From Microcella alkalica (GTDB taxonomy: Bacteria > Actinomycetota > Actinomycetes > Actinomycetales > Microbacteriaceae), in the NCBI RefSeq assembly GCF_014595885.1, contig NZ_JABUKC010000001.1:682001-746000 (forward strand): a DNA stretch of 64,000 bases. Direction: 5' to 3'. The notes below the pieces were generated by a model that had not been told where the DNA came from, did not search any database, and worked only from the letters and a program-made list of their open reading frames with translations. The position numbers and the translations under genes were made by a program. Position 1 is the first letter of the stretch, and the number at the start of each line of letters is the position of its first letter. Shown in pieces: positions 1 through 64,000 of the stretch.

Positions 1-1490
1 TCGTCACGTGGGATGCGGAGGCGGGCGAGCTCGTCACCGAGGAGATCACGGGCGCGGAGTCGACCGTTCCCTCGCCGCTCGGCAGCGACCTCTGGTACGG
101 CGAGTTCGACGGTGCCGGCGAGCTCGGCCTGACCGTCAACGTGCCGGAGGACGTCTCGCTGCTCATCGTCTCCGACGGCACGCTGCCGGCGCCGCAGGAG
201 TTCTCGATCACCTGGCCGCTCGACGTCACCTCGCCGCTCGCGACGCCGCTCACAGTCGGCGGCTTCGCCGCCCTGCTGCTCGGGCTGCTCGCGCTCATCT
301 GGGCGCTGTGGCACATGCGCAAGCAGCGCGGCCCGCGCCGCAAGAGCTCGCGCGGCCCGCGGATGCCGCGCGTGCCGAAGCCCTCGCGCTACCGGCCCGC
401 GAAGTCGAGCACGTTGCTCGGCCGCGCGAAGGGTCGCCGCGCGGCGCGACGCGTGGCTCTGCTGCCGCTCGGGCTTGCGGGAGCCCTCCTGCTCGGCGCC
501 TGCTCGCCGAGCGGTGCGGTGCTGACCGAGCCCACGGAGGCCGCGAGCGCAACCGCGAGCGACGAGCCGGAGGCCGAGCTGCCGCACGTCGCGGTCACGG
601 GCCGCCAGGCCGAGCGCGTCGTCGAGCGCGTCGCGGCGACGGTGGCCGAGGCCGACGCCGCCGCGAACGGCGACCTCGCCTCCTCGCGACTGACCGGCCC
701 GGCGCTCGAACTGCGTCAGGCGAACTACGCGGCCCGCGCCAACAACGGCGAGATCGGCGCGCTGCCGGCGATCCCGACCGGATCGGTGGACCTCGTGCTG
801 CCGCAGCAGACCGAGATCTGGCCGCGCCAGGTGTTCGCCGTCGTGACGAACCCCGACGACGAGACGGTCGCGCCGGTCGGCCTCGTGCTCACCCAGGCCA
901 GCCCGCGCGAGCAGTACAAGGCGAGCTACATCGTCACGCTCGAGCCGCAGGCCGTGCTCCCCGAAGTGCCGCCCGCCTCGCTGGGCACGGCGTTCCTGCC
1001 GCCCGACACCCCGTTCCTCCCCATCCAGCCCGCGACGATCGTGCCGTCGTACGCCGAGGTGCTGCTGCTCGGCGAGGCCGGGGCCCCGAACTTCGAGCTC
1101 TTCCAGGCCGAGGGTGACAGCCTGCGCACGCAGATCGGCTTCGAGAAGAAGGAGGAGCGTCGCGCCGCGATCCCCTCGACGGCCGCGATCGACTTCACCA
1201 ACGCGGCGAGCGACGCCGAGGTGGTCACGATGTCGACCCTCGACGCCGGTGCACTCGTGCTCGGCTACCTGACCGAGACCGAGACGGTGACGCCCGTGCA
1301 GTCGGGCGCCGCCGTCAACGCCAGCGGCGCGGTCGCGGCGCTCGCCGGCGTCGAGTCGAGCGAGCGCGGCATCACCGCCACGTACGGCGTGCAGCTGCTG
1401 TTCTACGTCCCCTCACTCGAGAACCCCGACGACCCCGTGGTGCTGCTCGGCTACACCCAGGGGCTCGTCGCCGCGTCGGAGGTGCCCTGA
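1..1490 (+). CDS. Membrane-anchored protein of unknown function (5' end outside window)
   Basis: The frame is open from the left edge (first full codon at 3), so the true start lies upstream; 495 residues are visible. The first roughly 80 residues look extracytoplasmic. A membrane segment follows (about residues 80-103, VGGFAALLLGLLALIWALW), then a strongly basic stretch of about 50 residues, then a second hydrophobic segment (about 156-168) ending in LLGAC, which resembles a lipobox. A long, Ala/Thr/Val-rich secreted-looking domain completes the protein. This fits a two-pass topology with both ends outside the cell. I do not recognise a characterised family. It overlaps the next gene by one base (TGATG), so the two are probably co-translated. 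Function unknown. Confidence 0.8.
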   Translation, partial: VTWDAEAGELVTEEITGAESTVPSPLGSDLWYGEFDGAGELGLTVNVPEDVSLLIVSDGTLPAPQEFSITWPLDVTSPLATPLTVGGFAALLLGLLALIWALWHMRKQRGPRRKSSRGPRMPRVPKPSRYRPAKSSTLLGRAKGRRAARRVALLPLGLAGALLLGACSPSGAVLTEPTEAASATASDEPEAELPHVAVTGRQAERVVERVAATVAEADAAANGDLASSRLTGPALELRQANYAARANNGEIGALPAIPTGSVDLVLPQQTEIWPRQVFAVVTNPDDETVAPVGLVLTQASPREQYKASYIVTLEPQAVLPEVPPASLGTAFLPPDTPFLPIQPATIVPSYAEVLLLGEAGAPNFELFQAEGDSLRTQIGFEKKEERRAAIPSTAAIDFTNAASDAEVVTMSTLDAGALVLGYLTETETVTPVQSGAAVNASGAVAALAGVESSERGITATYGVQLLFYVPSLENPDDPVVLLGYTQGLVAASEVP

Positions 1491-2419
1491 TGGATCCCCG
1501 TTCCCTGCCCGCCGCGATGCGCGGCGCCGTCGACCTCTCCGGTCTCGTCCGGCAGGCGAGCGCGCCGCCGCCCGCGCCGCGCCCCGCTGAGGGGTCGAGC
1601 GGGTCGGCCAGCGGAGCCGCCGGCAGCGGCGTCGCGCGCGAGGCCGACGACGCGAGTTTCGGCGCGGTCCTCGAGCTCTCGCAGCGCGTGCCCGTCGTGG
1701 TCGAGTTCTACGCAGCCGGCATCGAGCCCGCGCTCGAGCCGATCGTGGCCGCGTACGGCGGCCGGCTCGCGCTCGTGACCGTGGACGGCAACCGCGCGCC
1801 GCAGGTCGCGCAGGCGTTCCAGGTGCAGCAGGTGCCCGCCGTCGCCGCCGTGATCGGCGGTCGACCGCTGCAGCTGTTCGTCGGCATGCCCGGCGAGGCC
1901 GAGGTGCGCCAGGTGCTCGATCAGGTGCTCGAGCTCGCGGCCCAGCAGGGCGTGACGGGCAGCCTCGATGCGGGCGACGCCGCCGCTGAGCCGGCCGAGG
2001 AGCCGCTGCCGCCGCTGCATCAGGAGGCCTACGACGCGATCGCCGCCGGCGATTACGCGACCGCAGCATCCGCCTATCGCACGGCGATCGCGCAGAACCC
2101 GCGCGACGCCGACGCCGTCGCCGGGCTCGCCCAGGTGAGCCTGCTGCAGCGGCTCGAGGGCGCGGTGGCGGCCGAGATCCGCTCCGCGGCGGCCGAGCGA
2201 CCGACCGATGCGGATGCTCAGCTCGCCGTCGCCGACCTCGACCTCAGCGGCGGCCACGTGGAGGACGCGTTCGGGCGCCTGCTCGAGGTCTTCCCGAGCC
2301 TCGACGCCGACGGCCGCGGGGCCGTGCGGCAGCGCCTGCTCGACTACTTCGAGATCGTCGGCGCGGAGGACCCGCGCACGATCGCAGCGCGCCGGCGCCT
2401 CACTGCTCTGCTCTACTGA
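1490..2419 (+). CDS. Thioredoxin/TPR protein, YbbN-like
   Basis: A 309-residue protein. After a low-complexity Ala/Pro/Gly N-terminus comes a thioredoxin-like fold (about 60-150: VVVEFYA followed by a strand and FQVQQVPAVAAVIGG), but the CxxC redox motif is absent, as in actinobacterial YbbN/CnoX-type proteins. The C-terminal half is helical and TPR-like (EAYDAIAAGDYATAASAYR). Known members are thioredoxin-fold co-chaperones or holdases rather than dithiol oxidoreductases; that role is inferred here. The ATG overlaps the stop of the upstream membrane protein gene, indicating translational coupling. The gene ends 24 bp from the converging end of glgB. Confidence 0.85.
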   Translation: MDPRSLPAAMRGAVDLSGLVRQASAPPPAPRPAEGSSGSASGAAGSGVAREADDASFGAVLELSQRVPVVVEFYAAGIEPALEPIVAAYGGRLALVTVDGNRAPQVAQAFQVQQVPAVAAVIGGRPLQLFVGMPGEAEVRQVLDQVLELAAQQGVTGSLDAGDAAAEPAEEPLPPLHQEAYDAIAAGDYATAASAYRTAIAQNPRDADAVAGLAQVSLLQRLEGAVAAEIRSAAAERPTDADAQLAVADLDLSGGHVEDAFGRLLEVFPSLDADGRGAVRQRLLDYFEIVGAEDPRTIAARRRLTALLY

Positions 2420-2443
2420 GCCGCGGCGCCGGGCGGCGCGAGG

Positions 2444-4702
2444 TCACTGCGGCGCGAGCCAGAGCCCGGCGAGCGGCGGCAGCGTGAGCTCGGCCGAGGC
2501 CGGGCGTCCGCCCCACGGGCTGTCGGTGCCGGTGACGACGCCGAGGTTGCCGACGCCCGATCCGCCGTACTCGTGCGCATCGGTGTTGACGACCTCGCGC
2601 CACGTGCCGCCGTGCGGCAGGGGCAGGCGGTAGGGGCCGACCGGGTTGCCGCTGAAGTTGAACACGCCGACAAGCGGGCTGCCGTCGGCGGCGCGACGCT
2701 CGAACGCGATGACGTTGTTGCCGGCGTCGCCGCCCTCGAGCCACGAGAAGCCCTCGGGTGAGTTGTCGAGCTGCCACAGCGCAGGGGTGGCGCGGTAGAC
2801 GGCGTTGAGGCGCGCGACGAGCGAGTGCAGGCCGCGGTGCACGGGCTGGTCGAGGATCCACCAGTCGAGCCCGCGCTCCTCGCTCCACTCGCTGGGCTGG
2901 CCGAACTCCTGCCCCATGAACAGCAGCTGCTTGCCGGGGTGCGCCCACATGAAGGCGAGGTAGGCGCGCACGTTGGCGAGCTTCTGCCACTGGTCGCCGG
3001 GCATCTTGTGCAGCAGGGAGCCCTTGCCGTGCACGACCTCGTCGTGACTGATGGGCAGCATGAAGTTCTCGCTGAAGGCGTAGAGGAACGAGAAGGTGAT
3101 CTCGTTGTGGTGGTGCGAGCGCCACATCGGGTCGCGCTGGAAGTACGACAGCGTGTCGTGCATCCACCCCATGTTCCACTTCATGCCGAAGCCGAGCCCG
3201 CCCTCGGAGGTCGCGCGCGTCACGCCCGGCCACGAGGTCGACTCCTCGGCGATCATGACGATGCCCGGCACGCGCTTGTACGCGGTCGCCGTGGCCTCCT
3301 GCAGGAAGCTGATCGCCTCGAGGTTCTCGCGCCCGCCGTGCTGGTTGGGCAGCCACTGCCCCTCCTGCCGCGAGTAGTCGAGGTAGAGCATGCTCGCCAC
3401 GGCGTCGACGCGCAGGCCGTCGATGTGGAACTCCTCGAGCCAGTACAGGGCGTTGGCGACGAGGAAGTTGCGCACCTGGCTGCGGCCGAAGTCGAAGATG
3501 AAGGTGCCCCAGTCGGGGTGCTCGCCGCGGCGCGGGTCGGGGTGCTCGTAGAGCGCCTCGCCGTCGAAGCGGCCGAGCGCCCACTCGTCCTTCGGGAAGT
3601 GCGCCGGCACCCAGTCCATGATCACGCCGATGCCGGCCTGGTGCAGGCGGTCGATGAGGTAGCGCAGGTCGTCGGGGCTGCCGAAGCGCGACGTGGGCGC
3701 GAAGTAGCCCGTGACCTGGTACCCCCACGAGGGGCCGTACGGATGCTCGGCGAGCGGCATGAACTCCACGTGCGTGAAGCCCAGCTCGGTGACGTAGGCG
3801 ATGAGCGGCTCAGCGATGTCGCGATACCCGAGCCCGGGCCGCCACGAGCCGAGGTGCATCTCGTAGACGCTCATGGCGCCGTCGTGCGGGTTCGCGGCGG
3901 CACGCCGCGACATCCACTCGCCGTCGCCCCAGGTGTAGTGGCTCTCGCCCACGACCGACGCGGTGGCGGGCGGCGTCTCGGTGTAGCGCGCCATCGGGTC
4001 GGCGCGCGTAACCCACGCGCCGTTCGCGCCGAGGATCTCGAACTTGTAGGTCGAGCCAGCCCCGAGGCCTGGCACGAAGAGCTCCCAGACGCCGTTGTCG
4101 TCGAGGCGGCGCATGGCGTGCAGGGCGCCGTTCCAGCCGTTGAAGTCGCCGATGACGCGCACGGCCTGCGCGTGCGGCGCCCACACGGCGAAGCCCGTGC
4201 CATCGACGCCCTCGTGCTGCTTGCGGTGGGCGCCCATCCAGTGCCAGAGCTGCTCGTGGCGGCCCTCGCCCCACAGGTGCAGGTCGATCTCGCCGACGCT
4301 CGGCACGAAGCGGTAGGGGTCGTCGGCGTTCCAGTCGGGGCCGCCGTCGTAGGTGGTGCGCACCGTGTAGGCCTGACCCTCGTCGGCTCCGCCCGGCAGC
4401 ACACCGTGCCAGAGGCCGTCGGCGTCGTGCGCGAGCGGGTGCTCGCTGCCGTCGGCCCGCACGATCGTGACGGTGGCGGCGAGCGGCCGCACGACGCGCA
4501 CGACCCAGCCCTCGTCGCCGAAGTGCTGACCCAGGGCGTCGTGCGGGCGGGGGTGGCGAGCCTCGACGAGCGCGCGGCGGTGGTCGGGATGCAGGGGTGC
4601 GGGCCTCGACGACGCGACGGGCGTCGAGGCGGTGGGCTCGGCATCCCCGCTCATGCCGGCGGTGCCGGAGGCGTGCGCGCGCGTCTGCTTCTCGTTCGCC
4701 AT
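2444..4702 (-). CDS. glgB: 1,4-alpha-glucan branching enzyme
   Basis: Forms alpha-1,6 branches in glycogen or methyl-glucan-like polymers. The 752-residue length matches actinobacterial GlgB. An N-terminal beta-sandwich part precedes a CBM48 region, then the GH13 barrel with conserved blocks [12 protein letters not shown] (nucleophile Asp), [12 protein letters not shown] (acid/base Glu) and [13 protein letters not shown] (third acidic residue). The start ATG overlaps the glgE stop as TAATG, so glgE-glgB is one translationally coupled unit. In the GlgE pathway, GlgE extends linear glucan from maltose-1-phosphate and GlgB branches it. The first 50 or so residues are low complexity, so a slightly later start is possible. 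Confidence 0.96.
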
Positions 4703-6723
4703 TACAGGCCCTTCGGGTAGTCGATGCGGAGGATGTGCACGGGCTCGGTGAACGCGTCGAGACGCACGTAGTTGTGGGCGCCCCAGCGGTACCGCGCGCC
4801 CGTGAGGAGGTCTTTCACGTCGAAGGTGCTGCCTGGCTCGAGGCCGAGCGCCGCCAGGTCGAGGTGCACGGTCGTCTCGCGCACCGAGTGCGGGTCGACG
4901 TTGGCGACGACGATGATGCCGTCGGTGCGACCCGAGCGTACGAAGCGGCCGGGCAGCACCTTCGAGTAGACCAGGATCGCGTCGTCGTCGCTGTAGTGCA
5001 CCGTCAGGTTGCGCAGCTGCCGCAGCGCGGGGTGCTGCGCCCGGATCGTGTTGAGCTGCGTCAGGAACGGGGCGATCGTCGAGCCGTTCTTCGCCGCCGC
5101 GGCCCAGTCGCGCTGCTTGTACTCGTACTTCTCGTTGTCGATGTTCTCTTCGCTGCCCGGCCGCGCGACGTTCTCGATGAGCTCGTAGCCGGCGTAGACG
5201 CCCCACGTCGGGCTCGCCGTCGCGGCGATCGCGGCGCGGATGCGGTACGCGGGAATGCCGCCGAACTGCAGGTACTCGGTGAGGATGTCGGGGGTGTTGA
5301 CGAAGAGGTTCGGGCGCAGGAAGGCGCTCGTCTCGTGGCTGAGCTCGGTGAGGTAGGCCTCGAGCTCGGTCTTGGTGTTGCGCCAGGTGAAGTACGTGTA
5401 CGACTGCTGGAAGCCGACCGCCGCGAGCGACTGCATCATCGGCGGGCGCGTGAACGCCTCGGCGAGGAAGACGATGTCGGGCCGCTCGGTGTTGATCTCG
5501 TGCAGCAGCCACTCCCAGAAGTCGAGCGGCTTGGTGTGCGGGTTGTCGACGCGGAAGATCGTGACGCCGAGGTCGATCCAGTACCGCACGACGCGCAGGA
5601 TCTCCTGCCGCAGCCCCTCGGGGTCGTTGTCGAAGTTCAGCGGGTAGATGTCCTGGTACTTCTTCGGCGGGTTCTCGGCGTACGCGATCGAGCCGTCGGG
5701 CAGCGTCGTGAACCACTCGGGGTGCTGCTGCACCCACGGGTGGTCGGGGGCGCACTGCAGGGCGAGGTCGAGGGCGACCTCGAGGCCGTTCTTGCGGGCG
5801 GCGCCGAGGAAGGCGACGAAGTCGTCGACCGTGCCGAGGTCGGGGTGGATGGCGTCGTGACCGCCCTCTGCCGCGCCGATGGCCCACGGGCTGCCGGGGT
5901 CGTGCGGGCCCGGCGTGAGGGTGTTGTTCGGCCCCTTGCGGTTGACGCGGCCGATGGGGTGGATCGGCGGCAGGTAGAGCACGTCGAAGCCCATCTGGGC
6001 GACGGCGGGCAGGCGCCGGGTCGCGGTGCGGAACGTGCCGCTGACCCACGAGCCGTCCTTCTTGCGCTTGGCGCCCTCGCTGCGGGGGAAGAACTCGTAC
6101 CAGCTTCCGACGCCCGCGCGGCTGCGCTCCACGCGCAGCAGCTGCTCGGCGCTGAGCGTGACGTGGCTCATGAGCCGGTGGCGCTGCAGGGCTGCCACGA
6201 CGCGGGCGTCGTTCGCGACGGCGAGCCGGGCCGCGGGCGTCTGCTTGGTGTTCTGCATGGCCTTGCGGGCATCCGCGAGGGTTCGGGCGTCGGGCGAGCC
6301 CTTGGCGAGGCCGCGGGCGCGCTCGAGCAGCTGCGCGCCGGCGAGCAGCATGACGTCGACGTCGACGCCGGCCTCGATCTTCACGGTCGCGTTGTGGTGC
6401 CAGGTCGCCCAGTCGTCGGTGTAGGCGCGGATCTGCCAGCGCCACAGGCCCTCCTGCTCGAGCAGGGCCTCGGCGTGCCAGCGGTCGGTGCCCTTCACGC
6501 GCATCTCGAGCGGCAGCTCGGTGGTCTCGCCGTCGGGAGAGAGCAGCACGAGGTCGCCGCCGAGCACATCGTGACCCTCGCGGAAGATCGTCGCGGCGAA
6601 GGGCACGACCTCGCCGGCGTAGGCCTTGCTCGGCCACCGGTCTTCGGGCTGCTGGGGTGAGAGGTGGCGGATGGGGATCCGGCCGATGCGGGGGCTGAAG
6701 GGGGAGTGCTCGATCGCTGCCAC
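4702..6723 (-). CDS. glgE: Alpha-1,4-glucan:maltose-1-phosphate maltosyltransferase
   Basis: Transfers maltosyl units from alpha-maltose-1-phosphate to the non-reducing end of alpha-1,4-glucan. The 673 residues match GlgE (about 660-700). The N-terminal domain contains PIRHLSPQ and the barrel contains the GlgE-typical blocks [24 protein letters not shown] and [17 protein letters not shown] (nucleophile Asp), then [10 protein letters not shown] (Glu). The start is GTG at 6723, preceded by TAGCGT at 6735-6730 with a 6-nt gap and no Shine-Dalgarno sequence, so the mRNA is probably leaderless. glgB follows with a one-base overlap. Maltokinase (pep2), which would supply the donor, is not in this window; a TreS-like enzyme is at 34404-36059. 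Confidence 0.95.
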
Positions 6724-7208
6724 CCTTCGACGCTACCCCCGAGAGGTGCTCTGACGGCAGCGGATGTTGAGGGCGCGCCCAGTCGTGGGTGATGGATGCT
6801 CGGCGCGACTCGCACGGGCACGCTCGAGTGTCAGCAGAAGGGGGGACAGAAATGTACCCCGGCAGGGGTACGCGAATTGCGTTCATCTCCGTCGGAGAGA
6901 GGGCGCCGGAGCGTACTCTCGGCACTACGGGAGAGCAACTCCAGCGGTCGACCCGAAGTCGCCGGCGGCCCTCCCGAATCCGACGGGACCCGAATCCGGC
7001 GGATGAGCCGCAGGACCGAGACCCGCCTCAGGCGGGGACCGGTCCTGCTTCTCGTTGGGGGCCGCATCGACGGTCGTCGGGACGCGCGGCGGTCGTTCGC
7101 GGGCGAACGGGGTGGAACCGATTCCACGCCGGCGGCGCCGCGGTTGCGGCCGCCCAGTTGCTCTCGCCTAGGCTGTCCCTCCGTGGGCGTCACCACCCCG
7201 CCCGCGAC
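6724..7208. promoter_or_regulatory. Divergent glgE/glgP intergenic region with palindrome
   Basis: About 490 bp with no convincing gene. It separates glgE-glgB (leftward) from glgP (rightward) and should hold both promoters. A perfect inverted repeat GTACCCC-ggca-GGGGTAC lies at 6854-6871 and could be an operator. A TAGGCT hexamer at 7169-7174 is a candidate -10 for glgP, with a weak TTGCGG at 7144. Short reading frames here have no coding character. Confidence 0.5.
6730..6735 (-). promoter_or_regulatory. -10 element of a leaderless glgE promoter
   Basis: On the minus strand TAGCGT lies exactly 6 nt before the GTG start of glgE. This matches the actinobacterial -10 consensus TANNNT. The distance implies transcription starts at or next to the start codon. 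Confidence 0.55.
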
Positions 7209-7216
7209 GAGGAGTG

Positions 7217-9775
7217 ATGAGCGTGAAGGCGATCCGCCGATTCACCGTCCGTACCGTGCTGCCCGAGTCGCTCGCCGCCGTCGGCGACCTCGCCGCGAAC
7301 CTCCGCTGGTCGTGGCACGAGCCCACTCGACGCCTCTTCGCGCGGATGGACCCGCAGCGCTGGGACGAGCTCGGGCACGACCCCATCGCCCTGCTCGGCG
7401 GCATCGATCCCGAGCGACTTCAGGCCCTCGCCCACGATGAGAGCTTCATCGCCGAGGCCGAGGCGCTGCGCGACGACTTGCGCCGCTACCTCAGCGAGCC
7501 GCGCTGGTACCAGTCGCTGCAGGGCGCCCCCGCCCGCATCGCCTACTTCTCGCCCGAGTTCGGCATCGCCTCGGCGATCCCTCAGTACTCCGGCGGCCTC
7601 GGCATCCTCGCCGGCGACCACCTCAAGAGCGCGAGCGACCTCGGCCTGCCGCTCATCGGCGTCGGTCTCTTCTACAAGGCCGGCTACTTCCGGCAGGCGA
7701 TCGACCGCGACGGCTGGCAGCGCGAGAGCTACCCCGTGCTCGACCCCGACGGCCTGCCCATGCAGCTCGTGCGCGACGCCGACGGCGCCGCCGTGCTCGT
7801 GACCCTCGCCCTGCCGGGCGGGCAGGCCCTGCACGCGCGCGTGTGGCAGATGACGGTCGGCCGGGTCGTGCTGCTGCTGCTCGACACCGACATCCACGAG
7901 AACCCGGAGGAGCTGCGCGGCGTCACCGACCGCCTCTACGGCGGCGGCGGCGAGCACCGGCTGCTGCAGGAGCTGCTGCTCGGCGTCGGCGGCGTGCGCG
8001 CCATCAAGCACTACGTCGAGGTGAGCGGCACCGCGGCCCCCGAGGTCTTCCACACCAACGAAGGCCACGCCGGGTTCCTCGGCCTCGAGCGCATCAGCGA
8101 CCTCATCGCGCAGGGCCTGAGCTTCGACGAGGCGCTGCAAGTGGTGCGCGCCGGCACGCTCTTCACGACTCACACCCCGGTTCCGGCTGGCATCGACCGC
8201 TTCGACATCGGCCTCGTGGAGCGCTACTTCTCGACCGGACTGCTGCCGGGCGTCGACGTCGCCGACGTGCTCGCGCTCGGCGCCGAGGACTACGAGGGCG
8301 GCGACTCGGGCGTGTTCAACATGGCCGTGATGGGCCTGCGCCTCGCGCAGCGCGCCAACGGCGTCTCGAAGCTGCACGGCGAGGTCTCGCGCGGCATGTT
8401 CGGGCAGCTCTGGCCGGGCTTCGACGCGGCCGACGTGCCCATCACCTCGGTGACGAACGGCGTGCACGCCCCCACCTGGACCGACCCGCTCATGTCGGGC
8501 CTCGTGCACCAGCGCCTCGGTCACTTCGACACGACCGCCGCCGACTGGGCGGGCTCGGCGATCAGCGACGCCGACCTGTGGGAGGTGCGCCGCGCCATGC
8601 GCGAGCAGCTCGTGCAGGACGCCCGCTGCCGCGTGAAGGCGGCCTGGGCGGAGGAGAACCCCGGCATCGCGGCCCCCGCGTGGATGGACTCGCTGCTCGA
8701 CCCCGACGTGCTCACGATCGGGTTCGCGCGGCGCGTGCCGACCTACAAGCGTCTGACGCTCATGCTCCACGACCAGGAGCGCCTGCGCGCCCTGCTCACC
8801 GACCCCGAGCGCCCCGTGCAGCTCGTCATCGCCGGCAAGTCGCACCCGGCCGACGACGCGGGCAAGCAGCTCATCCAGCGCCTCGTGCAGTTCGCGAGCG
8901 CGCCCGAGCTGCGCGAGCGCATCGTCTTCCTGCCGAACTACGACATCGCCATGGCGCGCGTGCTCTACCCGGGTACCGACATCTGGCTCAACAACCCGCT
9001 GCGCCCGCTCGAGGCGTGCGGCACCTCGGGCATGAAGGCGGCGCTCAACGGCTCGCTCAACCTGTCGATCCTCGACGGCTGGTGGAACGAGTACTACGAC
9101 GGCGAGAACGGCTGGGCGATCCCGACGGCCGATGCCGCCGGTGACGGCGCCGAGCGCGACAAGCTCGAGGCGAACGCGATGTACGACCTCATCGAGCACC
9201 AGGTCGCGCCGCGCTTCTACGACCGCGACGAGGAGGGGCTGCCGCGCCGCTGGCTGCGCAGCATCCGGCACACCCTCGCGACGCTCTCGCCCGAGCTCTC
9301 GGCCGACCGCATGGTGCGCGAGTACGTCGAGCGCCTCTACGTGCCGGCCGCCGAGGCTCACCGCGTCATCGTGCAGCAGGGCCACGTGCCGGCGAAGCAC
9401 CTGTCGGAGTGGAAGCAGCGCGTGACCGCCGAGTGGCCGCGCGTCGCCGTCACGCACGTCGAGTCGGGCGGCGTGGAGTCGCCGCAGCTCGGCGACGAGC
9501 TCGAGGTGCGCGCCTACGTCGAGCTCGGCGCGCTGTCGCCGGAGGACGTGCTCGTCGAGGTCGTGCACGGCCGCGCCCGCAACGGCGACGACCTCGTGGA
9601 CGTGCAGCGCCAGCGCCTGGAGCTCTCGAGCCACGAGCTCGGCCAGCCCGCCGTGTTCGCGGGCACCGTGCGATTGGCCCGCTCGGGCCCCTTCGGCTAC
9701 ACCGTGCGCGTGACGCCGCGCCACGAGCTGCTGGCGTCGCCGGCCGAGCTCGGGCTCGTCGCCGTCGCGCACTGA
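7217..9775 (+). CDS. glgP: Alpha-glucan (glycogen/maltodextrin) phosphorylase
   Basis: Releases glucose-1-phosphate from alpha-1,4-glucans by PLP-dependent phosphorolysis. The protein is about 850 residues, the length of the actinobacterial alpha-glucan phosphorylase family. Visible blocks include RIAYFSPEFGIASAIPQYSG near the N-terminus (substrate side) and EACGTSGMKAALNGSLNLS near residue 610 (PLP/phosphate region). Three starts are possible: GTG 7214, ATG 7217 and GTG 7223. The purine run GAGGAG at 7209-7214 is best spaced (8 nt) for GTG 7223, which gives an N-terminus VKAIRRFTVRT like homologues I recall; ATG 7217 is annotated conservatively. It is divergent from glgE-glgB and completes a glucan synthesis/breakdown cluster. 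Confidence 0.93.
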   Translation: MSVKAIRRFTVRTVLPESLAAVGDLAANLRWSWHEPTRRLFARMDPQRWDELGHDPIALLGGIDPERLQALAHDESFIAEAEALRDDLRRYLSEPRWYQSLQGAPARIAYFSPEFGIASAIPQYSGGLGILAGDHLKSASDLGLPLIGVGLFYKAGYFRQAIDRDGWQRESYPVLDPDGLPMQLVRDADGAAVLVTLALPGGQALHARVWQMTVGRVVLLLLDTDIHENPEELRGVTDRLYGGGGEHRLLQELLLGVGGVRAIKHYVEVSGTAAPEVFHTNEGHAGFLGLERISDLIAQGLSFDEALQVVRAGTLFTTHTPVPAGIDRFDIGLVERYFSTGLLPGVDVADVLALGAEDYEGGDSGVFNMAVMGLRLAQRANGVSKLHGEVSRGMFGQLWPGFDAADVPITSVTNGVHAPTWTDPLMSGLVHQRLGHFDTTAADWAGSAISDADLWEVRRAMREQLVQDARCRVKAAWAEENPGIAAPAWMDSLLDPDVLTIGFARRVPTYKRLTLMLHDQERLRALLTDPERPVQLVIAGKSHPADDAGKQLIQRLVQFASAPELRERIVFLPNYDIAMARVLYPGTDIWLNNPLRPLEACGTSGMKAALNGSLNLSILDGWWNEYYDGENGWAIPTADAAGDGAERDKLEANAMYDLIEHQVAPRFYDRDEEGLPRRWLRSIRHTLATLSPELSADRMVREYVERLYVPAAEAHRVIVQQGHVPAKHLSEWKQRVTAEWPRVAVTHVESGGVESPQLGDELEVRAYVELGALSPEDVLVEVVHGRARNGDDLVDVQRQRLELSSHELGQPAVFAGTVRLARSGPFGYTVRVTPRHELLASPAELGLVAVAH

Positions 9776-9783
9776 GCCGGGTC

Positions 9784-10416
9784 GTGATCGCGGCGGCGGC
9801 GTCGGGGGCGGATGCCCCTGACGCCGCCGCCCCCGTCGGTCTCGTCGTCCCCGTGCGGGGCGGCGTTCGCGGCAAGAGCAGGCTGGCGCTCGAGCCGCAC
9901 CGCCGCGCCGCGCTCGCGGCGGCCTTCGCGCTCGACACGGTGGCGGCGGCGCGGGCGGCGGCGCTCGTCGGCGACGTTGTCGTGGTGGGCGCCCTGCCGG
10001 AGCCGGTCGCGGGGGTGCGCGTGCTGGCTGACCCCGGCGAGGGGCTGCTCGCCGCGATCGCGGTGGGGCTCGCGGCGTTGCCGTCGGGCGGCGCGTCGGC
10101 GGTGCTGCTCGGCGATCTGCCCGCGCTGCGGCCGGAGGAGCTCGACGACGCCCTCGCCGCGGCCGGGCGTCACGAGCGCGCGTTCGTGCCCGACGCCGAG
10201 GGCTCGGGCACGGCGCTCATCGTTGCCCGGGCCGGGGCGCCGCACGTTCCAGCGTTCGGTGAGGGCAGCGCCGAGCGGCACCGCGCGGCGGGGTACGTCG
10301 AGCTCGTGCTGCCGGCCGGGTCGGGTCTGCGGCGCGACGTGGACACGCTCGAGCAGCTGCGAGCCGCGGCATCCCTCGCCCTGGGCCCGCGCACGCGCGC
10401 GCTGCTCGAGGCCTGA
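9784..10416 (+). CDS. cofC: Phospho(enol)pyruvate/2-phospho-L-lactate guanylyltransferase (F420 biosynthesis)
   Basis: CofC/FbiD activates 2-phospholactate or, in actinobacteria, phosphoenolpyruvate with GTP to make the guanylated precursor used by CofD/FbiA. The 210-residue protein has a nucleotidyltransferase (Rossmann-like) fold: VGLVVPVRGGVRGKSRL at the start is the family GTP-binding signature, followed by LLGDLPALRPEEL with the metal-binding Asp, and GTALIVA. GTG at 9784 is the best start; it is 8 bp after the glgP stop, so it may be read through from glgP. It converges with fbiC (16 bp between ends). The F420 genes fbiC and cofD lie just downstream on the other strand. Confidence 0.9.
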   Translation: MIAAAASGADAPDAAAPVGLVVPVRGGVRGKSRLALEPHRRAALAAAFALDTVAAARAAALVGDVVVVGALPEPVAGVRVLADPGEGLLAAIAVGLAALPSGGASAVLLGDLPALRPEELDDALAAAGRHERAFVPDAEGSGTALIVARAGAPHVPAFGEGSAERHRAAGYVELVLPAGSGLRRDVDTLEQLRAAASLALGPRTRALLEA

Positions 10417-10432
10417 CGCGGCTCGGCGGCGC

Positions 10433-13054
10433 CTACGCGCCGGCGCGCACCTCGGTGATCGTGAGCGAGAGGCGTCGCCCGGTGGCGGCGTAGCCCTGCT
10501 CGCGGTGCGCCTGGGCTGCGGCGCGGCGCTCCTCGCTCGGCTCGCCGTACGTCGTCGTGCGCTGCCACGCCTCGCGTCCGATGCCGGCGGCGAGCGCCTC
10601 GAGCTCGGCGACGGTCTTCTCCGAGCCGTGGTCGGCGCCGGCCATGCGGCTGATGGTCTCCTCCATGAGGGTGCCGCCGACGTCGTCGGCCCCGCCCTGC
10701 AGCATGAGCTGCGTGCCGGTGGTGCCGAGCTTGACCCACGAGGTCTGGATGTGGTCGATGCGCCCGTGCAGCATGAGGCGCGCGACGGCGTGCACGGCGC
10801 GGTTCTCCTGCGCGGTCGGGCCGGGGCGTGCGACACCGGCGAGGTAGACGGGCGAGTTGGCGTGCACGAACGGCAGCAGCACGAACTCGGTGAAGCCGCC
10901 CGTGGTGTCCTGGATGCCGGCGAGGGTGCGCAGGTGGCCGACCCAGTGCGTCGGGTTGTCGACGTGCCCGTACATCATGGTGCTCGACGAGAGGATGCCG
11001 AGGCGGTGCGCGGTGGAGACGATGTCGATCCAGGTCGACGCGGGCAGCTTGCCCTTGGTGAGCACCCAGCGCACCTCGTCGTCGAGGATCTCGGCTGCCG
11101 TGCCGGGGATCGTGTCGAGCCCGGCCTCCTGCAGCGACCGCAGGAACTCCTCGTACGACAGCCCGGTGCGGCTGGCGCCGTTGACGATCTCCATGGGGCT
11201 GAAGGCGTGCAGGTGGATGCCCGGCCGACGCCGCTTGACCTCGCGCGCGAGGTCGGCGTAAGCGGTGCCCGGCAGGTCGGGGTGGATGCCGCCCTGCATG
11301 CAGATCTCGGTCGCCCCCAGCTGCCACGCCTCGTCGACGCGGTCGCCGACCTGCTGCATCGACAGCGTGTACGCGTCGGCGTCGGTGCGCCGCTGGGCGA
11401 AGGCGCAGAACCGGCAGCCGGTGTAGCAGACGTTGGTGAAGTTGATGTTGCGATTGACGACGTAGCCGATGCGGTCGCCGACCGTGTCGCGGCGCACGTC
11501 GTCGGCGAGCGACGCGAGCGCGTCGAGGTCGGCGCCGTCGGCGTCGAGCAGGGTGAGGTAGTCGGCGTCGCTGAGCCCGGCGGGAGCATCCGCCGCCCTC
11601 ATGAGCGCCGCGCGCACGCCTGTCGAGATCGCGAGGGATGCCCGGTGCGGCCTCGTCGTGTCGCCGACGGCTTCGCGCAGCGCCTGCCAGTCGCCGTACA
11701 CGTCGTCGATGTCGCTGCGGGTCTCGGTGCGCCGGCCCTCGGTGTCGATCGCGGTGTGCAGGTCGACGCGTCCGGAGCCGGCCCAGTCGGGGTCGGGCTC
11801 CTGCCACGGCAGGCCGACGGGCAGCGCCGACTCGTCGGCGAGGCCGTCGGGGGCGGCGAGGGCGCGCACGTGGGGGAGGACGCGCGGGTCGAGCCAGGGC
11901 TCCTCGGCGCGCACGTAGTGGGGGTGCGCGGTGAGGCGCTCGCGCAGGGTGAAGCCCGAGAGCGCGGTGAGGCGCGCGAGCTCGTCGATCTGCGGCCAGG
12001 GCCGCTCGGGGTTGACGTGGTCGGGGGTGAGCGGGCTCACGCCGCCCCAGTCGTCGATGCCGGCGCGGATCAGCAGGCCGAGCTCCTCGGCGTCGGTGAG
12101 GTTCGGCGGTGCCTGCAGGCGCGCGCCCGGGCCGAGCACGAGGCGGGCGACGGCGACGGCGGCGATGTACTCCTGCAGGTCGAGGTCGTCGGCGGCGCGC
12201 ATGGCCGTGCGGGGCTTGGCGCGGAAGTTCTGGATGATGACCTCCTGGATCGCCCCGAAGCGCCGCGAGGTGGCGCGCAGGGCGAAGAGGCCGTCGACGC
12301 GCTCGGCGTAGGTCTCGCCGATGCCGAGCAGCAGGCCGGAGGTGAACGGCACGGAGGAGCGGCCCGCGTCTTCGAGCACGCGCAGCCGAACATCCGGGTC
12401 CTTATCGGGGCTGCCGAAGTGGGCGAGGCCGCGCGTCTCGAACAGGCGCCGCGAGGTCGTCTCGAGCATCATGCCCATGCTCGGCGCGACGGGCTTGAGG
12501 CGCTGGATCTCCTCCCACGTCATGACGCCCGGGTTGAGGTGCGGCAGCAGCCCCGTCTCTTCGAGCACTCGGATCGCGACGGCGCGCAGGTAGTCGATGG
12601 TCGAGTCGTAGCCGTGCGCGTCGAGCCACTCGCGCGCGGCGGGCCAGCGATCCTCGGGCCGGTCGCCGAGGGTGAAGAGCGCCTCCTTGCAGCCGAGCGC
12701 CGCGCCCTGGCGCGCGATGTCGAGCACCTCGTCGGGGCTCAGGAAGGGCGCCTTGCCCTGCGCGGCGAGCTGGTTCGGGGTCTGCACGAAGACGCAGTAG
12801 TGGCAGCGGTCGCGGCACAGGTGCGTGAGCGGGATGAACACCTTCCGCGAGTACGTGATGACGTCCGGGCGGCCGGCGCGCTCGAGACCGGCGTCGCGCA
12901 CCCGTCCGGCGACCGCGAGCAGGCGGTCGAGGTCGTCGTGCCGGCAGTGCAGCAGGGTCTCGGCCTCGGTCGCGTCGAGCGTCACCCCCGATTCGGCGCG
13001 CTTGAGCGCGCGCGAGAGGGCGGATGCGGTGGGCACGAACGCTGCGTCGGTCAC
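10433..13054 (-). CDS. fbiC: FO synthase (bifunctional CofG/CofH)
   Basis: Makes FO, the deazaflavin chromophore of F420, from tyrosine and a ribityl-pyrimidine using two radical-SAM domains. The protein has 873 residues. The N-terminal CofG-like half carries CRDRCHYC (CxxxCxxC) near residue 80, and the C-terminal CofH-like half carries CYTGCRFC after NRNINFTNV. Such a fused CofG-CofH is typical of actinobacteria, while archaea have separate proteins. The GTG start at 13054 is supported by GGAG five bases upstream; the frame stays open further upstream but that part is low complexity. It is an isolated transcription unit facing cofC. Confidence 0.96.
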
Positions 13055-13735
13055 GAGGTCTCCGTGGTCGGCTGCGGCCCGCGGCGCGCGTGCGGCGCCG
13101 TGGCGAGCGGAGGGGCGCGGGCACGCCGACCCGCGGAGGGTGCGGCGGGCGAGTGCCGCCGCGGTGAGCACTCCCAAGTCGGGCGCGCTGCGTGAGTGCG
13201 GCCAGCCTAGTGCGCGGGTCTGCTCGCTCGCCGGTCCGCGCGCCGCGCGTGCGAGCATCGAGCCGCTGGATCCCGTTCCGGCCGCCCGTGTCGCCCTGGT
13301 ACAGCATCCGCCTGACACGCCCCGCCCCGCCCCGCCCCGACCTTCCCGCTCATCCCAGCCACCTCTCCTGCCCTCCGCTCCCCTTCGGTGGGCCGGCGTG
13401 GTGACTCTGCGAATTGCGGAAGATCGCGAGCCGGCTTCGCGAACTTCCGCCGTTCGCAGAGTGCCGTGGTGGCACCCAGGTGCCGCCCGCCGCCCGCCGC
13501 CCGTGCGCGAGGGCCAGCGGGCTGGACCGGCGACCTGGCGAGCCCCGCACAGGCCGCGTGGCGCCTGCGTCGCACGACCAGCACGCCGATACCGCCCCAG
13601 CGCGAGAGGCGAGGGACCGCCCGACGACGCTCCTCCCCAGCTCGACTCGCGCGTGCGTCGACCACGGGTCGGCCGGCATGAGCCCGTGCGCACGGTCTCG
13701 TGCATGAGCATCCGAGGGTGGCAGTGGGATGGAAC
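13055..13735. repeat. Gene-free region with a long inverted repeat (13404-13462)
   Basis: About 680 bp between the divergent fbiC and the AbiEi-like remnant. I see no convincing gene; open frames on both strands are GC-driven. An imperfect inverted repeat spans 13404-13462: outer arms ACTCTGCGAA and TTCGCAGAGT are perfectly complementary, and the inner part (GCGGAAG / CTTCCGC) also pairs. C-rich and CCGCC-rich low-complexity stretches surround it. The region looks like decayed or intergenic-repeat DNA. Confidence 0.5.
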
Positions 13736-14269
13736 ATGGAGCCGGTGATCCGACGGTACGGCGGCATCGCGTCGCGGGCTGAGCTGCTCGCCGCGGGGTG
13801 GACGCCCACCGACCTGTGGCTCGCCGACAAGTACGGCGACCTCGACCGCATCCGTCGCGGCTGGTACGCCTCGAGCGACCTCCCCGACGATGCTCGAGCG
13901 GCCTGGGCGGCCGGCGGGCCGCTCGCCTGCGTGAGTGCGCTCCTGCACCACGGCATGCTCCCGCCCGACGACGACGACGCCGCCCTCGGCCTGCACATCG
14001 CGATCGCCGCCGATGCGCACCGAATCCGACGAGGCCCCGACGAGGCGCGTGCCGCCACCCTGGTCGTTCCGCACTGGAGCACCGCCGACCGGTGCTCCGG
14101 CTCGCGCCTGGCCGTGTCGCCCTCCGTCGCCCTGCGTCAGGCGCGCGGCTGCACGAGAGCCGTCAGAGCGCGCGTGCGCTCACTGCCGAGGGCTGCGCAG
14201 CCTGTCGTTCACCACGAGCCGCGGATGCGCGGGCTCTCCTCGTGCAGCGTCACCGTCGCGCGGCGGTAG
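13736..14269 (+). pseudogene. Remnant of an AbiEi-type antitoxin-domain protein
   Basis: The first roughly 110 residues (start ATG 13736, [18 protein letters not shown]) look like the N-terminal winged-helix domain found in AbiEi-family antitoxins and in the DUF559-type proteins common in Microbacteriaceae: a helix-turn-helix, RIRRGWYA, then [14 protein letters not shown]. After [13 protein letters not shown] the resemblance ends and the frame runs into low-complexity sequence that overlaps, antisense, the 3' end of the HAD phosphatase gene. The C-terminal domain is missing and no partner toxin gene is present. I read this as a truncated, probably non-functional gene. An intact short regulator cannot be excluded. 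Confidence 0.5.
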
Positions 14270-14892
14270 TCGGCGAGCCGGTGCAGGCCCGCCGTCTCGG
14301 GGCCGACCGCATCACCGCGCACGACGACCCGGGCGCCCGCCGCGAGGCCCGCGCGCACCCCCGCCGCGGTGTCCTCGACGACGACGCAGCGGGCCGGGTC
14401 GACGTTCAGCTGCGCGGCGGCGAGCAGGTAGCACGCGGGGTCGGGCTTGCCCGCGGGCACGTCGTCGGCCGTCACGAGCACGGGCGGCGTCGGCAGCCCC
14501 GCCGCCTCCAGCCGCGCGCCCACGAGCAGGGCGTTCGCCGAGGTCACGATCGCCCAGGGCGCGCCGAGCTCGGTCAGCCGGGTCAGCAGCTCACGCGCCC
14601 CCGGCAGCGCCACGGTCTCGTGCACGAGCTCCAGCTCGCGCGCGTCGAGCCAGGCGGCCGCCTCGGCGGGGTCGCCGTCGGGCAGAAAGCGCCGGATCGT
14701 CTCCTCCGCCCGCACGCCGTGCGCGACGGAGAGCACCTCCTCCGGGTCGACGCCGAAGCGCGCCGCGAAGTCGCGCCATGCCTGGTCGACGGCGCTGGTG
14801 GTGTCGACGAGGGTGCCGTCGTTGTCGAAGAGCAGGGCATCCGCGTCGATCGCCGCCGTCGGCGCGGGCGAGGGGGAGGCCGCGGTGCTCAC
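14209..14892 (-). CDS. HAD-superfamily phosphatase
   Basis: A 227-residue HAD hydrolase of the beta-phosphoglucomutase/phosphoglycolate-phosphatase type. Motif I is FDNDGTLVD (nucleophile Asp), motif II VTSAN, motif III includes GKPDP, and motif IV is VVEDTAAGV. A helical cap lies between motifs I and II. The GTG start at 14892 overlaps the cofD stop by four bases (GTGA), so it is coupled to cofD. A role connected with F420 is suggested only by this position; the substrate is unknown and sugar phosphates are usual for the family. Confidence 0.85.
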   Translation of the reverse strand: MSTAASPSPAPTAAIDADALLFDNDGTLVDTTSAVDQAWRDFAARFGVDPEEVLSVAHGVRAEETIRRFLPDGDPAEAAAWLDARELELVHETVALPGARELLTRLTELGAPWAIVTSANALLVGARLEAAGLPTPPVLVTADDVPAGKPDPACYLLAAAQLNVDPARCVVVEDTAAGVRAGLAAGARVVVRGDAVGPETAGLHRLADYRRATVTLHEESPRIRGSW

Positions 14893-15926
14893 GGGCGTCT
14901 CCGCAGCTCGAGCGCGAAGTCGAGCGCGTCGCGAGCGAGGTCGGCGGCCGTGTCGAGGTCGCGCATCAACAGCGGCACCGCGCGCGCCTCGATGCCCGCA
15001 TCCTCCACGTCGGCGAGCGCCGCGGCGTCCTCCTCGGCGAGCAGCCAGCCGTCGAGCAGGCCGCGGGCGCCCGACTCGGCGTGCACGACTCGCGACCGAG
15101 CGCCGTAGTGCCGAGCGACCGCCGCGGCATCCGTCGCCACGCCGATCGCCTGCAGGCAGGCGTCGGCCATGCCGCGCACCGCCGCGCCGGCGATGATCGG
15201 CGACACGCCCACGACGGTGCCGGGGGAGGCCGTGACCGCCTGCGCCATGCCGGGGATCGACAGGATCGTGCCGATCGACACGACGGGGTTCGAGGGCGCC
15301 ACGAGCACGACGTCGGCGCCGAGCAGGGCGTCGAGCGCGCCGACCGACGGGATCGCCCGGTGCAGGCCGTGCTGGTGGAACCGCAGGGCGGGGATGCTCG
15401 CCCGATGCCGCGTCCACCACTCCTGGAAGTGCAGCTCGCGCTCGCCCGACGCGAGCTCGTCGTCGCCGGCTGCCTCCGGGTCGGCGATGACCACGTGCGT
15501 GTCGACCTCGTCGTCGGTCGCGGGGTGCAGGGTGACGCCGAGCTCCCAGCGCTGCTGCAGTCGGCGCACGACCTCCGAGGGCGTCAGGCCGTCGCGCAGC
15601 CACGCCGAGCGGGCGATGTGCGTGCCGAGGTCGAGGTCGCCGAGCGTGAACCACGGCGGCGTGACCCCGTACGCCTGCAGCTCGCCCGAGACGCGCTCGC
15701 TCTCGCCGACGCGGCCCCAGCCGCGCTGCTCGTCGTTCTGCCCGCTCAGCGTGTACAGCATCGAGTCGAGGTCGGGGGTGATGCGCAAGCCCGCGAGCCA
15801 CCAGTCGTCGCCCGTGTTGACGATGACGTCGACGGATGCTCCCGGCCGGTGGCGGCGCACCTCCTCCCGTACGCCGCGCACGAAGCGCGCACCTCCGACG
15901 CCGCCCGCGAGCACAGTGATCCGCAC
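14889..15926 (-). CDS. cofD: 2-phospho-L-lactate transferase (F420 biosynthesis; CofD/FbiA)
   Basis: Joins the guanylated phospholactate or phosphoenolpyruvate product to FO, giving F420-0 or dehydro-F420-0. The protein has 345 residues. The N-terminus RITVLAGGVGGARFVRG is the family signature, followed by VNTGDDWWLAGLRITPDLD and, later, APSNPVVSIGTIL. The start chosen is GTG 15926 because TACCGT at 15938-15933 sits 6 nt upstream, implying a leaderless mRNA; an upstream extension has no domain character. Together with cofC and fbiC it supplies most of the F420 pathway. The gamma-glutamyl ligase (cofE/fbiB) is not in the window. Confidence 0.93.
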   Translation of the reverse strand: MRITVLAGGVGGARFVRGVREEVRRHRPGASVDVIVNTGDDWWLAGLRITPDLDSMLYTLSGQNDEQRGWGRVGESERVSGELQAYGVTPPWFTLGDLDLGTHIARSAWLRDGLTPSEVVRRLQQRWELGVTLHPATDDEVDTHVVIADPEAAGDDELASGERELHFQEWWTRHRASIPALRFHQHGLHRAIPSVGALDALLGADVVLVAPSNPVVSIGTILSIPGMAQAVTASPGTVVGVSPIIAGAAVRGMADACLQAIGVATDAAAVARHYGARSRVVHAESGARGLLDGWLLAEEDAAALADVEDAGIEARAVPLLMRDLDTAADLARDALDFALELRRRP

Positions 15927-15932
15927 GGCTCT

Positions 15933-15938
15933 ACGGTA
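15933..15938 (-). promoter_or_regulatory. -10 element of a leaderless cofD promoter
   Basis: TACCGT on the minus strand, 6 nt before the GTG start. It has TANNNT form, and no Shine-Dalgarno sequence lies between it and the start. Confidence 0.5.
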
Positions 15939-16122
15939 TCCGCGCCCCGCTGGGGGGTCGGCGCTCGCCGCGGCTCGTAGCGGCGGTGCTCGTTCGTGCG
16001 CGTCTCTGGCCCGGCGCGCATCCGCGGGCCTAGGTTTTACGCACGCGTCATTGAGCGAAACGAGCCGGTAATGCTCGCCCCGCACACTGACCCCAGTTCA
16101 ACGATGAGAAGGGGTTTCATCA

Positions 16123-16971
16123 ATGTCAGTCATCCGCGCTGCGATCACTCAGACCACCTGGACGGGTGACAAGGAGTCGATGATCGCCAAGCACGAGCAG
16201 CTCGCGCGCGACGCCGCCGCCGACGGAGCGCAGATCATCTGCTTCCAGGAGCTCTTCTACGGCCCCTACTTCGGCATCATCGAGGACGCCAAGTACTACG
16301 ACTACGCCGAGCCCGCCGACGGGCCCACCGTGCAGCGCTTCGCGGCGCTCGCCAAGGAGCTCGGCATCGTGATGGTCCTCCCGATCTACGAGGAGGACAT
16401 GCCGGGGGTGTACTACAACACCGCCGTCGTGGTCGACGCCGACGGCACCATCCTCGGTAAGTACCGCAAGCACCACATCCCGAACCTCGACCGCTTCTGG
16501 GAGAAGTTCTACTTCCGCCCCGGCAACCTCGGCTACCCCGTCTTCGACACCGCCGTCGGCAAGGTCGGCGTCTACATCTGCTACGACCGGCACTTCCCCG
16601 AGGGGTGGCGCGAGCTGGGCCTGGGCGGCGCCGAGCTCGTGTTCAACCCGAGCGCGACGAAGCCCGGCCTGTCGAACCGCCTGTGGGAGCTCGAGCAGCC
16701 CGCCGCGGCCGCCGCGAACCAGTACTTCATCGGCGCCAACAACCGCATCGGCACCGAGAGCGACGAGTTCGGCGACCTCGCCGTGACGTTCTACGGCAGC
16801 TCGTACTTCGTCGACCCGCGCGGCAACTACGTCGGCGACGTCGCGAGCCAGGACCAGACCGAGATCGTCATCCGCGACCTCGACCTCGGGCTCATCCGCG
16901 AGGTGCGCAACAGCTGGCAGTTCTACCGAGACCGCCGGCCCGACTCGTACACCGCGACGGTGAAGCCGTAG
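16123..16971 (+). CDS. Carbon-nitrogen hydrolase, probable beta-ureidopropionase/N-carbamoyl hydrolase
   Basis: Nitrilase-superfamily enzyme of 282 residues. The catalytic triad is visible: Glu in CFQELFYGPYF, Lys in GKYRKHHIP and Cys in VYICYDRHFPE. The sequence is close in style to beta-ureidopropionases and N-carbamoylputrescine amidases. Dihydropyrimidinase lies 11 bp downstream, so N-carbamoyl-beta-alanine (giving beta-alanine, CO2 and ammonia) is the most likely substrate. The start ATG follows GAAGGGG. It is the first gene of a probable operon running to 23263. N-carbamoyl-D-amino acids from hydantoins are the main alternative. Confidence 0.88.
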   Translation: MSVIRAAITQTTWTGDKESMIAKHEQLARDAAADGAQIICFQELFYGPYFGIIEDAKYYDYAEPADGPTVQRFAALAKELGIVMVLPIYEEDMPGVYYNTAVVVDADGTILGKYRKHHIPNLDRFWEKFYFRPGNLGYPVFDTAVGKVGVYICYDRHFPEGWRELGLGGAELVFNPSATKPGLSNRLWELEQPAAAAANQYFIGANNRIGTESDEFGDLAVTFYGSSYFVDPRGNYVGDVASQDQTEIVIRDLDLGLIREVRNSWQFYRDRRPDSYTATVKP

Positions 16972-16982
16972 GGGGCGCCGAG

Positions 16983-18446
16983 ATGTCGACCCTGCTCATC
17001 CGCGGCGGCACCGTCGTCTCCGCCACCGGCCGCGGCGCGGCCGACGTGCTCGTCGACGGCGAGACCATCGTCGCCGTGCTCGCCCCCGGCTCGACCCTGC
17101 TCGGGCACGACCTGGCCGCATCCGTCGACACGGTCGTCGACGCGACGGGCAAGTACGTGATCCCCGGCGGCATCGACGCGCACACCCACATGGAGCTGCC
17201 CTTCGGCGGCACCGCCGCGATCGACACCTTCGAGACCGGCACGATCGCCGCAGCCTGGGGCGGCACCACGAGCATCATCGACTTCGCCGTGCAGACCGCC
17301 GGCCAAAAGGTCTTCGACGGGCTCGCCGCCTGGCACGAGAAAGCGGCCGGCAACTGCGCGATCGACTACGGGTTCCACCAGATCGTCGGCGGCGTCGACG
17401 CCGATTCGCTGGATGCCCTGCCCAAGCTCGTCGACGAAGGCATCACGAGCTACAAGATGTTCATGGCGTACCCCGGCGTGTTCTACGCCGACGATGCGCA
17501 GATCCTCCGCGCCATGCAGGTCGCCGCCGAGCACGGGCTCATGACGATGATGCACGCCGAGAACGGCCCCGCCATCGACGTGCTCGTGGCGCAGCTGCTC
17601 GAGCAGGGCAAGACCGACCCGTACTACCACGGGGTCGCCCGTGCCTGGCAGATGGAGGAGGAGGCCACGCACCGAGCGATCATGCTCGCGCACCTCACCG
17701 GCGCCCCGCTCTACGTCGTGCACGTGAGCGCCAAGCAGGCCGTCGAGCAGCTCGCCGCCGCGCGCGACCGCGGCCAGAACGTGTTCGGCGAGACGTGCCC
17801 GCAGTACCTCTACCTGTCGCTGGAGGAGCAGCTCGGCGCGGTCAGCGAGCAGTACGGCGCCTTCGAGGGCGCGAAGTGGGTCTGCTCGACGCCGCTGCGC
17901 TCGCGCGCCGAGGGCCACCAGGACCACATGTGGCAGAGCCTGCGCACGAACGACCTGCAGATGGTCTCGACCGACCACTGCCCGTTCTGCATGAAGGGGC
18001 AGAAGGAGCTCGGCCTCGGCGACTTCTCGAAGATCCCGAATGGCATCGGCTCGGTCGAGCACCGGATGGACCTCATGTACCAGGGCGTCGTCACGGGCGA
18101 GATCACGCTCGAGCGCTGGGTCGAGATCACGAGCACCACCCCGGCGCGCATGTTCGGCCTCTACGGCAGGAAGGGCGTCATCGCGCCCGGGGCCGACGCC
18201 GACATCGTCGTCTACGACCCGAACGGCCACACCTCGATCGGCATGCCCGTCGACGCGGCCGGCAACCCCACCGGCAGGAAGCACCACATGAACATGGACC
18301 ACGCCGCGTGGGAGGGCTTCGAGATCGACGGGAAGGTCGACACGGTGATCTCGCGCGGCTCGGTCGTCATCCAGAACGACGCCTTCCACGGGCGGGCCGG
18401 GCACGGTCAGTACCTGCGCCGCGGCCTGAGCCAGTACCTGGTCTGA
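16983..18446 (+). CDS. hydA: Dihydropyrimidinase / D-hydantoinase
   Basis: Zinc amidohydrolase that opens dihydrouracil or dihydrothymine (or 5-substituted hydantoins). It has 487 residues, usual for the family. Metal ligands are visible: HTH in GGIDAHTHMELPFGG, the carboxylated Lys in GITSYKMFMAYPGV, His in MMHAENG and YVVHVSA, and Asp in STDHCPFC. The ATG at 16983 follows the upstream hydrolase by 11 bp. Known pathways put this enzyme before beta-ureidopropionase, consistent with the neighbour. The family has both pyrimidine and hydantoin members; the importer and aminotransferase nearby favour pyrimidines. Confidence 0.94.
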   Translation: MSTLLIRGGTVVSATGRGAADVLVDGETIVAVLAPGSTLLGHDLAASVDTVVDATGKYVIPGGIDAHTHMELPFGGTAAIDTFETGTIAAAWGGTTSIIDFAVQTAGQKVFDGLAAWHEKAAGNCAIDYGFHQIVGGVDADSLDALPKLVDEGITSYKMFMAYPGVFYADDAQILRAMQVAAEHGLMTMMHAENGPAIDVLVAQLLEQGKTDPYYHGVARAWQMEEEATHRAIMLAHLTGAPLYVVHVSAKQAVEQLAAARDRGQNVFGETCPQYLYLSLEEQLGAVSEQYGAFEGAKWVCSTPLRSRAEGHQDHMWQSLRTNDLQMVSTDHCPFCMKGQKELGLGDFSKIPNGIGSVEHRMDLMYQGVVTGEITLERWVEITSTTPARMFGLYGRKGVIAPGADADIVVYDPNGHTSIGMPVDAAGNPTGRKHHMNMDHAAWEGFEIDGKVDTVISRGSVVIQNDAFHGRAGHGQYLRRGLSQYLV

Positions 18447-18473
18447 GCGCCGACGAGCACGAGAGGAGCATCC

Positions 18474-19490
18474 ATGGAATTCGGCGCCGTCCTGCAGACC
18501 AACCCGCCCGCCAGCCGCACCGTCCACCTCGCCAAGCTCGCCGAGCAGTACGGCTTCAGCCACGTGTGGACCTTCGACAGCCACATCCTGTGGCAGGAGC
18601 CGTACGTCATCTACTCGGCGATCCTCGCGCAGACGCACCGGGTGAAGGTCGGGCCCTTCGTCACGAACCCGGCCACGCGCGACTGGACGGTCACCGCGAG
18701 CGTCTTCGCGACCCTCAACGAGATGTACGGCAACCGCACGATCGTCGGCATCGGCCGCGGCGACTCGGCGGTGCGCGTGACCAACGGCAAGCCGACGACG
18801 CTCGCCGAGCTGCGCGAGTCGATCCACGTGATCCGCGAGCTCGGCAACTCGCGGGCCGTCGAGTACCACGGCGCGACGCTGCAGCTGCCGTGGAGCCACG
18901 GCAGCGAGCTGGAGGTGTGGGTCGCCGCGTACGGACCCCTGGCGCTCAAGCTCACCGGGGAGGTGGGCGACGGCTTCATCCTGCAGCTGGCCGACCTCGA
19001 CATCGCGAAGTGGATGATCGAGACCGTGCGCACCGCGGCCGATAATGCCGGGCGCGACCCGATGAGCGTGAAGTTCTGCGTCGCGGCGCCCATGTACATC
19101 GGCAGCGACTGGGATCACATGCGCAACCAGACGCGCTGGTTCGGCGGCATGGTCGGCAACCACGTCGCCGACATCGTCGCCAAGCACGGCGCGAACTCCG
19201 ACGTGCCGCGCGCGCTGACCGACTACATCGCCGGGCGCGAGGGCTACGACTACAACACGCACGGCAAGGCCGGCAACGACCACGTCGACTTCGTGCCCGA
19301 CGAGATCGTCGACCGGTTCTGCGTGCTCGGCACCGCGAAGGATCACCTCGAGAAGCTCGAGGCCCTGCGCGAGCTCGGCGTCGACCAGTTCGCCGGCTAC
19401 CTCCAGCACGACAACAAGGAGGAGACCCTGCGGGTGTACGGGGAGACGATCATCCCCGCGATGCGCGACGCGAAGCGGGCCAAGGCGTGA
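18474..19490 (+). CDS. LLM-class F420/FMN-dependent oxidoreductase (TIGR03842-like)
   Basis: A 338-residue luciferase-like (TIM-barrel) oxidoreductase. The N-terminus MEFGAVLQTNPPASRTVHLA and VGPFVTNPATRDWTV resemble the family I know as TIGR03842 (F420-dependent oxidoreductase, CPS_4043 type), whose genes tend to sit beside dihydropyrimidinase genes. It lies between dihydropyrimidinase and the importer, and its stop overlaps the next start by four bases. No classical dihydropyrimidine dehydrogenase gene is nearby, so this protein is a candidate for the pyrimidine redox step. That function is inference. Reaction direction and cofactor (F420 or FMN) cannot be settled from sequence. Confidence 0.88.
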   Translation: MEFGAVLQTNPPASRTVHLAKLAEQYGFSHVWTFDSHILWQEPYVIYSAILAQTHRVKVGPFVTNPATRDWTVTASVFATLNEMYGNRTIVGIGRGDSAVRVTNGKPTTLAELRESIHVIRELGNSRAVEYHGATLQLPWSHGSELEVWVAAYGPLALKLTGEVGDGFILQLADLDIAKWMIETVRTAADNAGRDPMSVKFCVAAPMYIGSDWDHMRNQTRWFGGMVGNHVADIVAKHGANSDVPRALTDYIAGREGYDYNTHGKAGNDHVDFVPDEIVDRFCVLGTAKDHLEKLEALRELGVDQFAGYLQHDNKEETLRVYGETIIPAMRDAKRAKA

Positions 19491-20406
19491 CCGACGCCGC
19501 GATCGCCCTCACGCCGCCGCGACGGCGCGCGCGCGATCGCGGTGCGCGCCTGCGACTGTGGGGGTACGGCCTGCTCGGCATCGTCGTGCTCGGGCTGGTC
19601 TGGGAGCTCTACAAGGCCCTCGGGCCGGAGGACGGCGTCGTCGTCGGCGGGGCGCGCGTGCTGCCGCGCACGACCGACCTCGCCATGCCGCACCTGTGGG
19701 AGATGGCGTCGCGGCTCGCCGAGCCCGTGACACGGGCCGACGGGGCTCGGCCGCTGTGGCTCGAGATCGTGCTCGCCGCCGCCCTCACGCTCGGCATCGC
19801 TGCGGCCGGGTGGGTCGTCGGCGTCGTCATCGGCATCGCGCTCGCGCTCGTCATGCAGCGCTGGCGCCTGGCCGAGTCGGCGATGCTGCCGTGGATCGTG
19901 CTGAGCCAGACGGTGCCGCTCATCGCCTTCGCGCCGCTCGTGCGCAGCTGGGGCGCGCGCATCGAGATCGGCGCCTTCGAGTGGCAGGACTGGATGAGCG
20001 TCGCCGTCATCGCGAGCTACCTGGCGTTCTTCCCCGTCGCGGTCGGCGCCCTGCGTGGGCTGCAGGCGCCCGACGCGATCCACCTCGAGCTGCTGCGCAC
20101 CTACTCGGTGGGCTGGTGGGCGACGCTGCGCAGTGTGCGGCTGCCCGCCGCGGTGCCGTACCTGCTGCCCGCGCTGCGCCTCGCCGCGGCCAACGCCGTG
20201 GTCGGCGCGATCGTCGCCGAGGTCTCGACGGGCCTGCAGGGCGGGCTGGGGCGCCTCATCATCCAGTACGCCGGCCAGGCCAGCGGCGACCCGGCGAAGG
20301 CGTGGGCGCCCATCGGCGGCGCGATCGTGCTCGGGCTCGTCGCAGCGGGCTCCGTGGCGATCCTCGGCCTCATCTTCCGGAACTACCGACGCGCGGAGGC
20401 GACCGC

Positions 20407-20410
<4 letters not shown>
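19487..20410 (+). CDS. ABC transporter permease 1 (NitT/TauT-like, pyrimidine-type importer)
   Basis: A 307-residue inner-membrane protein with about six hydrophobic segments and a cytoplasmic coupling region around LELLRTYSVGWWATLRSVRLPAAVPYLLPALR, the EAA-type loop of the NitT/TauT/thiamine-precursor permeases. The start is GTG 19487, overlapping the upstream stop (GTGA). The N-terminus is basic, then membrane-spanning (LWGYGLLGIVVLGLVWELY). It pairs with the second permease at 21237-22013 and the ATPase between them. The substrate is inferred as a pyrimidine or its derivative from the operon. Confidence 0.9.
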
Positions 20411-21236
<826 letters not shown>

Positions 21237-21240
<4 letters not shown>

Positions 21241-22013
21241 GCTCCGCGGCGATCGGGCGCGAGGCGAGCACCGCCGAGCGCGTCGGCGCGCCGATCGTGC
21301 TCGGCGTCGTCGTCGTCGCGCTCTGGCAGCTGCTCGCCGGCAGCGGGCTCATCGAGGCCTACCTGCTGCCGAGCCCGCTCGCGATCGGGCAGGAGATCGC
21401 CGAGTTCCTGCCCTCGATGCTGAGCGCCGCGGGGCTCACGGGGCTCAATGCGCTCGTCGGCCTGCTCGTCGGCACACTGCTCGGCATCGTCGGGGCGCTC
21501 CTGGCCTCCGCCACGCGCCTCGTCGACGGGATGCTCGCCCCCGTCGTCGCGGCGCTCTCGGTCGTGCCCATCGTGGCCCTCGCCCCCGTGCTCAACTCGG
21601 CATTCGGCGCCGACGCGCAGACCGGGCGGCAGCTCATCGCCGCGCTCGCCGCCTTCGTGCCCGTCTTCATCAACACCGCGCGCGGGCTGCGGCAGACCCG
21701 GCCCGTGCACCGCGACCTCATGCGCGTCTACGCCGCGTCGCCGTGGCAGACGATGCGCACCATCACGCTGCGCACGGCCGCGCCGTTCACGTTCACGGGC
21801 ATCCGCCTCGCCTCCTCGCTCGCCGTCATCTCGGCGCTCGTCGCCGAGTACTTCGGCGGCCCGCGCGGGGGCCTGGGCGGCCTCATTTCGACCTCGGCCG
21901 CCTCGAGCGCCTACGCCCGCGCATGGGCCTACGTCGTCGCGGCGATCGTGCTCGGGCTCGTGTTCTACCTCGTCGCGCTCGCCATCGAGCGCCTCGTCTC
22001 CCGTCGCCGTTGA
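21237..22013 (+). CDS. ABC transporter permease 2
   Basis: A 258-residue membrane protein of the same permease family as the upstream one. It has about six hydrophobic segments and the coupling loop HRDLMRVYAASPWQTMRTI. A heterodimeric permease pair is the arrangement of several hydroxymethylpyrimidine/pyrimidine-type importers. The ATG overlaps the ATPase stop by four bases. A 101-bp C-rich leader separates it from the binding-protein gene, which has its own strong ribosome-binding site. Confidence 0.9.
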
Positions 22014-22114
22014 CGCCGAGACGCCCCCGGCACCTCTCCGCACCACCCGCTCCATTCGTCCCACCCGCGTCACCACCGCACCACCACCCCCGGGAACCAC
22101 CGAAAGGACAGCAC

Positions 22115-23263
22115 ATGACCCACAGCACCCGTCGCCTCGCGACGATCGGCGCGATCGGCCTGACCGCCGCGCTCGCCCTCTCCGCCTGCGCCGCCGACTC
22201 CGGCGGCACCGACGGCGGAGGAGGCTCCGACGAGCTCACGCAGGTGAAGCTCCAGCTCCAGTGGCTGCCGCAGGGCCAGTTCGCCGGCTACTTCGCCGCG
22301 CAGGATCAGGGCTACTTCGAGGAGGCGGGGCTGGAGGTCGAGATCATCCCCTCCGGCGGCGACATCGTGCCGCAGGACGCCCTCGCCAACGGCGACGTCG
22401 ACTACGCCATCGCCTGGGTGCCGAAGGTGCTCGGCTCGATCGAGGCGGGCGCGAACGTCACGAACATCGCGCAGATCTTCCAGCGCTCCGGCACCCTGCA
22501 GGTCGCGTGGGCCGACAGCGGCATCGAGTCGGTCGCCGACTTCGAGGGCAAGAAGATCGGCTCGTGGGGCTTCGGCAACGAATGGGAGATCTTCGCCGCG
22601 ATGGCCGAGGAGGGCCTGGACTCGACGACTGTCGAGATCATCACGCAGGACTTCAACATGAACGCCTTCCTCGCCGGCGACATCGACGCGGCGCAGGCCA
22701 TGACCTACAACGAGTATGCGCAGGTGCTCGAGACGGTGAATCCCGAGACGGGTGAGCTGTACACGCCCGACGACCTCAACGTCATCAGCTACGAGGACAC
22801 GGTCGGCGCGATGCTGCAGGACGCCATCTGGGCCGACACCGAGCGCCTCGAGAGCGACGAGGAGTACCAGGAGACGACCGTCGCCTTCCTCAAGGCCGTC
22901 ATCAAGGGCTGGGTCTACGCCGCCGAGAACCCGCAGGAGGCCGCCGACATTGTGGGCGCCGCCGGCTCCGGCTGGGGCCCGAGCCACGAGCTCTGGATGG
23001 TCAACGAGACGAACAAGCTCATCTGGCCCGCGCCGAACGGCATCGGCTACATCGACGAGGCCGCCTTCGACGCCACGGTCGAGGCCGCGCTCATCGCCGT
23101 CAACGAGACCGGCGCGCGCCTCATCACCGAGGAGCCCGGCGACGGGGTGTGGACCAACGAGTACATCGAGCGAGCGCTCGCCGAGCTCGAGGAGGAGGGC
23201 GTCGACGTGCGCGGCGAATCCTTCGAGCCGATCGAGGTCGAGCTCAGGGAGGGCGGCAACTAG
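22115..23263 (+). CDS. Substrate-binding lipoprotein of the ABC importer (NMT1/THI5-like)
   Basis: A 382-residue lipoprotein. The signal peptide ends in a lipobox LSAC (Cys at about residue 24), followed by a Gly/Ser/Asp linker. The mature part begins VKLQLQWLPQGQFAGYF, the NMT1/THI5-like signature found in binding proteins for thiamine pyrimidine and related compounds; GDIVPQDALANGDVDYAI is a further family block. The ATG is preceded by GAAAGGA with 6-nt spacing. Position after pyrimidine-catabolic genes suggests it binds pyrimidines or their breakdown products. A strong hairpin terminator follows. Confidence 0.92.
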   Translation: MTHSTRRLATIGAIGLTAALALSACAADSGGTDGGGGSDELTQVKLQLQWLPQGQFAGYFAAQDQGYFEEAGLEVEIIPSGGDIVPQDALANGDVDYAIAWVPKVLGSIEAGANVTNIAQIFQRSGTLQVAWADSGIESVADFEGKKIGSWGFGNEWEIFAAMAEEGLDSTTVEIITQDFNMNAFLAGDIDAAQAMTYNEYAQVLETVNPETGELYTPDDLNVISYEDTVGAMLQDAIWADTERLESDEEYQETTVAFLKAVIKGWVYAAENPQEAADIVGAAGSGWGPSHELWMVNETNKLIWPAPNGIGYIDEAAFDATVEAALIAVNETGARLITEEPGDGVWTNEYIERALAELEEEGVDVRGESFEPIEVELREGGN

Positions 23264-23284
23264 CCCGGCCTCGCCGACCGATCG

Positions 23285-23317
23285 GGGGCGGGATGCTCGC
23301 GCCGAGCATCCCGCCCC
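23285..23317 (+). terminator. Intrinsic-type terminator after the importer operon
   Basis: Perfect 15-bp stem (GGGGCGGGATGCTCG at 23285-23299, complement at 23303-23317) with a 3-base loop, 21 bp after the binding-protein stop. There is no clear U-tract, as often in high-GC actinobacteria. Both arms contain the hexamer GGATGC/GCATCC. Confidence 0.75.
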
Positions 23318-23360
23318 TCTTCGCCCCTCGCTCTCAGCCGACAGGCCCCACGATGGCGGC

Positions 23361-24590
23361 ATGACGATCGACGCCACGCGCGCCGCGGGCCTCGCACGGC
23401 TCGCCGACTTCGTGCCCCGAGCTGGCCGCGCCTACGCCGCCGAGCGCAACCACGACCGCGGCCCGGGCGACCGCGCGAACGTCTCGACGCTCGCGCCGTG
23501 GGTGCGGCACCGGCTCGTGACCGAGCGAGAGGTCGTCGAGGCGGTGCTCGCGCGGCACTCGCCGCAGGCCGCGGAGAAGTTCGTGCAGGAGGTGCTGTGG
23601 CGCACCTACTGGAAGGGCTGGCTCGAGCTGCGGCCGAGCGTCTGGGGCCGCTACTGGGCGGGCCTCGAGCCCGTGCTCGCGGGCCTCAACGCCGACGCCC
23701 GCTCGCGCTACGACGACGCGATCGCCGGCCGCACCGGCATCGACGGCTTCGACGACTGGGCGCGCGAGCTCGTCGAGACCGGCTACCTGCACAACCACGC
23801 GCGCATGTGGTTCGCGAGCATCTGGCTGTTCACCCTGCGCCTGCCGTGGCAGCTCGGCGCCGACCTCTTTCTGCGCCATCTGCTCGACGGCGACCCGGCC
23901 TCGAACACGCTCAGCTGGCGCTGGGTCGCGGGCCTGCAGACCGCGGGCAAGACCTACCTCGCGACCGCCGACAACATCGCCCGGTACACCGACGGCCGCT
24001 ACCGGCCGCGCGGGCTCGCGACCGAGGCGATCGTGCCCGACGACGACCCGGTGCCGCCCGCGGCGCCCGCGCCGACGCCGACGCCGCTGCCGAGCGGGCG
24101 CGTCGTGCTGCTGCTGCACGAGGACGATCTGCACGCCGAGAGCCTGCTGCCGGCGATCGCCGCCGCGGGCGCCGAGGTCGTCGCGGTCGCGGCGCCGACC
24201 GCGGGGGAGCGGCGCTCACCGGTCGCGGCGACGGCCGAAGGGCCGGCACGGTTCACCGCGCAGGCGCTCGACGACGGCCGCGATCGCGCCGCGCGCGCCC
24301 TCGCAGTGCCGGCGATCGCGCTCGACGGGCTCGAGGCATCCGTCATCGCCGCGGCCGCGCGCGAGCACCGCGCGACCGCTGTCGTCACCCCGTATGCGCC
24401 CGTCGGCCCGACCCGCGACCCGCTCGACCGGGCCAGCGCGGATCTCGCGACCGAGGGCCTGCCGCTCGCGACGGCGCTGCGCGAGTGGGATGCCCTCGCC
24501 TGGCCGCACGCGACGCGCGGGTTCTTCCCCTTCAAGGAGCGCATCCCTGCTCTGCTGCGCACGCAGCGAATCGGCCTCGACCGGGGATAA
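23361..24590 (+). CDS. Photolyase/cryptochrome-like protein with rearranged domain order
   Basis: A 409-residue protein. The N-terminal roughly 220 residues match the helical FAD-binding domain of photolyases and cryptochromes: RNHDRGPGDRANVSTLAPWV, EVLWRTYWKGW, TGYLHNHARMWFASIW and LSWRWVAGLQTAGKTYLATA. After a Pro/Thr-rich linker comes an alpha/beta Rossmann-like domain (GRVVLLLHEDDLHAE, ending in TRGFFPFKERIP). Canonical photolyases have the alpha/beta antenna domain first and the FAD domain second, so the order here is swapped. I recall similar FAD-binding domain-containing proteins in other bacteria. Activity (DNA repair or light sensing) is unknown. It sits between the importer and the aminotransferase, probably by chance. 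Confidence 0.82.
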   Translation: MTIDATRAAGLARLADFVPRAGRAYAAERNHDRGPGDRANVSTLAPWVRHRLVTEREVVEAVLARHSPQAAEKFVQEVLWRTYWKGWLELRPSVWGRYWAGLEPVLAGLNADARSRYDDAIAGRTGIDGFDDWARELVETGYLHNHARMWFASIWLFTLRLPWQLGADLFLRHLLDGDPASNTLSWRWVAGLQTAGKTYLATADNIARYTDGRYRPRGLATEAIVPDDDPVPPAAPAPTPTPLPSGRVVLLLHEDDLHAESLLPAIAAAGAEVVAVAAPTAGERRSPVAATAEGPARFTAQALDDGRDRAARALAVPAIALDGLEASVIAAAAREHRATAVVTPYAPVGPTRDPLDRASADLATEGLPLATALREWDALAWPHATRGFFPFKERIPALLRTQRIGLDRG

Positions 24591-24631
24591 TGAGCGACAT
24601 CCCGTCCCTCCGACACAAGGACCGATAACCG

Positions 24632-25999
24632 ATGACCGACACTCTGCACCGGTCGCCCCTCACCCAGCCCGACCTCGACCCGGCCGACGGCGCCCGGGCC
24701 CTCGAGCTCGATCGCCAGTACGTCTTCCACTCCTGGAGCGCGCAGGCCACCCTCAACCCCTTCGTCATCGCCGGCGCCGCCGGCAGCGAGGTGTGGACGC
24801 ACGACGGCGAGCGCTACCTCGACCTCTCGAGCCAGCTCGTCAACACCAACATCGGCCACTCGCACCCGAAGGTCGTCGAGGCGATCCAGCGCCAGGCCGC
24901 CGAGCTCGCGACCGTCGCGCCCGCGCACGGCAACCTCGCCCGCGGCGAGGCCGCGAAGCGCATCGTCGAGAAGGCCGGCCCCGGCTTCGCGAAGGTCTTC
25001 TTCACCAACGGCGGCGCCGACGCCATCGAGAACGCCATCCGCATGGCGCGCCTCACCACTCGCAAGCACAAGGTCATCTCGACCTACCGCAGCTACCACG
25101 GCAACACGGGCGCCGCGATCGCCGCGACCGGCGACTGGCGCCGCATGCCCAACGAGTACGCGTGGGGCCACCTGCGCGTGTTCGGGCCGTTCCTGTACCG
25201 CAGCGAGTTCCACGCCACGACCGAGGCGGAGGAGTGCGAGCGCGCCCTGCAGCACCTCGAGCGCACCATCCAGGCCGAGGGCGCCGACACGATCGCGGCG
25301 ATCGTGCTCGAGTCGGTGCCGGGCACGGCGGGCATCTTCGCCCCGCCGGCCGGGTACCTCGCTGGCGTGCGCGAACTGTGCGACCGGTACGGCATCGTCT
25401 GGATCGCCGACGAGGTCATGGCGGGCTTCGGCCGCACCGGCGAGTGGTTCGCCTGGCAGGGCGAGTCGGTCAACCCGACCGGCGTCGTGCCCGACCTCAT
25501 CGCCTTCGCCAAGGGCGTCAACTCCGGCTACGTGCCGGTCGGCGGCGTCGTCATCTCGCCGGAGATCGCGGCGGCGTTCGACGAGCGCGTCTTCCCCGGC
25601 GGACTCACCTACTCGGGCCACCCGCTCGCCATGGCGTCGATCGTCGCCTCGATCGACGCGATGACCGACGAGGGCATCGTCGAGAACGCGAAGATGATCG
25701 GCGAGCAGCACCTGGGCCCCGGCCTGCGGGCGCTCGCCGAGAAGCACGAGATCATCGGCGACGTGCGCGGCCTCGGCGTGTTCTGGGCGCTCGACCTCGT
25801 CACCGACCGCGCCACGCGCGAGCCCGTGCCGGCGAGCGTCATCGCGACGCTCAAGGCCGAGCTCATGGCGCGTCGCGTGCTGCCGTTCGCGGCCGACAAC
25901 CGACTGCACGTCGTGCCGCCGTGCATCATCACCCCCGACGAGGTCGCGCGCGGCCTCGCGGCGATCGACGAGGCGCTGTCGGCGGTGGCGGCGGGCTAG
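24632..25999 (+). CDS. Class III aminotransferase, probable beta-alanine transaminase
   Basis: PLP-dependent enzyme of 455 residues. It shows FFTNGGADAIENAIRMAR (PLP phosphate region), VWIADEVMAGFGRTGEW (Asp that contacts the pyridine N), FAKGVNSGYVPVGG (PLP Lys) and TYSGHPLAMA. It resembles omega-amino-acid:pyruvate and taurine:pyruvate aminotransferases. In this context beta-alanine from pyrimidine breakdown is the likely amino donor, giving malonate semialdehyde; that is inference. It is on the same strand as the catabolic operon, 42 bp after the photolyase-like gene, and ends before a hairpin terminator. Confidence 0.88.
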   Translation: MTDTLHRSPLTQPDLDPADGARALELDRQYVFHSWSAQATLNPFVIAGAAGSEVWTHDGERYLDLSSQLVNTNIGHSHPKVVEAIQRQAAELATVAPAHGNLARGEAAKRIVEKAGPGFAKVFFTNGGADAIENAIRMARLTTRKHKVISTYRSYHGNTGAAIAATGDWRRMPNEYAWGHLRVFGPFLYRSEFHATTEAEECERALQHLERTIQAEGADTIAAIVLESVPGTAGIFAPPAGYLAGVRELCDRYGIVWIADEVMAGFGRTGEWFAWQGESVNPTGVVPDLIAFAKGVNSGYVPVGGVVISPEIAAAFDERVFPGGLTYSGHPLAMASIVASIDAMTDEGIVENAKMIGEQHLGPGLRALAEKHEIIGDVRGLGVFWALDLVTDRATREPVPASVIATLKAELMARRVLPFAADNRLHVVPPCIITPDEVARGLAAIDEALSAVAAG

Positions 26000-26014
26000 T
26001 CGCCGCACCCTTGG

Positions 26015-26053
26015 CGAGGGGCGGGCATCCATCAGGCGGATGCTCGCCCCTCG
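26015..26053 (+). terminator. Hairpin terminator after the aminotransferase gene
   Basis: 16-bp arms CGAGGGGCGGGCATCC (26015-26030) and GGATGCTCGCCCCTCG (26038-26053) pair with one G-T wobble around a 7-base loop. Again GCATCC and GGATGC form the loop-proximal part of the stem. Confidence 0.7.
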
Positions 26054-26073
26054 TCATGCGAGAATGGAGCGTT

Positions 26074-26601
26074 ATGCCTTCCTCGCCCTACCGCTTCGAC
26101 GTGCGCGACCTCTGGCACCGAGCCGGAGAGATGCGCGAGACGTCGCGCAGCTTCGACGTGCCCGAGCAGCTCGGAGCCTCCGTGGCGACCGTGCCCGCCG
26201 GCACGCCCCTCACGCTCGACGCGCGCTTCGAGGGGCTGCACGAGGGCATCCTGGTCTCGGGCCACGTCACGACGACCGCCGTCGGCGAGTGCGTGCGCTG
26301 CCTCGACCGCGTCGAGCTGCCCGTCGACGTCGCATTCCAGGAGGTTTTCGCGTATTCTCCTGACGACGCCTTCGACTACACGGTTCACGACAACCACGTG
26401 GATTGTGAACCGGTTGTTCGGGATGCGGTAGTGCTGTCGCTGCCGTTCCAGCCGGTGTGCCGACCTGACTGCCCCGGTCTCGACCCCGAGACCGGCGAGC
26501 GACTGGCCGACCACCCGGAGCGGAAGCCGCGCGAGGTCATCGACCCGCGCTGGGCCGCCCTGCAAGGCTTTGCGACAGAGACCACCGAGACCACCGACTG
26601 A
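26074..26601 (+). CDS. yceD: DUF177/YceD-family protein
   Basis: A 175-residue protein of the YceD/DUF177 family, which in most bacteria is encoded directly before rpmF and is linked to 23S rRNA metabolism. Visible features are [14 protein letters not shown] in the middle and [16 protein letters not shown] near the C-terminus; these Cys pairs are typical. The ATG at 26074 is supported by conservation-like sequence YRFDVRDL right after it. rpmF begins 44 bp downstream. Exact biochemical role is not established. Confidence 0.93.
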
Positions 26602-26645
26602 GACTCCGGCGCCGCTGCGCGCCGACACGAGAGAGAGAAGAGATC

Positions 26646-26849
26646 ATGGCTGTTCCCAAGCGGAAGAAGTCGCGCGCCAACACCCACGCGCGCCGCTCGC
26701 AGTGGAAGGCGGAGGTTCCCACCCTCGTCAAGACCATCGAGAACGGCAAGGTCGTCTACAGCCTGCCGCACCGCGCCCGCGTGGTCGAGGACTCGGCGGG
26801 CACCCCGCTGTTCCTCGAGTACAAGGGCCGCAAGGTCGCTGACGTCTAA
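26646..26849 (+). CDS. rpmF: 50S ribosomal protein L32
   Basis: A 67-residue L32 with the N-terminus [20 protein letters not shown]. The zinc-binding cysteines of many L32 proteins are absent, so this is a C-minus type. The ribosome-binding region GAGAGAGAAGAG precedes ATG. It lies in the conserved order yceD-rpmF-rnc-mutM; rnc starts one base after its stop. Confidence 0.98.
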
Positions 26850-26850
26850 G

Positions 26851-27603
26851 GTGACCCAGGCCGCGTCGTCTCCCTCGAGGCGCACGCTCACGCCCACGAG
26901 CGCTCGTGCGAGCGCGCCGGATCGTTCGGCGCTCGCCCGAGCGCTCGGCGTCGTTATCGACCCCGCCCTTCTCGAGCTCGCGCTCACCCACCGGTCGTGG
27001 GCGTACGAGAACGGCGGGGCGGCGAACAACGAGCGCCTCGAGTTCCTCGGCGACGCCATCCTCGGGCAGGCCGTCACGGTCATGCTCTACACGCGGTTCC
27101 CGGACCTCGACGAGGGCGACCTCGCCAAGCGGCGCGCCTCGCTCGTGTCGGCGGCGGCGCTCAGCGAGGTGGCCCGCACGATCGGGCTCGGCGACCACCT
27201 CAAGCTCGGCAAGGGCGAGGAGCTCACCGGCGGCCGCGACAAGTCGTCGATCCTCGCCGACACGCTCGAGGCGATCATCGGCGCGACCTTCCTCGACTGC
27301 GGCGACGACGCCGCCACCGAGCTCGTGCTGCGCCTCGTCGCCCCGCTCGTCGCCGACCCGGCCCGCTTCGGTGCCGCCATGGATCCGAAGACCTCGCTGC
27401 AGGAGCTCGCCGCGCAGCTCGGGCACGGCCTGCCCGTCTACGAGCTCAGCGACACCGGCCCCGACCACTCCAAGCGCTTCACCGCGACCGTGCTGCTCTC
27501 GGGCGAGGCGGTCGCCTCCGGCGAGGGCACGAGCAAGAAGCAGGCCGAGATGGCCGCCGCTCTCGCCGCCTGGCAGTCGCTGCAGGGTCGCACCTCGGCC
27601 TGA
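26851..27603 (+). CDS. rnc: Ribonuclease III
   Basis: Double-strand-specific endoribonuclease of 250 residues. The signature NERLEFLGDAILG (about residue 55) carries the metal-binding acidic residues, DTLEAIIGA the second set, and the C-terminal dsRNA-binding domain spans about 175-245 (DPKTSLQEL to KKQAEMAAALAAW). The GTG start at 26851 has a low-complexity N-terminal extension of about 20 residues, and a later start is possible. The stop overlaps the mutM start (TGATG). Confidence 0.96.
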   Translation: MTQAASSPSRRTLTPTSARASAPDRSALARALGVVIDPALLELALTHRSWAYENGGAANNERLEFLGDAILGQAVTVMLYTRFPDLDEGDLAKRRASLVSAAALSEVARTIGLGDHLKLGKGEELTGGRDKSSILADTLEAIIGATFLDCGDDAATELVLRLVAPLVADPARFGAAMDPKTSLQELAAQLGHGLPVYELSDTGPDHSKRFTATVLLSGEAVASGEGTSKKQAEMAAALAAWQSLQGRTSA

Positions 27604-28553
27604 TGCCCGAGCTGCCCGAAGTCGAGGTCGTGCGCCACGGCCTCGCCCCCGCCGTCACCGGTGCCACCGTCACGAGCGTGCGCGTGCTCGACGAGCGCTC
27701 GCTGCGCCGCCACGACGGGCCGGCCGAGGACTTCGTCGACCGCCTGACCGGTGCCCGCATCGACGCCGCGGTGCGGCGCGGCAAGTTCCTGTGGATGCCC
27801 GTGGCCGTCGGCGACGCGGCCCCCGCCGGCCAGACCGGTGCGTTCAGCGACCCGGTCGAGGCCGTGGTGGTGCACCTGGGCATGAGCGGGCAGGTGCTGC
27901 TGCGCGGCGTCGACGCCGAGGTGGCACCGCTGACGCGCATCGTGCTCGGCATCGAGCATCCGCAGCACGGAGCCCTGCGCGTCGACTTCGTCGACCAGCG
28001 CATCTTCGGGTCGATGGCGATCGACGCCCTGCAGCCGACCGGCGACGGCGCCGCCGGCGGCTACGGCAGCGCGCTGCCGCTCGTGCCGGGCCAGGTCGCG
28101 CACATCGCGCGCGACCCGCTCGACCCCGCGTTCGACGAGGCGCGCTTCCTCGCCGCGCTGCGCGGGCGCCGCACCGGCATCAAGCGCGCGCTGCTCGACC
28201 AGGGGCTCGTGAGCGGCATCGGCAACATCTACGCCGACGAGTCGCTGTGGGCGGCGCGCCTGCACTACGACCAGCCGACGTGGTCGATCTCGACGCGCAA
28301 GGCGCGCGAGCTGCTCGGCGAGGTGCGCATCGTGCTGCGGCGCGCGCTCGAGGAGGGCGGCACCTCGTTCGACGCGCAGTACGTCAACGTCAACGGCGCC
28401 TCCGGGTACTTCAGCCACTCGCTGCGCGCCTACGGCCAGCACGGCTCGCCGTGCTCGCGGTGCGGGCGGCTCATCGTGCGCGAGCAGTTCATGAACCGCG
28501 GCTCGCACTTCTGCCCGCGCTGCCAGCGGCTGCGCGCCGCGGCTGCGGCCTGA
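27603..28553 (+). CDS. mutM: Formamidopyrimidine-DNA glycosylase
   Basis: Removes 8-oxoguanine and FaPy lesions, with AP-lyase activity. The mature N-terminus PELPEVEVVRHGL gives the catalytic Pro and Glu; GIGNIYADESLW is the helix-two-turn-helix; the C-terminal zinc finger is CSRCGR to CPRCQ. The protein has 316 residues. The ATG overlaps the rnc stop by one base, so this is the end of the yceD-rpmF-rnc-mutM unit. Confidence 0.96.
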   Translation: MPELPEVEVVRHGLAPAVTGATVTSVRVLDERSLRRHDGPAEDFVDRLTGARIDAAVRRGKFLWMPVAVGDAAPAGQTGAFSDPVEAVVVHLGMSGQVLLRGVDAEVAPLTRIVLGIEHPQHGALRVDFVDQRIFGSMAIDALQPTGDGAAGGYGSALPLVPGQVAHIARDPLDPAFDEARFLAALRGRRTGIKRALLDQGLVSGIGNIYADESLWAARLHYDQPTWSISTRKARELLGEVRIVLRRALEEGGTSFDAQYVNVNGASGYFSHSLRAYGQHGSPCSRCGRLIVREQFMNRGSHFCPRCQRLRAAAAA

Positions 28554-28959
28554 GCCGGGCATCCGCCGCTCGGCGTGAGGCGGGCATCCGCCGCTCGGCC
28601 CACGTCGCCGCCCCACTCTCCCCGCGCATTGTCCTCTCGTCACGCTGCCCAAAGTGCTCACGCGCGGTCTCTCGGTCAGTTGTTGCTGCCCGATGCGCAT
28701 GCGACCGCAACAGCTGACCGACAGACGCCGTCGGTGACGCGGGCGACGCCGTTCGGGGCGATGGTCGCCGCACGACCAGCGCGCCACGACCATCGCTGGA
28801 CGAGCCGCGGCGGGCGACCCGCGGCGGGCGACCGCCGACGCCTCAGCCGGCGCCTGAGCCGAGAAGTGGCACCTGAGCCCGAATATTCCGGCACACATGC
28901 CACTTCTCGGCTCACTCGCGCGGCGGCGCGCGAGTGCGGGCATCCGCCGACGCGCGTCG
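28554..28959. repeat. Gene-free region with direct repeat and 17-bp inverted repeat
   Basis: About 400 bp between convergent mutM and the GNAT gene. Near the left end the string GGGCATCCGCCGCTCGG occurs twice (28557 and 28582). Near the right end a perfect 17-bp inverted repeat (TGAGCCGAGAAGTGGCA at 28855-28871, complement at 28898-28914) encloses a 26-base loop with an inner CCGAATATTCCGG. It could act as a bidirectional terminator or be a mobile intergenic hairpin. I see no gene. Confidence 0.6.
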
Positions 28960-30033
28960 CTACAGGTCCTTCCGCCAGGCGCCCTCATACACGAACGGCA
29001 CGAAGCCGAGCGCCTCGTTGACCGAGAGCATGTGCCGGTTCTCTTCGGCGTTGTAGGTGATGATCGCCGGATGCCCGGGCGACACCTCGTCGAGGAACCG
29101 CAGGTTCTCGGCCTTCAGCAGCATGCCCAGGCGGTGCCCGCGGTGCTCGCGCAGCACGATCGTGTCCTCCTGGTTGACGGGCCGCGAGCGCTCGGCCGGC
29201 ACGGTGAACTCGGTGAAGCCCACCAGCTGCCCCGAGGGCACGTGCTCGGCGGCGGCGACGACCGGGGTGCGCGGGCTCGCGGCCTCGAGCGCTTCGTCTT
29301 CGAGCAGCCGCTCGACGGTCCAGACGTCCTCCGGCTCCTCGAGTCCCGCGCTGGGCGCGTCGGTGCTCATGCGGGTGAGCAGGTGCGCGATGTCCTCCCG
29401 CCATTCGGGCGGCGTCGGCCCCGCCCAGGTGTGCACGCGGTAGTCGGCCCCCGCGGCGGCGCGCGACGCCTCGCGCACCGAGGCGAGCACTGAGGCGGCG
29501 AGCGGCAGCGGCAGGCGGCTGCCGCGCTCGACCTGCTCGAGCCGGTAGCCGAGCGACTGCAGCAGTCGCACCTCGGGCGTGCCGGCGGGCACCGAGCCGA
29601 AGCCCGTGGGGGAGGGGATGCGGATGCCGCCGCGCTTCCACGACGGCGCATAGACGATCGCGCGGGTGCGGCCGTCGGCGCGGGCGATCGTCTCGAGGTG
29701 CGCGGCGAGGGCGGCGCCGACACCGGCGCCCCGCGCATCCGGCAGCACTTCGACGCCCAGCCACGCGGTGTCGGCGGCCTCCTCGGTGCGCGTCTCGTAG
29801 ATGGCGCGCGCGACGAGACGGCCGTCGAGGCGCGCCGCGAACAGGCGCTTGGGCTCGAAGGTGGTCTTGCGCCAGCCCGGCAGCAGCTCCTCGGCGGTGT
29901 AGCTGAGCTCGTCGGTGCCGGAGTCGTGCTCGTTGACAGCGTTGCGCACGTCGACGCAGGCGATGAACTCGGCTGCGTCGGCGGCGTCGAGGCTCGCAGG
30001 GATCGTCACCTCGGTGATCGTGATCTCGGGCAT
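28960..30033 (-). CDS. Tandem GNAT-fold acetyltransferase
   Basis: A 357-residue protein with two GNAT domains, as in mycothiol synthase and several aminoglycoside or ribosomal acetyltransferases. The first domain (about 40-190) has WLGVEVLPDARGAGVGAALA, the acetyl-CoA pyrophosphate loop. The second (about 215-350) has EDTIVLREHRGHRLGMLLKA. The substrate is not evident, and mycothiol-synthase identity is not supported. The start ATG has GAGGAGG upstream. It is monocistronic, convergent with mutM and divergent from smc. Confidence 0.85.
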   Translation of the reverse strand: MPEITITEVTIPASLDAADAAEFIACVDVRNAVNEHDSGTDELSYTAEELLPGWRKTTFEPKRLFAARLDGRLVARAIYETRTEEAADTAWLGVEVLPDARGAGVGAALAAHLETIARADGRTRAIVYAPSWKRGGIRIPSPTGFGSVPAGTPEVRLLQSLGYRLEQVERGSRLPLPLAASVLASVREASRAAAGADYRVHTWAGPTPPEWREDIAHLLTRMSTDAPSAGLEEPEDVWTVERLLEDEALEAASPRTPVVAAAEHVPSGQLVGFTEFTVPAERSRPVNQEDTIVLREHRGHRLGMLLKAENLRFLDEVSPGHPAIITYNAEENRHMLSVNEALGFVPFVYEGAWRKDL

Positions 30034-30150
30034 CGGATGCCCTCCTCTCGCAGTGCGCGGGCGCGCGGCCAGCCCGCCAGACTAGCCGCCCGCGACCCGG
30101 TACGGTAGGCGCAGTCCACCCCGACCCCTCGCCCGCGGAAGGAGCTGCGC

Positions 30151-33100
30151 GTGCACCTGAAGAGCCTCACGCTCAAGGGCTTCAAGTCGTTCGCGCAGCC
30201 GACCACCTTCCAGTTCGAGCCGGGCGTCACGTGCGTCGTCGGGCCGAACGGCTCGGGCAAGTCGAACGTCGTCGACGCCCTCGCCTGGGTCATGGGCGAG
30301 CAGGGCGCGAAGACGCTGCGCGGCGGCAAGATGGAGGACGTCATCTTCGCCGGCACCGCCACGCGCGGGCCGCTCGGCCGTGCCGAGGTGCAGCTGACGA
30401 TCGACAACAGCGACGGCGCGCTGCCGATCGAGTACACCGAGGTGACGATCTCGCGCACGCTGTTCCGCAACGGCGGCAGCGAGTACGCAATCAACGGCAC
30501 CGCCTGCCGTCTGCTCGACGTGCAGGAGCTGCTGAGCGACTCCGGTCTCGGCCGCGAGATGCACGTCATCGTCGGCCAGGGTCAGCTCGACGCCGTGCTG
30601 CACGCGAGCCCGGAGGAGCGACGCGGCTTCATCGAGGAGGCCGCCGGCATCCTCAAGCACCGCCGCCGCAAGGAGAAGACGGTGCGCAAGCTCGAGGCGA
30701 TGCAGGCGAACCTGACGCGCTTGAACGACCTGGCCGGCGAGATCCGCCGTCAGCTGACCCCGCTGGGTCGGCAGGCGGAGATCGCGCGTGAGGCGCAGAC
30801 GACCGCCGCGATCGTGCGGGATGCCCGCGCTCGACTGCTGGCCGACGAGGTGGTCTCGCTGCGCACCGCGCTCGCCGACCACCAGCGCAGCGAGAGCGAG
30901 CGCACGAGCGAGCGCATCGTCGTGCAGGAGCAGCTCGACCAGGCCCGATTGCGCGTCGCGCGCATCGAGAGCCAGATGGTGGGCGACGCCGTCGACGAGG
31001 CGCGCCGCATCGCCCACGGGCTCGAGCAGATGCAGGAGCGCGTGCGCTCGCTCAGCACGCTCGCCCAGCAGAAGCTCACGCTGCTGAGCCAGCAGGCCGA
31101 GCTGCCCGGCATGCAGTCGACGGTGACGCAGGCGATGGTCGACGAGGCGCTCGCCGAGGCCGAGGCGCTGCAGGCCGGCGTCGCCGACGTCGAGCGCGCC
31201 GTCGGCGAGGCGGCCGCCCGCACCGCGACCTCACGCGCCGCGCTCGACTCGCTCGACGAGGAGATCGCCGCGCAGTCGGCGCTCGTCTCGCAGCACGACC
31301 TCGAGCTCGCGGGCCTCGCGAGCCGCGTCGACGTCGCCCGCTCGACCCTCGCCGCCGCGCGCGGCGAGCTGCTGCGCCAGCAGAACGCGCTCGAGGCGGC
31401 GCTCGCCCGCCAGGAGTCGACGCGCGCCGAGCTCGCCGCCCTGCCCGAGCTCGACGGCGGCGACGAGGCCGACGCCGAGCTGGATGCGGCGCTCGCCACG
31501 GCCGACGCGCGCGTCGCGCAGCTCACGACGACGATCGACGGCGAGCGGGATGCCCTGCACGCCCTGGAGCGCGAGCGCGACGCTCTCGCCGCCCGCGTGA
31601 GCGCCCTCTCGCAGGCGATCGACTCGGGTGACGGCGCCACGGGTCTCATGGGCTCGGAGGGCGTGCGCGGTCTCGTCGCCGACCACCTGCAGGTCAAGCC
31701 CGGTTTCGAGGCCGCGATCGCGGCGGCGCTCGGCAGCCTCGCCGAGGCGGTGCTCGTCGACGACCTCGACGCCGGGCTCGCGGCGCTCGACCGCGCGCGC
31801 GAGGCGGAGGCCGGCCGCGTCGAGGTCGTGCTCGCCGAGCTGCGCGGCGCACCCGCCGAGGGTCTCGGCCTGCGCTCGACGAGCGGCCTCACGCCCGCCG
31901 TCGACATCGTCACCGCCCCGCCCGGCGTCGCCGACTTGCTCGCCCGCACCCTCATCGCCGACGACCTCGCCGCGGCGCGCGCCGCGTGGCCCGCGATCGA
32001 GCGCCTCGGCGCCGTCACCGACTCGGTCAGCATCGTCACGCGCGACGGCGACGTGCTCACCCGCAGCGTGCTGCGCGGCGGCTCGGGCGCCGGTCGCAGC
32101 CGCCTCGAGCTCGCCGCCGAGCGCGACGCCGCAGCCGACCGTCTCGCCGAGGTGACGACGGGCATCGAGCGCGCCCGCTTCGCCCTTGACACCTCGCGCA
32201 CCGCCCTCGCCGACGCGAAGCGCGCGGCGACCGAGGCGCTCGCCGCCGTGCGCGACCAGGATGCCCAGCGCGCCGCACGCAGCGAGCAGGTCTCGCGCGC
32301 TCGCGCCCAGGCCGAGGCGGCCGAGGCGGAGGCCGCGCGCCTGGCGACCTCGCTCGAGAAGGCGCAGGAGGTCGTTCGCGAGGCCGAGTCGGGCGTCGCG
32401 CGCGCTGAGAGCGCCCACGCCGATTTCGCGGCCCGCCCGCGCCCGATGCTCGACGCGAGCGCCCGCGACGGCCTGGTCGCCGAGCTCGAGCGGGCGCGCG
32501 CGACCGAAATGGAGCGCCGCATCGAGCTCGAGACCGCGCGCGAGCGCGTGCGCGCCGAGCGCGAGAAGGCCGTGCAGCTCGAGCGCCGCCGCGAGGCCGA
32601 GCGCGCCGCGGCCGAGGATGCCGCGCGCCGCGCCGTGCTGCGGCAACGCCAGGTCGAGCGCGCCGCGGTGGTCGCCGACGCGCTGCCGGCCGTGCTGAAC
32701 GCCGTCGACCGCTCGGTCGCCGAGGCGCGCGTCGCCCTGCACGCCGCCGAGGCCGCGCGCGCCCAGCAGAACGAGGAGCTCGTCGAGCTGCGCCGCACCG
32801 AGTCGCAGCTGCGCGAGCGCCTGCACGCGATCACCGAGAACGTGCACGGCCTCGAGCTGCAGATCTACGAGAAGAAGCTGCACCTCTCGCAACTGCTCGA
32901 GCGCGCGGGCGACGAGCTCGGTCTCGTCGAGGAGGTGCTCGTCGCCGAGTACGGCCCCGCCGTGCCGGTGCCCGACGACGACGACCTGACCGCGGCCGCT
33001 CGCGCGGTCGCCGACGCGGTTGCCGCCGAGGCCGCCTCGCGCGTGAACCCCGACCCGGATGCTCCGCTCTTCGACCCGACGAGCGACGAGGAGTCGGCCC

Positions 33101-33870
33101 GCGTCGCCGAGCTCGTCGCCGAGGGCCGCGCGCACCCGCTCGCGCAGCCCGGCGCGGGCGCGGCGGCCGAGACTGCCGAGGCCCCCGCGGGTCGGCCCTT
33201 CGTGCGCGCCGAGCAGCAGGCGCGCCTGGCCCGCGCCGAGCGCAAGCTCAGCCAGCTCGGCCGCGTGAACCCGCTCGCGCTCGAGGAGTTCGCCGCGCTC
33301 GAGCAGCGCCACAAGTTCCTCAGCGAGCAGCTCACCGACCTCGCCAACACGCGCCGCGACCTGCTCGCGATCATCGACGAGCTCGACGAGACGATGCAGC
33401 ACATCTTCGCCGCCGCCTTCGCCGACACGAAGGAGGCCTTCGACCGCGTCTTCCCGATCCTGTTCCCGGGCGGCACGGGGCAGCTGCTGCTGACCGACCC
33501 GGAGAACATGCTCACGACGGGCATCGAGGTGACGGTCAAGCCCGCCGGCAAGAAGATCGAGCGCCTGAGTCTGCTGTCGGGCGGCGAGCGCTCGCTCGCG
33601 GCGGTCGCGCTGCTCATCGCGATCTTCAAGGCCCGGCCGAGCCCGTTCTACATCATGGACGAGGTCGAGGCCGCCCTCGACGACGCGAACCTCGGCCGCC
33701 TGCTGACGATCTTCCGCGACCTGCGCGAGAACTCGCAGCTCATCATCATCACGCACCAGAAGCGCACGATGGAGATCGCCGACGCCCTCTACGGCGTGAG
33801 CATGCGGCAGGACGGCGTGAGCGCCGTCGTCGGCCAGCGTGTGCAGGCGCCCGAGGCCGCTGCGAGCTGA
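30151..33870 (+). CDS. smc: Chromosome segregation ATPase SMC
   Basis: Structural maintenance of chromosomes protein of 1239 residues. The head N-part begins HLKSLTLKGFKSFA and has Walker A GPNGSGKSN. Long Ala/Arg/Glu-rich coiled coils flank a hinge at about residues 500-650 (GLVADHLQVKPGFEAAI). The head C-part has the ABC signature LSGGERSLAAVALL and Walker B with YIMDEVEAALDD. The GTG start at 30151 is preceded by GGAAGGAG with 6-nt spacing. In many actinobacteria ftsY follows smc, but here a VOC gene on the other strand follows instead. Confidence 0.98.
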   Translation: MHLKSLTLKGFKSFAQPTTFQFEPGVTCVVGPNGSGKSNVVDALAWVMGEQGAKTLRGGKMEDVIFAGTATRGPLGRAEVQLTIDNSDGALPIEYTEVTISRTLFRNGGSEYAINGTACRLLDVQELLSDSGLGREMHVIVGQGQLDAVLHASPEERRGFIEEAAGILKHRRRKEKTVRKLEAMQANLTRLNDLAGEIRRQLTPLGRQAEIAREAQTTAAIVRDARARLLADEVVSLRTALADHQRSESERTSERIVVQEQLDQARLRVARIESQMVGDAVDEARRIAHGLEQMQERVRSLSTLAQQKLTLLSQQAELPGMQSTVTQAMVDEALAEAEALQAGVADVERAVGEAAARTATSRAALDSLDEEIAAQSALVSQHDLELAGLASRVDVARSTLAAARGELLRQQNALEAALARQESTRAELAALPELDGGDEADAELDAALATADARVAQLTTTIDGERDALHALERERDALAARVSALSQAIDSGDGATGLMGSEGVRGLVADHLQVKPGFEAAIAAALGSLAEAVLVDDLDAGLAALDRAREAEAGRVEVVLAELRGAPAEGLGLRSTSGLTPAVDIVTAPPGVADLLARTLIADDLAAARAAWPAIERLGAVTDSVSIVTRDGDVLTRSVLRGGSGAGRSRLELAAERDAAADRLAEVTTGIERARFALDTSRTALADAKRAATEALAAVRDQDAQRAARSEQVSRARAQAEAAEAEAARLATSLEKAQEVVREAESGVARAESAHADFAARPRPMLDASARDGLVAELERARATEMERRIELETARERVRAEREKAVQLERRREAERAAAEDAARRAVLRQRQVERAAVVADALPAVLNAVDRSVAEARVALHAAEAARAQQNEELVELRRTESQLRERLHAITENVHGLELQIYEKKLHLSQLLERAGDELGLVEEVLVAEYGPAVPVPDDDDLTAAARAVADAVAAEAASRVNPDPDAPLFDPTSDEESARVAELVAEGRAHPLAQPGAGAAAETAEAPAGRPFVRAEQQARLARAERKLSQLGRVNPLALEEFAALEQRHKFLSEQLTDLANTRRDLLAIIDELDETMQHIFAAAFADTKEAFDRVFPILFPGGTGQLLLTDPENMLTTGIEVTVKPAGKKIERLSLLSGGERSLAAVALLIAIFKARPSPFYIMDEVEAALDDANLGRLLTIFRDLRENSQLIIITHQKRTMEIADALYGVSMRQDGVSAVVGQRVQAPEAAAS

Positions 33871-33909
33871 TCCGCGCAGTTGCCGTGCTCGCGGGCGCGA
33901 CTCGGCGCG

Positions 33910-34347
33910 TCAGCCGGTGGTGAGCCACTGGGCCAGCATGACGATGATCCCGCTCGGCCCCCGCACGTAGGTGAGCTTCACCGCGCCCTGGTAGTCGGCG
34001 ACGCCGCGCAGGGGGTGGAACCCGTGTCGCGCGGCGGTCGCGAGGGCGGCGTCGAGGTCGTCGACCGAGAAGGCGACCCGGTGCATCCCGATCTCGTTCG
34101 GCAGCGTCGGATCGGTCTCGATCGCCTCGGGGTGCAGGTACTCGAACAGCTCGATCTGGCCGTCGCCCCCGGGCGTCCGCAGCATGGCGATGCGCGCGTG
34201 GTTGCCGTCGAGCCCGACGGCCGTGTCGGCCCACTCGCCGCTGACCTCGTCGCGCCCCACCACCATCAGCCCGAGGTCGGTGAAGAACGCGATGGCCTGG
34301 TCGATGTCGCGAACGGCGATCCCGACGTTCTCGAACCTGATGGGCAT
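33910..34347 (-). CDS. VOC-family (glyoxalase/bleomycin-resistance fold) protein
   Basis: A 145-residue protein with two beta-alpha-beta-beta-beta units. It begins RFENVGIAVRDIDQAIAFF, with the conserved His or equivalent metal site region at GMHRVAFSVDDLDAAL and a C-terminal strand SGIIVMLAQWL. Members include dioxygenases, epimerases and lactoylglutathione lyases; the substrate is not predictable here. TAGCAT at 34359-34354 lies 6 nt before the ATG, with no Shine-Dalgarno sequence, so the mRNA is probably leaderless. Confidence 0.88.
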   Translation of the reverse strand: MPIRFENVGIAVRDIDQAIAFFTDLGLMVVGRDEVSGEWADTAVGLDGNHARIAMLRTPGGDGQIELFEYLHPEAIETDPTLPNEIGMHRVAFSVDDLDAALATAARHGFHPLRGVADYQGAVKLTYVRGPSGIIVMLAQWLTTG

Positions 34348-34353
34348 GGTCGG

Positions 34354-34359
34354 ATGCTA
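34354..34359 (-). promoter_or_regulatory. -10 element of a leaderless VOC-gene promoter
   Basis: TAGCAT on the minus strand, 6 nt upstream of the ATG at 34347. Confidence 0.5.
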
Positions 34360-34403
34360 GACCTCGCGACGGCCGCTCGACCAGTGCCGCGATCGCGCCG
34401 CAG

Positions 34404-36059
34404 TCACGACAGCCTCTTGTCGTCGCCGTCGTGCACGCGCAGCCACCGGTGGTCGAAGGCATCGAGCGCGAGGGCCACCCGGCCGCGGTCGTCGGCGACG
34501 ACGTCGCCGTCGCGCAGCAGCTCGACGAGCTCGCTGCTCGGTCCCATGCCGTCGGGCAGCGCGAACTCGACCTCCTGCGGGTCGGAGGAGAAGTTGTGCA
34601 CGGCGATCATGCGCCCCTCCGCCCCCTGAACCGCGTGCACGAGCACCGCGTCGACCCCCGAGTCGATGAGCGTCAGCTCGCCCCAGCCGATCTCGGCCGA
34701 GGCGCGGTAGCGCCGGATGAGCTTCTCGAAGAACGCCAGCAGCGAGTCGGGGTCGGTGCGCTGGTCGGCGGCGTTGACGTGCGCGGGCCCGAAGCCGTCG
34801 GGGGTGACGGGCGCGACGAGCCGCCGAGCCCGAGCGCGCGAGAACCCGCCGTTCGCCCCCGAGTTCCACTGCATGGGCGTGCGCACGGCCAGCCGGCCGG
34901 CCTGGTCGAGGTTCTCGCCCATCCCGATCTCCTCGCCGTAGAAGATGACGGGGGTGCCGGGCAGCGAGAACAGCAGGCTGTAGACCATCCGCACGTGCCG
35001 CGGGTCGCCGGCGAGCATCGGGGGCAGCCGGCGGCGGATGCCCCGGTCGAACACGCGCATGCCCTCGTCGGGGGCGAAGGCCTCGAAGACCTCCTGCCGC
35101 TCGGCGTCGCTGAGCTTGTCAAGGGTGAGCTCGTCGTGGTTGCGCACGAAGTTGGCCCACTGGTTCTCCTGCGCGAGCACGGGCCGCTCGCGCAGCGCCT
35201 CGGCGAGCGGCCGGGCATCCTGCCGGGCGAGCGAGAGGTAGAGGCGCTGCATGCCGACGAAGTCGAACTGCATGGTGAGCTCGTCGGCCGCCTCGCCGCC
35301 GAAGTACGCGTACTGCTCGGCGTAGGGCAGGTTGACCTCGCCGAGCAGCACGGCGTCGCCCGTGCGCCGGGTGAGGTACTTGCGCAGCGAGCGCAGCAGC
35401 TCGTGCACGTCGACGTTCGGGTCGCTCTGGTCGAGGAAGGGCACGGCGTCGACGCGGAAGCCGCTGAGGCCTAGCTCCATCCAGAACCCCATGACCTTCG
35501 CGATCTCGTCGCGCACCTTGGGGTTCGCGAGGTTGAGGTCGGGCTGGTGCCGGTAGAAGTTGTGCAGGTAGTACTGCTCGGTCTTCTCGTCGTACTGCCA
35601 CACGCCGTCCTCCTGGTCGGGGAAGACGTTGGTGGGGGCATCCTTCGGGATCTCGTCGCGCCACACGTAGAAGTCGCGGTAGGGGTTCGTGCGGCTCGAG
35701 CGCGCCTGCTTGAACCACGGGTGCTGATCGGAGGTGTGGTTGACGACGAGGTCGGCGATGACGCGCATGCCGCGATCCTTGGCGGTGCGCAGCACCTCGA
35801 CGAGGTCGCCGTGGTGGCCCAGCCTCGGGTCGACGCCGTAGAAGTCGATGATGTCGTAGCCGTCGTCGCGCCCCGGCGTCGGGTAGAAGGGCATGAGCCA
35901 CAGGCACGTCACGCCGAGCTCGGCGAGGTAGTCGACGCGGTGGGCGAGCCCTTCGAAGTCGCCGACGCCGTCGTCGTTGAAGTCCATGAAGGTCTCGAGG
36001 TCGAGGCAGTACACGACCGCGGTCTTCCACCACAGGTCGCCGGTGTCGGTGAGCCTCAT
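34404..36059 (-). CDS. GH13 alpha-amylase-family enzyme, trehalose synthase (TreS)-like
   Basis: A 551-residue GH13 enzyme resembling trehalose synthase/maltose isomerase. It starts near LWWKTAVVYCLDLETFMDFN, and the barrel contains VIADLVVNHTSDQHPWFKQA, FRVDAVPFL (nucleophile Asp), LLGEVNLPYAEQ (acid Glu) and FVRNHDELTL (third Asp). The Leu/Asp-rich first lines differ from classical TreS, so it may be a related isomerase or glucosidase. It overlaps the upstream LLM oxidoreductase by four bases (ATGA), and I recall this gene pair elsewhere in actinobacteria. It could connect trehalose or maltose with the GlgE pathway, but pep2 is absent here. Confidence 0.85.
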   Translation of the reverse strand: MRLTDTGDLWWKTAVVYCLDLETFMDFNDDGVGDFEGLAHRVDYLAELGVTCLWLMPFYPTPGRDDGYDIIDFYGVDPRLGHHGDLVEVLRTAKDRGMRVIADLVVNHTSDQHPWFKQARSSRTNPYRDFYVWRDEIPKDAPTNVFPDQEDGVWQYDEKTEQYYLHNFYRHQPDLNLANPKVRDEIAKVMGFWMELGLSGFRVDAVPFLDQSDPNVDVHELLRSLRKYLTRRTGDAVLLGEVNLPYAEQYAYFGGEAADELTMQFDFVGMQRLYLSLARQDARPLAEALRERPVLAQENQWANFVRNHDELTLDKLSDAERQEVFEAFAPDEGMRVFDRGIRRRLPPMLAGDPRHVRMVYSLLFSLPGTPVIFYGEEIGMGENLDQAGRLAVRTPMQWNSGANGGFSRARARRLVAPVTPDGFGPAHVNAADQRTDPDSLLAFFEKLIRRYRASAEIGWGELTLIDSGVDAVLVHAVQGAEGRMIAVHNFSSDPQEVEFALPDGMGPSSELVELLRDGDVVADDRGRVALALDAFDHRWLRVHDGDDKRLS

Positions 36060-37045
36060 GCGCGCGCCCCCGCGGGCTGCGCCGACTCGGTGAAGGCGGC
36101 GAGGATGCTCGGCGCGACCTGCTCGAGGAACGCGCGCTGCTCGGTCGGCACGTGATGCACGTAGGCGCCGTCGAAGCCCTGCGCGAGCATCCCCCCGATC
36201 GCGTCGACGACGGCGGAGGCGCTGTCGGTGACGACGACGGAGCCGCGCACGTCGTCGGGCCGCACGTGCGCCGCGGCCTGCGCGAACGCGCGGGGCGAGT
36301 CGAGATCCCAGCACAGCGGGGGAGCGAACACGTTGGTGCGCCACTCGTGGAAGGCCTGCTCGAGCGCCCGCTGCTCGGTCTCGGCCCACGCGACGTGCAC
36401 CTGCACGAGCACGTCGCCGCGACCGCCGGCGTCGCGGTAGGCGTCGGAGACCCGACGCAGCTTCTCCTCCGACTGGTTCACCGTGATGAGCCCGTCGGCC
36501 CACTCGGCCGCCCAGGCGGCGGTCTCGGGCGTGACGGCGGTGGCGATGAGGGGCGGCGGCGTCTCGGGGCGGGTCCAGAGCCGGGCGTGGTCGACGCGCA
36601 CGAGGCCGTCGTGGGTGACCTCCTCGCCGGCGAGCAGGCGGCGGATCACATCGACGCACTCGCGCAGGCGCGCGTTCCGCACCTCCTTCGGCGGCCACGC
36701 GTCGCCCGTGATGCGCTCGTTGAGGTTCTCGCCGCTGCCGAGCGCGACCCAGTAGCGGCCCGGGTTCATGACCTCGAGCGTCGCGATCGCCTGCGCGCTG
36801 ATCGCGGGGTGGATGCGCTGCCCGGGCGCGTGCACCTGCCCGATGCGCAGCGTCTTCGCGCGCTCGAGCGCGGCGCCCATCCAGGCGAACGAGAAGGCCG
36901 AGTGGCCCTGCTCCTCGCTCCAGGGGGCGAAGTGGTCGCTGCCCATCGCGTCGGTGAAGCCCACCTGCTCGGCGAGGGCGACGGCGTCGAGCAGCGTTCT
37001 CGGGTCGAGCTGCTCGTGCGAGGCGTGGAATCCGATGCGGGTCAT
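36056..37045 (-). CDS. LLM-class oxidoreductase (TIGR03885-like, possibly FMN-type)
   Basis: A 329-residue luciferase-like barrel protein beginning RIGFHASHEQLDPRTLL, with GSDHFAPWSEEQGHSAFSF, ALGSGENLNERITGD and ATAVTPETAAWAAEWADGL. It resembles the family I know as TIGR03885 (probable non-F420 flavinoid oxidoreductase), thought to have reverted to FMN. Its reaction is unknown. A strong AAGGAGG ribosome-binding site precedes ATG 37045, with TAGGGT farther upstream as a -10 candidate. It is co-translated with the GH13 gene downstream, implying a linked role. Confidence 0.85.
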   Translation of the reverse strand: MTRIGFHASHEQLDPRTLLDAVALAEQVGFTDAMGSDHFAPWSEEQGHSAFSFAWMGAALERAKTLRIGQVHAPGQRIHPAISAQAIATLEVMNPGRYWVALGSGENLNERITGDAWPPKEVRNARLRECVDVIRRLLAGEEVTHDGLVRVDHARLWTRPETPPPLIATAVTPETAAWAAEWADGLITVNQSEEKLRRVSDAYRDAGGRGDVLVQVHVAWAETEQRALEQAFHEWRTNVFAPPLCWDLDSPRAFAQAAAHVRPDDVRGSVVVTDSASAVVDAIGGMLAQGFDGAYVHHVPTEQRAFLEQVAPSILAAFTESAQPAGARA

Positions 37046-37156
37046 GCGTCCTCCTTCGACCGCACCGACCCTAGAGAGGGCGACGGATGCGCGTCGCGAA
37101 GCGTCCCCCGCGCCCGGCGCCGCGGCCGGCGGCGAGACGCGCCCCGCCTCGCGCCC

Positions 37157-38488
37157 CTACCGGAAGACGGTCGGCAGCACCGGCTCGCCCCGCGCGAGGC
37201 GGAACGCCTCGGGCGGCAGCTCGGCGATCACGGCGGCGTGGTGCTCGCGCGCCCGCCGCACGCCCTCGGGGCCGGTATAGCGAACATCCGCCTCGCCGTC
37301 GCGCAGCAGCGTCGCGGTGAGCGGCCGCACGGTGCCGCCGTGCGTCTCGACGACGGTCGCCTCGGCCTCCGGCTCGCCGTCGCGGTCGTCGTCGACGACG
37401 ACGTGCTCGGCGAGGGCCCGCCCGTGCAGCAGCAGCCGCTCACCGCGCTTGGCGCCGCCGAGCGACACCTTGTCGATGCTCTTCTTCGCGACGGGCATCC
37501 ACGCCTCGTCGGCGTCGCCGCGGTGCGCGACGAGCTTGTAGACGAAGCCCGCCGCGGGCGAGCCGGAGCCCGTCACGACGGAGGTGCCGACACCGAAGCT
37601 GTCGACGGGGGCACCGCGCAGCGCCGCGATCGTGTGCTCGTCGAGGTCGTTGGTGACGGTGATGCGGGTGCCGGTGGCGCCGAGCGCGTCGAGCTGCTCG
37701 CGCACCTCGCGCACGAGCGAGGGCAGGTCGCCGGAGTCGAGCCGCACCGCGCCGAGCTCGGGCCCCGCGACGCGCACGGCCGTCTCGATGGCCGCGCGCA
37801 CGTCGTAGGTGTCGACGAGCAGCGTCGTGCCGGTGCCGAGCGAGTCGACCTGGGCGCGGAAGGCCTCCTCCTCGGTGTCGTGCAGCAGCGTGAACGAGTG
37901 CGCGGCGGTGCCCATGGTGGGAATTCCCCATCGACGCCCCGCCTCGAGGTTCGACGTCGCGCTGAAGCCGGCGATGTAGGCGGCGCGGGCGGCGGCGACG
38001 GCGGCCTCCTCACCGGTGCGGCGCGAGCCCATCTCGGCGAGCGGGCGGCCCTCGGCGGCGGCGACCATGCGGGCGGCGGCCGTCGCGACGGCGGTGTCGT
38101 GGTTGAGGATGCTCAGCACGACCGTCTCGAGCACGACCGCCTCGGCGAACGTGCCAGTGACGGTCAGCAGCGGCGAGTTCGGGAAGTACAGCTCGCCCTC
38201 CCGGTAGCCGTGCACGCTGCCGGTGAAGCGGAAGTCGGCGAGGTAGGCGAGCGTCGCGTCGTCGACGACGCGGTGGTCGCTCAGCCAGTCGAGCTCAGGC
38301 GTGCCGAAGCGGAAGTCGGCGATCGCCTCGAGCACGCGCCCCGTGCCGGCGACGACGCCGAACCGGCGACCGCCCGGCAGGCGGCGCCCGAACACCTCGA
38401 ACACGCACCGCCGATGGGCGCGACCCGACCGCAGCGCGGCCTCGATCATCGTCAGCTCGTAGCGGTCGGTGAGCAGCGCTGTCGTCAC
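37157..38488 (-). CDS. pncB: Nicotinate phosphoribosyltransferase
   Basis: First step of NAD salvage from nicotinic acid (PRPP plus ATP). The protein has 443 residues. The N-terminus TALLTDRYELTMIEAALRSG is the family signature, followed by GGRRFGVVAG, GFSATSNLEAG, AVRLDSGDLPSL (Asp in the PRPP/nicotinate site) and GVGTSVVTGSGSPA near the phosphate loop. The start is GTG 38488. A -10-like TAGGCT lies 6 nt upstream, so the mRNA is probably leaderless, and the promoter faces that of the photolyase gene across only 30 bp. Confidence 0.95.
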   Translation of the reverse strand: MTTALLTDRYELTMIEAALRSGRAHRRCVFEVFGRRLPGGRRFGVVAGTGRVLEAIADFRFGTPELDWLSDHRVVDDATLAYLADFRFTGSVHGYREGELYFPNSPLLTVTGTFAEAVVLETVVLSILNHDTAVATAAARMVAAAEGRPLAEMGSRRTGEEAAVAAARAAYIAGFSATSNLEAGRRWGIPTMGTAAHSFTLLHDTEEEAFRAQVDSLGTGTTLLVDTYDVRAAIETAVRVAGPELGAVRLDSGDLPSLVREVREQLDALGATGTRITVTNDLDEHTIAALRGAPVDSFGVGTSVVTGSGSPAAGFVYKLVAHRGDADEAWMPVAKKSIDKVSLGGAKRGERLLLHGRALAEHVVVDDDRDGEPEAEATVVETHGGTVRPLTATLLRDGEADVRYTGPEGVRRAREHHAAVIAELPPEAFRLARGEPVLPTVFR

Positions 38489-38518
38489 GCGCTCAGCCTA
38501 GGCCTCTAGCTTTCGACC
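38489..38518. promoter_or_regulatory. 30-bp divergent promoter region, pncB / Fe-S photolyase
   Basis: The whole gap between two divergent GTG starts is 30 bp. On the minus strand TAGGCT (38500-38495) is 6 nt before pncB. On the plus strand TAGCTT (38507-38512) is 6 nt before the photolyase gene. The two -10 elements are 6 bp apart, so the -35 regions must lie inside the opposing coding sequences and RNA polymerase cannot bind both at once. Confidence 0.6.
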
Positions 38519-40009
38519 GTGACCGATCCCGTCCGCTGGCTCACGGCCGAGCAGCTCGGCCCGCACTTCGATGACGGCGGGCTCGTGATCCTCATCGAGA
38601 ACCACGAGGTGTTCCGGCGGCGCCCGACGCATCGGCTCAAGGCGCACCTGTACCTGAGCGCGCTGCGGCACCGGGCGCGCGAGCTCGGTGACCGGTGCGA
38701 GTACGTGCAGGCGAGCTCCTACGCGGCGGCGCTGCGCGAGCGCGGGCTCATCGGCGAGCGGCTCGAGGTGGTCGGAGCGACGTCGTGGGCGCAGGCCCGG
38801 CTGGTGGAGGGGCTCGGGGCGAGCATCCTGCCCGATCGGGGCTTCGTGACCGACCGCGCGACGTTCGCGGCGTGGGCGGAGGGGAAGAAGCCGACCCAGC
38901 TGCTCATGGACCGCTTCTACCGCGAGGTCAGAGAACGGACCGGCATCCTCATGGAGGGCGACCAGCCCGTCGGCGGGCAGTTCAGCTTCGACCACGACAA
39001 CCGTCAGCGGCCGCCGAAGGGTGCCGTGTCGCTCGGGCTGCCCGAGCCGTGGAAGCCCGTCGAGGACGACATCGATGCGGGCGTGCGCGAGACGCTCGAT
39101 CGGCTCGAGGCCGACGGCGTGCGGTTCCTGGGCGCGGATGCTCCGCGCGCGTTCGCCGCGACGCGCGACGAGGCCCTCGCCGCCCTCGACGACTTCATCG
39201 CCACGAGGCTGCCCGATTTCGGCCCGTTCGAAGACGCCTCGCTGCAGGGCGACGACACCATGGCCCACAGCCGGCTCAGTGTGCCGCTCAACCTGGGGCT
39301 GCTGCATCCGCTCGAGATCGTCGACCGCGTCGTGGCGGAGCACGACGCGGGGCGCGCCCCCCTCAACAGCGTCGAGGGCATCGTGCGGCAGCTCATCGGC
39401 TGGCGCGACTGGGTGTGGCACCTGTACTGGCACCTGGGGCCCGACTACGTCGAGCGCAGCAACTTTCTCGCGGCGACGACGCCGCTCCCGGCCGAGTGGT
39501 GGCAGCTCGACGGCGCAGAGGTGCAGGCCCGCTGCCTGTCGCACGTGCTCGACGCCGTCGGACGCACCGGCTACGCGCACCACATCCAGCGCCTCATGGT
39601 GCTCGGCAATTTCGCGCTGCAGCGCGGGTACGACCCGGCCGAGCTGACGGCGTGGTTCCAGGGCGCGTTCGTCGACGGTACGCCGTGGGTGATGCCCGCG
39701 AACGTCGTCGGCATGAGTCAGTTCGCCGACGGCGGCATCGTCGCGACGAAACCGTACGCCTCGGGCGGTGCGTACATCGACCGCATGAGCGACTTCTGCG
39801 GGTCGTGCCGCTTCTCGCCCTCGAAGCGACTGGGCGAGGATGCGTGCCCGTTCACCGCCGGGTACTGGGCCTTTCTCGACCGGGTCGAGCCGCGCATCCG
39901 CGGCAATCACCGCATGGCGCAGCCGCTCGCGGGGCTGCGCAGGCTCGCCGACCGCGAGGAGGTCGTCGCGCAGGAGCGCGCGCGGACCGCGTACGGAGGC
40001 GCCCTCTAG
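38519..40009 (+). CDS. Iron-sulfur bacterial photolyase/cryptochrome (PhrB-like)
   Basis: A 496-residue FeS-BCP-type photolyase (cryptochrome/photolyase family), the group including Agrobacterium PhrB, a (6-4) photolyase. The N-terminal alpha/beta domain (about 1-160) precedes the helical FAD domain with [11 protein letters not shown]-type sequence ([17 protein letters not shown]) and [20 protein letters not shown]. Four cysteines fit the 4Fe-4S ligands: one in VQARCLSHV, two in CGSC and one in ACPF. Start GTG 38519 has TAGCTT 6 nt upstream. The stop codon is shared with the murI -10 element. Substrate specificity is inferred from family. Confidence 0.9.
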
Positions 40010-40012
40010 ACT
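40007..40012 (+). promoter_or_regulatory. -10 element of murI, overlapping the upstream stop codon
   Basis: TAGACT, whose first three bases are the photolyase stop codon TAG. The GTG of murI follows after 6 nt, indicating a leaderless murI-rph-rdgB transcript in addition to any read-through. Confidence 0.55.
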
Positions 40013-40018
40013 TCCGGG

Positions 40019-40858
40019 GTGAGCAGCGCGCCGATCGGAGTCTTCGATTCCGGCGTCGGCGGCCTCACCGTCGCCCGCGCGATCATCGACCAGCTGCCGC
40101 GCGAGCAGTTGCTCTACCTCGGCGACACCGCGAACGGCCCGTACGGCCCGCGCCCGATCGCCGAGGTGCGCGAGCACGCCCTCGCGGTGCTCGACGAGCT
40201 CGTCGACCAGGGTGTGAAGGCGCTCGTGATCGCGTGCAACACGGCGAGCGCGGCGATGTTCCGCGACGCGCGCGAGCGCTTCGAGCAGGGTCACGGCATC
40301 CCAGTGATCGAGGTGATCCAGCCGGCCGTGCGCCAGGCGGTGCGCCGCACCCGCTCGAAGCGCATCGGCGTCATCGGCACCGAGGGCACGATCCGCTCCG
40401 GCGCCTACACCGACGCCTTCGTCGCCGACCCCGAGCTCGTCGTCACGACGGCGGCCGCGCCGCGCTTCGTCGAGTTCGTCGAGGCCGGGGTCACGACGGG
40501 CCCCGAGCTCATGGCCGTCGCCGCGGAGTATCTGGCCCCCCTGCGCGAGGCCGACATCGACACGCTCGTGCTCGGCTGCACGCACTACCCGCTGCTCGCC
40601 GGCGCGATCCAGTACGTGATGGGCCCGGAGGTCTCGCTCGTCTCGAGCGCCGAGGAGACCGCCTACGACGTCTACCGTCGCCTCGTCGAGCACGACCTGC
40701 TGTCGCAGTCGGCAGATGCTCCGCGCCACGTCTTCGAGGCCACGGGCCCCGACACCGCACGCTTCCGGCAGCTCGCCGCCCGATTTCTCGGCCCCGAGGT
40801 CTCGCGCGTCGAGACCTTCGCGACCGGCACCATCCCTCTCCCGAAAGGCACCCCATGA
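40019..40858 (+). CDS. murI: Glutamate racemase
   Basis: Makes D-glutamate for peptidoglycan. The protein has 279 residues. Conserved motifs are [14 protein letters not shown] at the start, [11 protein letters not shown] with catalytic Cys 1, and [13 protein letters not shown] with catalytic Cys 2. It starts with GTG 10 bp after the photolyase stop. Its own stop overlaps the rph start (ATGA), giving the common actinobacterial order murI-rph-rdgB. Confidence 0.97.
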
Positions 40859-41616
40859 CGACGATCGCCGAATCCACCGGCCTCGGCTCGACGAAGCGCG
40901 CCGACGGTCGCGCCGCCGACCAGCTGCGGCCGGTCACGATCGAGCGCGGCTGGAGCGCGCAGGCCGAGGGCAGCGCGCTCATCAGCTTCGGCGGCACGAA
41001 GGTGCTGTGCACGGCGAGCTTCACCAACGGCGTGCCGCGCTGGCTGACCGGCAAGGGCACGGGCTGGGTCACCGCCGAGTACGGCATGCTGCCGCGCTCG
41101 ACGAACAGCCGCATGGATCGCGAGAGCGTCAAGGGCAAGGTGGGAGGCCGCACGCACGAGATCTCGCGCCTGATCGGCCGCAGCCTGCGCGCCGTCGTCG
41201 ACACGAAGGCGCTCGGCGAGAACACGCTCGTCATCGACTGCGACGTGCTGCAGGCCGACGGCGGCACGCGCACCGCCGCGATCACGGGCGCGTACGTCGC
41301 GCTCGCCGACGCGATCGAGTGGGGCCGCGCGCAGGGCTTCATCGGCAAGAAGGCCGTCGCGCTCAAGGACTCGGTCGCGGCCGTGAGCGTCGGCATCATC
41401 GACGGCGTGCCGCTGCTCGACCTCGCCTACGTCGAGGACGTGCGGGCCGAGACCGACATGAACGTCGTCGTCACGGGCTCCGGCCACTTCGTCGAGGTGC
41501 AGGGCACCGCCGAGGGCGCGCCCTTCGACCGCGCCGAGCTGGATGCCCTGCTCGACCTCGCCGTCGGCGGCTGCCGCACCCTGGCCGAGGCGCAGCGCGA
41601 GGCGCTCGGGCGATGA
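40855..41616 (+). CDS. rph: Ribonuclease PH
   Basis: Phosphorolytic 3'-5' exoribonuclease that trims tRNA 3' ends. The 253-residue single-domain protein has [16 protein letters not shown] near the start, [30 protein letters not shown] (phosphate and RNA-binding Arg residues) and [16 protein letters not shown]. The N-terminus has an extra roughly 13 residues relative to many homologues. The ATG overlaps the murI stop by four bases, and the stop overlaps the rdgB start. Confidence 0.97.
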
Positions 41617-42221
41617 GGGTCGTCGTCGCGACGCACAACGCGCACAAGGTGGCCGAGCTGCAGCGCATCCTCGGGGCGCAGGTGCCCGACCTCGAGCTCG
41701 TCGCCTACGACGGCCCCGCGCCGGCGGAGGACGGCGACTCGTTCGCCGCGAACGCCCTCATCAAGGCCAGGACCGCTGCGGCGCACACGGGTCTTCCCGC
41801 GATCGCCGACGATTCCGGCATCTCGGTGGATGCCCTCGACGGTGCGCCGGGCATCCACTCGGCCTACTACTCGGGGCAGCGCGATGACGCGGCCAACGTG
41901 CGCCACCTGCTGAGCGAGCTCGCCGCCCTCGGCTCCGACGCCGACCGCACCGCGCGGTTCACGTGCGCCGCGGCGCTCGTCGACCCGACCGAGACGGTCG
42001 ACGGTGCACCGTTCGAGCTCGCCGCCCTCGGCGTCTGGCCCGGCCGCGTCGCGGCCGAGCCGGCCGGTGGGGGAGGCTTCGGCTACGACCCGATCTTCGT
42101 GCCCGACGGGCTCACCGTCACGAGCGCCGAGATCAGCGCCGACGAGAAGAACGCGATCAGCCACCGCGCCCGGGCCTTCGCGGCGCTCGCCGCGGTGCTA
42201 CGCGCCCGCGCCGCCCGCTAG
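41613..42221 (+). CDS. rdgB: RdgB/HAM1-family XTP/dITP diphosphatase
   Basis: Non-canonical purine NTP pyrophosphatase of 202 residues. Motifs are [13 protein letters not shown] (nucleotide-binding start), [21 protein letters not shown] (metal-binding Asp), [12 protein letters not shown] and ISHRARAF (His-Arg). The ATG overlaps the rph stop (ATGA). It is the last gene of murI-rph-rdgB, followed by a long intergenic inverted repeat. Confidence 0.96.
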
Positions 42222-42267
42222 CGCGCCTGCCGCGCGCGCCGCGACCCTCGCGGTGCTCGCGGCCCAG

Positions 42268-42331
42268 AAGTGTGCCGATTCGTGGCGAATGGGCCGAAAC
42301 ATTTGGGCTCATTCGCCACAAACCGGCACTT
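42268..42331. repeat. Imperfect long inverted repeat between rdgB and mntR
   Basis: Left arm 42268-42295 and right arm 42305-42331 are complementary over about 27 bases with a few mismatches and one inserted base; the core GTGGCGAATG / CATTCGCCAC pairs perfectly. The loop is 9 bases (GAAACATTT), more A/T-rich than its surroundings. It could terminate the rdgB transcript or be a dispersed hairpin element. Confidence 0.6.
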
Positions 42332-42412
42332 TCGCGTGCGGGGGTGAATCAAACCGCCGCACGCGCGGCCCTGCTCCCGGTGCCCGCGGCCCCGCCCCGT
42401 ACCCTGGAGGGC

Positions 42413-43117
42413 ATGGTCGAGTCGGGGGTGCGCGCGGCGCTGAGCGGCGCCGCCTCGACCGCCGCCGACGACTACCTCAAGGTCATCTACTCGCACACCG
42501 AGTGGCAGCCCGAGCCGATCACGCCGAGCCAGCTCGCCACGCGACTGGGGCTCGCGCCGTCGAGTGTCACCGAGATGGTGAAGAAGCTCGCCACCGCGGG
42601 CCTCGTCGACCACCGCCCGTACTCGGCGATCACGCTCACGGCCGAGGGCGAGCGCCGCGCGCTGCGCATGCTGCGCCGCCACCGCCTCATCGAGACCTGG
42701 CTCGTGCGCGTGCACGGCTACGGGTGGGATGAGGTCGACGACGAGGCCGAGGTGCTCGAGCACGCGATCAGCGACCGCCTGCTCGACGCGATCGACGCGC
42801 AGCTGGGGCGGCCGACGCGCGACCCGCACGGCGACCTGATCCCGACGGCGAGCGGCGAGCTCGTGCGCCCCGACGCCGTGCGGCTCGACGCGGCGCCGTT
42901 CGGCTTCACGGGCCACGTGGTGCGCATCAGCGACCGCGATCCCGACGTGCTGCGCGTGCTCGACCGCCTCGGCATCGCGCTCGACGCGCCGCTGTGGGTC
43001 GCGCACGAGCCGACCGAGGGCGCCGGCATCGCGATCGTGCGCGCGGAGGGCGGCGAGGTCGTGGTGTCGCCGAGCGTCGCTGCCGCGGTGTGGCTCGAGC
43101 GGAGCATCCGGCCCTAA
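42413..43117 (+). CDS. mntR: DtxR-family metalloregulator, MntR-like
   Basis: A 234-residue metal-dependent repressor. The N-terminal winged helix (about residues 20-75) reads DDYLKVIYSHTEWQ to LAPSSVTEMVKKLATAGLV. The middle dimerisation domain carries LRRHRLIETWLV and DEVDDEAEVLEHAIS with the metal-binding His/Glu pattern. A C-terminal SH3/FeoA-like part follows. mntH starts 9 bp downstream, so manganese control is the likely role. TACCCT 7 nt before the ATG suggests a leaderless transcript. The TAA stop is part of the mntH -10 element. Confidence 0.92.
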   Translation: MVESGVRAALSGAASTAADDYLKVIYSHTEWQPEPITPSQLATRLGLAPSSVTEMVKKLATAGLVDHRPYSAITLTAEGERRALRMLRRHRLIETWLVRVHGYGWDEVDDEAEVLEHAISDRLLDAIDAQLGRPTRDPHGDLIPTASGELVRPDAVRLDAAPFGFTGHVVRISDRDPDVLRVLDRLGIALDAPLWVAHEPTEGAGIAIVRAEGGEVVVSPSVAAAVWLERSIRP

Positions 43118-43135
43118 TATTTCGGCATGCCGAAA
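43115..43135 (+). promoter_or_regulatory. mntH leaderless promoter with palindromic MntR-type operator
   Basis: TAATAT (43115-43120) is a near-ideal -10 and contains the mntR stop codon. The perfect 16-bp palindrome TTTCGGCATGCCGAAA (43120-43135) begins in the -10 and is centred on the mntH ATG at 43127. Binding of MntR here would cover -10, transcription start and start codon together. No Shine-Dalgarno sequence lies in the usual place. Confidence 0.75.
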
Positions 43136-44398
43136 AATGCGACGGATGCCCTGCCGCGCGATCCCCGCCCGGTGACCGCCGCGCGCCGCGGCCTGCTCGT
43201 CGCTCCGCTGCTCGGCCCCGCGCTCGTCGCCGGCGTCGCCTACCTCGACCCGGGCAACGTCGCCGCGAACATGACCGCGGGAGCCCTGTTCGGCTACCTG
43301 CTGGTGTGGGTCGTCGTGACGGGCAACGTCATGGCGTGGCTGATCCAGTACCTGTCGGCGAAGCTCGGCATCGTCACTGGGCAGAGCCTGCCCGAGGCGC
43401 TCGGGCGGCGGTTCCGGCGCCGGCCGGCGCGACTGGCGTACTGGCTGCAGGCCGAGGCGGTCGCGATGGCGACCGACGTCGCCGAGGTCATCGGCGGTGC
43501 CGTCGCCCTGTACCTGCTCTTCGATCTGCCGCTCATCGTCGGCGGGCTCATCACGGGCGTCGTGTCGATGCTGCTGCTCGTCGTGCAGTCGAGCCGCGGG
43601 CCGAAGCCGTTCGAGCGCGCCATCACGGGGCTCATGCTCGTCATCGCGATCGGGTTCTGCGCCGGCCTCGTCATCGGCCCGCCGGATGCGCAGCAGACGC
43701 TCGGCGGCCTCGTGCCGCGCTTCGACGGCACCGAGTCGGTGCTGCTCGCGGCGAGCATCCTCGGCGCGACGGTCATGCCGCACGCGATCTACGCGCACTC
43801 CTCGCTCACGCGCGACCGCTTCGGGCTCGTCGCGGCGGGCGCCGAGCGGCGCCTCGTGCTGCGGGCCACGAAGGTGGACGTGACGATCGCGCTCGCGATC
43901 GCCGGCAGCGTCAACGTGGTGATCCTGCTGCTGGCGGCCGCGAACCTGCAGGGCGTCGAGGGCACCGACTCGCTCGAGGGCGCGCACGCCGCGCTCGGAG
44001 CCGCCCTCGGCGAGCCGGTCGCGCTGCTGTTTGCGATCGGGCTGCTCGCCTCGGGCCTCGCCTCGACCTCGGTCGGCGCCTACGCGGGCGCCGAGATCAT
44101 GCGCGGGCTGCTGCGGGTGAGCATCCCGCTGCTGGCGCGGCGGGCGATCACGATCGCGCCCGCGCTGCTGCTGCTCGTGCTCGGCGTCGACCCGACGCTC
44201 GCGCTCGTGCTGAGCCAGGTCGTGCTGAGCTTCGGCATCCCGTTCGCGCTCATCCCGCTCGTGCGGCTCACCGCCGACCGCGGGCTCATGGGCGACTCCG
44301 TCAACGCCCGCGTCACGACGGCGCTCGCGATCGTGGCCGCGGGCCTGCTCGTCGCCCTCAACGTGACGCTGCTGGTGCTGCTCGCGCTCGGCGGCTAG
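43127..44398 (+). CDS. mntH: Nramp-family divalent metal (Mn2+/Fe2+) transporter
   Basis: Proton-coupled manganese importer of 423 residues with about 11 membrane segments. TM1 has AYLDPGNVAANM, the Nramp DPGN metal-binding motif, and TM6 has TVMPHAIYAHSSL, the MPH motif. ATG 43127 lies inside a palindrome and has no ribosome-binding site, so translation is probably leaderless. It is paired with mntR upstream, as in standard manganese homeostasis. It ends 27 bp from the converging dedA gene; a 15-bp direct repeat (GCGCTCGGCGGCTAG) occurs at its end (44384) and again at 44415. Confidence 0.96.
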   Translation: MPKNATDALPRDPRPVTAARRGLLVAPLLGPALVAGVAYLDPGNVAANMTAGALFGYLLVWVVVTGNVMAWLIQYLSAKLGIVTGQSLPEALGRRFRRRPARLAYWLQAEAVAMATDVAEVIGGAVALYLLFDLPLIVGGLITGVVSMLLLVVQSSRGPKPFERAITGLMLVIAIGFCAGLVIGPPDAQQTLGGLVPRFDGTESVLLAASILGATVMPHAIYAHSSLTRDRFGLVAAGAERRLVLRATKVDVTIALAIAGSVNVVILLLAAANLQGVEGTDSLEGAHAALGAALGEPVALLFAIGLLASGLASTSVGAYAGAEIMRGLLRVSIPLLARRAITIAPALLLLVLGVDPTLALVLSQVVLSFGIPFALIPLVRLTADRGLMGDSVNARVTTALAIVAAGLLVALNVTLLVLLALGG

Positions 44399-44425
44399 GG
44401 CCGAGTCGAGGGTGGCGCTCGGCGG

Positions 44426-45277
44426 CTAGAGCAGTCCGTCGGGCTTCTCGTGCTTGCCGTCGGGCTTGCCGACGAGCTTGCGCGGGTCAGGGCGGTGCTC
44501 GCCGTCGTGCTCGGCGGAGTCGTGCCCGCCGCCGTGCCGCGCGTGCGCCGGAGCCTCGTGACGGCCGTCGTGTTCCGGCTCGTCGAGCTCGACGACGTCG
44601 ACGACGACGGGCGTGCCGGCCGCCTCGAGCGCCTCCTCCTTCTTGCGCTCGCGGCGCTCGTGCAGGGCGTGGTAGCCGATGCCGAGCAGCGCGAGGCCGA
44701 TGACGGTGAGCAGCACGACGTCGATGTACTCGGTCACGACCTCCGAGACGCCCGGGATGTGCGCGACGCCCCAGCCGAGCACCGTGAGCCCGACGGCCCA
44801 CAGGAACGCGCCGAGGGTGTCGAAGAGGAAGAAGCGGCGGTAGGGCATCCGGCCGACGCCCGCAGCGACCGGCGCGATCGTGCGCACGACGCCGATGAAG
44901 CGGGCGATCGTGATGGCGAAGCCGCCGTACTTGGCGAAGAAGGCCTCGGTGCGCGCGACGCTGCGCTTGGAGAAGAAGCCCGCCGACTTGCGCTCGAAGA
45001 TCGCCGGGCCGGCCTTGCGCCCGATGAGATAGCCCAGGTTGTCGCCGCCCATCGTCGCGATCATGATCGACAGCGCGACGAGCCAGATCGGCTGCGGGAT
45101 GACGCCGGTGTAGGTGAGCACGCCCGTGATGATGAGCAGCGTGTCGCCCGGCAGCAAGAAGCCGACGAGCAGCCCAGTCTCGACGAACACGATCGCGCAG
45201 ACGACGATGAGCGCCCACGGCCCGGCCGTCGTGATGATGCCCTCGACGTCGAAGAGTCCGATGTCGGTGGCGAGCAT
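44426..45277 (-). CDS. DedA-family membrane protein with His-rich tail
   Basis: A 283-residue DedA (SNARE-associated/VTT) protein. Membrane segments cover about 15-215; ETGLLVGFLLPGDTLLIITG and RFIGVVRTIAPVAAGVGRM are the family motifs. The last roughly 75 residues form a hydrophilic tail rich in His, Asp and Glu (for example HARHGGGHDSAEHDGEHR), which is not typical of the family and may bind divalent metals. It converges with mntH. DedA proteins act in lipid-carrier flipping and membrane homeostasis. A metal link here is inference. Confidence 0.9.
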   Translation of the reverse strand: MLATDIGLFDVEGIITTAGPWALIVVCAIVFVETGLLVGFLLPGDTLLIITGVLTYTGVIPQPIWLVALSIMIATMGGDNLGYLIGRKAGPAIFERKSAGFFSKRSVARTEAFFAKYGGFAITIARFIGVVRTIAPVAAGVGRMPYRRFFLFDTLGAFLWAVGLTVLGWGVAHIPGVSEVVTEYIDVVLLTVIGLALLGIGYHALHERRERKKEEALEAAGTPVVVDVVELDEPEHDGRHEAPAHARHGGGHDSAEHDGEHRPDPRKLVGKPDGKHEKPDGLL

Positions 45278-45500
45278 GGCGGCTCCGGAGGTGAGGGCGG
45301 TTCGGCGGTGGTCGGCTCAGAGTATCGCGCGCGAGGCTATGCACCGACTGGCGGGCGGGCGAACGCTTTGTGACGGGGGGTGGATGCTCGGCGCGCGCCG
45401 CTCAGCGGCCGCGCCCCGACTCGCCCGACGTCGGCAGCCCGCTCTACGCTGGTGCCCACGGTGGCCGGACCGCTCGAGCAGCGTCCGGAGGGAGCCACGC

Positions 45501-45794
45501 GTGCACCGCACGAACCACTGGCACCCGATGCTCGCCGCCGTCGAGGTCGAGCCCGGCGTGTGGCAGCTCACGAGCCAGACGGGCCCGTACGCGATCGTGC
45601 GCCTGCTCGAGATCGGGGGCGAGCGCGGCTACCGGGCGACGACGTACGCCGAGCCGCGCATCCTCATCGGGTATCGACGCACGCTGCGGGCGGCCTGCGA
45701 GGCGGCGCACCGGCACTGGCTGCGCCAGCACGGGCCCGACCCAGGCGAGCACCAGTACCCCGACCTCTCGGGCTGGCGAGGGCGATCGCGCTGA
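45501..45794 (+). CDS. Small conserved-looking protein of unknown function
   Basis: A 97-residue protein starting at GTG 45501 with a strong GGAGGGAG ribosome-binding site 6 nt upstream. It begins HRTNHWHPMLAAVEVEPGVW and is rich in His, Arg and Tyr, with no membrane segment or known domain. The beta-strand-like pattern WQLTSQTGPYAIVRLLEIGG suggests a compact globular fold. It ends 1 bp from the converging tRNA-Leu gene. Function unknown. Confidence 0.7.
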   Translation: MHRTNHWHPMLAAVEVEPGVWQLTSQTGPYAIVRLLEIGGERGYRATTYAEPRILIGYRRTLRAACEAAHRHWLRQHGPDPGEHQYPDLSGWRGRSR

Positions 45795-45795
45795 G

Positions 45796-45877
45796 TGCGG
45801 AAGGAGGGACTTGAACCCTCACGCCCGAAGGCACAGGAACCTAAATCCTGCGTGTCTGCCGATTTCACCACTCCCGC
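45796..45877 (-). tRNA. tRNA-Leu (anticodon UAG)
   Basis: Cloverleaf read on the minus strand. The acceptor GCGGGAG pairs with CTTCCGC (one G-U), the D-arm is present, and the anticodon stem CAGGA/TCCTG encloses the loop TTTAGGT with anticodon TAG (codon CUA). The long variable arm and T-loop GTTCAAGTC fit a class II tRNA-Leu. 3' CCA is not encoded. A TAGACT -10 lies 12 nt upstream (45895-45890). Confidence 0.93.
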
Positions 45878-45954
45878 TGGTGAGGCGTCAGTCTAACGAG
45901 GCGGCGTGCACCCGGCGGGTCGGCCGACCCCTCGCGGCGAGGCCAGCGCAGGCG

Positions 45955-45960
45955 TAGCAT
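45955..45960 (+). promoter_or_regulatory. -10 element of a leaderless small-protein gene
   Basis: TAGCAT, 7 nt before the ATG at 45968, with no Shine-Dalgarno sequence. Confidence 0.4.
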
Positions 45961-45967
45961 CCGCGGC

Positions 45968-46159
45968 ATGAACGGCAGCGAGCCGCGCAGCGGCACCTCT
46001 GAGACGCAGGCGGTGTGCCCGCTCTGCGCGCACGCCATGGACGAGCACCGCATCGACCATTCCGGCCGTGACGCGGTGCTGCACTGCCCGGTCGACTATC
46101 TGCCCGAGCCGGACGATCGCCGCCCGCTCAACGAGCTCGGCATGCCGCGTCGCGACTGA
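45968..46159 (+). CDS. Small zinc-ribbon-like protein
   Basis: A 63-residue acidic/basic protein. It contains CPLCAHAMDEHRIDHSGRD followed by HCP, which gives a plausible CxxC...H...C metal site. A TAGCAT hexamer sits 7 nt before the ATG, so expression from a leaderless mRNA is likely. No known family recognised. It is likely a real gene given the motif and promoter. Confidence 0.6.
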   Translation: MNGSEPRSGTSETQAVCPLCAHAMDEHRIDHSGRDAVLHCPVDYLPEPDDRRPLNELGMPRRD

Positions 46160-46224
46160 CGCGCCGCGGGCTCGGTCGCGATGCGTGCTTCCGGGGCGAC
46201 GGATGCTCGGCTAGCGTTCGACGC

Positions 46225-46473
46225 ATGATCGCGCGCCTCGCCCTGCCGCTGCTCGGCCTCCTGCTGCTCGGCGCCGGGGTGTGGGTGCTCGCCACCTACC
46301 CGATCGAGGTCGGCTGGTTCGCGTTCGGGTTCGGCGAGGGGGCCGCGCCCGACCTCACGCCGGCGATCTCGACGCTGACGACGATCGGGCTCGCCCTGCT
46401 CGTGCTCGGCGGCGTGCTGCTCGGCGCCGCTCTGGGCTTCGCGCTCGGCCGACGTCGCCCGTCGAGCGCCTAG
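46225..46473 (+). CDS. Small membrane protein, two predicted helices
   Basis: An 82-residue protein with hydrophobic helices at about 5-25 (LALPLLGLLLLGAGVWVL) and 50-75 (TTIGLALLVLGGVLLGAAL), and a basic C-terminus RRRPSSA inside. TAGCGT at 46212-46217 lies 7 nt before the ATG. The stop overlaps the converging end of the PucR gene by 4 bp. Unknown function. Confidence 0.65.
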   Translation: MIARLALPLLGLLLLGAGVWVLATYPIEVGWFAFGFGEGAAPDLTPAISTLTTIGLALLVLGGVLLGAALGFALGRRRPSSA

Positions 46474-47948
46474 GCCCGCCCGGCCGCGACGAGGGCCGCC
46501 CACAGCTCGGCGCGCGCCGGGAACGACCCGAGGTCGCGCCCGAGCAGCTGCTCGGCGCGCTTGACCCGTGCGCGCAGCGTGTGGCGGTGGATGCCGAGCC
46601 TCGCCGCCGCCGACTCGGCCACCGCGTCGGCCGCGAGCCACTCGCTGAGCGTGCGCACGAGCTCGTCGCGCGAGCGGGCGTCGTGCTCGTCGAGCGGAGC
46701 GAGCACGGAGGCCGCGATGCGGCGCGTGTCGTCGCCCGAGAGCGAGGCGAGCACGCCGTCGTCGCGCAGCATCGCGTAGTCGACCAGGCGCTGGTCGCCG
46801 CTCGCCCGGTCGGCCGCGCGCCCGGCCTCGTCGACCGCGGTCGACAGGGCCGCGTAGCGCGCACCGCGCACGAAGCCGCCGGTGAGGCGCACCCGGTCGG
46901 CGAGGTAGTCGAGCACGGGGGTCTCGGCCTCCGGCACGATGATGACGACGCGCTGCCCGTCGCGCGCGTGGAACACGGCGCCGCGCGCGCGCTCGGCGCG
47001 GGATTCGAGCAGGTCGAGCAGCGCCGCGCGGCGCGCCCCCCGGGCATCCACCACCGCGACCGTGAGCGGCTCGCTCGGCAGGGCGCCCCACAGCGCACGG
47101 GAGGTCGCGGCGACGAGCTCGCGCTCGCCGCGCAGCAGCGCCGCGAGCAGCCCCGAGCGCAGGTGGTCGAGAGTGCGGGCGAGGGTGCGATCCTGCTCGA
47201 GGGCGAGACCGGTCATCGCGACGACGCTCGTGATGACGGCGCGCACGGCGTCGTCGTGCTGGGCGGCGGCGCCGACGACGAGCACGCCGCGCAGCGCCTC
47301 CGAGCGACCGAGGGTCTGCAGGGCGACCCCGTCAGCGACGACCGCGGCGCGTCGACCCTCGGCGAGCATCCGCCTGGCCTCCTGCAGCGCCTCGGGGGTG
47401 ACGGGCCCGCCGTGCACGACCTCAGCGTCGGTGCCGAGCAGTGCGACGGGGGCGTCGACGCGGCGGCCCAGCTCGGCGACGACCTCGGCGAGGCCCCCGG
47501 GCTTGAGCGCGGCGACGGCGATGGCGCGCTGCGCCTCGAGGGTCCAGCGCACGCGGGCGTAGCGCTCGGCAGCGATCGCGTCGGCGGCGGCGCGCGCGAC
47601 CGCGATGAAGGGGATGCGGTAGGGCACCTCGAACAGCGCGATGCCCGCCGCCTCGCACGCGGCCGCGAGCGGCTCGGGCGTGCCGGCGCGCACCACCTCG
47701 GTGCCGAAGCCGACCGCCGGCACCCCGCGCTCGGCGAGCCGAGCGACCCATGGCGCGATGTCGGCGTCGTCGTGCCACTGCGTGCCCGTGGTGAGCAGAG
47801 CATCGCCCGGGGAGAGGAACGGGGTCGGGTCGGCGAGGTCGCTCGAGTGCACCCAGGCCCAGCGGCGGTCGAGGGCCGCGTCGTCGGCGCGAACCAGGCG
47901 CAGGGCGAGGCTGCGGTCGGCGAGCATCGTGCGCAGCGAGACGGGCAT
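46470..47948 (-). CDS. PucR-family transcriptional regulator
   Basis: A 492-residue regulator. The N-terminal PucR ligand-binding domain (about 1-130) reads SLRTMLADRSLALRLVRAD with GDALLTTGTQW, a GGDEF-like middle part follows, and the C-terminal HTH_30 helix-turn-helix is at about 430-480 (RLGIHRHTLRARVKRAEQLL). It is transcribed divergently from gabT-gabD with 101 bp between. PucR proteins commonly activate amine, purine or GABA catabolism, so control of the gab genes in response to an amino or semialdehyde metabolite is likely. Ribosome-binding site GGAGG is 4 nt before ATG. Confidence 0.88.
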   Translation of the reverse strand: MPVSLRTMLADRSLALRLVRADDAALDRRWAWVHSSDLADPTPFLSPGDALLTTGTQWHDDADIAPWVARLAERGVPAVGFGTEVVRAGTPEPLAAACEAAGIALFEVPYRIPFIAVARAAADAIAAERYARVRWTLEAQRAIAVAALKPGGLAEVVAELGRRVDAPVALLGTDAEVVHGGPVTPEALQEARRMLAEGRRAAVVADGVALQTLGRSEALRGVLVVGAAAQHDDAVRAVITSVVAMTGLALEQDRTLARTLDHLRSGLLAALLRGERELVAATSRALWGALPSEPLTVAVVDARGARRAALLDLLESRAERARGAVFHARDGQRVVIIVPEAETPVLDYLADRVRLTGGFVRGARYAALSTAVDEAGRAADRASGDQRLVDYAMLRDDGVLASLSGDDTRRIAASVLAPLDEHDARSRDELVRTLSEWLAADAVAESAAARLGIHRHTLRARVKRAEQLLGRDLGSFPARAELWAALVAAGRA

Positions 47949-48049
47949 GGGGCCTCCAGAGGGCGGATGTCCACGCTGTACAGCGGGAGCATCATCATTG
48001 TACGAAGCGAACAGAAGCGATCGCGAGCCGCCGCCCTACGCTGGCCCGC
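47949..48049. promoter_or_regulatory. Divergent pucR/gabT control region
   Basis: 101 bp. TACGCT at 48037-48042 lies 7 nt before gabT ATG, suggesting a leaderless mRNA. Two TGTAC words (CTGTACAGC near 47975 and ATTGTACGA near 47999) are about 23 bp apart and are candidate PucR half-sites. The binding site itself is not proven. Confidence 0.45.
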
Positions 48050-49408
48050 ATGAGCATGACCGTCACCGCGCCCGAGATCGTCGGCGGCCCCTCGCTGCCG
48101 CAGGAGCGCCGCCTCGTCACGAGCATTCCGGGCCCGCTGAGCGAGCAGTGGATCGCGCGCAAGCAGGCGGCCGTCTCGAGCGGCGTCGGCACGATGATGC
48201 CCGTCTACGCGGTCGCCGCGGGCGGCGGCGTCATCGTCGACGTCGACGGCAACTCGCTCATCGACCTCGGCTCGGGCATCGCCGTCACCAACGTCGGCAA
48301 CGCCGACCCGCACGTCACGGCCGCCGTCATCGAGCAGGTGCAGCGCTTCACGCACACCTGCTTCACGATCACGCCCTACGACGGCTACGTCGAGGTCGCC
48401 GAGGCGCTCAACCGGCTCACCCCCGGTGACCACGCCAAGCGCACCGCCCTGTTCAACTCGGGCGCCGAGGCCGTCGAGAACGCCATCAAGATCGCCCGCT
48501 ACTTCACCGGCAAGTCGGCCGTCGTCGCCTTCGACCACGGCTACCACGGCCGCACCAACCTCACCATGGGCCTCACCGCCAAGGCGATGCCCTACAAGGC
48601 CGGCTTCGGCCCGTTCGCGCCCGACATCTACCGCGCGCCCATGTCGTACCCGTTCCGCGACGGCCTCAGCGGGGCCGAGGCGGCCGAGCGCGCCATCCAC
48701 ATGATGGAGCGCCAGATCGGCGCCGACCGCATCGCCGCGATCATCATCGAGCCCATCCAGGGCGAGGGCGGCTTCGTCGTGCCCGCGAAGGGCTTCCTGC
48801 CCGCGCTGCAGGCCTGGGCGAACGCCAACGGCGTCGTCTTCATCGCCGACGAGGTGCAGACCGGCTTCGCGCGCACCGGCCAGATGTTCGCGAGCGAGGA
48901 CGAGGGCATCGTGCCCGACCTCATCACCCTCGCCAAGGGCATCGCGGGCGGCCTGCCGCTCGCCGCCGTCACCGGCCGTGCCGAGATCATGGATGCTCCG
49001 CACGCGGGCGGCCTCGGCGGCACCTACGGCGGCAACCCCATCGCGACGGCCGCGGCGCTCGGCGCCCTGGCCGCCTACGACGAGCACGACCTGCTCGGCC
49101 GGGCCCGTGAGCTCGAGGCGATCATCCTCGCCGAGCTCACGGCCCTCCAGCAACAGGATGCGCGCATCGGCGACATCCGCGGGCGCGGCGCCATGATGGC
49201 GATCGAGCTCGTCGACGCCGACGGCAAGCCCGACGCCGCCCTCACCGGCCGCGTCGCGAAGCACTGCCACAACGCCGGCGTCATCGTGCTGACCTGCGGC
49301 ACCGACGGCAACGTCATCCGCCTGCTGCCGCCGCTGTCGATCAGCGACGAGCTGCTGCGCGAGGGCATCGGCGTCATCGGCGAGGCGCTCGCCGCGAACG
49401 CCGCCTAG
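48050..49408 (+). CDS. gabT: 4-aminobutyrate aminotransferase
   Basis: PLP enzyme converting GABA and 2-oxoglutarate to succinate semialdehyde and glutamate. The protein has 452 residues. Key blocks are LFNSGAEAVENAIKIAR, AFDHGYHGRTNLTMG, IIIEPIQGEGGFVVPA, VFIADEVQTGFARTG and LAKGIAGGLPLAAV (PLP Lys). It resembles actinobacterial GabT most closely. Succinate-semialdehyde dehydrogenase follows 64 bp downstream, completing the GABA shunt, and a PucR regulator is divergent. Confidence 0.94.
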   Translation: MSMTVTAPEIVGGPSLPQERRLVTSIPGPLSEQWIARKQAAVSSGVGTMMPVYAVAAGGGVIVDVDGNSLIDLGSGIAVTNVGNADPHVTAAVIEQVQRFTHTCFTITPYDGYVEVAEALNRLTPGDHAKRTALFNSGAEAVENAIKIARYFTGKSAVVAFDHGYHGRTNLTMGLTAKAMPYKAGFGPFAPDIYRAPMSYPFRDGLSGAEAAERAIHMMERQIGADRIAAIIIEPIQGEGGFVVPAKGFLPALQAWANANGVVFIADEVQTGFARTGQMFASEDEGIVPDLITLAKGIAGGLPLAAVTGRAEIMDAPHAGGLGGTYGGNPIATAAALGALAAYDEHDLLGRARELEAIILAELTALQQQDARIGDIRGRGAMMAIELVDADGKPDAALTGRVAKHCHNAGVIVLTCGTDGNVIRLLPPLSISDELLREGIGVIGEALAANAA

Positions 49409-49472
49409 CCGCACCCACCGACCACCCCGCGGGCCCGCCACCACCGCATCCTTCGAAGCGAAAAGGGACACC

Positions 49473-50933
49473 ATGATCACCGAAGCCGAACTGCTCGCCA
49501 AGCTGCCCCGCGGCCTGTACATCGACGGCGAGTGGGTCGACGCCGAGGGCGGCGCGACGCTCGCCGTCAATGACCCGTCGACGGGCGAGCTGCTCGTCGA
49601 GATCGCGAGCGCCTCCGTCGCCGACGGCAAGCGCGCCATGGACGCGGCCGCGAACGCCCAGGCCAGTTGGGGCGCCACGGCGCCGCGCGTGCGCGGCGAG
49701 ATCCTGCGGCGCGCGTTCGAGCTCGTCACCGAGCGCGCCGACGAGTTCGCGCTGCTCATGACGCTCGAGATGGGCAAGCCGCTCGCCGAGTCGCGCGGCG
49801 AGGTCGCCTACGGCGCCGAGTTCCTGCGCTGGTTCAGCGAGGAGGCCGTCCGTATCACCGGCCGCTTCGGCTCGAACCCCGAGGGCACCGGCCAGATCGT
49901 CGTCTCGCACGCACCCGTCGGCCCCTCGTTCCTCATCACGCCCTGGAACTTCCCGCTCGCGATGGCGACCCGCAAGATCGCGCCCGCGATCGCCGCCGGC
50001 TGCACCTCGATCATCAAGCCCGCCGCGCTCACGCCGCTCACGACGATGTACTTCGTGAAGGTGCTGGAGGAGGCGGGGCTGCCCAAGGGCGTCGTCAACG
50101 TCGTCACGACCGCCAAGTCGGGCGCGCTGTCGGCCGAGATCATCGCCGACCCGCGCCTGCGCAAGCTGAGCTTCACGGGCTCGACCGAGGTCGGCCGCAT
50201 GCTCATGAAGCAGGCCGCCGACGGCATCCTGCGCACGTCGATGGAGCTCGGCGGCAACGCCCCCTTCGTCGTGTTCGAGGATGCTGACCTCGACAAGGCC
50301 ATCGACGGCGTCATGCTCGCCAAGTTCCGCAACATCGGCCAGGCCTGCACGGCGGCGAACCGCATCCTCGTGCAGGCGTCGGTCGCCGACGAGTTCGGCC
50401 GCCGCGTCACCGAGCGCGTCGCCGCCATGAAGATGGGCCGCGGCACCGAGGAGGGCGTGCAGATCGGCCCGCTCGTCGACGACAACGCCGTGCAGGGCTC
50501 GCACGAGCTCGTGCAGGACGCCGTCGCGAAGGGCGCCACGGTCACGACCGGCGGCGTCGTGCCCGACCGCGCCGGCTCGTTCTACCCGCCGACGGTGCTC
50601 ACGGGCGTGCAGCCCGGCACGCGCCTGCTGAGCGAGGAGATCTTCGGCCCCGTGCTCGCCATCGTGCCCTTCGAGACCGAGGACGAGGCGGTCGAGTTCG
50701 CCAACGCGACCGAGTACGGCCTCATCAGCTACGTCTACACGCAGGATCTCGCGCGCGGCATGCGCATGATCGACCGCCTCGAGACCGGGATGATGGGCCT
50801 CAACGCCGGCGTCATCTCCAACGCGGCGGCCCCGTTCGGCGGCGTCAAGCAGTCGGGCATCGGCCGCGAGGGCTCGCTCGAGGGCATCGACGAGTACCTG
50901 ACGACGAAGTACACGTTCATCCCGAAGGCGTAG
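49473..50933 (+). CDS. gabD: Succinate-semialdehyde dehydrogenase (NADP+)
   Basis: Oxidises succinate semialdehyde to succinate. The aldehyde dehydrogenase fold has 486 residues. ITPWNFPLAMATRK is the NAD(P) binding start, KLSFTGSTEVGRML the glycine motif, MELGGNAPFVV has the general-base Glu, and NIGQACTAANRILV has the catalytic Cys. The ATG follows GAAAAGGGA. The gene pair with gabT and the type of motifs support SSADH over other semialdehyde dehydrogenases. A twin hairpin follows the stop. Confidence 0.94.
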   Translation: MITEAELLAKLPRGLYIDGEWVDAEGGATLAVNDPSTGELLVEIASASVADGKRAMDAAANAQASWGATAPRVRGEILRRAFELVTERADEFALLMTLEMGKPLAESRGEVAYGAEFLRWFSEEAVRITGRFGSNPEGTGQIVVSHAPVGPSFLITPWNFPLAMATRKIAPAIAAGCTSIIKPAALTPLTTMYFVKVLEEAGLPKGVVNVVTTAKSGALSAEIIADPRLRKLSFTGSTEVGRMLMKQAADGILRTSMELGGNAPFVVFEDADLDKAIDGVMLAKFRNIGQACTAANRILVQASVADEFGRRVTERVAAMKMGRGTEEGVQIGPLVDDNAVQGSHELVQDAVAKGATVTTGGVVPDRAGSFYPPTVLTGVQPGTRLLSEEIFGPVLAIVPFETEDEAVEFANATEYGLISYVYTQDLARGMRMIDRLETGMMGLNAGVISNAAAPFGGVKQSGIGREGSLEGIDEYLTTKYTFIPKA

Positions 50934-50958
50934 TCCTTCCGCGGAGGCCAGGTCTCCG

Positions 50959-51030
50959 CCGCCGGGCGCTGTGGTGGCCGCCCGGCGGCGGATCCCGTCC
51001 CCGCCGGGCGCTGTGGTGGCCGCCCGGCGG
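50959..51030 (+). terminator. Twin identical hairpins after gabD
   Basis: The same 30-mer occurs at 50959-50988 and 51001-51030, 12 bp apart. Each has a perfect 10-bp stem, CCGCCGGGCG with CGCCCGGCGG, around the loop CTGTGGTGGC. Two tandem strong terminators are the simplest reading. Confidence 0.75.
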
Positions 51031-51077
51031 GGAATCTCCACTCCCGCCCCGCGCTGGCGCGCCCTACCCTCCGGAGC

Positions 51078-51830
51078 ATGCTCGTGACCCCTGCATCGCA
51101 GACCGCCCAGCCCGCCGTGCTCGTCGTGCAGCACGACGTCGACGACAACCTCGGCGAGCTCGCGCCGCCGCTCGCCGAGGCGGGCATCCGCATCGTCGTG
51201 TGGGATGCCGGTCGCGTGCCCGACGGCGCCCCGGCGAGCCTCGATGGCTTCAGCGGCGTCATCTCGCTCGGCGCGTACGCGGGCGTGCGCGACGAGGCCG
51301 AGAAGCAGTGGATGCCGGTCGAGAAGGCGCTGCTGCGCGAGGCGATCGATCGGCGGATGCCCGTGCTGGGTCTCTGCTTCGGCGCCCAGCTGCTCGCCGC
51401 CGCGTCGGGCGCCGCGTTCCGCCCGTCGCCCGTGCCCGAGCTCGGCTGGACCCGCGTGACCCCCACGCCGGAGGCCGCCGCCGACCCGGTGGTCGCACCG
51501 CTCGCTTCCGACGGCGAGCTCGACGTCTTCCACTACCACTTCGACTCGTTCGAGCTGCCCGAGGGCGCCACGCTGCTGGGCGAGACGAACGGCATCATCG
51601 AGGCCTTCCGGGTGGGGGAGTGCGCGTGGGGCCTGCAGTTCCACCTCGAGGTGGGGCTTGCGACGCAGCTGGCGTGGATCGCCGGCGACCGCCCCGGCTT
51701 CGAGCGCGTCGGCGCCGACCCCGAGCACCAGGAGGCGCTGAGCCACGAGAAGTGGCGCGAGTACCGCGACCGCGCGCACGCGGTCGGCGCGGCGTTCGCG
51801 GCCGAGGTGCGGCGGTTCGCGCAGACGTGA
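51078..51830 (+). CDS. Type 1 glutamine amidotransferase domain protein
   Basis: A 250-residue class I GATase. The catalytic nucleophile is in VLGLCFGAQLLAAA, the His in WGLQFHLEVGLA, and the Glu follows as usual. Single-domain members hydrolyse glutamine or gamma-glutamyl compounds, or partner with a separate synthase. The C-terminus is helical. TACCCT 7 nt before ATG 51078 suggests a leaderless mRNA. The neighbours gabT-gabD would fit a gamma-glutamyl-GABA hydrolase role, but sequence alone does not prove that. Confidence 0.82.
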   Translation: MLVTPASQTAQPAVLVVQHDVDDNLGELAPPLAEAGIRIVVWDAGRVPDGAPASLDGFSGVISLGAYAGVRDEAEKQWMPVEKALLREAIDRRMPVLGLCFGAQLLAAASGAAFRPSPVPELGWTRVTPTPEAAADPVVAPLASDGELDVFHYHFDSFELPEGATLLGETNGIIEAFRVGECAWGLQFHLEVGLATQLAWIAGDRPGFERVGADPEHQEALSHEKWREYRDRAHAVGAAFAAEVRRFAQT

Positions 51831-51872
51831 GCCGGGCATCCGTCGCCGGCCGCACGAGCGGGGGCGGCGGGG

Positions 51873-52658
51873 TCAGCCGAGCTGCGTGAGCGCGAACGAC
51901 AGCGCGAACCCGAGCGCCGCCCACAGGCCGGTGAGCGAGCGGTCGGCGTCGAACGCCTCCGGGATCATGGTGTTGGCGACCATGGCGAGGATGCCGCCCG
52001 CCGCGACCGTCTGCACCCCCGCGATCACGCCGCTTGGCGCGTCGGCGAGCACGAGGAACCCGAGCGCCGCGGCGAGCCCCGAGGCGAGCGCGATGCCGCC
52101 CCACACGCCGAAGACGTAGCGGGCGCTGCGCCCCTCGTGCCGCATGCCGGCGGCGCTCGAGAGCCCCTCCGGGATGTTCGAGACGGCGACCGCGATGAGG
52201 ATCGGCAGGCTCACCGCGCCGCCTTCGGCGAGCGAGAGACCGAGCACGAGGCTCTCGGGCACGCCGTCGAGCAGCGCGCCCACGGCGACCGCGAGCCCGA
52301 TAGCCGTGCTCGCGGCGGGGGCGGGCGAGGCGTGGATGCCCGGCGCGCTCTGCAGCGCGATCGACCGTTTGCGCGCGCGGGCGCCCTGCCGCGCGAGCAG
52401 CAGGTCGGCAACGACGAAGATGACCGCCCCGAGCAGGAACCCGGCGAGGGTCGGAGCGAGGCCGCCGGTCTCGTGCGCCTCGACGACGAGCTCGAAGGCG
52501 AGCGTCGAGATGAGCGCGCCGGCGCCGAACGCCATGACGCCGGCGACGACGGCGTGGGGCACGCGCGCGAGCCAGCCGATGACGGCGCCGACGACGAGGA
52601 AGGCGGCGGCGCCGAGCCCCGCGCCGCCGGCGGCGAGGGCTCCGAGCAGGTCGGGCAC
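51873..52658 (-). CDS. ZIP-family metal transporter
   Basis: A 261-residue ZIP permease with about eight membrane segments. Motifs GALLDGVPESLVLGL (TM4) and AVSNIPEGLSSAAGM (TM5) carry the expected metal-binding residues, and a cytoplasmic loop lies before them (about 95-120). The start is GTG 52658 with a strong GGAGGAG. Likely divalent-metal uptake (Zn, Mn or Fe); specificity not evident. It is the first gene of a leftward unit separate from the small membrane proteins upstream. Confidence 0.9.
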   Translation of the reverse strand: MPDLLGALAAGGAGLGAAAFLVVGAVIGWLARVPHAVVAGVMAFGAGALISTLAFELVVEAHETGGLAPTLAGFLLGAVIFVVADLLLARQGARARKRSIALQSAPGIHASPAPAASTAIGLAVAVGALLDGVPESLVLGLSLAEGGAVSLPILIAVAVSNIPEGLSSAAGMRHEGRSARYVFGVWGGIALASGLAAALGFLVLADAPSGVIAGVQTVAAGGILAMVANTMIPEAFDADRSLTGLWAALGFALSFALTQLG

Positions 52659-52724
52659 GGCTCCTCCGATCCGCCGGCGCGCGCGGCCGTCGGGGTCAGC
52701 CTACGACCGCGCGCGGCGTTCGGC

Positions 52725-53087
52725 TCAGCGCCGCACGGCGGCCCGCGAGCGCAGGCGCGCGAGCAGGTGCGCGGTGGCGACCGCGACGATGATGCCCGCC
52801 CAGACGAGGCCCGCGCCGAGCAGCAGCAGCTCGGCCTCGAGGGAGCTCGCGGCGACGATCTCGTCGATCTCGGCGCGCGTTGCGGGGCGCGGCAGCGCGT
52901 CAAGCAGGGCGACGCGCGAGGCGCCGATGGCCCACAGCGTCGCGGTCAGTGCGGCGCCCAGCGCGAGCAGAGCGATCGCGAGCGGGTAGCCGCGGTGCAG
53001 CTCGCGCTCGCGCCGTCGGAACTCGCCGACGGTCAGGATGCGCGACGCGGGCGGCGCGGCCCGGCCGGCGTCAGCCGACGGCCGCAT
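52725..53087 (-). CDS. Small two-helix membrane protein
   Basis: A 120-residue protein. Basic start region FRRRERELHRG, hydrophobic helices at about 35-57 (YPLAIALLALGAALTATLW) and 85-110 (LLLLGAGLVWAGIIVAVAT), basic C-terminus. Its ATG overlaps the upstream small gene by 17 bp, which argues for a pair. The first 25 residues are Ala/Pro/Arg-rich and a later start may be used. Unknown function. Confidence 0.6.
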   Translation of the reverse strand: MRPSADAGRAAPPASRILTVGEFRRRERELHRGYPLAIALLALGAALTATLWAIGASRVALLDALPRPATRAEIDEIVAASSLEAELLLLGAGLVWAGIIVAVATAHLLARLRSRAAVRR

Positions 53088-53277
53088 CCGTCGAGGCCGA
53101 CGAGCGCTCGGGCCGCGGCGGGGTCGCGGTCTCGCCGCCCTCCAGTCGGTGGCCGAGCTTCCACATCCAGCCCAGCAGCACGGTCACGCCGATGGCGAGC
53201 ACGACCCCGAGCACCGTGGTGACGCCGCTCAGGTCGAGGTCGATGGCCTGCGTCGAGCTCATCGCGATCACGGTCAT
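53071..53277 (-). CDS. Small single-helix membrane protein
   Basis: A 68-residue protein with one membrane helix (about 18-40, VTTVLGVVLAIGVTVLLGWMW) and a hydrophilic, Ser/Thr/Pro-rich C-terminus. It overlaps the 120-residue membrane protein gene downstream, so the two are probably coupled. No family recognised. Confidence 0.55.
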   Translation of the reverse strand: MTVIAMSSTQAIDLDLSGVTTVLGVVLAIGVTVLLGWMWKLGHRLEGGETATPPRPERSSASTDAAVG

Positions 53278-53379
53278 CGTGCGCCTTCGGGGGTCGGGGG
53301 AACACCAGCGGAAAACGGGGTTTCGTCAATAACAGCACATTCCGCGGTAGAACGCACGGGTTTTTTCTCGAGCGTGCGG

Positions 53380-53412
53380 CGGGCATCCGCACTGTGGAGA
53401 AGCGACGGATGC
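53380..53412. repeat. GCATCCG ... CGGATGC inverted repeat upstream of tadA
   Basis: Perfect complementary 7-mers flank a loop of about 19 bases in the 165-bp gap between the small membrane gene and tadA. It may be an operator or terminator. The gap also holds an A/T-rich run GGGTTTTTTC at 53359. Confidence 0.35.
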
Positions 53413-53442
53413 TCGGCCGCGGCTCGGGTGATCATCCTGCGC

Positions 53443-54669
53443 ATGTCCTCCGCCGTCTCCGTCATCACCGACCGGGTCCGCGAGCGCATCCGCAGCGAGC
53501 GACTCGACCTGCGCCGCGACCCGGATGCCGCCGAGCGGCTCGTCCGGGAGGAGCTGCGCTCGTACGCCGAGCGCTCGCTCGCCGGATCGTTGCCGCGCAT
53601 CGCCGACGAGGCGCACGCCTTCGGCCAGGTGCTCGCGGGCATCACCGGCTACGGCCCGCTGCAGCCGTACTTCGACGACCCGACCGTCGAGGAGATCTGG
53701 ATCAACCGCCCCGACGCCGTCTTCATCGCCCGCGCGGGCGTGAGCGAGCGCGCGGACGTGCGCCTCACCGACGAGCAGGTGCGCACGCTCGTGGAGCGCA
53801 TGCTGCAGGCGACCGGCCGCCGCGTCGACCTGAGCTCGCCCTTCGTCGACGCCTCGCTGCCCGACGGCTCGCGCCTGCACGTCGTCATCCCCGATGTCAC
53901 GCGCTCGCACTGGGCGGTCAACGTGCGCAAGTTCTCGCAGCGCATCCGCAGCCTCTCGCGCCTGGTCGAGCTCGGCTCCCTCACGCCGCAAGCCGCCGAG
54001 TTCCTGCGCATGGCGGTGCTCGCCGGCTGCAACATCCTCGTGTCGGGCGCGACGCAGTCGGGCAAGACGACGATGCTCGGCGCGCTGCTGGCCGGTGCGC
54101 GGTCGAGCGAGCGCATCGTCACGGTGGAGGAGACCTTCGAGCTCGACCTGCACGCCCCCGACTGCGTCGCCATGCAGTGCCGCACGCCGAACCTCGAGGG
54201 TCTCGGCGAGATCTCGCTGCGGCGGCTCATCAAGGAGGCGCTCCGCATGCGCCCCGACCGCCTCGTCGTCGGTGAGGTGCGCGAGGCGGAATCGCTCGAC
54301 CTGCTCATCGCCCTCAACAGCGGGCTGCCCGGCGCCTGCAGCCTCCACGCCAACAGCGCGCGCGACGCCCTCGTGAAGCTGTCGACCCTGCCGCTGCTCG
54401 CCGGGCGCAACATCGACGCCTCCTTCGTCGTGCCGACCGTCGCGAGCGCCATCGACTTCGTCGTGCACTGCGAGCTCACGCCCGGCGGTCAGCGCCGCGT
54501 GGCGGAGATCGTGGCGCCGACCGGTCGCGTCGAGGGCTCCGGCATCGAGGCCGACACCCTGTTCCGGCGTGCAGGAGACCGGCTCGTGCCGACCGGGCTG
54601 CACCCCGCTCGCGTCGAGAAGTTCGTCACCGCGGGGCTCGACGTCCGCATCGTGACGGAGGCCGCATGA
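53443..54669 (+). CDS. tadA: Tad/Flp pilus assembly ATPase TadA (CpaF family)
   Basis: Cytoplasmic secretion ATPase of 408 residues that powers Flp-type pilus assembly. The N-terminal part (about 1-130) has ITGYGPLQPYFDDPTVEEIW. Walker A is SGATQSGKTTMLGALL, followed by an acidic Asp box VTVEETFELDLHAPD and RLVVGEVREAESLDLL as Walker B and His box region with SLHANSARDAL. The ATG at 53443 has no clear ribosome-binding site; GTG 53428 is an alternative start. The tadB gene overlaps the stop (ATGA). The locus is cut by the inserted element downstream. Confidence 0.95.
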   Translation: MSSAVSVITDRVRERIRSERLDLRRDPDAAERLVREELRSYAERSLAGSLPRIADEAHAFGQVLAGITGYGPLQPYFDDPTVEEIWINRPDAVFIARAGVSERADVRLTDEQVRTLVERMLQATGRRVDLSSPFVDASLPDGSRLHVVIPDVTRSHWAVNVRKFSQRIRSLSRLVELGSLTPQAAEFLRMAVLAGCNILVSGATQSGKTTMLGALLAGARSSERIVTVEETFELDLHAPDCVAMQCRTPNLEGLGEISLRRLIKEALRMRPDRLVVGEVREAESLDLLIALNSGLPGACSLHANSARDALVKLSTLPLLAGRNIDASFVVPTVASAIDFVVHCELTPGGQRRVAEIVAPTGRVEGSGIEADTLFRRAGDRLVPTGLHPARVEKFVTAGLDVRIVTEAA

Positions 54670-55526
54670 CCGCGATCGCCGCCCTGCTGCTCGCCGCCGG
54701 TGTGCTGCTCATCGCCTCGCCCTGGCTGTGGCCCCGCACTGCTGAGCCCCGTGACCGACGGCGCTCGCTCGCCCCTTTCGCCGAGCTGCTCGCCCGCGCC
54801 GGCTTGTCGACCGCCAGCCCCGTCGTGCTCCTCGCGGTCGTCGTGCTCTCCGGCGTCGTCGGTGGGGCGCTCGTGCTGCTGCTCGTGCCCGTCGTGGCGC
54901 TCGCGCCCGTCGCGGGCGTCGTCGGCGCGAGCCTGCCGATCCTCGCGCTGCGAGCGCGGGCCGCCGCGCGACGTCGCGCGCTGCGGCAGGTGTGGCCTGA
55001 CGTCGTCGACCACCTCGTGTCGGGCATCCGCGCCGGTCTCGGTCTGCCCGAGGCGATCGGCGCGCTCGCCGAGGCGGCACCCGAGGCCGTGCGGGGGCCG
55101 TTCCGCGAGTTCCGCCGCGAGTACACGCGCACCGCCCGCTTCGGCGAGGCGCTCGACGACCTCAAGACCGCGCTCGCCGACCCCGTCGCCGACCGCATCG
55201 TCGAGACCCTGCGCATGGCGCGCGAGGTCGGCGGCACCGAGCTGCCCGCCGTGCTGCGCGCGCTCGCGCAGTACCTTCGCACCGACGCGGCCGTGCGCTC
55301 CGAGGTCGACGCCCGGCAATCGTGGGTGCGCAACGCGGCGCGATTGGGCGTGGCCGCGCCGTGGGTCGTGCTGCTGCTGCTCGGCACACGGCCCGAGGCC
55401 GCGGCGGCGTACAACACCGCGGGCGGCGCCGTGCTCGTGCTCGTCGGCCTCGGGGTCTCGCTCGTGGCCTACCGGCTCATGATTGCGCTCGGTCGGCTGC
55501 CGGAGGAGGGGCGGTGGTTCCGGTGA
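54666..55526 (+). CDS. tadB: Type II secretion F-domain protein TadB
   Basis: A 286-residue integral membrane platform protein. The start (TAIAALLLAAGVLLIASPW) is hydrophobic, two helices follow at about 50-90, and the cytoplasmic F domain (about 110-235) has VVDHLVSGIRAGLGLPEAI and REVGGTELPAVLRALAQYL. A membrane segment ends the protein. Its start overlaps the tadA stop by four bases and its stop overlaps tadC (GTGA), so tadA-tadB-tadC are tightly coupled. Confidence 0.93.
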   Translation: MTAIAALLLAAGVLLIASPWLWPRTAEPRDRRRSLAPFAELLARAGLSTASPVVLLAVVVLSGVVGGALVLLLVPVVALAPVAGVVGASLPILALRARAAARRRALRQVWPDVVDHLVSGIRAGLGLPEAIGALAEAAPEAVRGPFREFRREYTRTARFGEALDDLKTALADPVADRIVETLRMAREVGGTELPAVLRALAQYLRTDAAVRSEVDARQSWVRNAARLGVAAPWVVLLLLGTRPEAAAAYNTAGGAVLVLVGLGVSLVAYRLMIALGRLPEEGRWFR

Positions 55527-56461
55527 CGCCCTCGATCGCCCTCGCCCTGCTCGCCGGCGCCGCCCTCGGCACGGGGCTCTGGCTGCTCGTGTCGCTCGCG
55601 CCCCGCATCGGGCGCCCGCGCCTGACGACGCGGCTTGCGCCGTACCTCGTCGACGTGTCGGCGGAGGCGCGCGAGATGACGAGGCCCCGCAGCGTCGACC
55701 CGCTGCCCATCGTCGGCGCCGTGCTGGCGCCGCTCGTCGCCGGCCTCGGCCGCGTGCTCGAGGGCGTGCTCGGCGGCGCACCCATCATCCGCACGCGCCT
55801 GCGGCAGGCCGGCTCGACGCTCACCGTCGACGCCCACCGCGCGCGCCAGCTGCTCGGCGCCGCGGCCGGCGCCGTCGTCGGGGCGGTCGCGGGGCTCATC
55901 GCCGGCCGTGAAGGGGTCGGGCCGATCCCGATCGCCGCGGCGGGCCTCGTGGCCGGCGCGATCGCTGGCATCGGGGCGACGGATGCCCTGCTCGCGCGCG
56001 CCGCCCGACGACGAGTCGCCCGCATGAGCGAGGAGCTGCCGACCGTGGTCGAGTTCCTCGCGCTCAGCGTCTCGGCGGGCGAGTCGATTCTCGACGCCCT
56101 GCGCCGCATCGCGACGACCGGTTCGGGAGAGCTCGCTGGCGAACTGGGGCGCGTCGTGTCGCGCGTGGACGCCGGGCAGCCGATCGCTCGCGCGCTCGCC
56201 GAGCTGCGCGACGAGCTCGCGATGCCCGCGGTCGCCCGCCTTGTCGATCAGATGCTCGGTGCGCTCGAGCGCGGCACACCGCTCGCCGACGTGCTGCGCG
56301 CGCAGGCGCTCGACGCACGAGAGGAATCCAAGCGGCGCATCCTCGAGGCCGCCGGCAAGCGCGAGGTGGCGATGCTCGTGCCGCTCGTGTTCCTCATCCT
56401 CCCGGTCACCGTGCTGTTCGCCATCTGGCCAGGCCTCATGGTGCTCCAGCTGGGTCTCTGA
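55523..56461 (+). CDS. tadC: Type II secretion F-domain protein TadC
   Basis: A 312-residue partner platform protein. Membrane segments lie at about 5-28 and 115-155; the F domain (about 170-285) contains LPTVVEFLALSVSAGESILDAL and MLGALERGTPLADVL. The last helix is MLVPLVFLILPVTVLFAIWP. The GTG start overlaps the tadB stop. Pilin-type and TadE/F genes would be expected next. Only a truncated small gene is present, because the inserted element begins at about 56641. Confidence 0.93.
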   Translation: MTPSIALALLAGAALGTGLWLLVSLAPRIGRPRLTTRLAPYLVDVSAEAREMTRPRSVDPLPIVGAVLAPLVAGLGRVLEGVLGGAPIIRTRLRQAGSTLTVDAHRARQLLGAAAGAVVGAVAGLIAGREGVGPIPIAAAGLVAGAIAGIGATDALLARAARRRVARMSEELPTVVEFLALSVSAGESILDALRRIATTGSGELAGELGRVVSRVDAGQPIARALAELRDELAMPAVARLVDQMLGALERGTPLADVLRAQALDAREESKRRILEAAGKREVAMLVPLVFLILPVTVLFAIWPGLMVLQLGL

Positions 56462-56550
56462 GTCGAGCAGGGGGCGCTGTGGAGAGCTCGCGCCTCGCTC
56501 GACGCGCGCCGCGCATCCTGTCGGCGCTCCACCGTACGAAAGGATCCGTC

Positions 56551-56658
56551 ATGTCCCGCACACTCGCCCTCGTCGACCGCCTTCGCCGGGAGGATCGCGG
56601 CGACGTGCCCGGCTGGGTGCTCATCACCTTGATGACTGCCGGAACGGTTATTAGCTAG
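56551..56658 (+). pseudogene. Truncated Flp-pilin/Tad-associated small gene, disrupted by the element
   Basis: The 35-residue frame MSRTLALVDRLRREDRGDVP continues GWVLITLMTAGTVIS and stops. The stretch DRGDVPGWVLITLMTAG is, as I recall, the start of a roughly 60-residue membrane protein found directly after tadC in Microbacteriaceae; there a helix and a C-terminal part follow. Here it stops after the first helix turns. Codons at 56630-56640 (TTG ATG ACT GCC GGA ACG) begin to look unlike the host (TTG and ACT are rare in it). I interpret the missing 3' half as displaced by integration. A ribosome-binding site GAAAGGA precedes ATG 56551. Confidence 0.7.
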
Positions 56659-56660
56659 TG
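56620..56660. other. Probable left attachment junction of the element
   Basis: Within the last codons of the truncated pilin-like gene the host style (GC-rich, C/G third bases) gives way to A/T-rich sequence (GTTATTAGCTAGTGATCTAG). The junction should contain the core of attL, most likely in the conserved coding stretch ending ATGACTGCCGG. The matching attR lies outside the window, so the core cannot be defined here. Confidence 0.55.
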
Positions 56661-56745
56661 ATCTAGCTGTGGGAGTTATCTAGCTATGAAGTAGCTGAGT
56701 AAGCCCCGATAGTCCCTGGACGTATGCTTATGCTTTCCTGGACGT
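56652..56745. repeat. TAGCT repeats and CCTGGACGT direct repeats at the left end
   Basis: TAGCT occurs at 56652, 56664, 56681 and 56692 (twice as ATCTAGCT). CCTGGACGT occurs at 56715-56723 and 56737-56745, 22 bp apart. Such repeats next to an attachment site could bind an excisionase, integrase arm domain or repressor. They precede the first gene of the element. Confidence 0.45.
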
Positions 56746-56777
56746 CGATGCCGGCGTCGTCACCCAGGAGGAACACC

Positions 56778-56981
56778 ATGCCCGTCCCCATCATCACGAA
56801 CCGCCTGATGGCGGGCCACGCGGAGAGGCTCGCCGCCATGGAGAGACGGGCGACGCGGCTGGCTGCGGAGGCTGAGCTCGCGGCGGCAGAGGTGGAGATT
56901 GCTCGCCACGGCAAGACGAGTGAGAACGTCGCGAGGTGGCAGGCGGCGTGGTACGCGGTGAAGGCGACTGCTCGGAGGTGA
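56778..56981 (+). CDS. Small helical protein of the element, unknown function
   Basis: A 67-residue protein starting at ATG 56778, supported by AGGAGG at 56766-56771 (6-nt gap). Ala/Glu/Arg-rich heptad-like sequence ERLAAMERRATRLAAEAELA suggests a coiled coil or helical bundle. No membrane segment. An in-frame upstream ATG at 56724 lacks a ribosome-binding site. First gene of the element from the left. Confidence 0.6.
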   Translation: MPVPIITNRLMAGHAERLAAMERRATRLAAEAELAAAEVEIARHGKTSENVARWQAAWYAVKATARR

Positions 56982-57067
56982 CGCGACTCCAGTGGCCGTC
57001 CCGTGTTGGCGGGCCACATTTCTACTTAGCAAGCACCACCCCACCGCCACCGCTAAGGAGAACGATC

Positions 57068-57322
57068 ATGAGCAGCAAGAACATCAGCGCCGCCATCAAG
57101 GCCCTCGACGCCGAGCTGAGCGCCGGCCACGTCGAGCAGGAGGACGTCGCCGCCTACCTGGCCAGCGTGGACGAGGTCATCGAGACCGCCCGCGCCGTCA
57201 AGAAGCTCTACGCCGCTGAGGTCGCACGCGAGGCTAGCAAGAAGTCGCGGGCCAAGAAGGCCGCCGAGGTCGCCGCCATGCAGGCTCGGCTCGCGGAGCT
57301 GGAGGCCAGCGCCACCGCGTGA
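57068..57322 (+). CDS. Small helical Lys/Ala-rich protein of the element
   Basis: An 84-residue protein starting at ATG 57068 with AAGGAG at 57055-57060 (7-nt gap). It is helical and acidic at the front (AALDAELSAGHVEQEDVAAY), then Lys-rich, and ends in a coiled-coil AAMQARLAELEA. Unknown function; it might be a small DNA-associated or regulatory protein. Confidence 0.65.
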   Translation: MSSKNISAAIKALDAELSAGHVEQEDVAAYLASVDEVIETARAVKKLYAAEVAREASKKSRAKKAAEVAAMQARLAELEASATA

Positions 57323-57451
57323 ACCGCCTACACGACTAGCCCCCGCGTCCAGATGGATGGCGGGGGCTTCGTCGTTGTCTCATCTCACGCCTCGACACTC
57401 GGGGGTCGCTCGGATTCGGCGCGTTCGGCCTCGAACGTCGCACCCCCTCGG

Positions 57452-57457
57452 TACTCT
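57452..57457 (+). promoter_or_regulatory. -10 element of the leaderless methyltransferase gene
   Basis: TACTCT, 6 nt before ATG 57464, with no Shine-Dalgarno sequence. The preceding roughly 130 bp (57323-57451) has no gene. Confidence 0.5.
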
Positions 57458-57463
57458 GAAGCC

Positions 57464-58144
57464 ATGTCTTCAAAGCCTCGCCTCCTCGACCTGTTTAGCT
57501 GCGCTGGTGGGGCTGGGATGGGCTATCACCGGGCAGGATTTGAGGTCGTTGGTGTCGATATTGATCCGCAGCCGCGTTACCCGTTTGAGTTCATTCAGGC
57601 CGACGCCCTGACTCTCGACCCGGACTTCCTCGCCTCGTTTGACGCCATCCACGCGTCGCCGCCCTGCCAGTCGTACTCCGACCTTGCGAAGCGGAACGCC
57701 AACGCCCACATGTGGCCTCGGCTGATCGAGCCGGTGCGCGAGATGCTGCAGAGCCTCGGTGTGCCTTACATCATCGAGAACGTCGAGGGCGCTCCTCTGC
57801 TCAACCCGACGGTGCTCTGCGGAACGATGTTCCCTGGGCTGCGCGTGATCCGCCACCGCCTGTTCGAGTCGAACATCGAACTGGTGGCGCCGCCCCACGG
57901 AAAGCACCCTCTCGTCTTCACGCATGACAAGCGCAAGGCGCATTACGGGAAGCTGGACCAGAACGTCTCCTTCGTTCAGGTCACCGGAGGCGGGAACTGC
58001 TCCATCGCGAACGCCCGTGACGCGCTTGGCATTGACTGGATGAACAAGCACGAGCTGAACGAGTCGATTCCGCCCGCATACACGGAGTACCTCGGCGCTG
58101 CGCTTATGCGTGCCGTGAAGCAGGAGACGCAGATCGCGGCCTAA
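57464..58144 (+). CDS. DNA (cytosine-5) methyltransferase
   Basis: A 226-residue, short phage-type C5 methyltransferase. Motif I is LDLFSCAGGAGMGYHRAGF, a variant of the SAM-binding FxGxG. Motif IV is ASPPCQSYS (catalytic Cys) and motif VI is IIENVEGAPL. The target-recognition region is short (about residues 110-180). The ATG has a -10-like TACTCT 6 nt upstream. An HNH nuclease gene begins 10 bp after the stop, giving the arrangement of a restriction-modification pair. Alternatively it protects the element's own DNA only. Confidence 0.9.
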   Translation: MSSKPRLLDLFSCAGGAGMGYHRAGFEVVGVDIDPQPRYPFEFIQADALTLDPDFLASFDAIHASPPCQSYSDLAKRNANAHMWPRLIEPVREMLQSLGVPYIIENVEGAPLLNPTVLCGTMFPGLRVIRHRLFESNIELVAPPHGKHPLVFTHDKRKAHYGKLDQNVSFVQVTGGGNCSIANARDALGIDWMNKHELNESIPPAYTEYLGAALMRAVKQETQIAA

Positions 58145-58154
58145 GCTCACCTTT

Positions 58155-58766
58155 ATGGCGGGCAGCGCAAAGTCGCGAATCAGGCAGTATTTCCGCGACC
58201 ACGCGGGCGAGGTGGTTACCGCTGCGCAGCTGCAAGCGGTCGCGCAGCCGGTCAGTGAGTGGGCTCGCCGCGTGCGTGAGCTGCGCGACGAAGAAGGCTG
58301 GCCCATCCGCACCAACCACGACACGCAGGACCTGAAGCCCGGCGAGTACATGCTTGTCGGTGAGCCGCCTGCTCAGTCCACCAAGGCGATGGTGCGCACC
58401 ATGTCGCAGCGGTTGCGAGCGCAGGTGCTTGACCGCGACGGCTCGACCTGTCAGATGTGCGGCAAGACCGCCGGTGACATCGACCCGGACACTGGTCGGC
58501 TAGTTCGCCTACACATTGGCCATATCGTGGACAAGAGCTTCGGCGGCGAGGACAAGCTCGCGAATCTTCGCACCCTCTGCTCCACCTGCAACCAGGGCGC
58601 CAAGAACATCACGACCGAGAAGCCTTCGACCATCTGGCTCCTGTCCCAGGTGCGACGCGCTGGGAACGGGGAGCAACTCGCCGTCTACAACTGGCTGAAG
58701 TCGAAGTACGAAAGCCAGCCCACAAGCCCTGTGGCCAGTTCTGAGCTCCCCGGATTCGATGGCTGA
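58155..58766 (+). CDS. Winged-helix plus HNH nuclease, probable restriction endonuclease
   Basis: A 203-residue protein. The N-terminal winged-helix-like region (about 5-65: RIRQYFRDHAGEVVTAAQLQ to GWPIRTNHDTQDLKPGEYML) would read DNA. The C-terminal half has HNH features: CQMCGKTAGDID, then HIGHIVDKSFGGEDKLANLRTLCSTCNQGAKN (two CxxC pairs and His). It sits directly after the C5 methyltransferase gene on the same strand, so a type II or modification-dependent restriction role is the leading inference. A homing or DNA-packaging HNH is the alternative. Confidence 0.85.
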   Translation: MAGSAKSRIRQYFRDHAGEVVTAAQLQAVAQPVSEWARRVRELRDEEGWPIRTNHDTQDLKPGEYMLVGEPPAQSTKAMVRTMSQRLRAQVLDRDGSTCQMCGKTAGDIDPDTGRLVRLHIGHIVDKSFGGEDKLANLRTLCSTCNQGAKNITTEKPSTIWLLSQVRRAGNGEQLAVYNWLKSKYESQPTSPVASSELPGFDG

Positions 58767-58770
58767 CGTT

Positions 58771-59106
58771 CTATCCGTCGGTAGCTTCTGAGGCCTCAGA
58801 ATCCAACCGAGCGAGAGCAGCCTCCAGCCGTTTGGTCGCGACATGGAGAGTCCGGTCGGCGTGGGCCATGGCGCGGCGGGCCTTCACGGCCGCGTCGTGG
58901 ACGTGGCGGCGGCGGGTGTCCATCACGATGTGGGGTGTCGGGTCGGAGACGAGGCCTTTGCTGCGCTCGGTGGTGTCCTCCTTCAGGACGGGTGTCCGTC
59001 CGAGGCGCCACTCTGCCTCGGTGGCATCCACGTCGATGAGGACCTGCCGCACTCGGAGCTGAGCCGTAGCCAGTGCTCGGACTCGCGGATCAGTCAGACC
59101 GGCCAT
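58771..59106 (-). CDS. Small phage-type helical protein
   Basis: A 111-residue Arg/Ala-rich helical protein (AVKARRAMAHADRTLHVATK, ending in a coil-like ARLDSEASEATDG). No known domain. It ends 4 bp from the converging HNH gene and starts at ATG 59106, overlapping the stop of the 36-residue gene upstream (ATGA). Last gene of the leftward chain 59702-58771. Confidence 0.65.
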   Translation of the reverse strand: MAGLTDPRVRALATAQLRVRQVLIDVDATEAEWRLGRTPVLKEDTTERSKGLVSDPTPHIVMDTRRRHVHDAAVKARRAMAHADRTLHVATKRLEAALARLDSEASEATDG

Positions 59107-59216
59107 CAGAGCTCCCAGTCCTTCGGCAGGTGGCGCGGCGGCTGCGGGGTCGGCTGCCAGATCGACGGCGTGTCGTCGCCATCGGGCAGGACAGTGGTTT
59201 CGTCGGGCTTGGTCAT
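59106..59216 (-). CDS. 36-residue Pro-rich small protein
   Basis: The minus-strand frame MTKPDETTVLPDGDDTPSIW continues to a Pro-rich stretch and ends HLPKDWEL. AAAGGA lies 8 nt before the ATG at 59216. The stop overlaps the next gene start by four bases (ATGA). The length and coupling fit a small phage protein; unknown function. Confidence 0.5.
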   Translation of the reverse strand: MTKPDETTVLPDGDDTPSIWQPTPQPPRHLPKDWEL

Positions 59217-59238
59217 GGTGCGGTCCTTTCGACTGTGT

Positions 59239-59592
59239 TCATGCGTGCAGTTGCCCGTACTTCTCCTGCGCGCGAGTCACGCGACACGGCGAGCAGGTCT
59301 GATTCAGTCCGGAGAGCCGGCGCAGGTCAGGGGCGAAAGCGGAGAACGGGAGCGCGACGCAGCAGCGGTTGCAGGTCTGCAGGCCGTCGGGACGGACACG
59401 GGCGCGGTCGGCCTCGACCTGCTCAGGGGTTCGGGCGCGAAGGTCGGCAGCGCGGCGAGCTCGATACGCCTTGGCCTTCTCGGCTTTGCGCTCGGCGTGG
59501 CAGCGGGTGCAGATCGTGCGGCCGGGCTCGAAGTTGTTGGCGGGCTGGCGAGTGTCGCAGTGCGGACAGCGGCGGTACAGCTCGGGAGTCAT
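59239..59592 (-). CDS. Tandem zinc-ribbon protein
   Basis: A 117-residue protein with two predicted zinc ribbons: CPHCDTRQPANNFEPGRTIC plus TRC near the N-terminus, and TCNRCCVALPFSAFAPDL with TCSPC near the C-terminus. A Lys/Arg/Ala-rich helix (HAERKAEKAKAYRARRAADL) lies between. Similar ribbons precede endonuclease VII domains in many phage proteins, but the nuclease domain is not present here. GGAGG is 6 nt before the ATG. It is translationally coupled to the 37-residue gene upstream. Confidence 0.7.
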   Translation of the reverse strand: MTPELYRRCPHCDTRQPANNFEPGRTICTRCHAERKAEKAKAYRARRAADLRARTPEQVEADRARVRPDGLQTCNRCCVALPFSAFAPDLRRLSGLNQTCSPCRVTRAQEKYGQLHA

Positions 59593-59702
59593 CGCACACC
59601 TCCACCGAGGGCATAGGCGAGCGGTGCGAAGGGCAGCGCGAGGAAGGCGATGGTGGACAGTGCCAAGGCGGCGCTGCGGAGGGTGGTGAGAAGGTTCGTC
59701 AT
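59589..59702 (-). CDS. 37-residue hydrophobic peptide (holin-like or signal-like)
   Basis: The frame begins TNLLTTLRSAALALSTIAFL and ends ALPFAPLAYALGGGVR. One long hydrophobic helix, so a membrane peptide is likely. The stop TGA overlaps the next ATG (ATGA). It might be a holin-like or regulatory small membrane protein. No ribosome-binding site of note. Confidence 0.4.
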   Translation of the reverse strand: MTNLLTTLRSAALALSTIAFLALPFAPLAYALGGGVR

Positions 59703-59719
59703 GTCTAGCGGGCTCCAAA

Positions 59720-59880
59720 ATAGGAATAGACCCCCGAGGCCATCCCTGCCGCTAGAAAGGGATGACCCCGAGGGTCTGGTCTTGATGCAGCCGAAACGAG
59801 CTAGCGGCTCTCGGCTGAGCTCGGCGCGGGGCCGAGGTGAGTCGGGGTGGTAGCGACAGTTCGAATATGTCGCGACCGGG
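59720..59880. repeat. Intergenic region with a strong hairpin (59728-59780)
   Basis: AGACCCCCGAGG...ATCCCT at about 59728 pairs with AGGGAT...CGAGGGTCT at about 59760-59778, an imperfect stem around the loop GCCGCTAGAA. It separates two small-gene chains and could terminate transcription in one direction or carry a promoter for the left chain. Confidence 0.45.
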
Positions 59881-59882
59881 GC

Positions 59883-60140
59883 TCAGTTCAGGGCGTTCCC
59901 GGGGTATCCCGGACTACGTGGCGTGTGGCCGAAGCGCTCGACCGCGCGACGGTAGGACTCACGGTTCTGGGCGCGGCGGCGCTCGGCTTTGACGGGGTCC
60001 TGGCGCATGGCGCGGAAGCGCTCCCGCTCGCAGGCTTTGCAGCGGTATGCCAGGCCGGTGACGCGGGATCGGTCGAAGCCGAAGGCGTCAGCCGGCTTCC
60101 ACTCGTGGCAGTGACTACAGGGGTACTCGCTCGCGGTCAT
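59883..60140 (-). CDS. Small zinc-ribbon protein (endonuclease VII N-terminus-like)
   Basis: An 85-residue protein with CSHCHEWKPADAFGFDRS and YRCKACERERFRAM, the two CxxC pairs of one zinc ribbon, then a basic helix DPVKAERRRAQNRESYRRA. This resembles the N-terminal ribbon of phage recombination endonuclease VII proteins, without the catalytic part. ATG 60140 overlaps the upstream stop (ATGA). Confidence 0.65.
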   Translation of the reverse strand: MTASEYPCSHCHEWKPADAFGFDRSRVTGLAYRCKACERERFRAMRQDPVKAERRRAQNRESYRRAVERFGHTPRSPGYPGNALN

Positions 60141-60439
60141 GAGGCGGCCTGCTGCTGGGCCTGCTGCTTGATGAGCGCCAGGCGGGTCGCCGTTCCCTTC
60201 GGGGCCTGGGCCGTCTTGCGGGCCTGGTCGCGCTCGTCACGGAGGACACGGCGCAGGCTGTTCACCGAGCCAGCGAAGGTCGCCAGGGTGCGGGTCTGGG
60301 CGGCGCCGGTGGTTGCGATCTGGTCGTCGAGCTCGCGGGCGAGTTCGCGGGCGAGGGCGACGGCGGCTGCTTGCTCGGGGAGGGAGTAGATCGGGTCGGC
60401 CGCGAGGGTGACCTCTAGGGCTTCGGCCATCGTGGTCAT
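60137..60439 (-). CDS. Small helical phage protein
   Basis: A 100-residue Ala/Arg/Gln-rich protein, with ALARELARELDDQIATTGAA and a basic C-terminus KGTATRLALIKQQAQQQAAS. All helical by eye. Its length and pattern are vaguely like small terminase or replication proteins of actinophages, but I cannot assign it. Coupled to both neighbours by ATGA overlaps. Confidence 0.6.
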   Translation of the reverse strand: MTTMAEALEVTLAADPIYSLPEQAAAVALARELARELDDQIATTGAAQTRTLATFAGSVNSLRRVLRDERDQARKTAQAPKGTATRLALIKQQAQQQAAS

Positions 60440-60792
60440 CGGTTCACCCCGTACTTCCGCTCGAAGTAGGCCACCAGCGCGCGGGCGAAGTGGCTGTTGC
60501 CCGCGTCCTTCCCGGCGTCCGAGGCCTGCGCGAGGCTGTGGAGCTGCGTCAGCTCGGCCGAGCGGCCGTGAAGGGTGCCGAGCGAGGCCACGAGATTGAC
60601 GTTCGAGCCGGCGAGGTAATCGCGGACGCTCGGGTGAATGGATTTCGCGGCGGTCAGCTCAGCGGAGAGACGCTCGTTGTGGGCGCGGAGGTCGGTGAGC
60701 TCGGCGTCCAGCTGCGAGGCCTTCTCCTCGGCTTCCACAAGGAGTCGCTCCAGCAGCCGAACGCGGCCAGAGGCGGATTGGAAGTTGAACAT
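60436..60792 (-). CDS. Coiled-coil small phage protein
   Basis: A 118-residue protein. The N-terminal half is a clear coiled coil (LLERLLVEAEEKASQLDAEL, then TDLRAHNERLSAELTAAK), and the C-terminal part is compact (HSLAQASDAGKDAGNSHFAR). It is the first gene of the chain 60792-59883 and lies downstream of the capsid gene. Too short for a scaffolding protein of the usual kind; a head-associated or regulatory role is possible but not shown. Confidence 0.6.
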   Translation of the reverse strand: MFNFQSASGRVRLLERLLVEAEEKASQLDAELTDLRAHNERLSAELTAAKSIHPSVRDYLAGSNVNLVASLGTLHGRSAELTQLHSLAQASDAGKDAGNSHFARALVAYFERKYGVNR

Positions 60793-61248
60793 GATGCCTC
60801 CAGAGGCGGAATGGTGCTGCGGGCAGGGTTGGGGATTCGAAAGGCCAGCAGGGAGGGACGAAGGTTGCCGGGAGTCTGGCCCGGGGGCGTCCAGCCACGG
60901 GAATGACCCCGCCTACCCCCCCTGGCGCGGAGATTGTGGGTGGCGCGGGCAACAAGAGCGGCTGTGTCATGCCTGCTCTCGTCACCCGCGCCGGTACTGG
61001 CTGAAAGTGCACAAGCCACCTTCAGACAGCAGTTGAGGGCAGCGCCGACACCGGCGGAGACCAGACGAGGCAGAGACGTCTGATCGATCACGGTCACGGT
61101 GTCGGCGCTGCGGGCGCGGCAGCTGCTCCCAACCCCAGAGAGCGGCTGCTACTTCACCGGTGGGTCGCCTTCATCGGCACCGGTGCGTGGTGACCTGGCC
61201 GGCTGTTGAGGCCGACCAGGCCTGCTGACCGAGGTCAGCGGGTGCTGC
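60793..61248. ncRNA. Gene-poor structured region downstream of the capsid gene
   Basis: About 450 bp with no convincing gene on either strand. It contains a perfect 15-bp inverted repeat, GCAGCGCCGACACCG (61039-61053) with its complement (61097-61111), and a hairpin GCTGACC-GA-GGTCAGC at 61225-61240 just after the capsid stop, a likely terminator. A noncoding RNA or packaging site is possible but unproven. Confidence 0.35.
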
Positions 61249-62385
61249 TTACGCGGCGGTCAGGTCCACCAGCGCGAGCGCAGCGGGCGACTTCACGTCG
61301 AAGCCGAAACGGCCCTCGGTGCGAGCGCGGACGCGGTTCGAGTCGAAGCCGCTGATCGCGTCCCACTCGGTCACGATGCCCGAACGGTCCACGCTGATCG
61401 ACACCGCGTTGGTGTCGAGGACCAGCGCGGTGCCAGCCGGGATGCCCGGCGTCGTGAGAGTGGTCAGCCCCCAGATCGCCTTGAGGGGCGAACCCTCCAG
61501 CGGCTCGCCCGACACGTAGTGCTGGTCCGAGCCCTTGGCCAGTCGGATGGTCCGGTAGTCAGCCGGGTTCACGATGACGAGGTTCGGGTTGTACCCGAGT
61601 TCGGACACGCTGTCCGCGCCAACGTAGATGCTGTCGGCGGGGCTGTTCGTGTAGGCGATCGACTGGATGCCCGAGGCGGTCGTGAAGGCAGTGAGCGCGA
61701 GCTCCGTGACCTTCTGCAGCACGCCGAACTGGAGCTCGCCGGACAGGAACGACTCGAGGTCGCGGTTGTCCTCGAGCAGGTACTTATCGACGTACTCGGA
61801 CAGGTGCGCGACGACCTTCAGCTCGTTCGGCACGGCCGCCACGGTGAAGACCGAGGTCGGCTTGGTTGCACCAGCAGCGACGACGTCCGCGTTGTTCGTG
61901 CGCACCGACTGGCGGAGGTACGAGTATTGCGGGGTGTCGCGGATGATCGTCGGGACCAGCGAGAGGAGGCCGATGTTGCCGCCGCCCATCGGGATGGGCT
62001 TGGACTCCAGCGCGACCGGGCTGGTCGAGCTGCCAGCGGCCACGAGCGCCTTCACGCCCGGGGCCGCAGCGGTGCGGGTCATCGACTTGATCGAGTCAGC
62101 CGAGAGGTAGCCACGGTCGTCGCCGTGACCGTCCACGGTGGCCGACTTGGCGCCGGGGCCAGGCTGGAAGGCCGAGTCGGAGCCAAGTGCTGCCACCTGG
62201 CCGATGAGCTCGGCGTTCTGCTCGCCGCGGTCGATGGCCGCCTTGAGCTCGATGGCACGGGCAGAGCCCGCCTGAATCTCGGCCGCCTCAGCCTCGGTGA
62301 GGTCGCGGCCGGTGGCCTTGGCACTGGCGACGATCGCCGACAGCTTGGCCTGGATGGAACGGAGTTCCTGAATGGTGTTGCTCAT
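61249..62385 (-). CDS. HK97-fold phage major capsid protein
   Basis: A 378-residue protein. The N-terminal roughly 60 residues are helical and charged (ELRSIQAKLSAIVASAKATG), the delta-domain/scaffold-like part of HK97 capsids. The core begins at about 100 with PVALESKPIPMGGGNIGLLS, followed by RDTPQYSYLRQSV, AAGATKPTSVFTV, and NPADYRTIRLAKGSDQ in the C-terminal half. The ATG at 62385 is preceded by AAGGAGC. No portal or protease gene lies on either side. It could build a capsid for the element or be a residue of a lost phage. Confidence 0.9.
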   Translation of the reverse strand: MSNTIQELRSIQAKLSAIVASAKATGRDLTEAEAAEIQAGSARAIELKAAIDRGEQNAELIGQVAALGSDSAFQPGPGAKSATVDGHGDDRGYLSADSIKSMTRTAAAPGVKALVAAGSSTSPVALESKPIPMGGGNIGLLSLVPTIIRDTPQYSYLRQSVRTNNADVVAAGATKPTSVFTVAAVPNELKVVAHLSEYVDKYLLEDNRDLESFLSGELQFGVLQKVTELALTAFTTASGIQSIAYTNSPADSIYVGADSVSELGYNPNLVIVNPADYRTIRLAKGSDQHYVSGEPLEGSPLKAIWGLTTLTTPGIPAGTALVLDTNAVSISVDRSGIVTEWDAISGFDSNRVRARTEGRFGFDVKSPAALALVDLTAA

Positions 62386-62759
62386 GGTGATGCTCCTTGG
62401 GAAGGGACTGGATGCCACCGTGCTGGTGGCGGGAGTCCGCTTCTCCTGGCGGGAACGCGCACGGCACTGCACCGCTCTCTGCTCGCCTGAGCCTCGGAGA
62501 CGGTGGTCGACGTGTCGTCGCGAACTGGCCGGCCAGATGGTCTGCGCTTGCAGGTCTGGGGCGGGGTTGCTGCTGGCGCGACAGGGACAGTCGCGGGATG
62601 CAGCTGACCGGCGCGAAGCCGGTGGACTGTGGGGGCGGCGGGACTCTGCCCACTTTCTCCCTACACCTTCATATACCACATCGGGGGCGGGTGCCCGGGG
62701 TGCCGTCGAGCTGGTTTGGGGCCCTGGGGCAGCGTTGTTGCGCGGTTGTTGCAATGCCC
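62386..62759. promoter_or_regulatory. Leader/promoter region of the capsid gene
   Basis: About 370 bp without a gene. Just before the capsid ribosome-binding site a hairpin (62403-62434) has outer arms GGACT/AGTCC and inner arms GCCACC/GGTGGC. Farther away TATATG on the minus strand (62675-62670) is a possible -10. GTTGTTGC occurs twice (62734 and 62745). Confidence 0.4.
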
Positions 62760-63122
62760 CTAGCGGCGCGGTGTTGAACGGTAGGTCAGGGGCACCGGGT
62801 CGATGCGGAGGTTACGGGTAGCCCGGAAGGTCGGTTCGGCATAGATCGCGAGCAGCCAGGCGATGCGGTCGGGCGGGACACCGACTGCGGTCATCCACTC
62901 GACTGGGTCGGTGTTGCTCTTGTCTCGGTTGCACGGGCCACACGCTGGGACGAGGTTGTGGGGCAGGCTGCTGTCTCGGTGGGTGTACGGGTAGAAGTGG
63001 TCCACCTCGGTGGCCGGCGCTCCGCAGTAGACGCAGAGCCACCGGCGGATGGTGGGGGAGCCCCAGCGTCGGGCCGCGCGATCACGGAGGAGGCGGGTCT
63101 CGCGGAAGGGGGCGTGCGGCAT
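62760..63122 (-). CDS. HNH endonuclease of the element
   Basis: A 120-residue HNH protein with WLCVYCGAPATEVDHFYPY and NLVPACGPCNRDKSNTDP: two CxxC pairs and the DH of the HNH core. HNH proteins encoded next to capsid and terminase genes assist phage or satellite packaging, so that is one possible role. The start ATG at 63122 overlaps the upstream stop (TGATG). It is separate from the HNH gene at 58155-58766. Confidence 0.8.
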   Translation of the reverse strand: MPHAPFRETRLLRDRAARRWGSPTIRRWLCVYCGAPATEVDHFYPYTHRDSSLPHNLVPACGPCNRDKSNTDPVEWMTAVGVPPDRIAWLLAIYAEPTFRATRNLRIDPVPLTYRSTPRR

Positions 63123-63667
63123 CAGAGGGCGAGGGCGCGGGCTTCGAGGTCCCACGGGCGCTCGGTCCAGAAGTACCAGCAGGCGTCGCGCTCGCTCGGC
63201 GCATCGGGGTGACAGCGGGTGACGTCGCTCGACCGGTTGTGGCGCTGGCACTGGGTCAGCTCGTCGTTCCACAGCTCACCGGGCTGGAGGAAGGCCGGGG
63301 GCTCCGGGAGCGGGTCGTCTCGGTAGAGCTCGGCGACCTGGCGCTGAAGTCGCCGCGCTTCACGGGCCTCCCGGCTTCGATCGCCTCGGCGGTAGCTCGC
63401 CGCTGAGTGCTGAGGGACCAGGCGGGGCGCCGCCGCCAGGGCAGGCGAGACGCGGAACCCGTGGAAGCCGGCCACACCGCGCCGGGTGGACTCGCGGAAG
63501 CCGCGCCGGCGAAGCAGCTCGAAGAAGGCTCGGTCGGAATACGGGTAGCCGCCTGCCACGGCAAGGCGGTAGAGCGCCTTACGCGGGGCCCAGCCGTCGG
63601 GGTCGAGGTCGAACAGGCGGGACAGGCCAGCGGTGTACGGCGGGCGCTGAAGCGTGAATGCAGTCAT
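63122..63667 (-). CDS. Winged-helix protein resembling the C-terminus of phage primases
   Basis: A 181-residue protein. The N-terminal half (WAPRKALYRLAVAGGYPYSD, then FFELLRRRGFRESTRRGVAG and FHGFRV) resembles the winged-helix domain at the end of D5/P4-type phage primase-helicases. The C-terminal part has Cys/His residues (TQCQRHN, TRCHPD, DACWYFW) that could bind zinc. No primase or helicase catalytic domain is in this protein. It could be a stand-alone origin-binding protein or a regulator. GGAG lies about 8 nt before ATG 63667. It overlaps the HNH gene. Confidence 0.6.
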   Translation of the reverse strand: MTAFTLQRPPYTAGLSRLFDLDPDGWAPRKALYRLAVAGGYPYSDRAFFELLRRRGFRESTRRGVAGFHGFRVSPALAAAPRLVPQHSAASYRRGDRSREAREARRLQRQVAELYRDDPLPEPPAFLQPGELWNDELTQCQRHNRSSDVTRCHPDAPSERDACWYFWTERPWDLEARALAL

Positions 63668-64000
63668 GGTGTGGCTCCGGGGGTAGGGCGAAGCGAGCAA
63701 CGTCGTTGCTCCGAGTGACTGCGTTGGAATCGAGTGTGGCGCAGTCGGGCGGGGATTGGCCGGGTGAGTTTCGGGTGGGCGTGTCGCCGAGGGCTCCGGC
63801 CGCGCTATTGAGGGTGGGGTGAGAAAGGGACCCCAGGGTGTGAAAGTGACAGGTATTAACAACTAATAGGGAAGGGGGTGCCCTTCGCGCCCTTTCTACC
63901 CTTGGCAGAGCCAGCAACCCAGCGTTTGCAAGGAAGTTGCAAGGGCGGTTTTGGGCGGCAAGGGCAGTTTCGGAGGGGGCAGAAGTGCTGCGAGGGCTCA
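63668..64000. repeat. Non-coding right edge with GCAAGG repeats
   Basis: About 330 bp upstream of the winged-helix gene. GCAAGG words are followed by a GTT a few bases later at 63928, 63939 and 63958 (GCAAGGAAGTT, GCAAGGGCGGTT, GCAAGGGCAGTT). An A/T-richer stretch (GGTATTAACAACTAATAGGG) lies at 63852-63871. Both features suit a replication origin or promoter region, but the sequence is cut off at the window end. Confidence 0.4.

What the first reader, a model, noticed from the sequence alone, without database searches (positions are those of the whole stretch)
9784..26000. F420 biosynthesis next to a pyrimidine-catabolism block with an LLM oxidoreductase but no dihydropyrimidine dehydrogenase
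Seen: cofC, fbiC and cofD (9784-15926), then carbon-nitrogen hydrolase, dihydropyrimidinase, a TIGR03842-like LLM oxidoreductase, a complete NMT1-type importer and a class III aminotransferase. Known: reductive pyrimidine breakdown needs dihydropyrimidine dehydrogenase, dihydropyrimidinase, beta-ureidopropionase and a beta-alanine transaminase. Inference: the LLM enzyme takes the place of dihydropyrimidine dehydrogenase and uses F420 (or FMN) to reduce uracil or thymine, which would be an F420-dependent pyrimidine pathway.
Basis: partly seen in the sequence, partly recalled or inferred. Interest (0 to 1): 0.75.

Follow-up and report, generated by a model that had tools for sequence, protein, structure and literature searches.

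The report
F420-linked uracil breakdown without standard dehydrogenase
A Microcella-like bacterium appears to start the breakdown of uracil or thymine with an enzyme that uses the unusual cofactor F420 instead of the standard dehydrogenase, and similar gene sets occur in many Actinobacteria and some Alphaproteobacteria; the activity itself is untested.

Summary
Gene content confirmed, with one correction: fbiC and cofD are on the minus strand, divergent from the pyrimidine operon. The operon encodes a carbon-nitrogen hydrolase, dihydropyrimidinase, TIGR03842 LLM oxidoreductase, NMT1-type importer and class III aminotransferase. The genome (Microcella-like, Microbacteriaceae) has no PreA or RutA over cut-off.

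Around 142 LLM genes from other Actinomycetota genomes, dihydropyrimidinase lies nearby in 128, preT/preA in none. Hydrolase type (nitrilase or M20) and importer type (ABC or NCS1) vary between lineages. A relative with preT-preA-M20-hydA has no LLM. In Leisingera the LLM ends a cofGHDCE-npdG operon divergent from aminotransferase, hydrolase, dihydropyrimidinase and nucleobase-symporter genes.

The F420 link holds: of 92 LLM-positive Microbacteriaceae, 72 have CofD and the other 20 CofE. Many lack FbiC; a transporter of a family NCBI calls 'putative F420-0' then often sits beside the operon (38 genomes with FbiC-like genes, 39 with the transporter, 0 both, of 92). Nearest structures are F420-dependent Mer, whose catalytic Glu6 is missing.

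Not shown: activity and substrate. Most likely an F420H2-dependent dihydropyrimidine dehydrogenase, of another protein family than the classical one; no report found in the searches made.

The parts
9784..10416 (+). cofC, 2-phospho-L-lactate guanylyltransferase
   Evidence: TIGR03552 121 bits over cut-off
10433..13054 (-). fbiC (CofGH), FO synthase
   Evidence: PRK09234 1469 bits over cut-off; GTG start
14209..14892 (-). HAD-family hydrolase directly downstream of cofD
   Evidence: TIGR01509 70.6 bits, cut-off 29.4; GTG start
14889..15926 (-). cofD, 2-phospho-L-lactate transferase, divergent from the pyrimidine operon
   Evidence: TIGR01819 298 bits over cut-off
15927..16122 (.). 196-bp divergent intergenic region between cofD and the pyrimidine operon
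   Evidence: gene coordinates
16123..16971 (+). carbon-nitrogen hydrolase, probable beta-ureidopropionase
   Evidence: PF00795 220 bits; nearest solved: N-carbamoylputrescine amidohydrolase (192 bits), then CG3027-PA 2vhh (186) and beta-ureidopropionases (173)
16983..18446 (+). dihydropyrimidinase
   Evidence: TIGR02033 526 bits over cut-off; nearest solved D-hydantoinase/dihydropyrimidinase
18474..19490 (+). TIGR03842 LLM oxidoreductase, proposed F420H2-dependent pyrimidine reductase
   Evidence: TIGR03842 580 bits over cut-off; nearest structures are F420-dependent Mer
19487..20410 (+). ABC importer permease 1
   Evidence: PF00528
20407..21240 (+). ABC importer ATPase
   Evidence: NCBIfam ABC models, none over its own cut-off among those shown
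21237..22013 (+). ABC importer permease 2
   Evidence: PF00528
22115..23263 (+). NMT1/THI5-type substrate-binding protein
   Evidence: PF09084 134 bits; solved relatives include a pyrimidine (FAMP)-binding protein, 3ix1
24632..25999 (+). class III aminotransferase, proposed beta-alanine transaminase
   Evidence: PRK06062 724 bits over cut-off; nearest solved taurine:2-oxoglutarate aminotransferase 6jix

Best explanation
The block is a reductive pyrimidine-degradation operon whose first step is done by an F420H2-dependent LLM enzyme instead of dihydropyrimidine dehydrogenase (PydA/PreTA). Proposed order: the NMT1-type ABC importer brings in uracil, thymine or a related pyrimidine. [quoted passage not shown] The TIGR03842 enzyme passes the hydride to C6 of the pyrimidine ring, giving dihydrouracil or dihydrothymine. 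Dihydropyrimidinase opens the ring, the carbon-nitrogen hydrolase removes the carbamoyl group, and the aminotransferase takes the amino group off beta-alanine or beta-aminoisobutyrate. Shown by sequence: gene identities, gene order, recurrence, link to F420 genes, absence of PreA and RutA over cut-off. Inferred: substrate, direction, hydride chemistry, and the roles of importer, hydrolase and aminotransferase.
For: (1) Candidate genes for every other step of the reductive pathway are present and step one is missing: PreA best 40.8 bits of 335 needed, that gene being PyrD; RutA 69.3 of 498. (2) Neighbourhoods (up to 10 kb each side, tblastn): in 91 family loci besides the window, dihydropyrimidinase 91, nitrilase- or M20-type hydrolase 87, aminotransferase 80, NMT1 or NCS1 transporter 71; in 49 loci of other families of the phylum 37, 45, 33, 36; preT/preA 0 of 140. 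(3) Either enzyme fills the slot: genome G208 has hydA, M20, preA, preT side by side, no LLM hit in that locus and no TIGR03842 match; PreA is in 2 of 246 sampled genomes, neither LLM-positive. (4) Leisingera: cofG-cofH-cofD-cofC-cofE-npdG-LLM, divergent from transhydrogenase alpha/beta, aminotransferase, Zn hydrolase, hydA, NCS1; Paracoccus has the same cof-npdG-LLM operon; in the plasmid collection all 11 records with a 43-46% identical LLM (10 of them two Leisingera species) also hold cofH, about 3.1 kb away in 10 and across the record start in one. (5) Co-occurrence: phylum sample LLM+/F420+ 51, LLM+/F420- 2, LLM-/F420+ 95, neither 98, p 2.6e-11; family sample LLM+/CofD+ 72, LLM+/CofD- 20, LLM-/CofD+ 17, neither 90, p 1.6e-19; 63 of 64 same-contig pairs within 20 kb, all 63 on opposite strands. 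(6) All 20 LLM+/CofD- genomes have CofE over cut-off and 19 have a TIGR03557-family enzyme over cut-off, against 0 and 1 of 18 LLM-/CofD- controls (18 of the 90 such genomes, the ones whose handles were listed). (7) Of 12 solved sequences matched, the first ten are named F420 enzymes or Mer, and the top 12 structure matches are F420 enzymes. (8) Mer's catalytic Glu6 is V, T or C in 221 of 222 aligned rows (one gap), while Asp96 is kept in 222 and Val62 in 221. [quoted passage not shown]
Against: No activity or substrate has been shown. In 12 of 49 non-family loci, and in both of two loci fetched later, no dihydropyrimidinase was found in the stretch; some are short contigs, but five are full 20-kb stretches (G031, G045, G061, G087, G109), and around the G045 LLM none of the genes sought was found. 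In Paracoccus the LLM is in the cof operon but no dihydropyrimidinase is annotated in the 47-kb stretch read. In the phylum sample 2 LLM-positive genomes (G119, G160; fragmented, 96% and 81% complete) showed neither CofH nor CofD. 54 of 92 LLM-positive Microbacteriaceae have no CofH match at E<=1e-60, and in 15 of 92 neither an FbiC-like gene nor the F420-0-type transporter was found (transporter sought only in the fetched loci). The carbon-nitrogen hydrolase is closest to N-carbamoylputrescine amidase by a small margin, and the aminotransferase to a taurine enzyme, so the exact substrate chain could differ. Genomes in the contingency tests are related, so p values overstate independence. PreA was not searched in the whole family sample, and other uracil routes were not searched.
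Confidence: 0.8

Rival explanations
1. The LLM enzyme is F420-dependent and part of the operon, but its substrate is not uracil or thymine: it reduces another unsaturated N-heterocycle (a modified pyrimidine, a thiamine-type pyrimidine, or an unsaturated hydantoin) that dihydropyrimidinase then opens.
For: Dihydropyrimidinases of this type are also D-hydantoinases. The binding protein's solved relatives include ones for thiamine-type pyrimidines. The hydrolase is slightly closer to N-carbamoylputrescine amidase than to the beta-ureidopropionase group.
Against: In Leisingera and in 23 of 49 other-family loci an NCS1-type nucleobase symporter is present; the preT-preA-M20-hydA control shares the M20 hydrolase and dihydropyrimidinase types found next to the LLM in Leisingera.
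Confidence: 0.14
2. The LLM enzyme uses FMN (like RutA or luciferases) and its tie to F420 genes is only neighbourhood history.
For: The Bac_luciferase fold is shared by FMN and F420 enzymes; RutA, an FMN enzyme of this superfamily, acts on uracil (recalled); 54 of 92 LLM-positive family genomes show no CofH at E<=1e-60.
Against: Top solved relatives are F420-dependent Mer; TIGR03842 lies inside cof operons in Rhodobacterales; all 20 LLM-positive genomes without CofD have CofE and 19 a TIGR03557-family enzyme, and many FbiC-less loci carry the putative F420-0 transporter.
Confidence: 0.05
3. Classical dihydropyrimidine dehydrogenase is present but too divergent to be found, and the LLM has an accessory role.
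For: Model searches can miss very divergent enzymes, and PreT was not searched genome-wide (own knowledge; no call shows such an enzyme).
Against: The PreA model is over cut-off in only 2 of 246 genomes of the phylum although 53 have the LLM; the best hit in this genome is PyrD; preT/preA are absent from all 140 LLM loci scored.
Confidence: 0.01

Closest known systems
Reductive pyrimidine degradation (Pyd) pathway: PydA/PreTA, PydB, PydC, aminotransferase
   Same: Dihydropyrimidinase, ureidopropionase-type hydrolase, class III aminotransferase and an importer in one operon; same order of chemistry proposed.
   Different: Step one is an LLM (bacterial-luciferase family) enzyme tied to F420, not the FMN/Fe-S PydA of the dihydroorotate-dehydrogenase family that takes electrons from NAD(P)H or ferredoxin (PMC7332683, passages).
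NCBIfam TIGR03842 (F420_CPS_4043), a 'hypothetical equivalog'
   Same: Window protein is a clear member, 580 bits against 295.
   Different: The family name in NCBIfam gives no reaction; here a reaction is proposed.
F420-dependent methylene-H4MPT reductase (Mer)
   Same: Closest solved sequence and fold; equivalents of Asp96 and Val62 kept.
   Different: Catalytic Glu6 is replaced by V/T/C; scores 139.6 bits against Mer cut-off 348.7.
Putative F420-dependent luciferase-family yanthine reductase of Chloroflexota uricolytic clusters
   Same: Same idea: an F420/luciferase-family enzyme replaces a PydA-like or YgfK enzyme in a reductive N-heterocycle pathway (PMC12507026, passages; a prediction there).
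   Different: Purine-derived substrate, other phylum; sequence relation not tested here.
SSGG-03002 / NpsU of uridyl-peptide antibiotics
   Same: Putative F420/FMN enzyme that genetics and NMR show to be responsible for reducing uracil C5-C6 (PMC10714638, passages).
   Different: Acts on mureidomycins; the in vitro assay there gave no product; sequence relation not tested here.
RutA pathway
   Same: LLM-superfamily enzyme in pyrimidine use (recalled).
   Different: RutA opens the ring oxidatively with FMN (recalled); no RutA over cut-off in this genome.

Membership tests
TIGR03842 LLM oxidoreductase family | Score over the curated NCBIfam cut-off across the model | tested here: met
   580 bits vs 295.45, model positions 1-329 of 329
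Methylene-H4MPT reductase (Mer) | Score over TIGR03555/PRK02271 cut-off | tested here: not met
   139.6 vs 348.7 and 143.5 vs 276 bits
Methylene-H4MPT reductase (Mer) | Catalytic Glu at position 6 | tested here: not met
   V in the window; V/T/C in 221 of 222 rows, one gap; role of Glu6 from PMC11094777 passages
Reductive pyrimidine degradation pathway | Dihydropyrimidinase | tested here: met
   TIGR02033 526 vs 393 bits
Reductive pyrimidine degradation pathway | Beta-ureidopropionase-type hydrolase | tested here: inconclusive
   PF00795 member; nearly equal similarity to N-carbamoylputrescine amidase and the beta-ureidopropionase group
Reductive pyrimidine degradation pathway | Dihydropyrimidine dehydrogenase of PydA/PreTA type | tested here: not met
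   No PreA over cut-off in the genome; preT/preA 0 of 140 loci
Reductive pyrimidine degradation pathway | Conversion of uracil/thymine to dihydropyrimidine | not testable with these tools
   Needs an enzyme assay
F420-dependent enzymes | F420 made or acquired by the host | tested here: met
   fbiC, cofC, cofD in the window and an F420-dependent G6P dehydrogenase in the genome; CofE was not searched in this genome
F420-dependent enzymes | Binding and use of F420 by this protein | not testable with these tools
   Only homology, fold and gene linkage
RutA | Score over TIGR03612 cut-off | tested here: not met
   Best in genome 69.3 vs 498.3 bits

The most novel reading that the evidence does not exclude
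TIGR03842 is a second dihydropyrimidine dehydrogenase, of a different protein family, that uses F420H2 and is the main route of reductive uracil/thymine breakdown in Actinomycetota. It is so tied to F420 that its operon keeps its own cofactor supply at hand: biosynthesis genes (FbiC, CofD), or, where FbiC is lost, an importer for F420-0 or a precursor. Pyrimidine breakdown would then depend on a cofactor shared between species, like a vitamin.
Probability: 0.5. Interest if true: 0.85.

Novelty: new variant of a known kind. Interest (0 to 1): 0.72.

Why it matters
It would give a reaction to a 'hypothetical' LLM family found over cut-off in 53 of 246 sampled Actinomycetota genomes, add F420H2 to the electron donors known for uracil reduction (NADPH, NADH, ferredoxin; PMC7332683 passages), and explain why organisms without F420 synthesis would import it. 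It makes a simple assay decisive, and offers a reason for F420 genes in some Rhodobacterales.

Tried and rejected
Rejected: co-transcription of cofD/fbiC with the pyrimidine operon (opposite strands). Rejected: membership of Mer (cut-off and Glu6). Rejected: RutA route. Considered and weakened: 'LLM without F420'. 20 of 92 family genomes lack CofD at E<=1e-25, which first looked like a refutation; all 20 have CofE over cut-off and 19 a TIGR03557-family enzyme. Of 92 rows, 38 are genomes with FbiC-like genes, 39 have the F420-0-type transporter, 0 both and 15 neither. FbiC was sought in whole genomes, the transporter only in the fetched loci, by tblastn from one reference set; only that reference set was scored against the NCBIfam models. 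The FbiC-like set includes matches under the CofH cut-off, 222-331 bits, mostly in long frames (13 of 199 genomes are over cut-off, 32 below). The 39 include 4 loci with the binding protein alone and two genomes, G441 and G326, counted from stretches around cofE; such cofE stretches were fetched for 6 CofD-less genomes and for no FbiC-bearing genome. Counting LLM loci with both binding protein and permease gives 33 of 54 without CofH and 0 of 37 with it. Tree test of the FbiC/transporter swap: 16 changes by parsimony on an LLM gene tree, but only 3 independent pairs on well-supported branches, so inconclusive.

Limits: the 222 rows include loci that repeat the same genomes; 2 of 224 LLM translations outside 300-380 aa were dropped before that alignment. 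Of 142 LLM places listed for neighbourhoods 140 were fetched first and scored; two were fetched later and read apart. Both samples include the window's own genome. Whole genomes of Pseudomonadota were not searched; that evidence is from plasmid records only. The Variovorax LLM next to cof genes (L021) scores 202.7 bits, under the TIGR03842 cut-off, and was not counted. The Streptomyces BHT-5-2 record had no annotation; its LLM has dihydropyrimidinase, carbon-nitrogen hydrolase and aminotransferase nearby. The second PreA-bearing genome, G191, gave only a 3.8-kb contig with an in-frame stop and says nothing about neighbours. One search translated five loci on the wrong strand; one search did them again.

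'TIGR03842' gave 0 papers; dihydropyrimidinase+F420+luciferase-like 0; F420+dihydrouracil 3; F420+pyrimidine+dihydropyrimidinase 1; F420+pyrimidine degradation 3; Mer+F420+Glu6 1; three of coenzyme F420/Proteobacteria/LLM/dihydropyrimidine 0; F420-dependent+uracil+pyrimidine catabolism 0; PydA+PydB+dihydropyrimidinase 3; F420+Colwellia+proteobacteria+horizontal 2. From titles, abstract starts and the passages seen, none describes this enzyme. Seen as passages: PMC10714638, PMC12507026, PMC11094777, PMC7332683, PMC13367373, PMC8305020; the rest as search listings only. Three papers on F420 asked for by DOI and the 2019 Pyd paper are not held, so prior mention there cannot be excluded.
Full report
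What is there. The window lies in a Microbacteriaceae genome, closest to Microcella (a 97% identical LLM in a Microcella MAG; whole genome 2.49 Mb, 99.99% complete). cofC is on the plus strand (9784-10416); fbiC (10433-13054) and cofD (14889-15926) are on the minus strand. From 16123 a tightly packed plus-strand run follows: carbon-nitrogen hydrolase, dihydropyrimidinase, TIGR03842 LLM oxidoreductase, two ABC permeases with an ATPase between, an NMT1/THI5-type binding protein, a photolyase-like FAD protein and a class III aminotransferase. Three neighbouring gene pairs (LLM/permease, permease/ATPase, ATPase/permease) overlap by four bases. The two gene groups are divergent, with 196 bp between them.

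The missing first step. Reductive pyrimidine breakdown needs a dehydrogenase, dihydropyrimidinase, a ureidopropionase and usually an aminotransferase. The genome has no match over cut-off to PreA (best 40.8 of 335 bits, and that gene is PyrD) or to RutA (69.3 of 498). Other uracil routes were not searched.

The LLM holds the dehydrogenase slot. In an even sample of 246 genomes of the phylum, the window's included, 53 have TIGR03842 over cut-off and 2 have PreA over cut-off, neither of them LLM-positive. Around 140 LLM genes (91 of the same family, window not counted, and 49 of other families of the phylum) dihydropyrimidinase is found in 91 and 37, a nitrilase- or M20-type hydrolase in 87 and 45, an aminotransferase in 80 and 33, an NMT1 or NCS1 transporter in 71 and 36, the complete set in 65 and 24, and preT/preA in 0 and 0. 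Two further loci fetched later show a hydrolase and a transporter but no dihydropyrimidinase in the stretch, so 128 of 142 in all. Five full 20-kb stretches of other families (G031, G045, G061, G087, G109) have no dihydropyrimidinase, and the G045 one shows none of the genes sought. Hydrolase and transporter types differ between lineages around the LLM. The genome G208, with PreA, has preT, preA, M20 and hydA side by side and no LLM in that locus. Plain reading: LLM and PreTA are alternatives for the same step.

The tie to F420. In Leisingera caerulea the order is cofG-cofH-cofD-cofC-cofE-npdG-LLM, divergent from transhydrogenase alpha and beta, aminotransferase, Zn-dependent hydrolase, hydA and an NCS1 symporter: cofactor synthesis, cofactor reduction and the pathway in one place. 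Paracoccus alcaliphilus has the same cof-npdG-LLM operon, but no dihydropyrimidinase is annotated in the 47-kb stretch read. In the phylum sample, F420 (CofH over cut-off or CofD at E<=1e-25) and LLM occur together in 51 genomes, LLM alone in 2, F420 alone in 95, neither in 98. In 199 genomes of the family: LLM with CofD 72, LLM without CofD 20, CofD without LLM 17, neither 90; where both are on one contig (64) they lie within 20 kb in 63, all 63 on opposite strands. These tests do not correct for relatedness.

The apparent exceptions. Twenty LLM-positive family genomes lack CofD, and 54 of 92 show no CofH at E<=1e-60. Tested against 18 of the 90 genomes with neither LLM nor CofD, all 20 have CofE over cut-off (0 of 18 controls) and 19 have a TIGR03557-family F420 enzyme over cut-off (1 of 18). 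In many FbiC-less genomes a FecCD/BtuF-type ABC transporter lies by cofD or cofE and the pyrimidine operon. One reference set of its genes was scored: binding protein and permease are over the cut-offs of NCBIfam's 'putative F420-0 ABC transporter' (TIGR03868 443.8 vs 392.4; TIGR03869 481.6 vs 437.35); the ATPase is under its cut-off (326.9 vs 372.4). LLM loci with binding protein and permease: 33 of 54 genomes without CofH, 0 of 37 with it. With partial loci and two cofE-side loci, 38 FbiC-like, 39 transporter, 0 both, 15 neither of 92. So organisms that cannot make the deazaflavin seem to import F420-0 or a precursor, and the importer is often kept beside this operon. The importer family and its suggested role are NCBI's; its exclusion with FbiC beside a pyrimidine operon is what these calls add.

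The enzyme. Closest solved sequences are F420-dependent methylene-H4MPT reductases (8qpm, E 8e-35). An AlphaFold2 model (mean pLDDT 84, under 50 at 37-41, 96-105, 264-266 and 334-338) matches Mer first, and the first twelve Foldseek rows are F420 enzymes. Mer's Glu6 is needed for catalysis, and in a modelled complex Asp96 touches the pyrimidine part of the pterin (PMC11094777 passages). In the LLM family Glu6 is replaced (V 194, T 23, C 4, gap 1 of 222) while Asp97 (222) and Val63 (221), aligned to Mer Asp96 and Val62, are kept. The family thus keeps part of the cofactor site but not the Mer chemistry. That the pterin-facing site now holds a free pyrimidine is inference.

Electron supply. [quoted passage not shown] in Leisingera and Paracoccus npdG next door would do so.

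Known and new. Known donors for uracil reduction are NADPH, NADH and ferredoxin, all with PydA/PreTA-type enzymes (PMC7332683 passages). A putative F420 luciferase-family enzyme has been suggested for yanthine reduction in Chloroflexota (PMC12507026 passages), and a putative F420/FMN enzyme is responsible in vivo for reducing the uracil of mureidomycin (PMC10714638 passages). No paper in the searches made (listed under Tried and rejected) describes F420-dependent reductive pyrimidine catabolism, but key surveys are not held. I rate this a new variant of a known pathway, well supported by comparison and untested at the bench.

Noticed in passing
L144, L187, L282, L277 and other family loci, near cofD/cofE and the pyrimidine operon: A transporter like NCBIfam's putative F420-0 ABC transporter (TIGR03868/TIGR03869) is found where FbiC is missing: 38 genomes with FbiC-like genes, 39 with the transporter, none with both, of 92. 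Looks like F420 salvage replacing synthesis.
   Followed up: partly
Family sample, e.g. G324, G371, G382, G389, G424, G434, G439: Twenty LLM-positive genomes lack CofD at E<=1e-25 but have CofE over cut-off, and 19 of them TIGR03557-family enzymes; how they obtain F420-0 or F420 is open.
   Followed up: partly
32 family genomes, e.g. G252, G302, G384: CofH-model matches of 222-331 bits, under the 374 cut-off; 29 of 32 in long frames of 779-1244 aa: possibly a divergent FbiC type.
   Followed up: no
window 23361-24590, plus strand: Photolyase-like protein with the FAD-binding domain in its first half and about 200 unassigned residues after it, and no N-terminal photolyase domain match; similar gene in 3 of 91 other family loci. 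Possibly a permuted or truncated photolyase.
   Followed up: no
window about 36060-37160, minus strand (L004): Another LLM protein, over cut-off for TIGR03885 'flavin_revert' (419.8 vs 398.7 bits) and for TIGR03557 (249.9 vs 210.4).
   Followed up: no
L187:5621-6988 minus strand and many family loci: A MocR-like (GntR plus aminotransferase domain) regulator lies divergent from the operon; candidate regulator, no match to it in the window.
   Followed up: no
L021 (Variovorax sp. PBL-E5 plasmid): A Mer/TIGR03842-like LLM (202.7 bits, under cut-off) in a cluster with carbon-nitrogen hydrolase, amidohydrolase, npdG and cofG/H/D/C, in a linuron-soil isolate: perhaps another F420-dependent N-compound pathway.
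   Followed up: no
   Followed up: no
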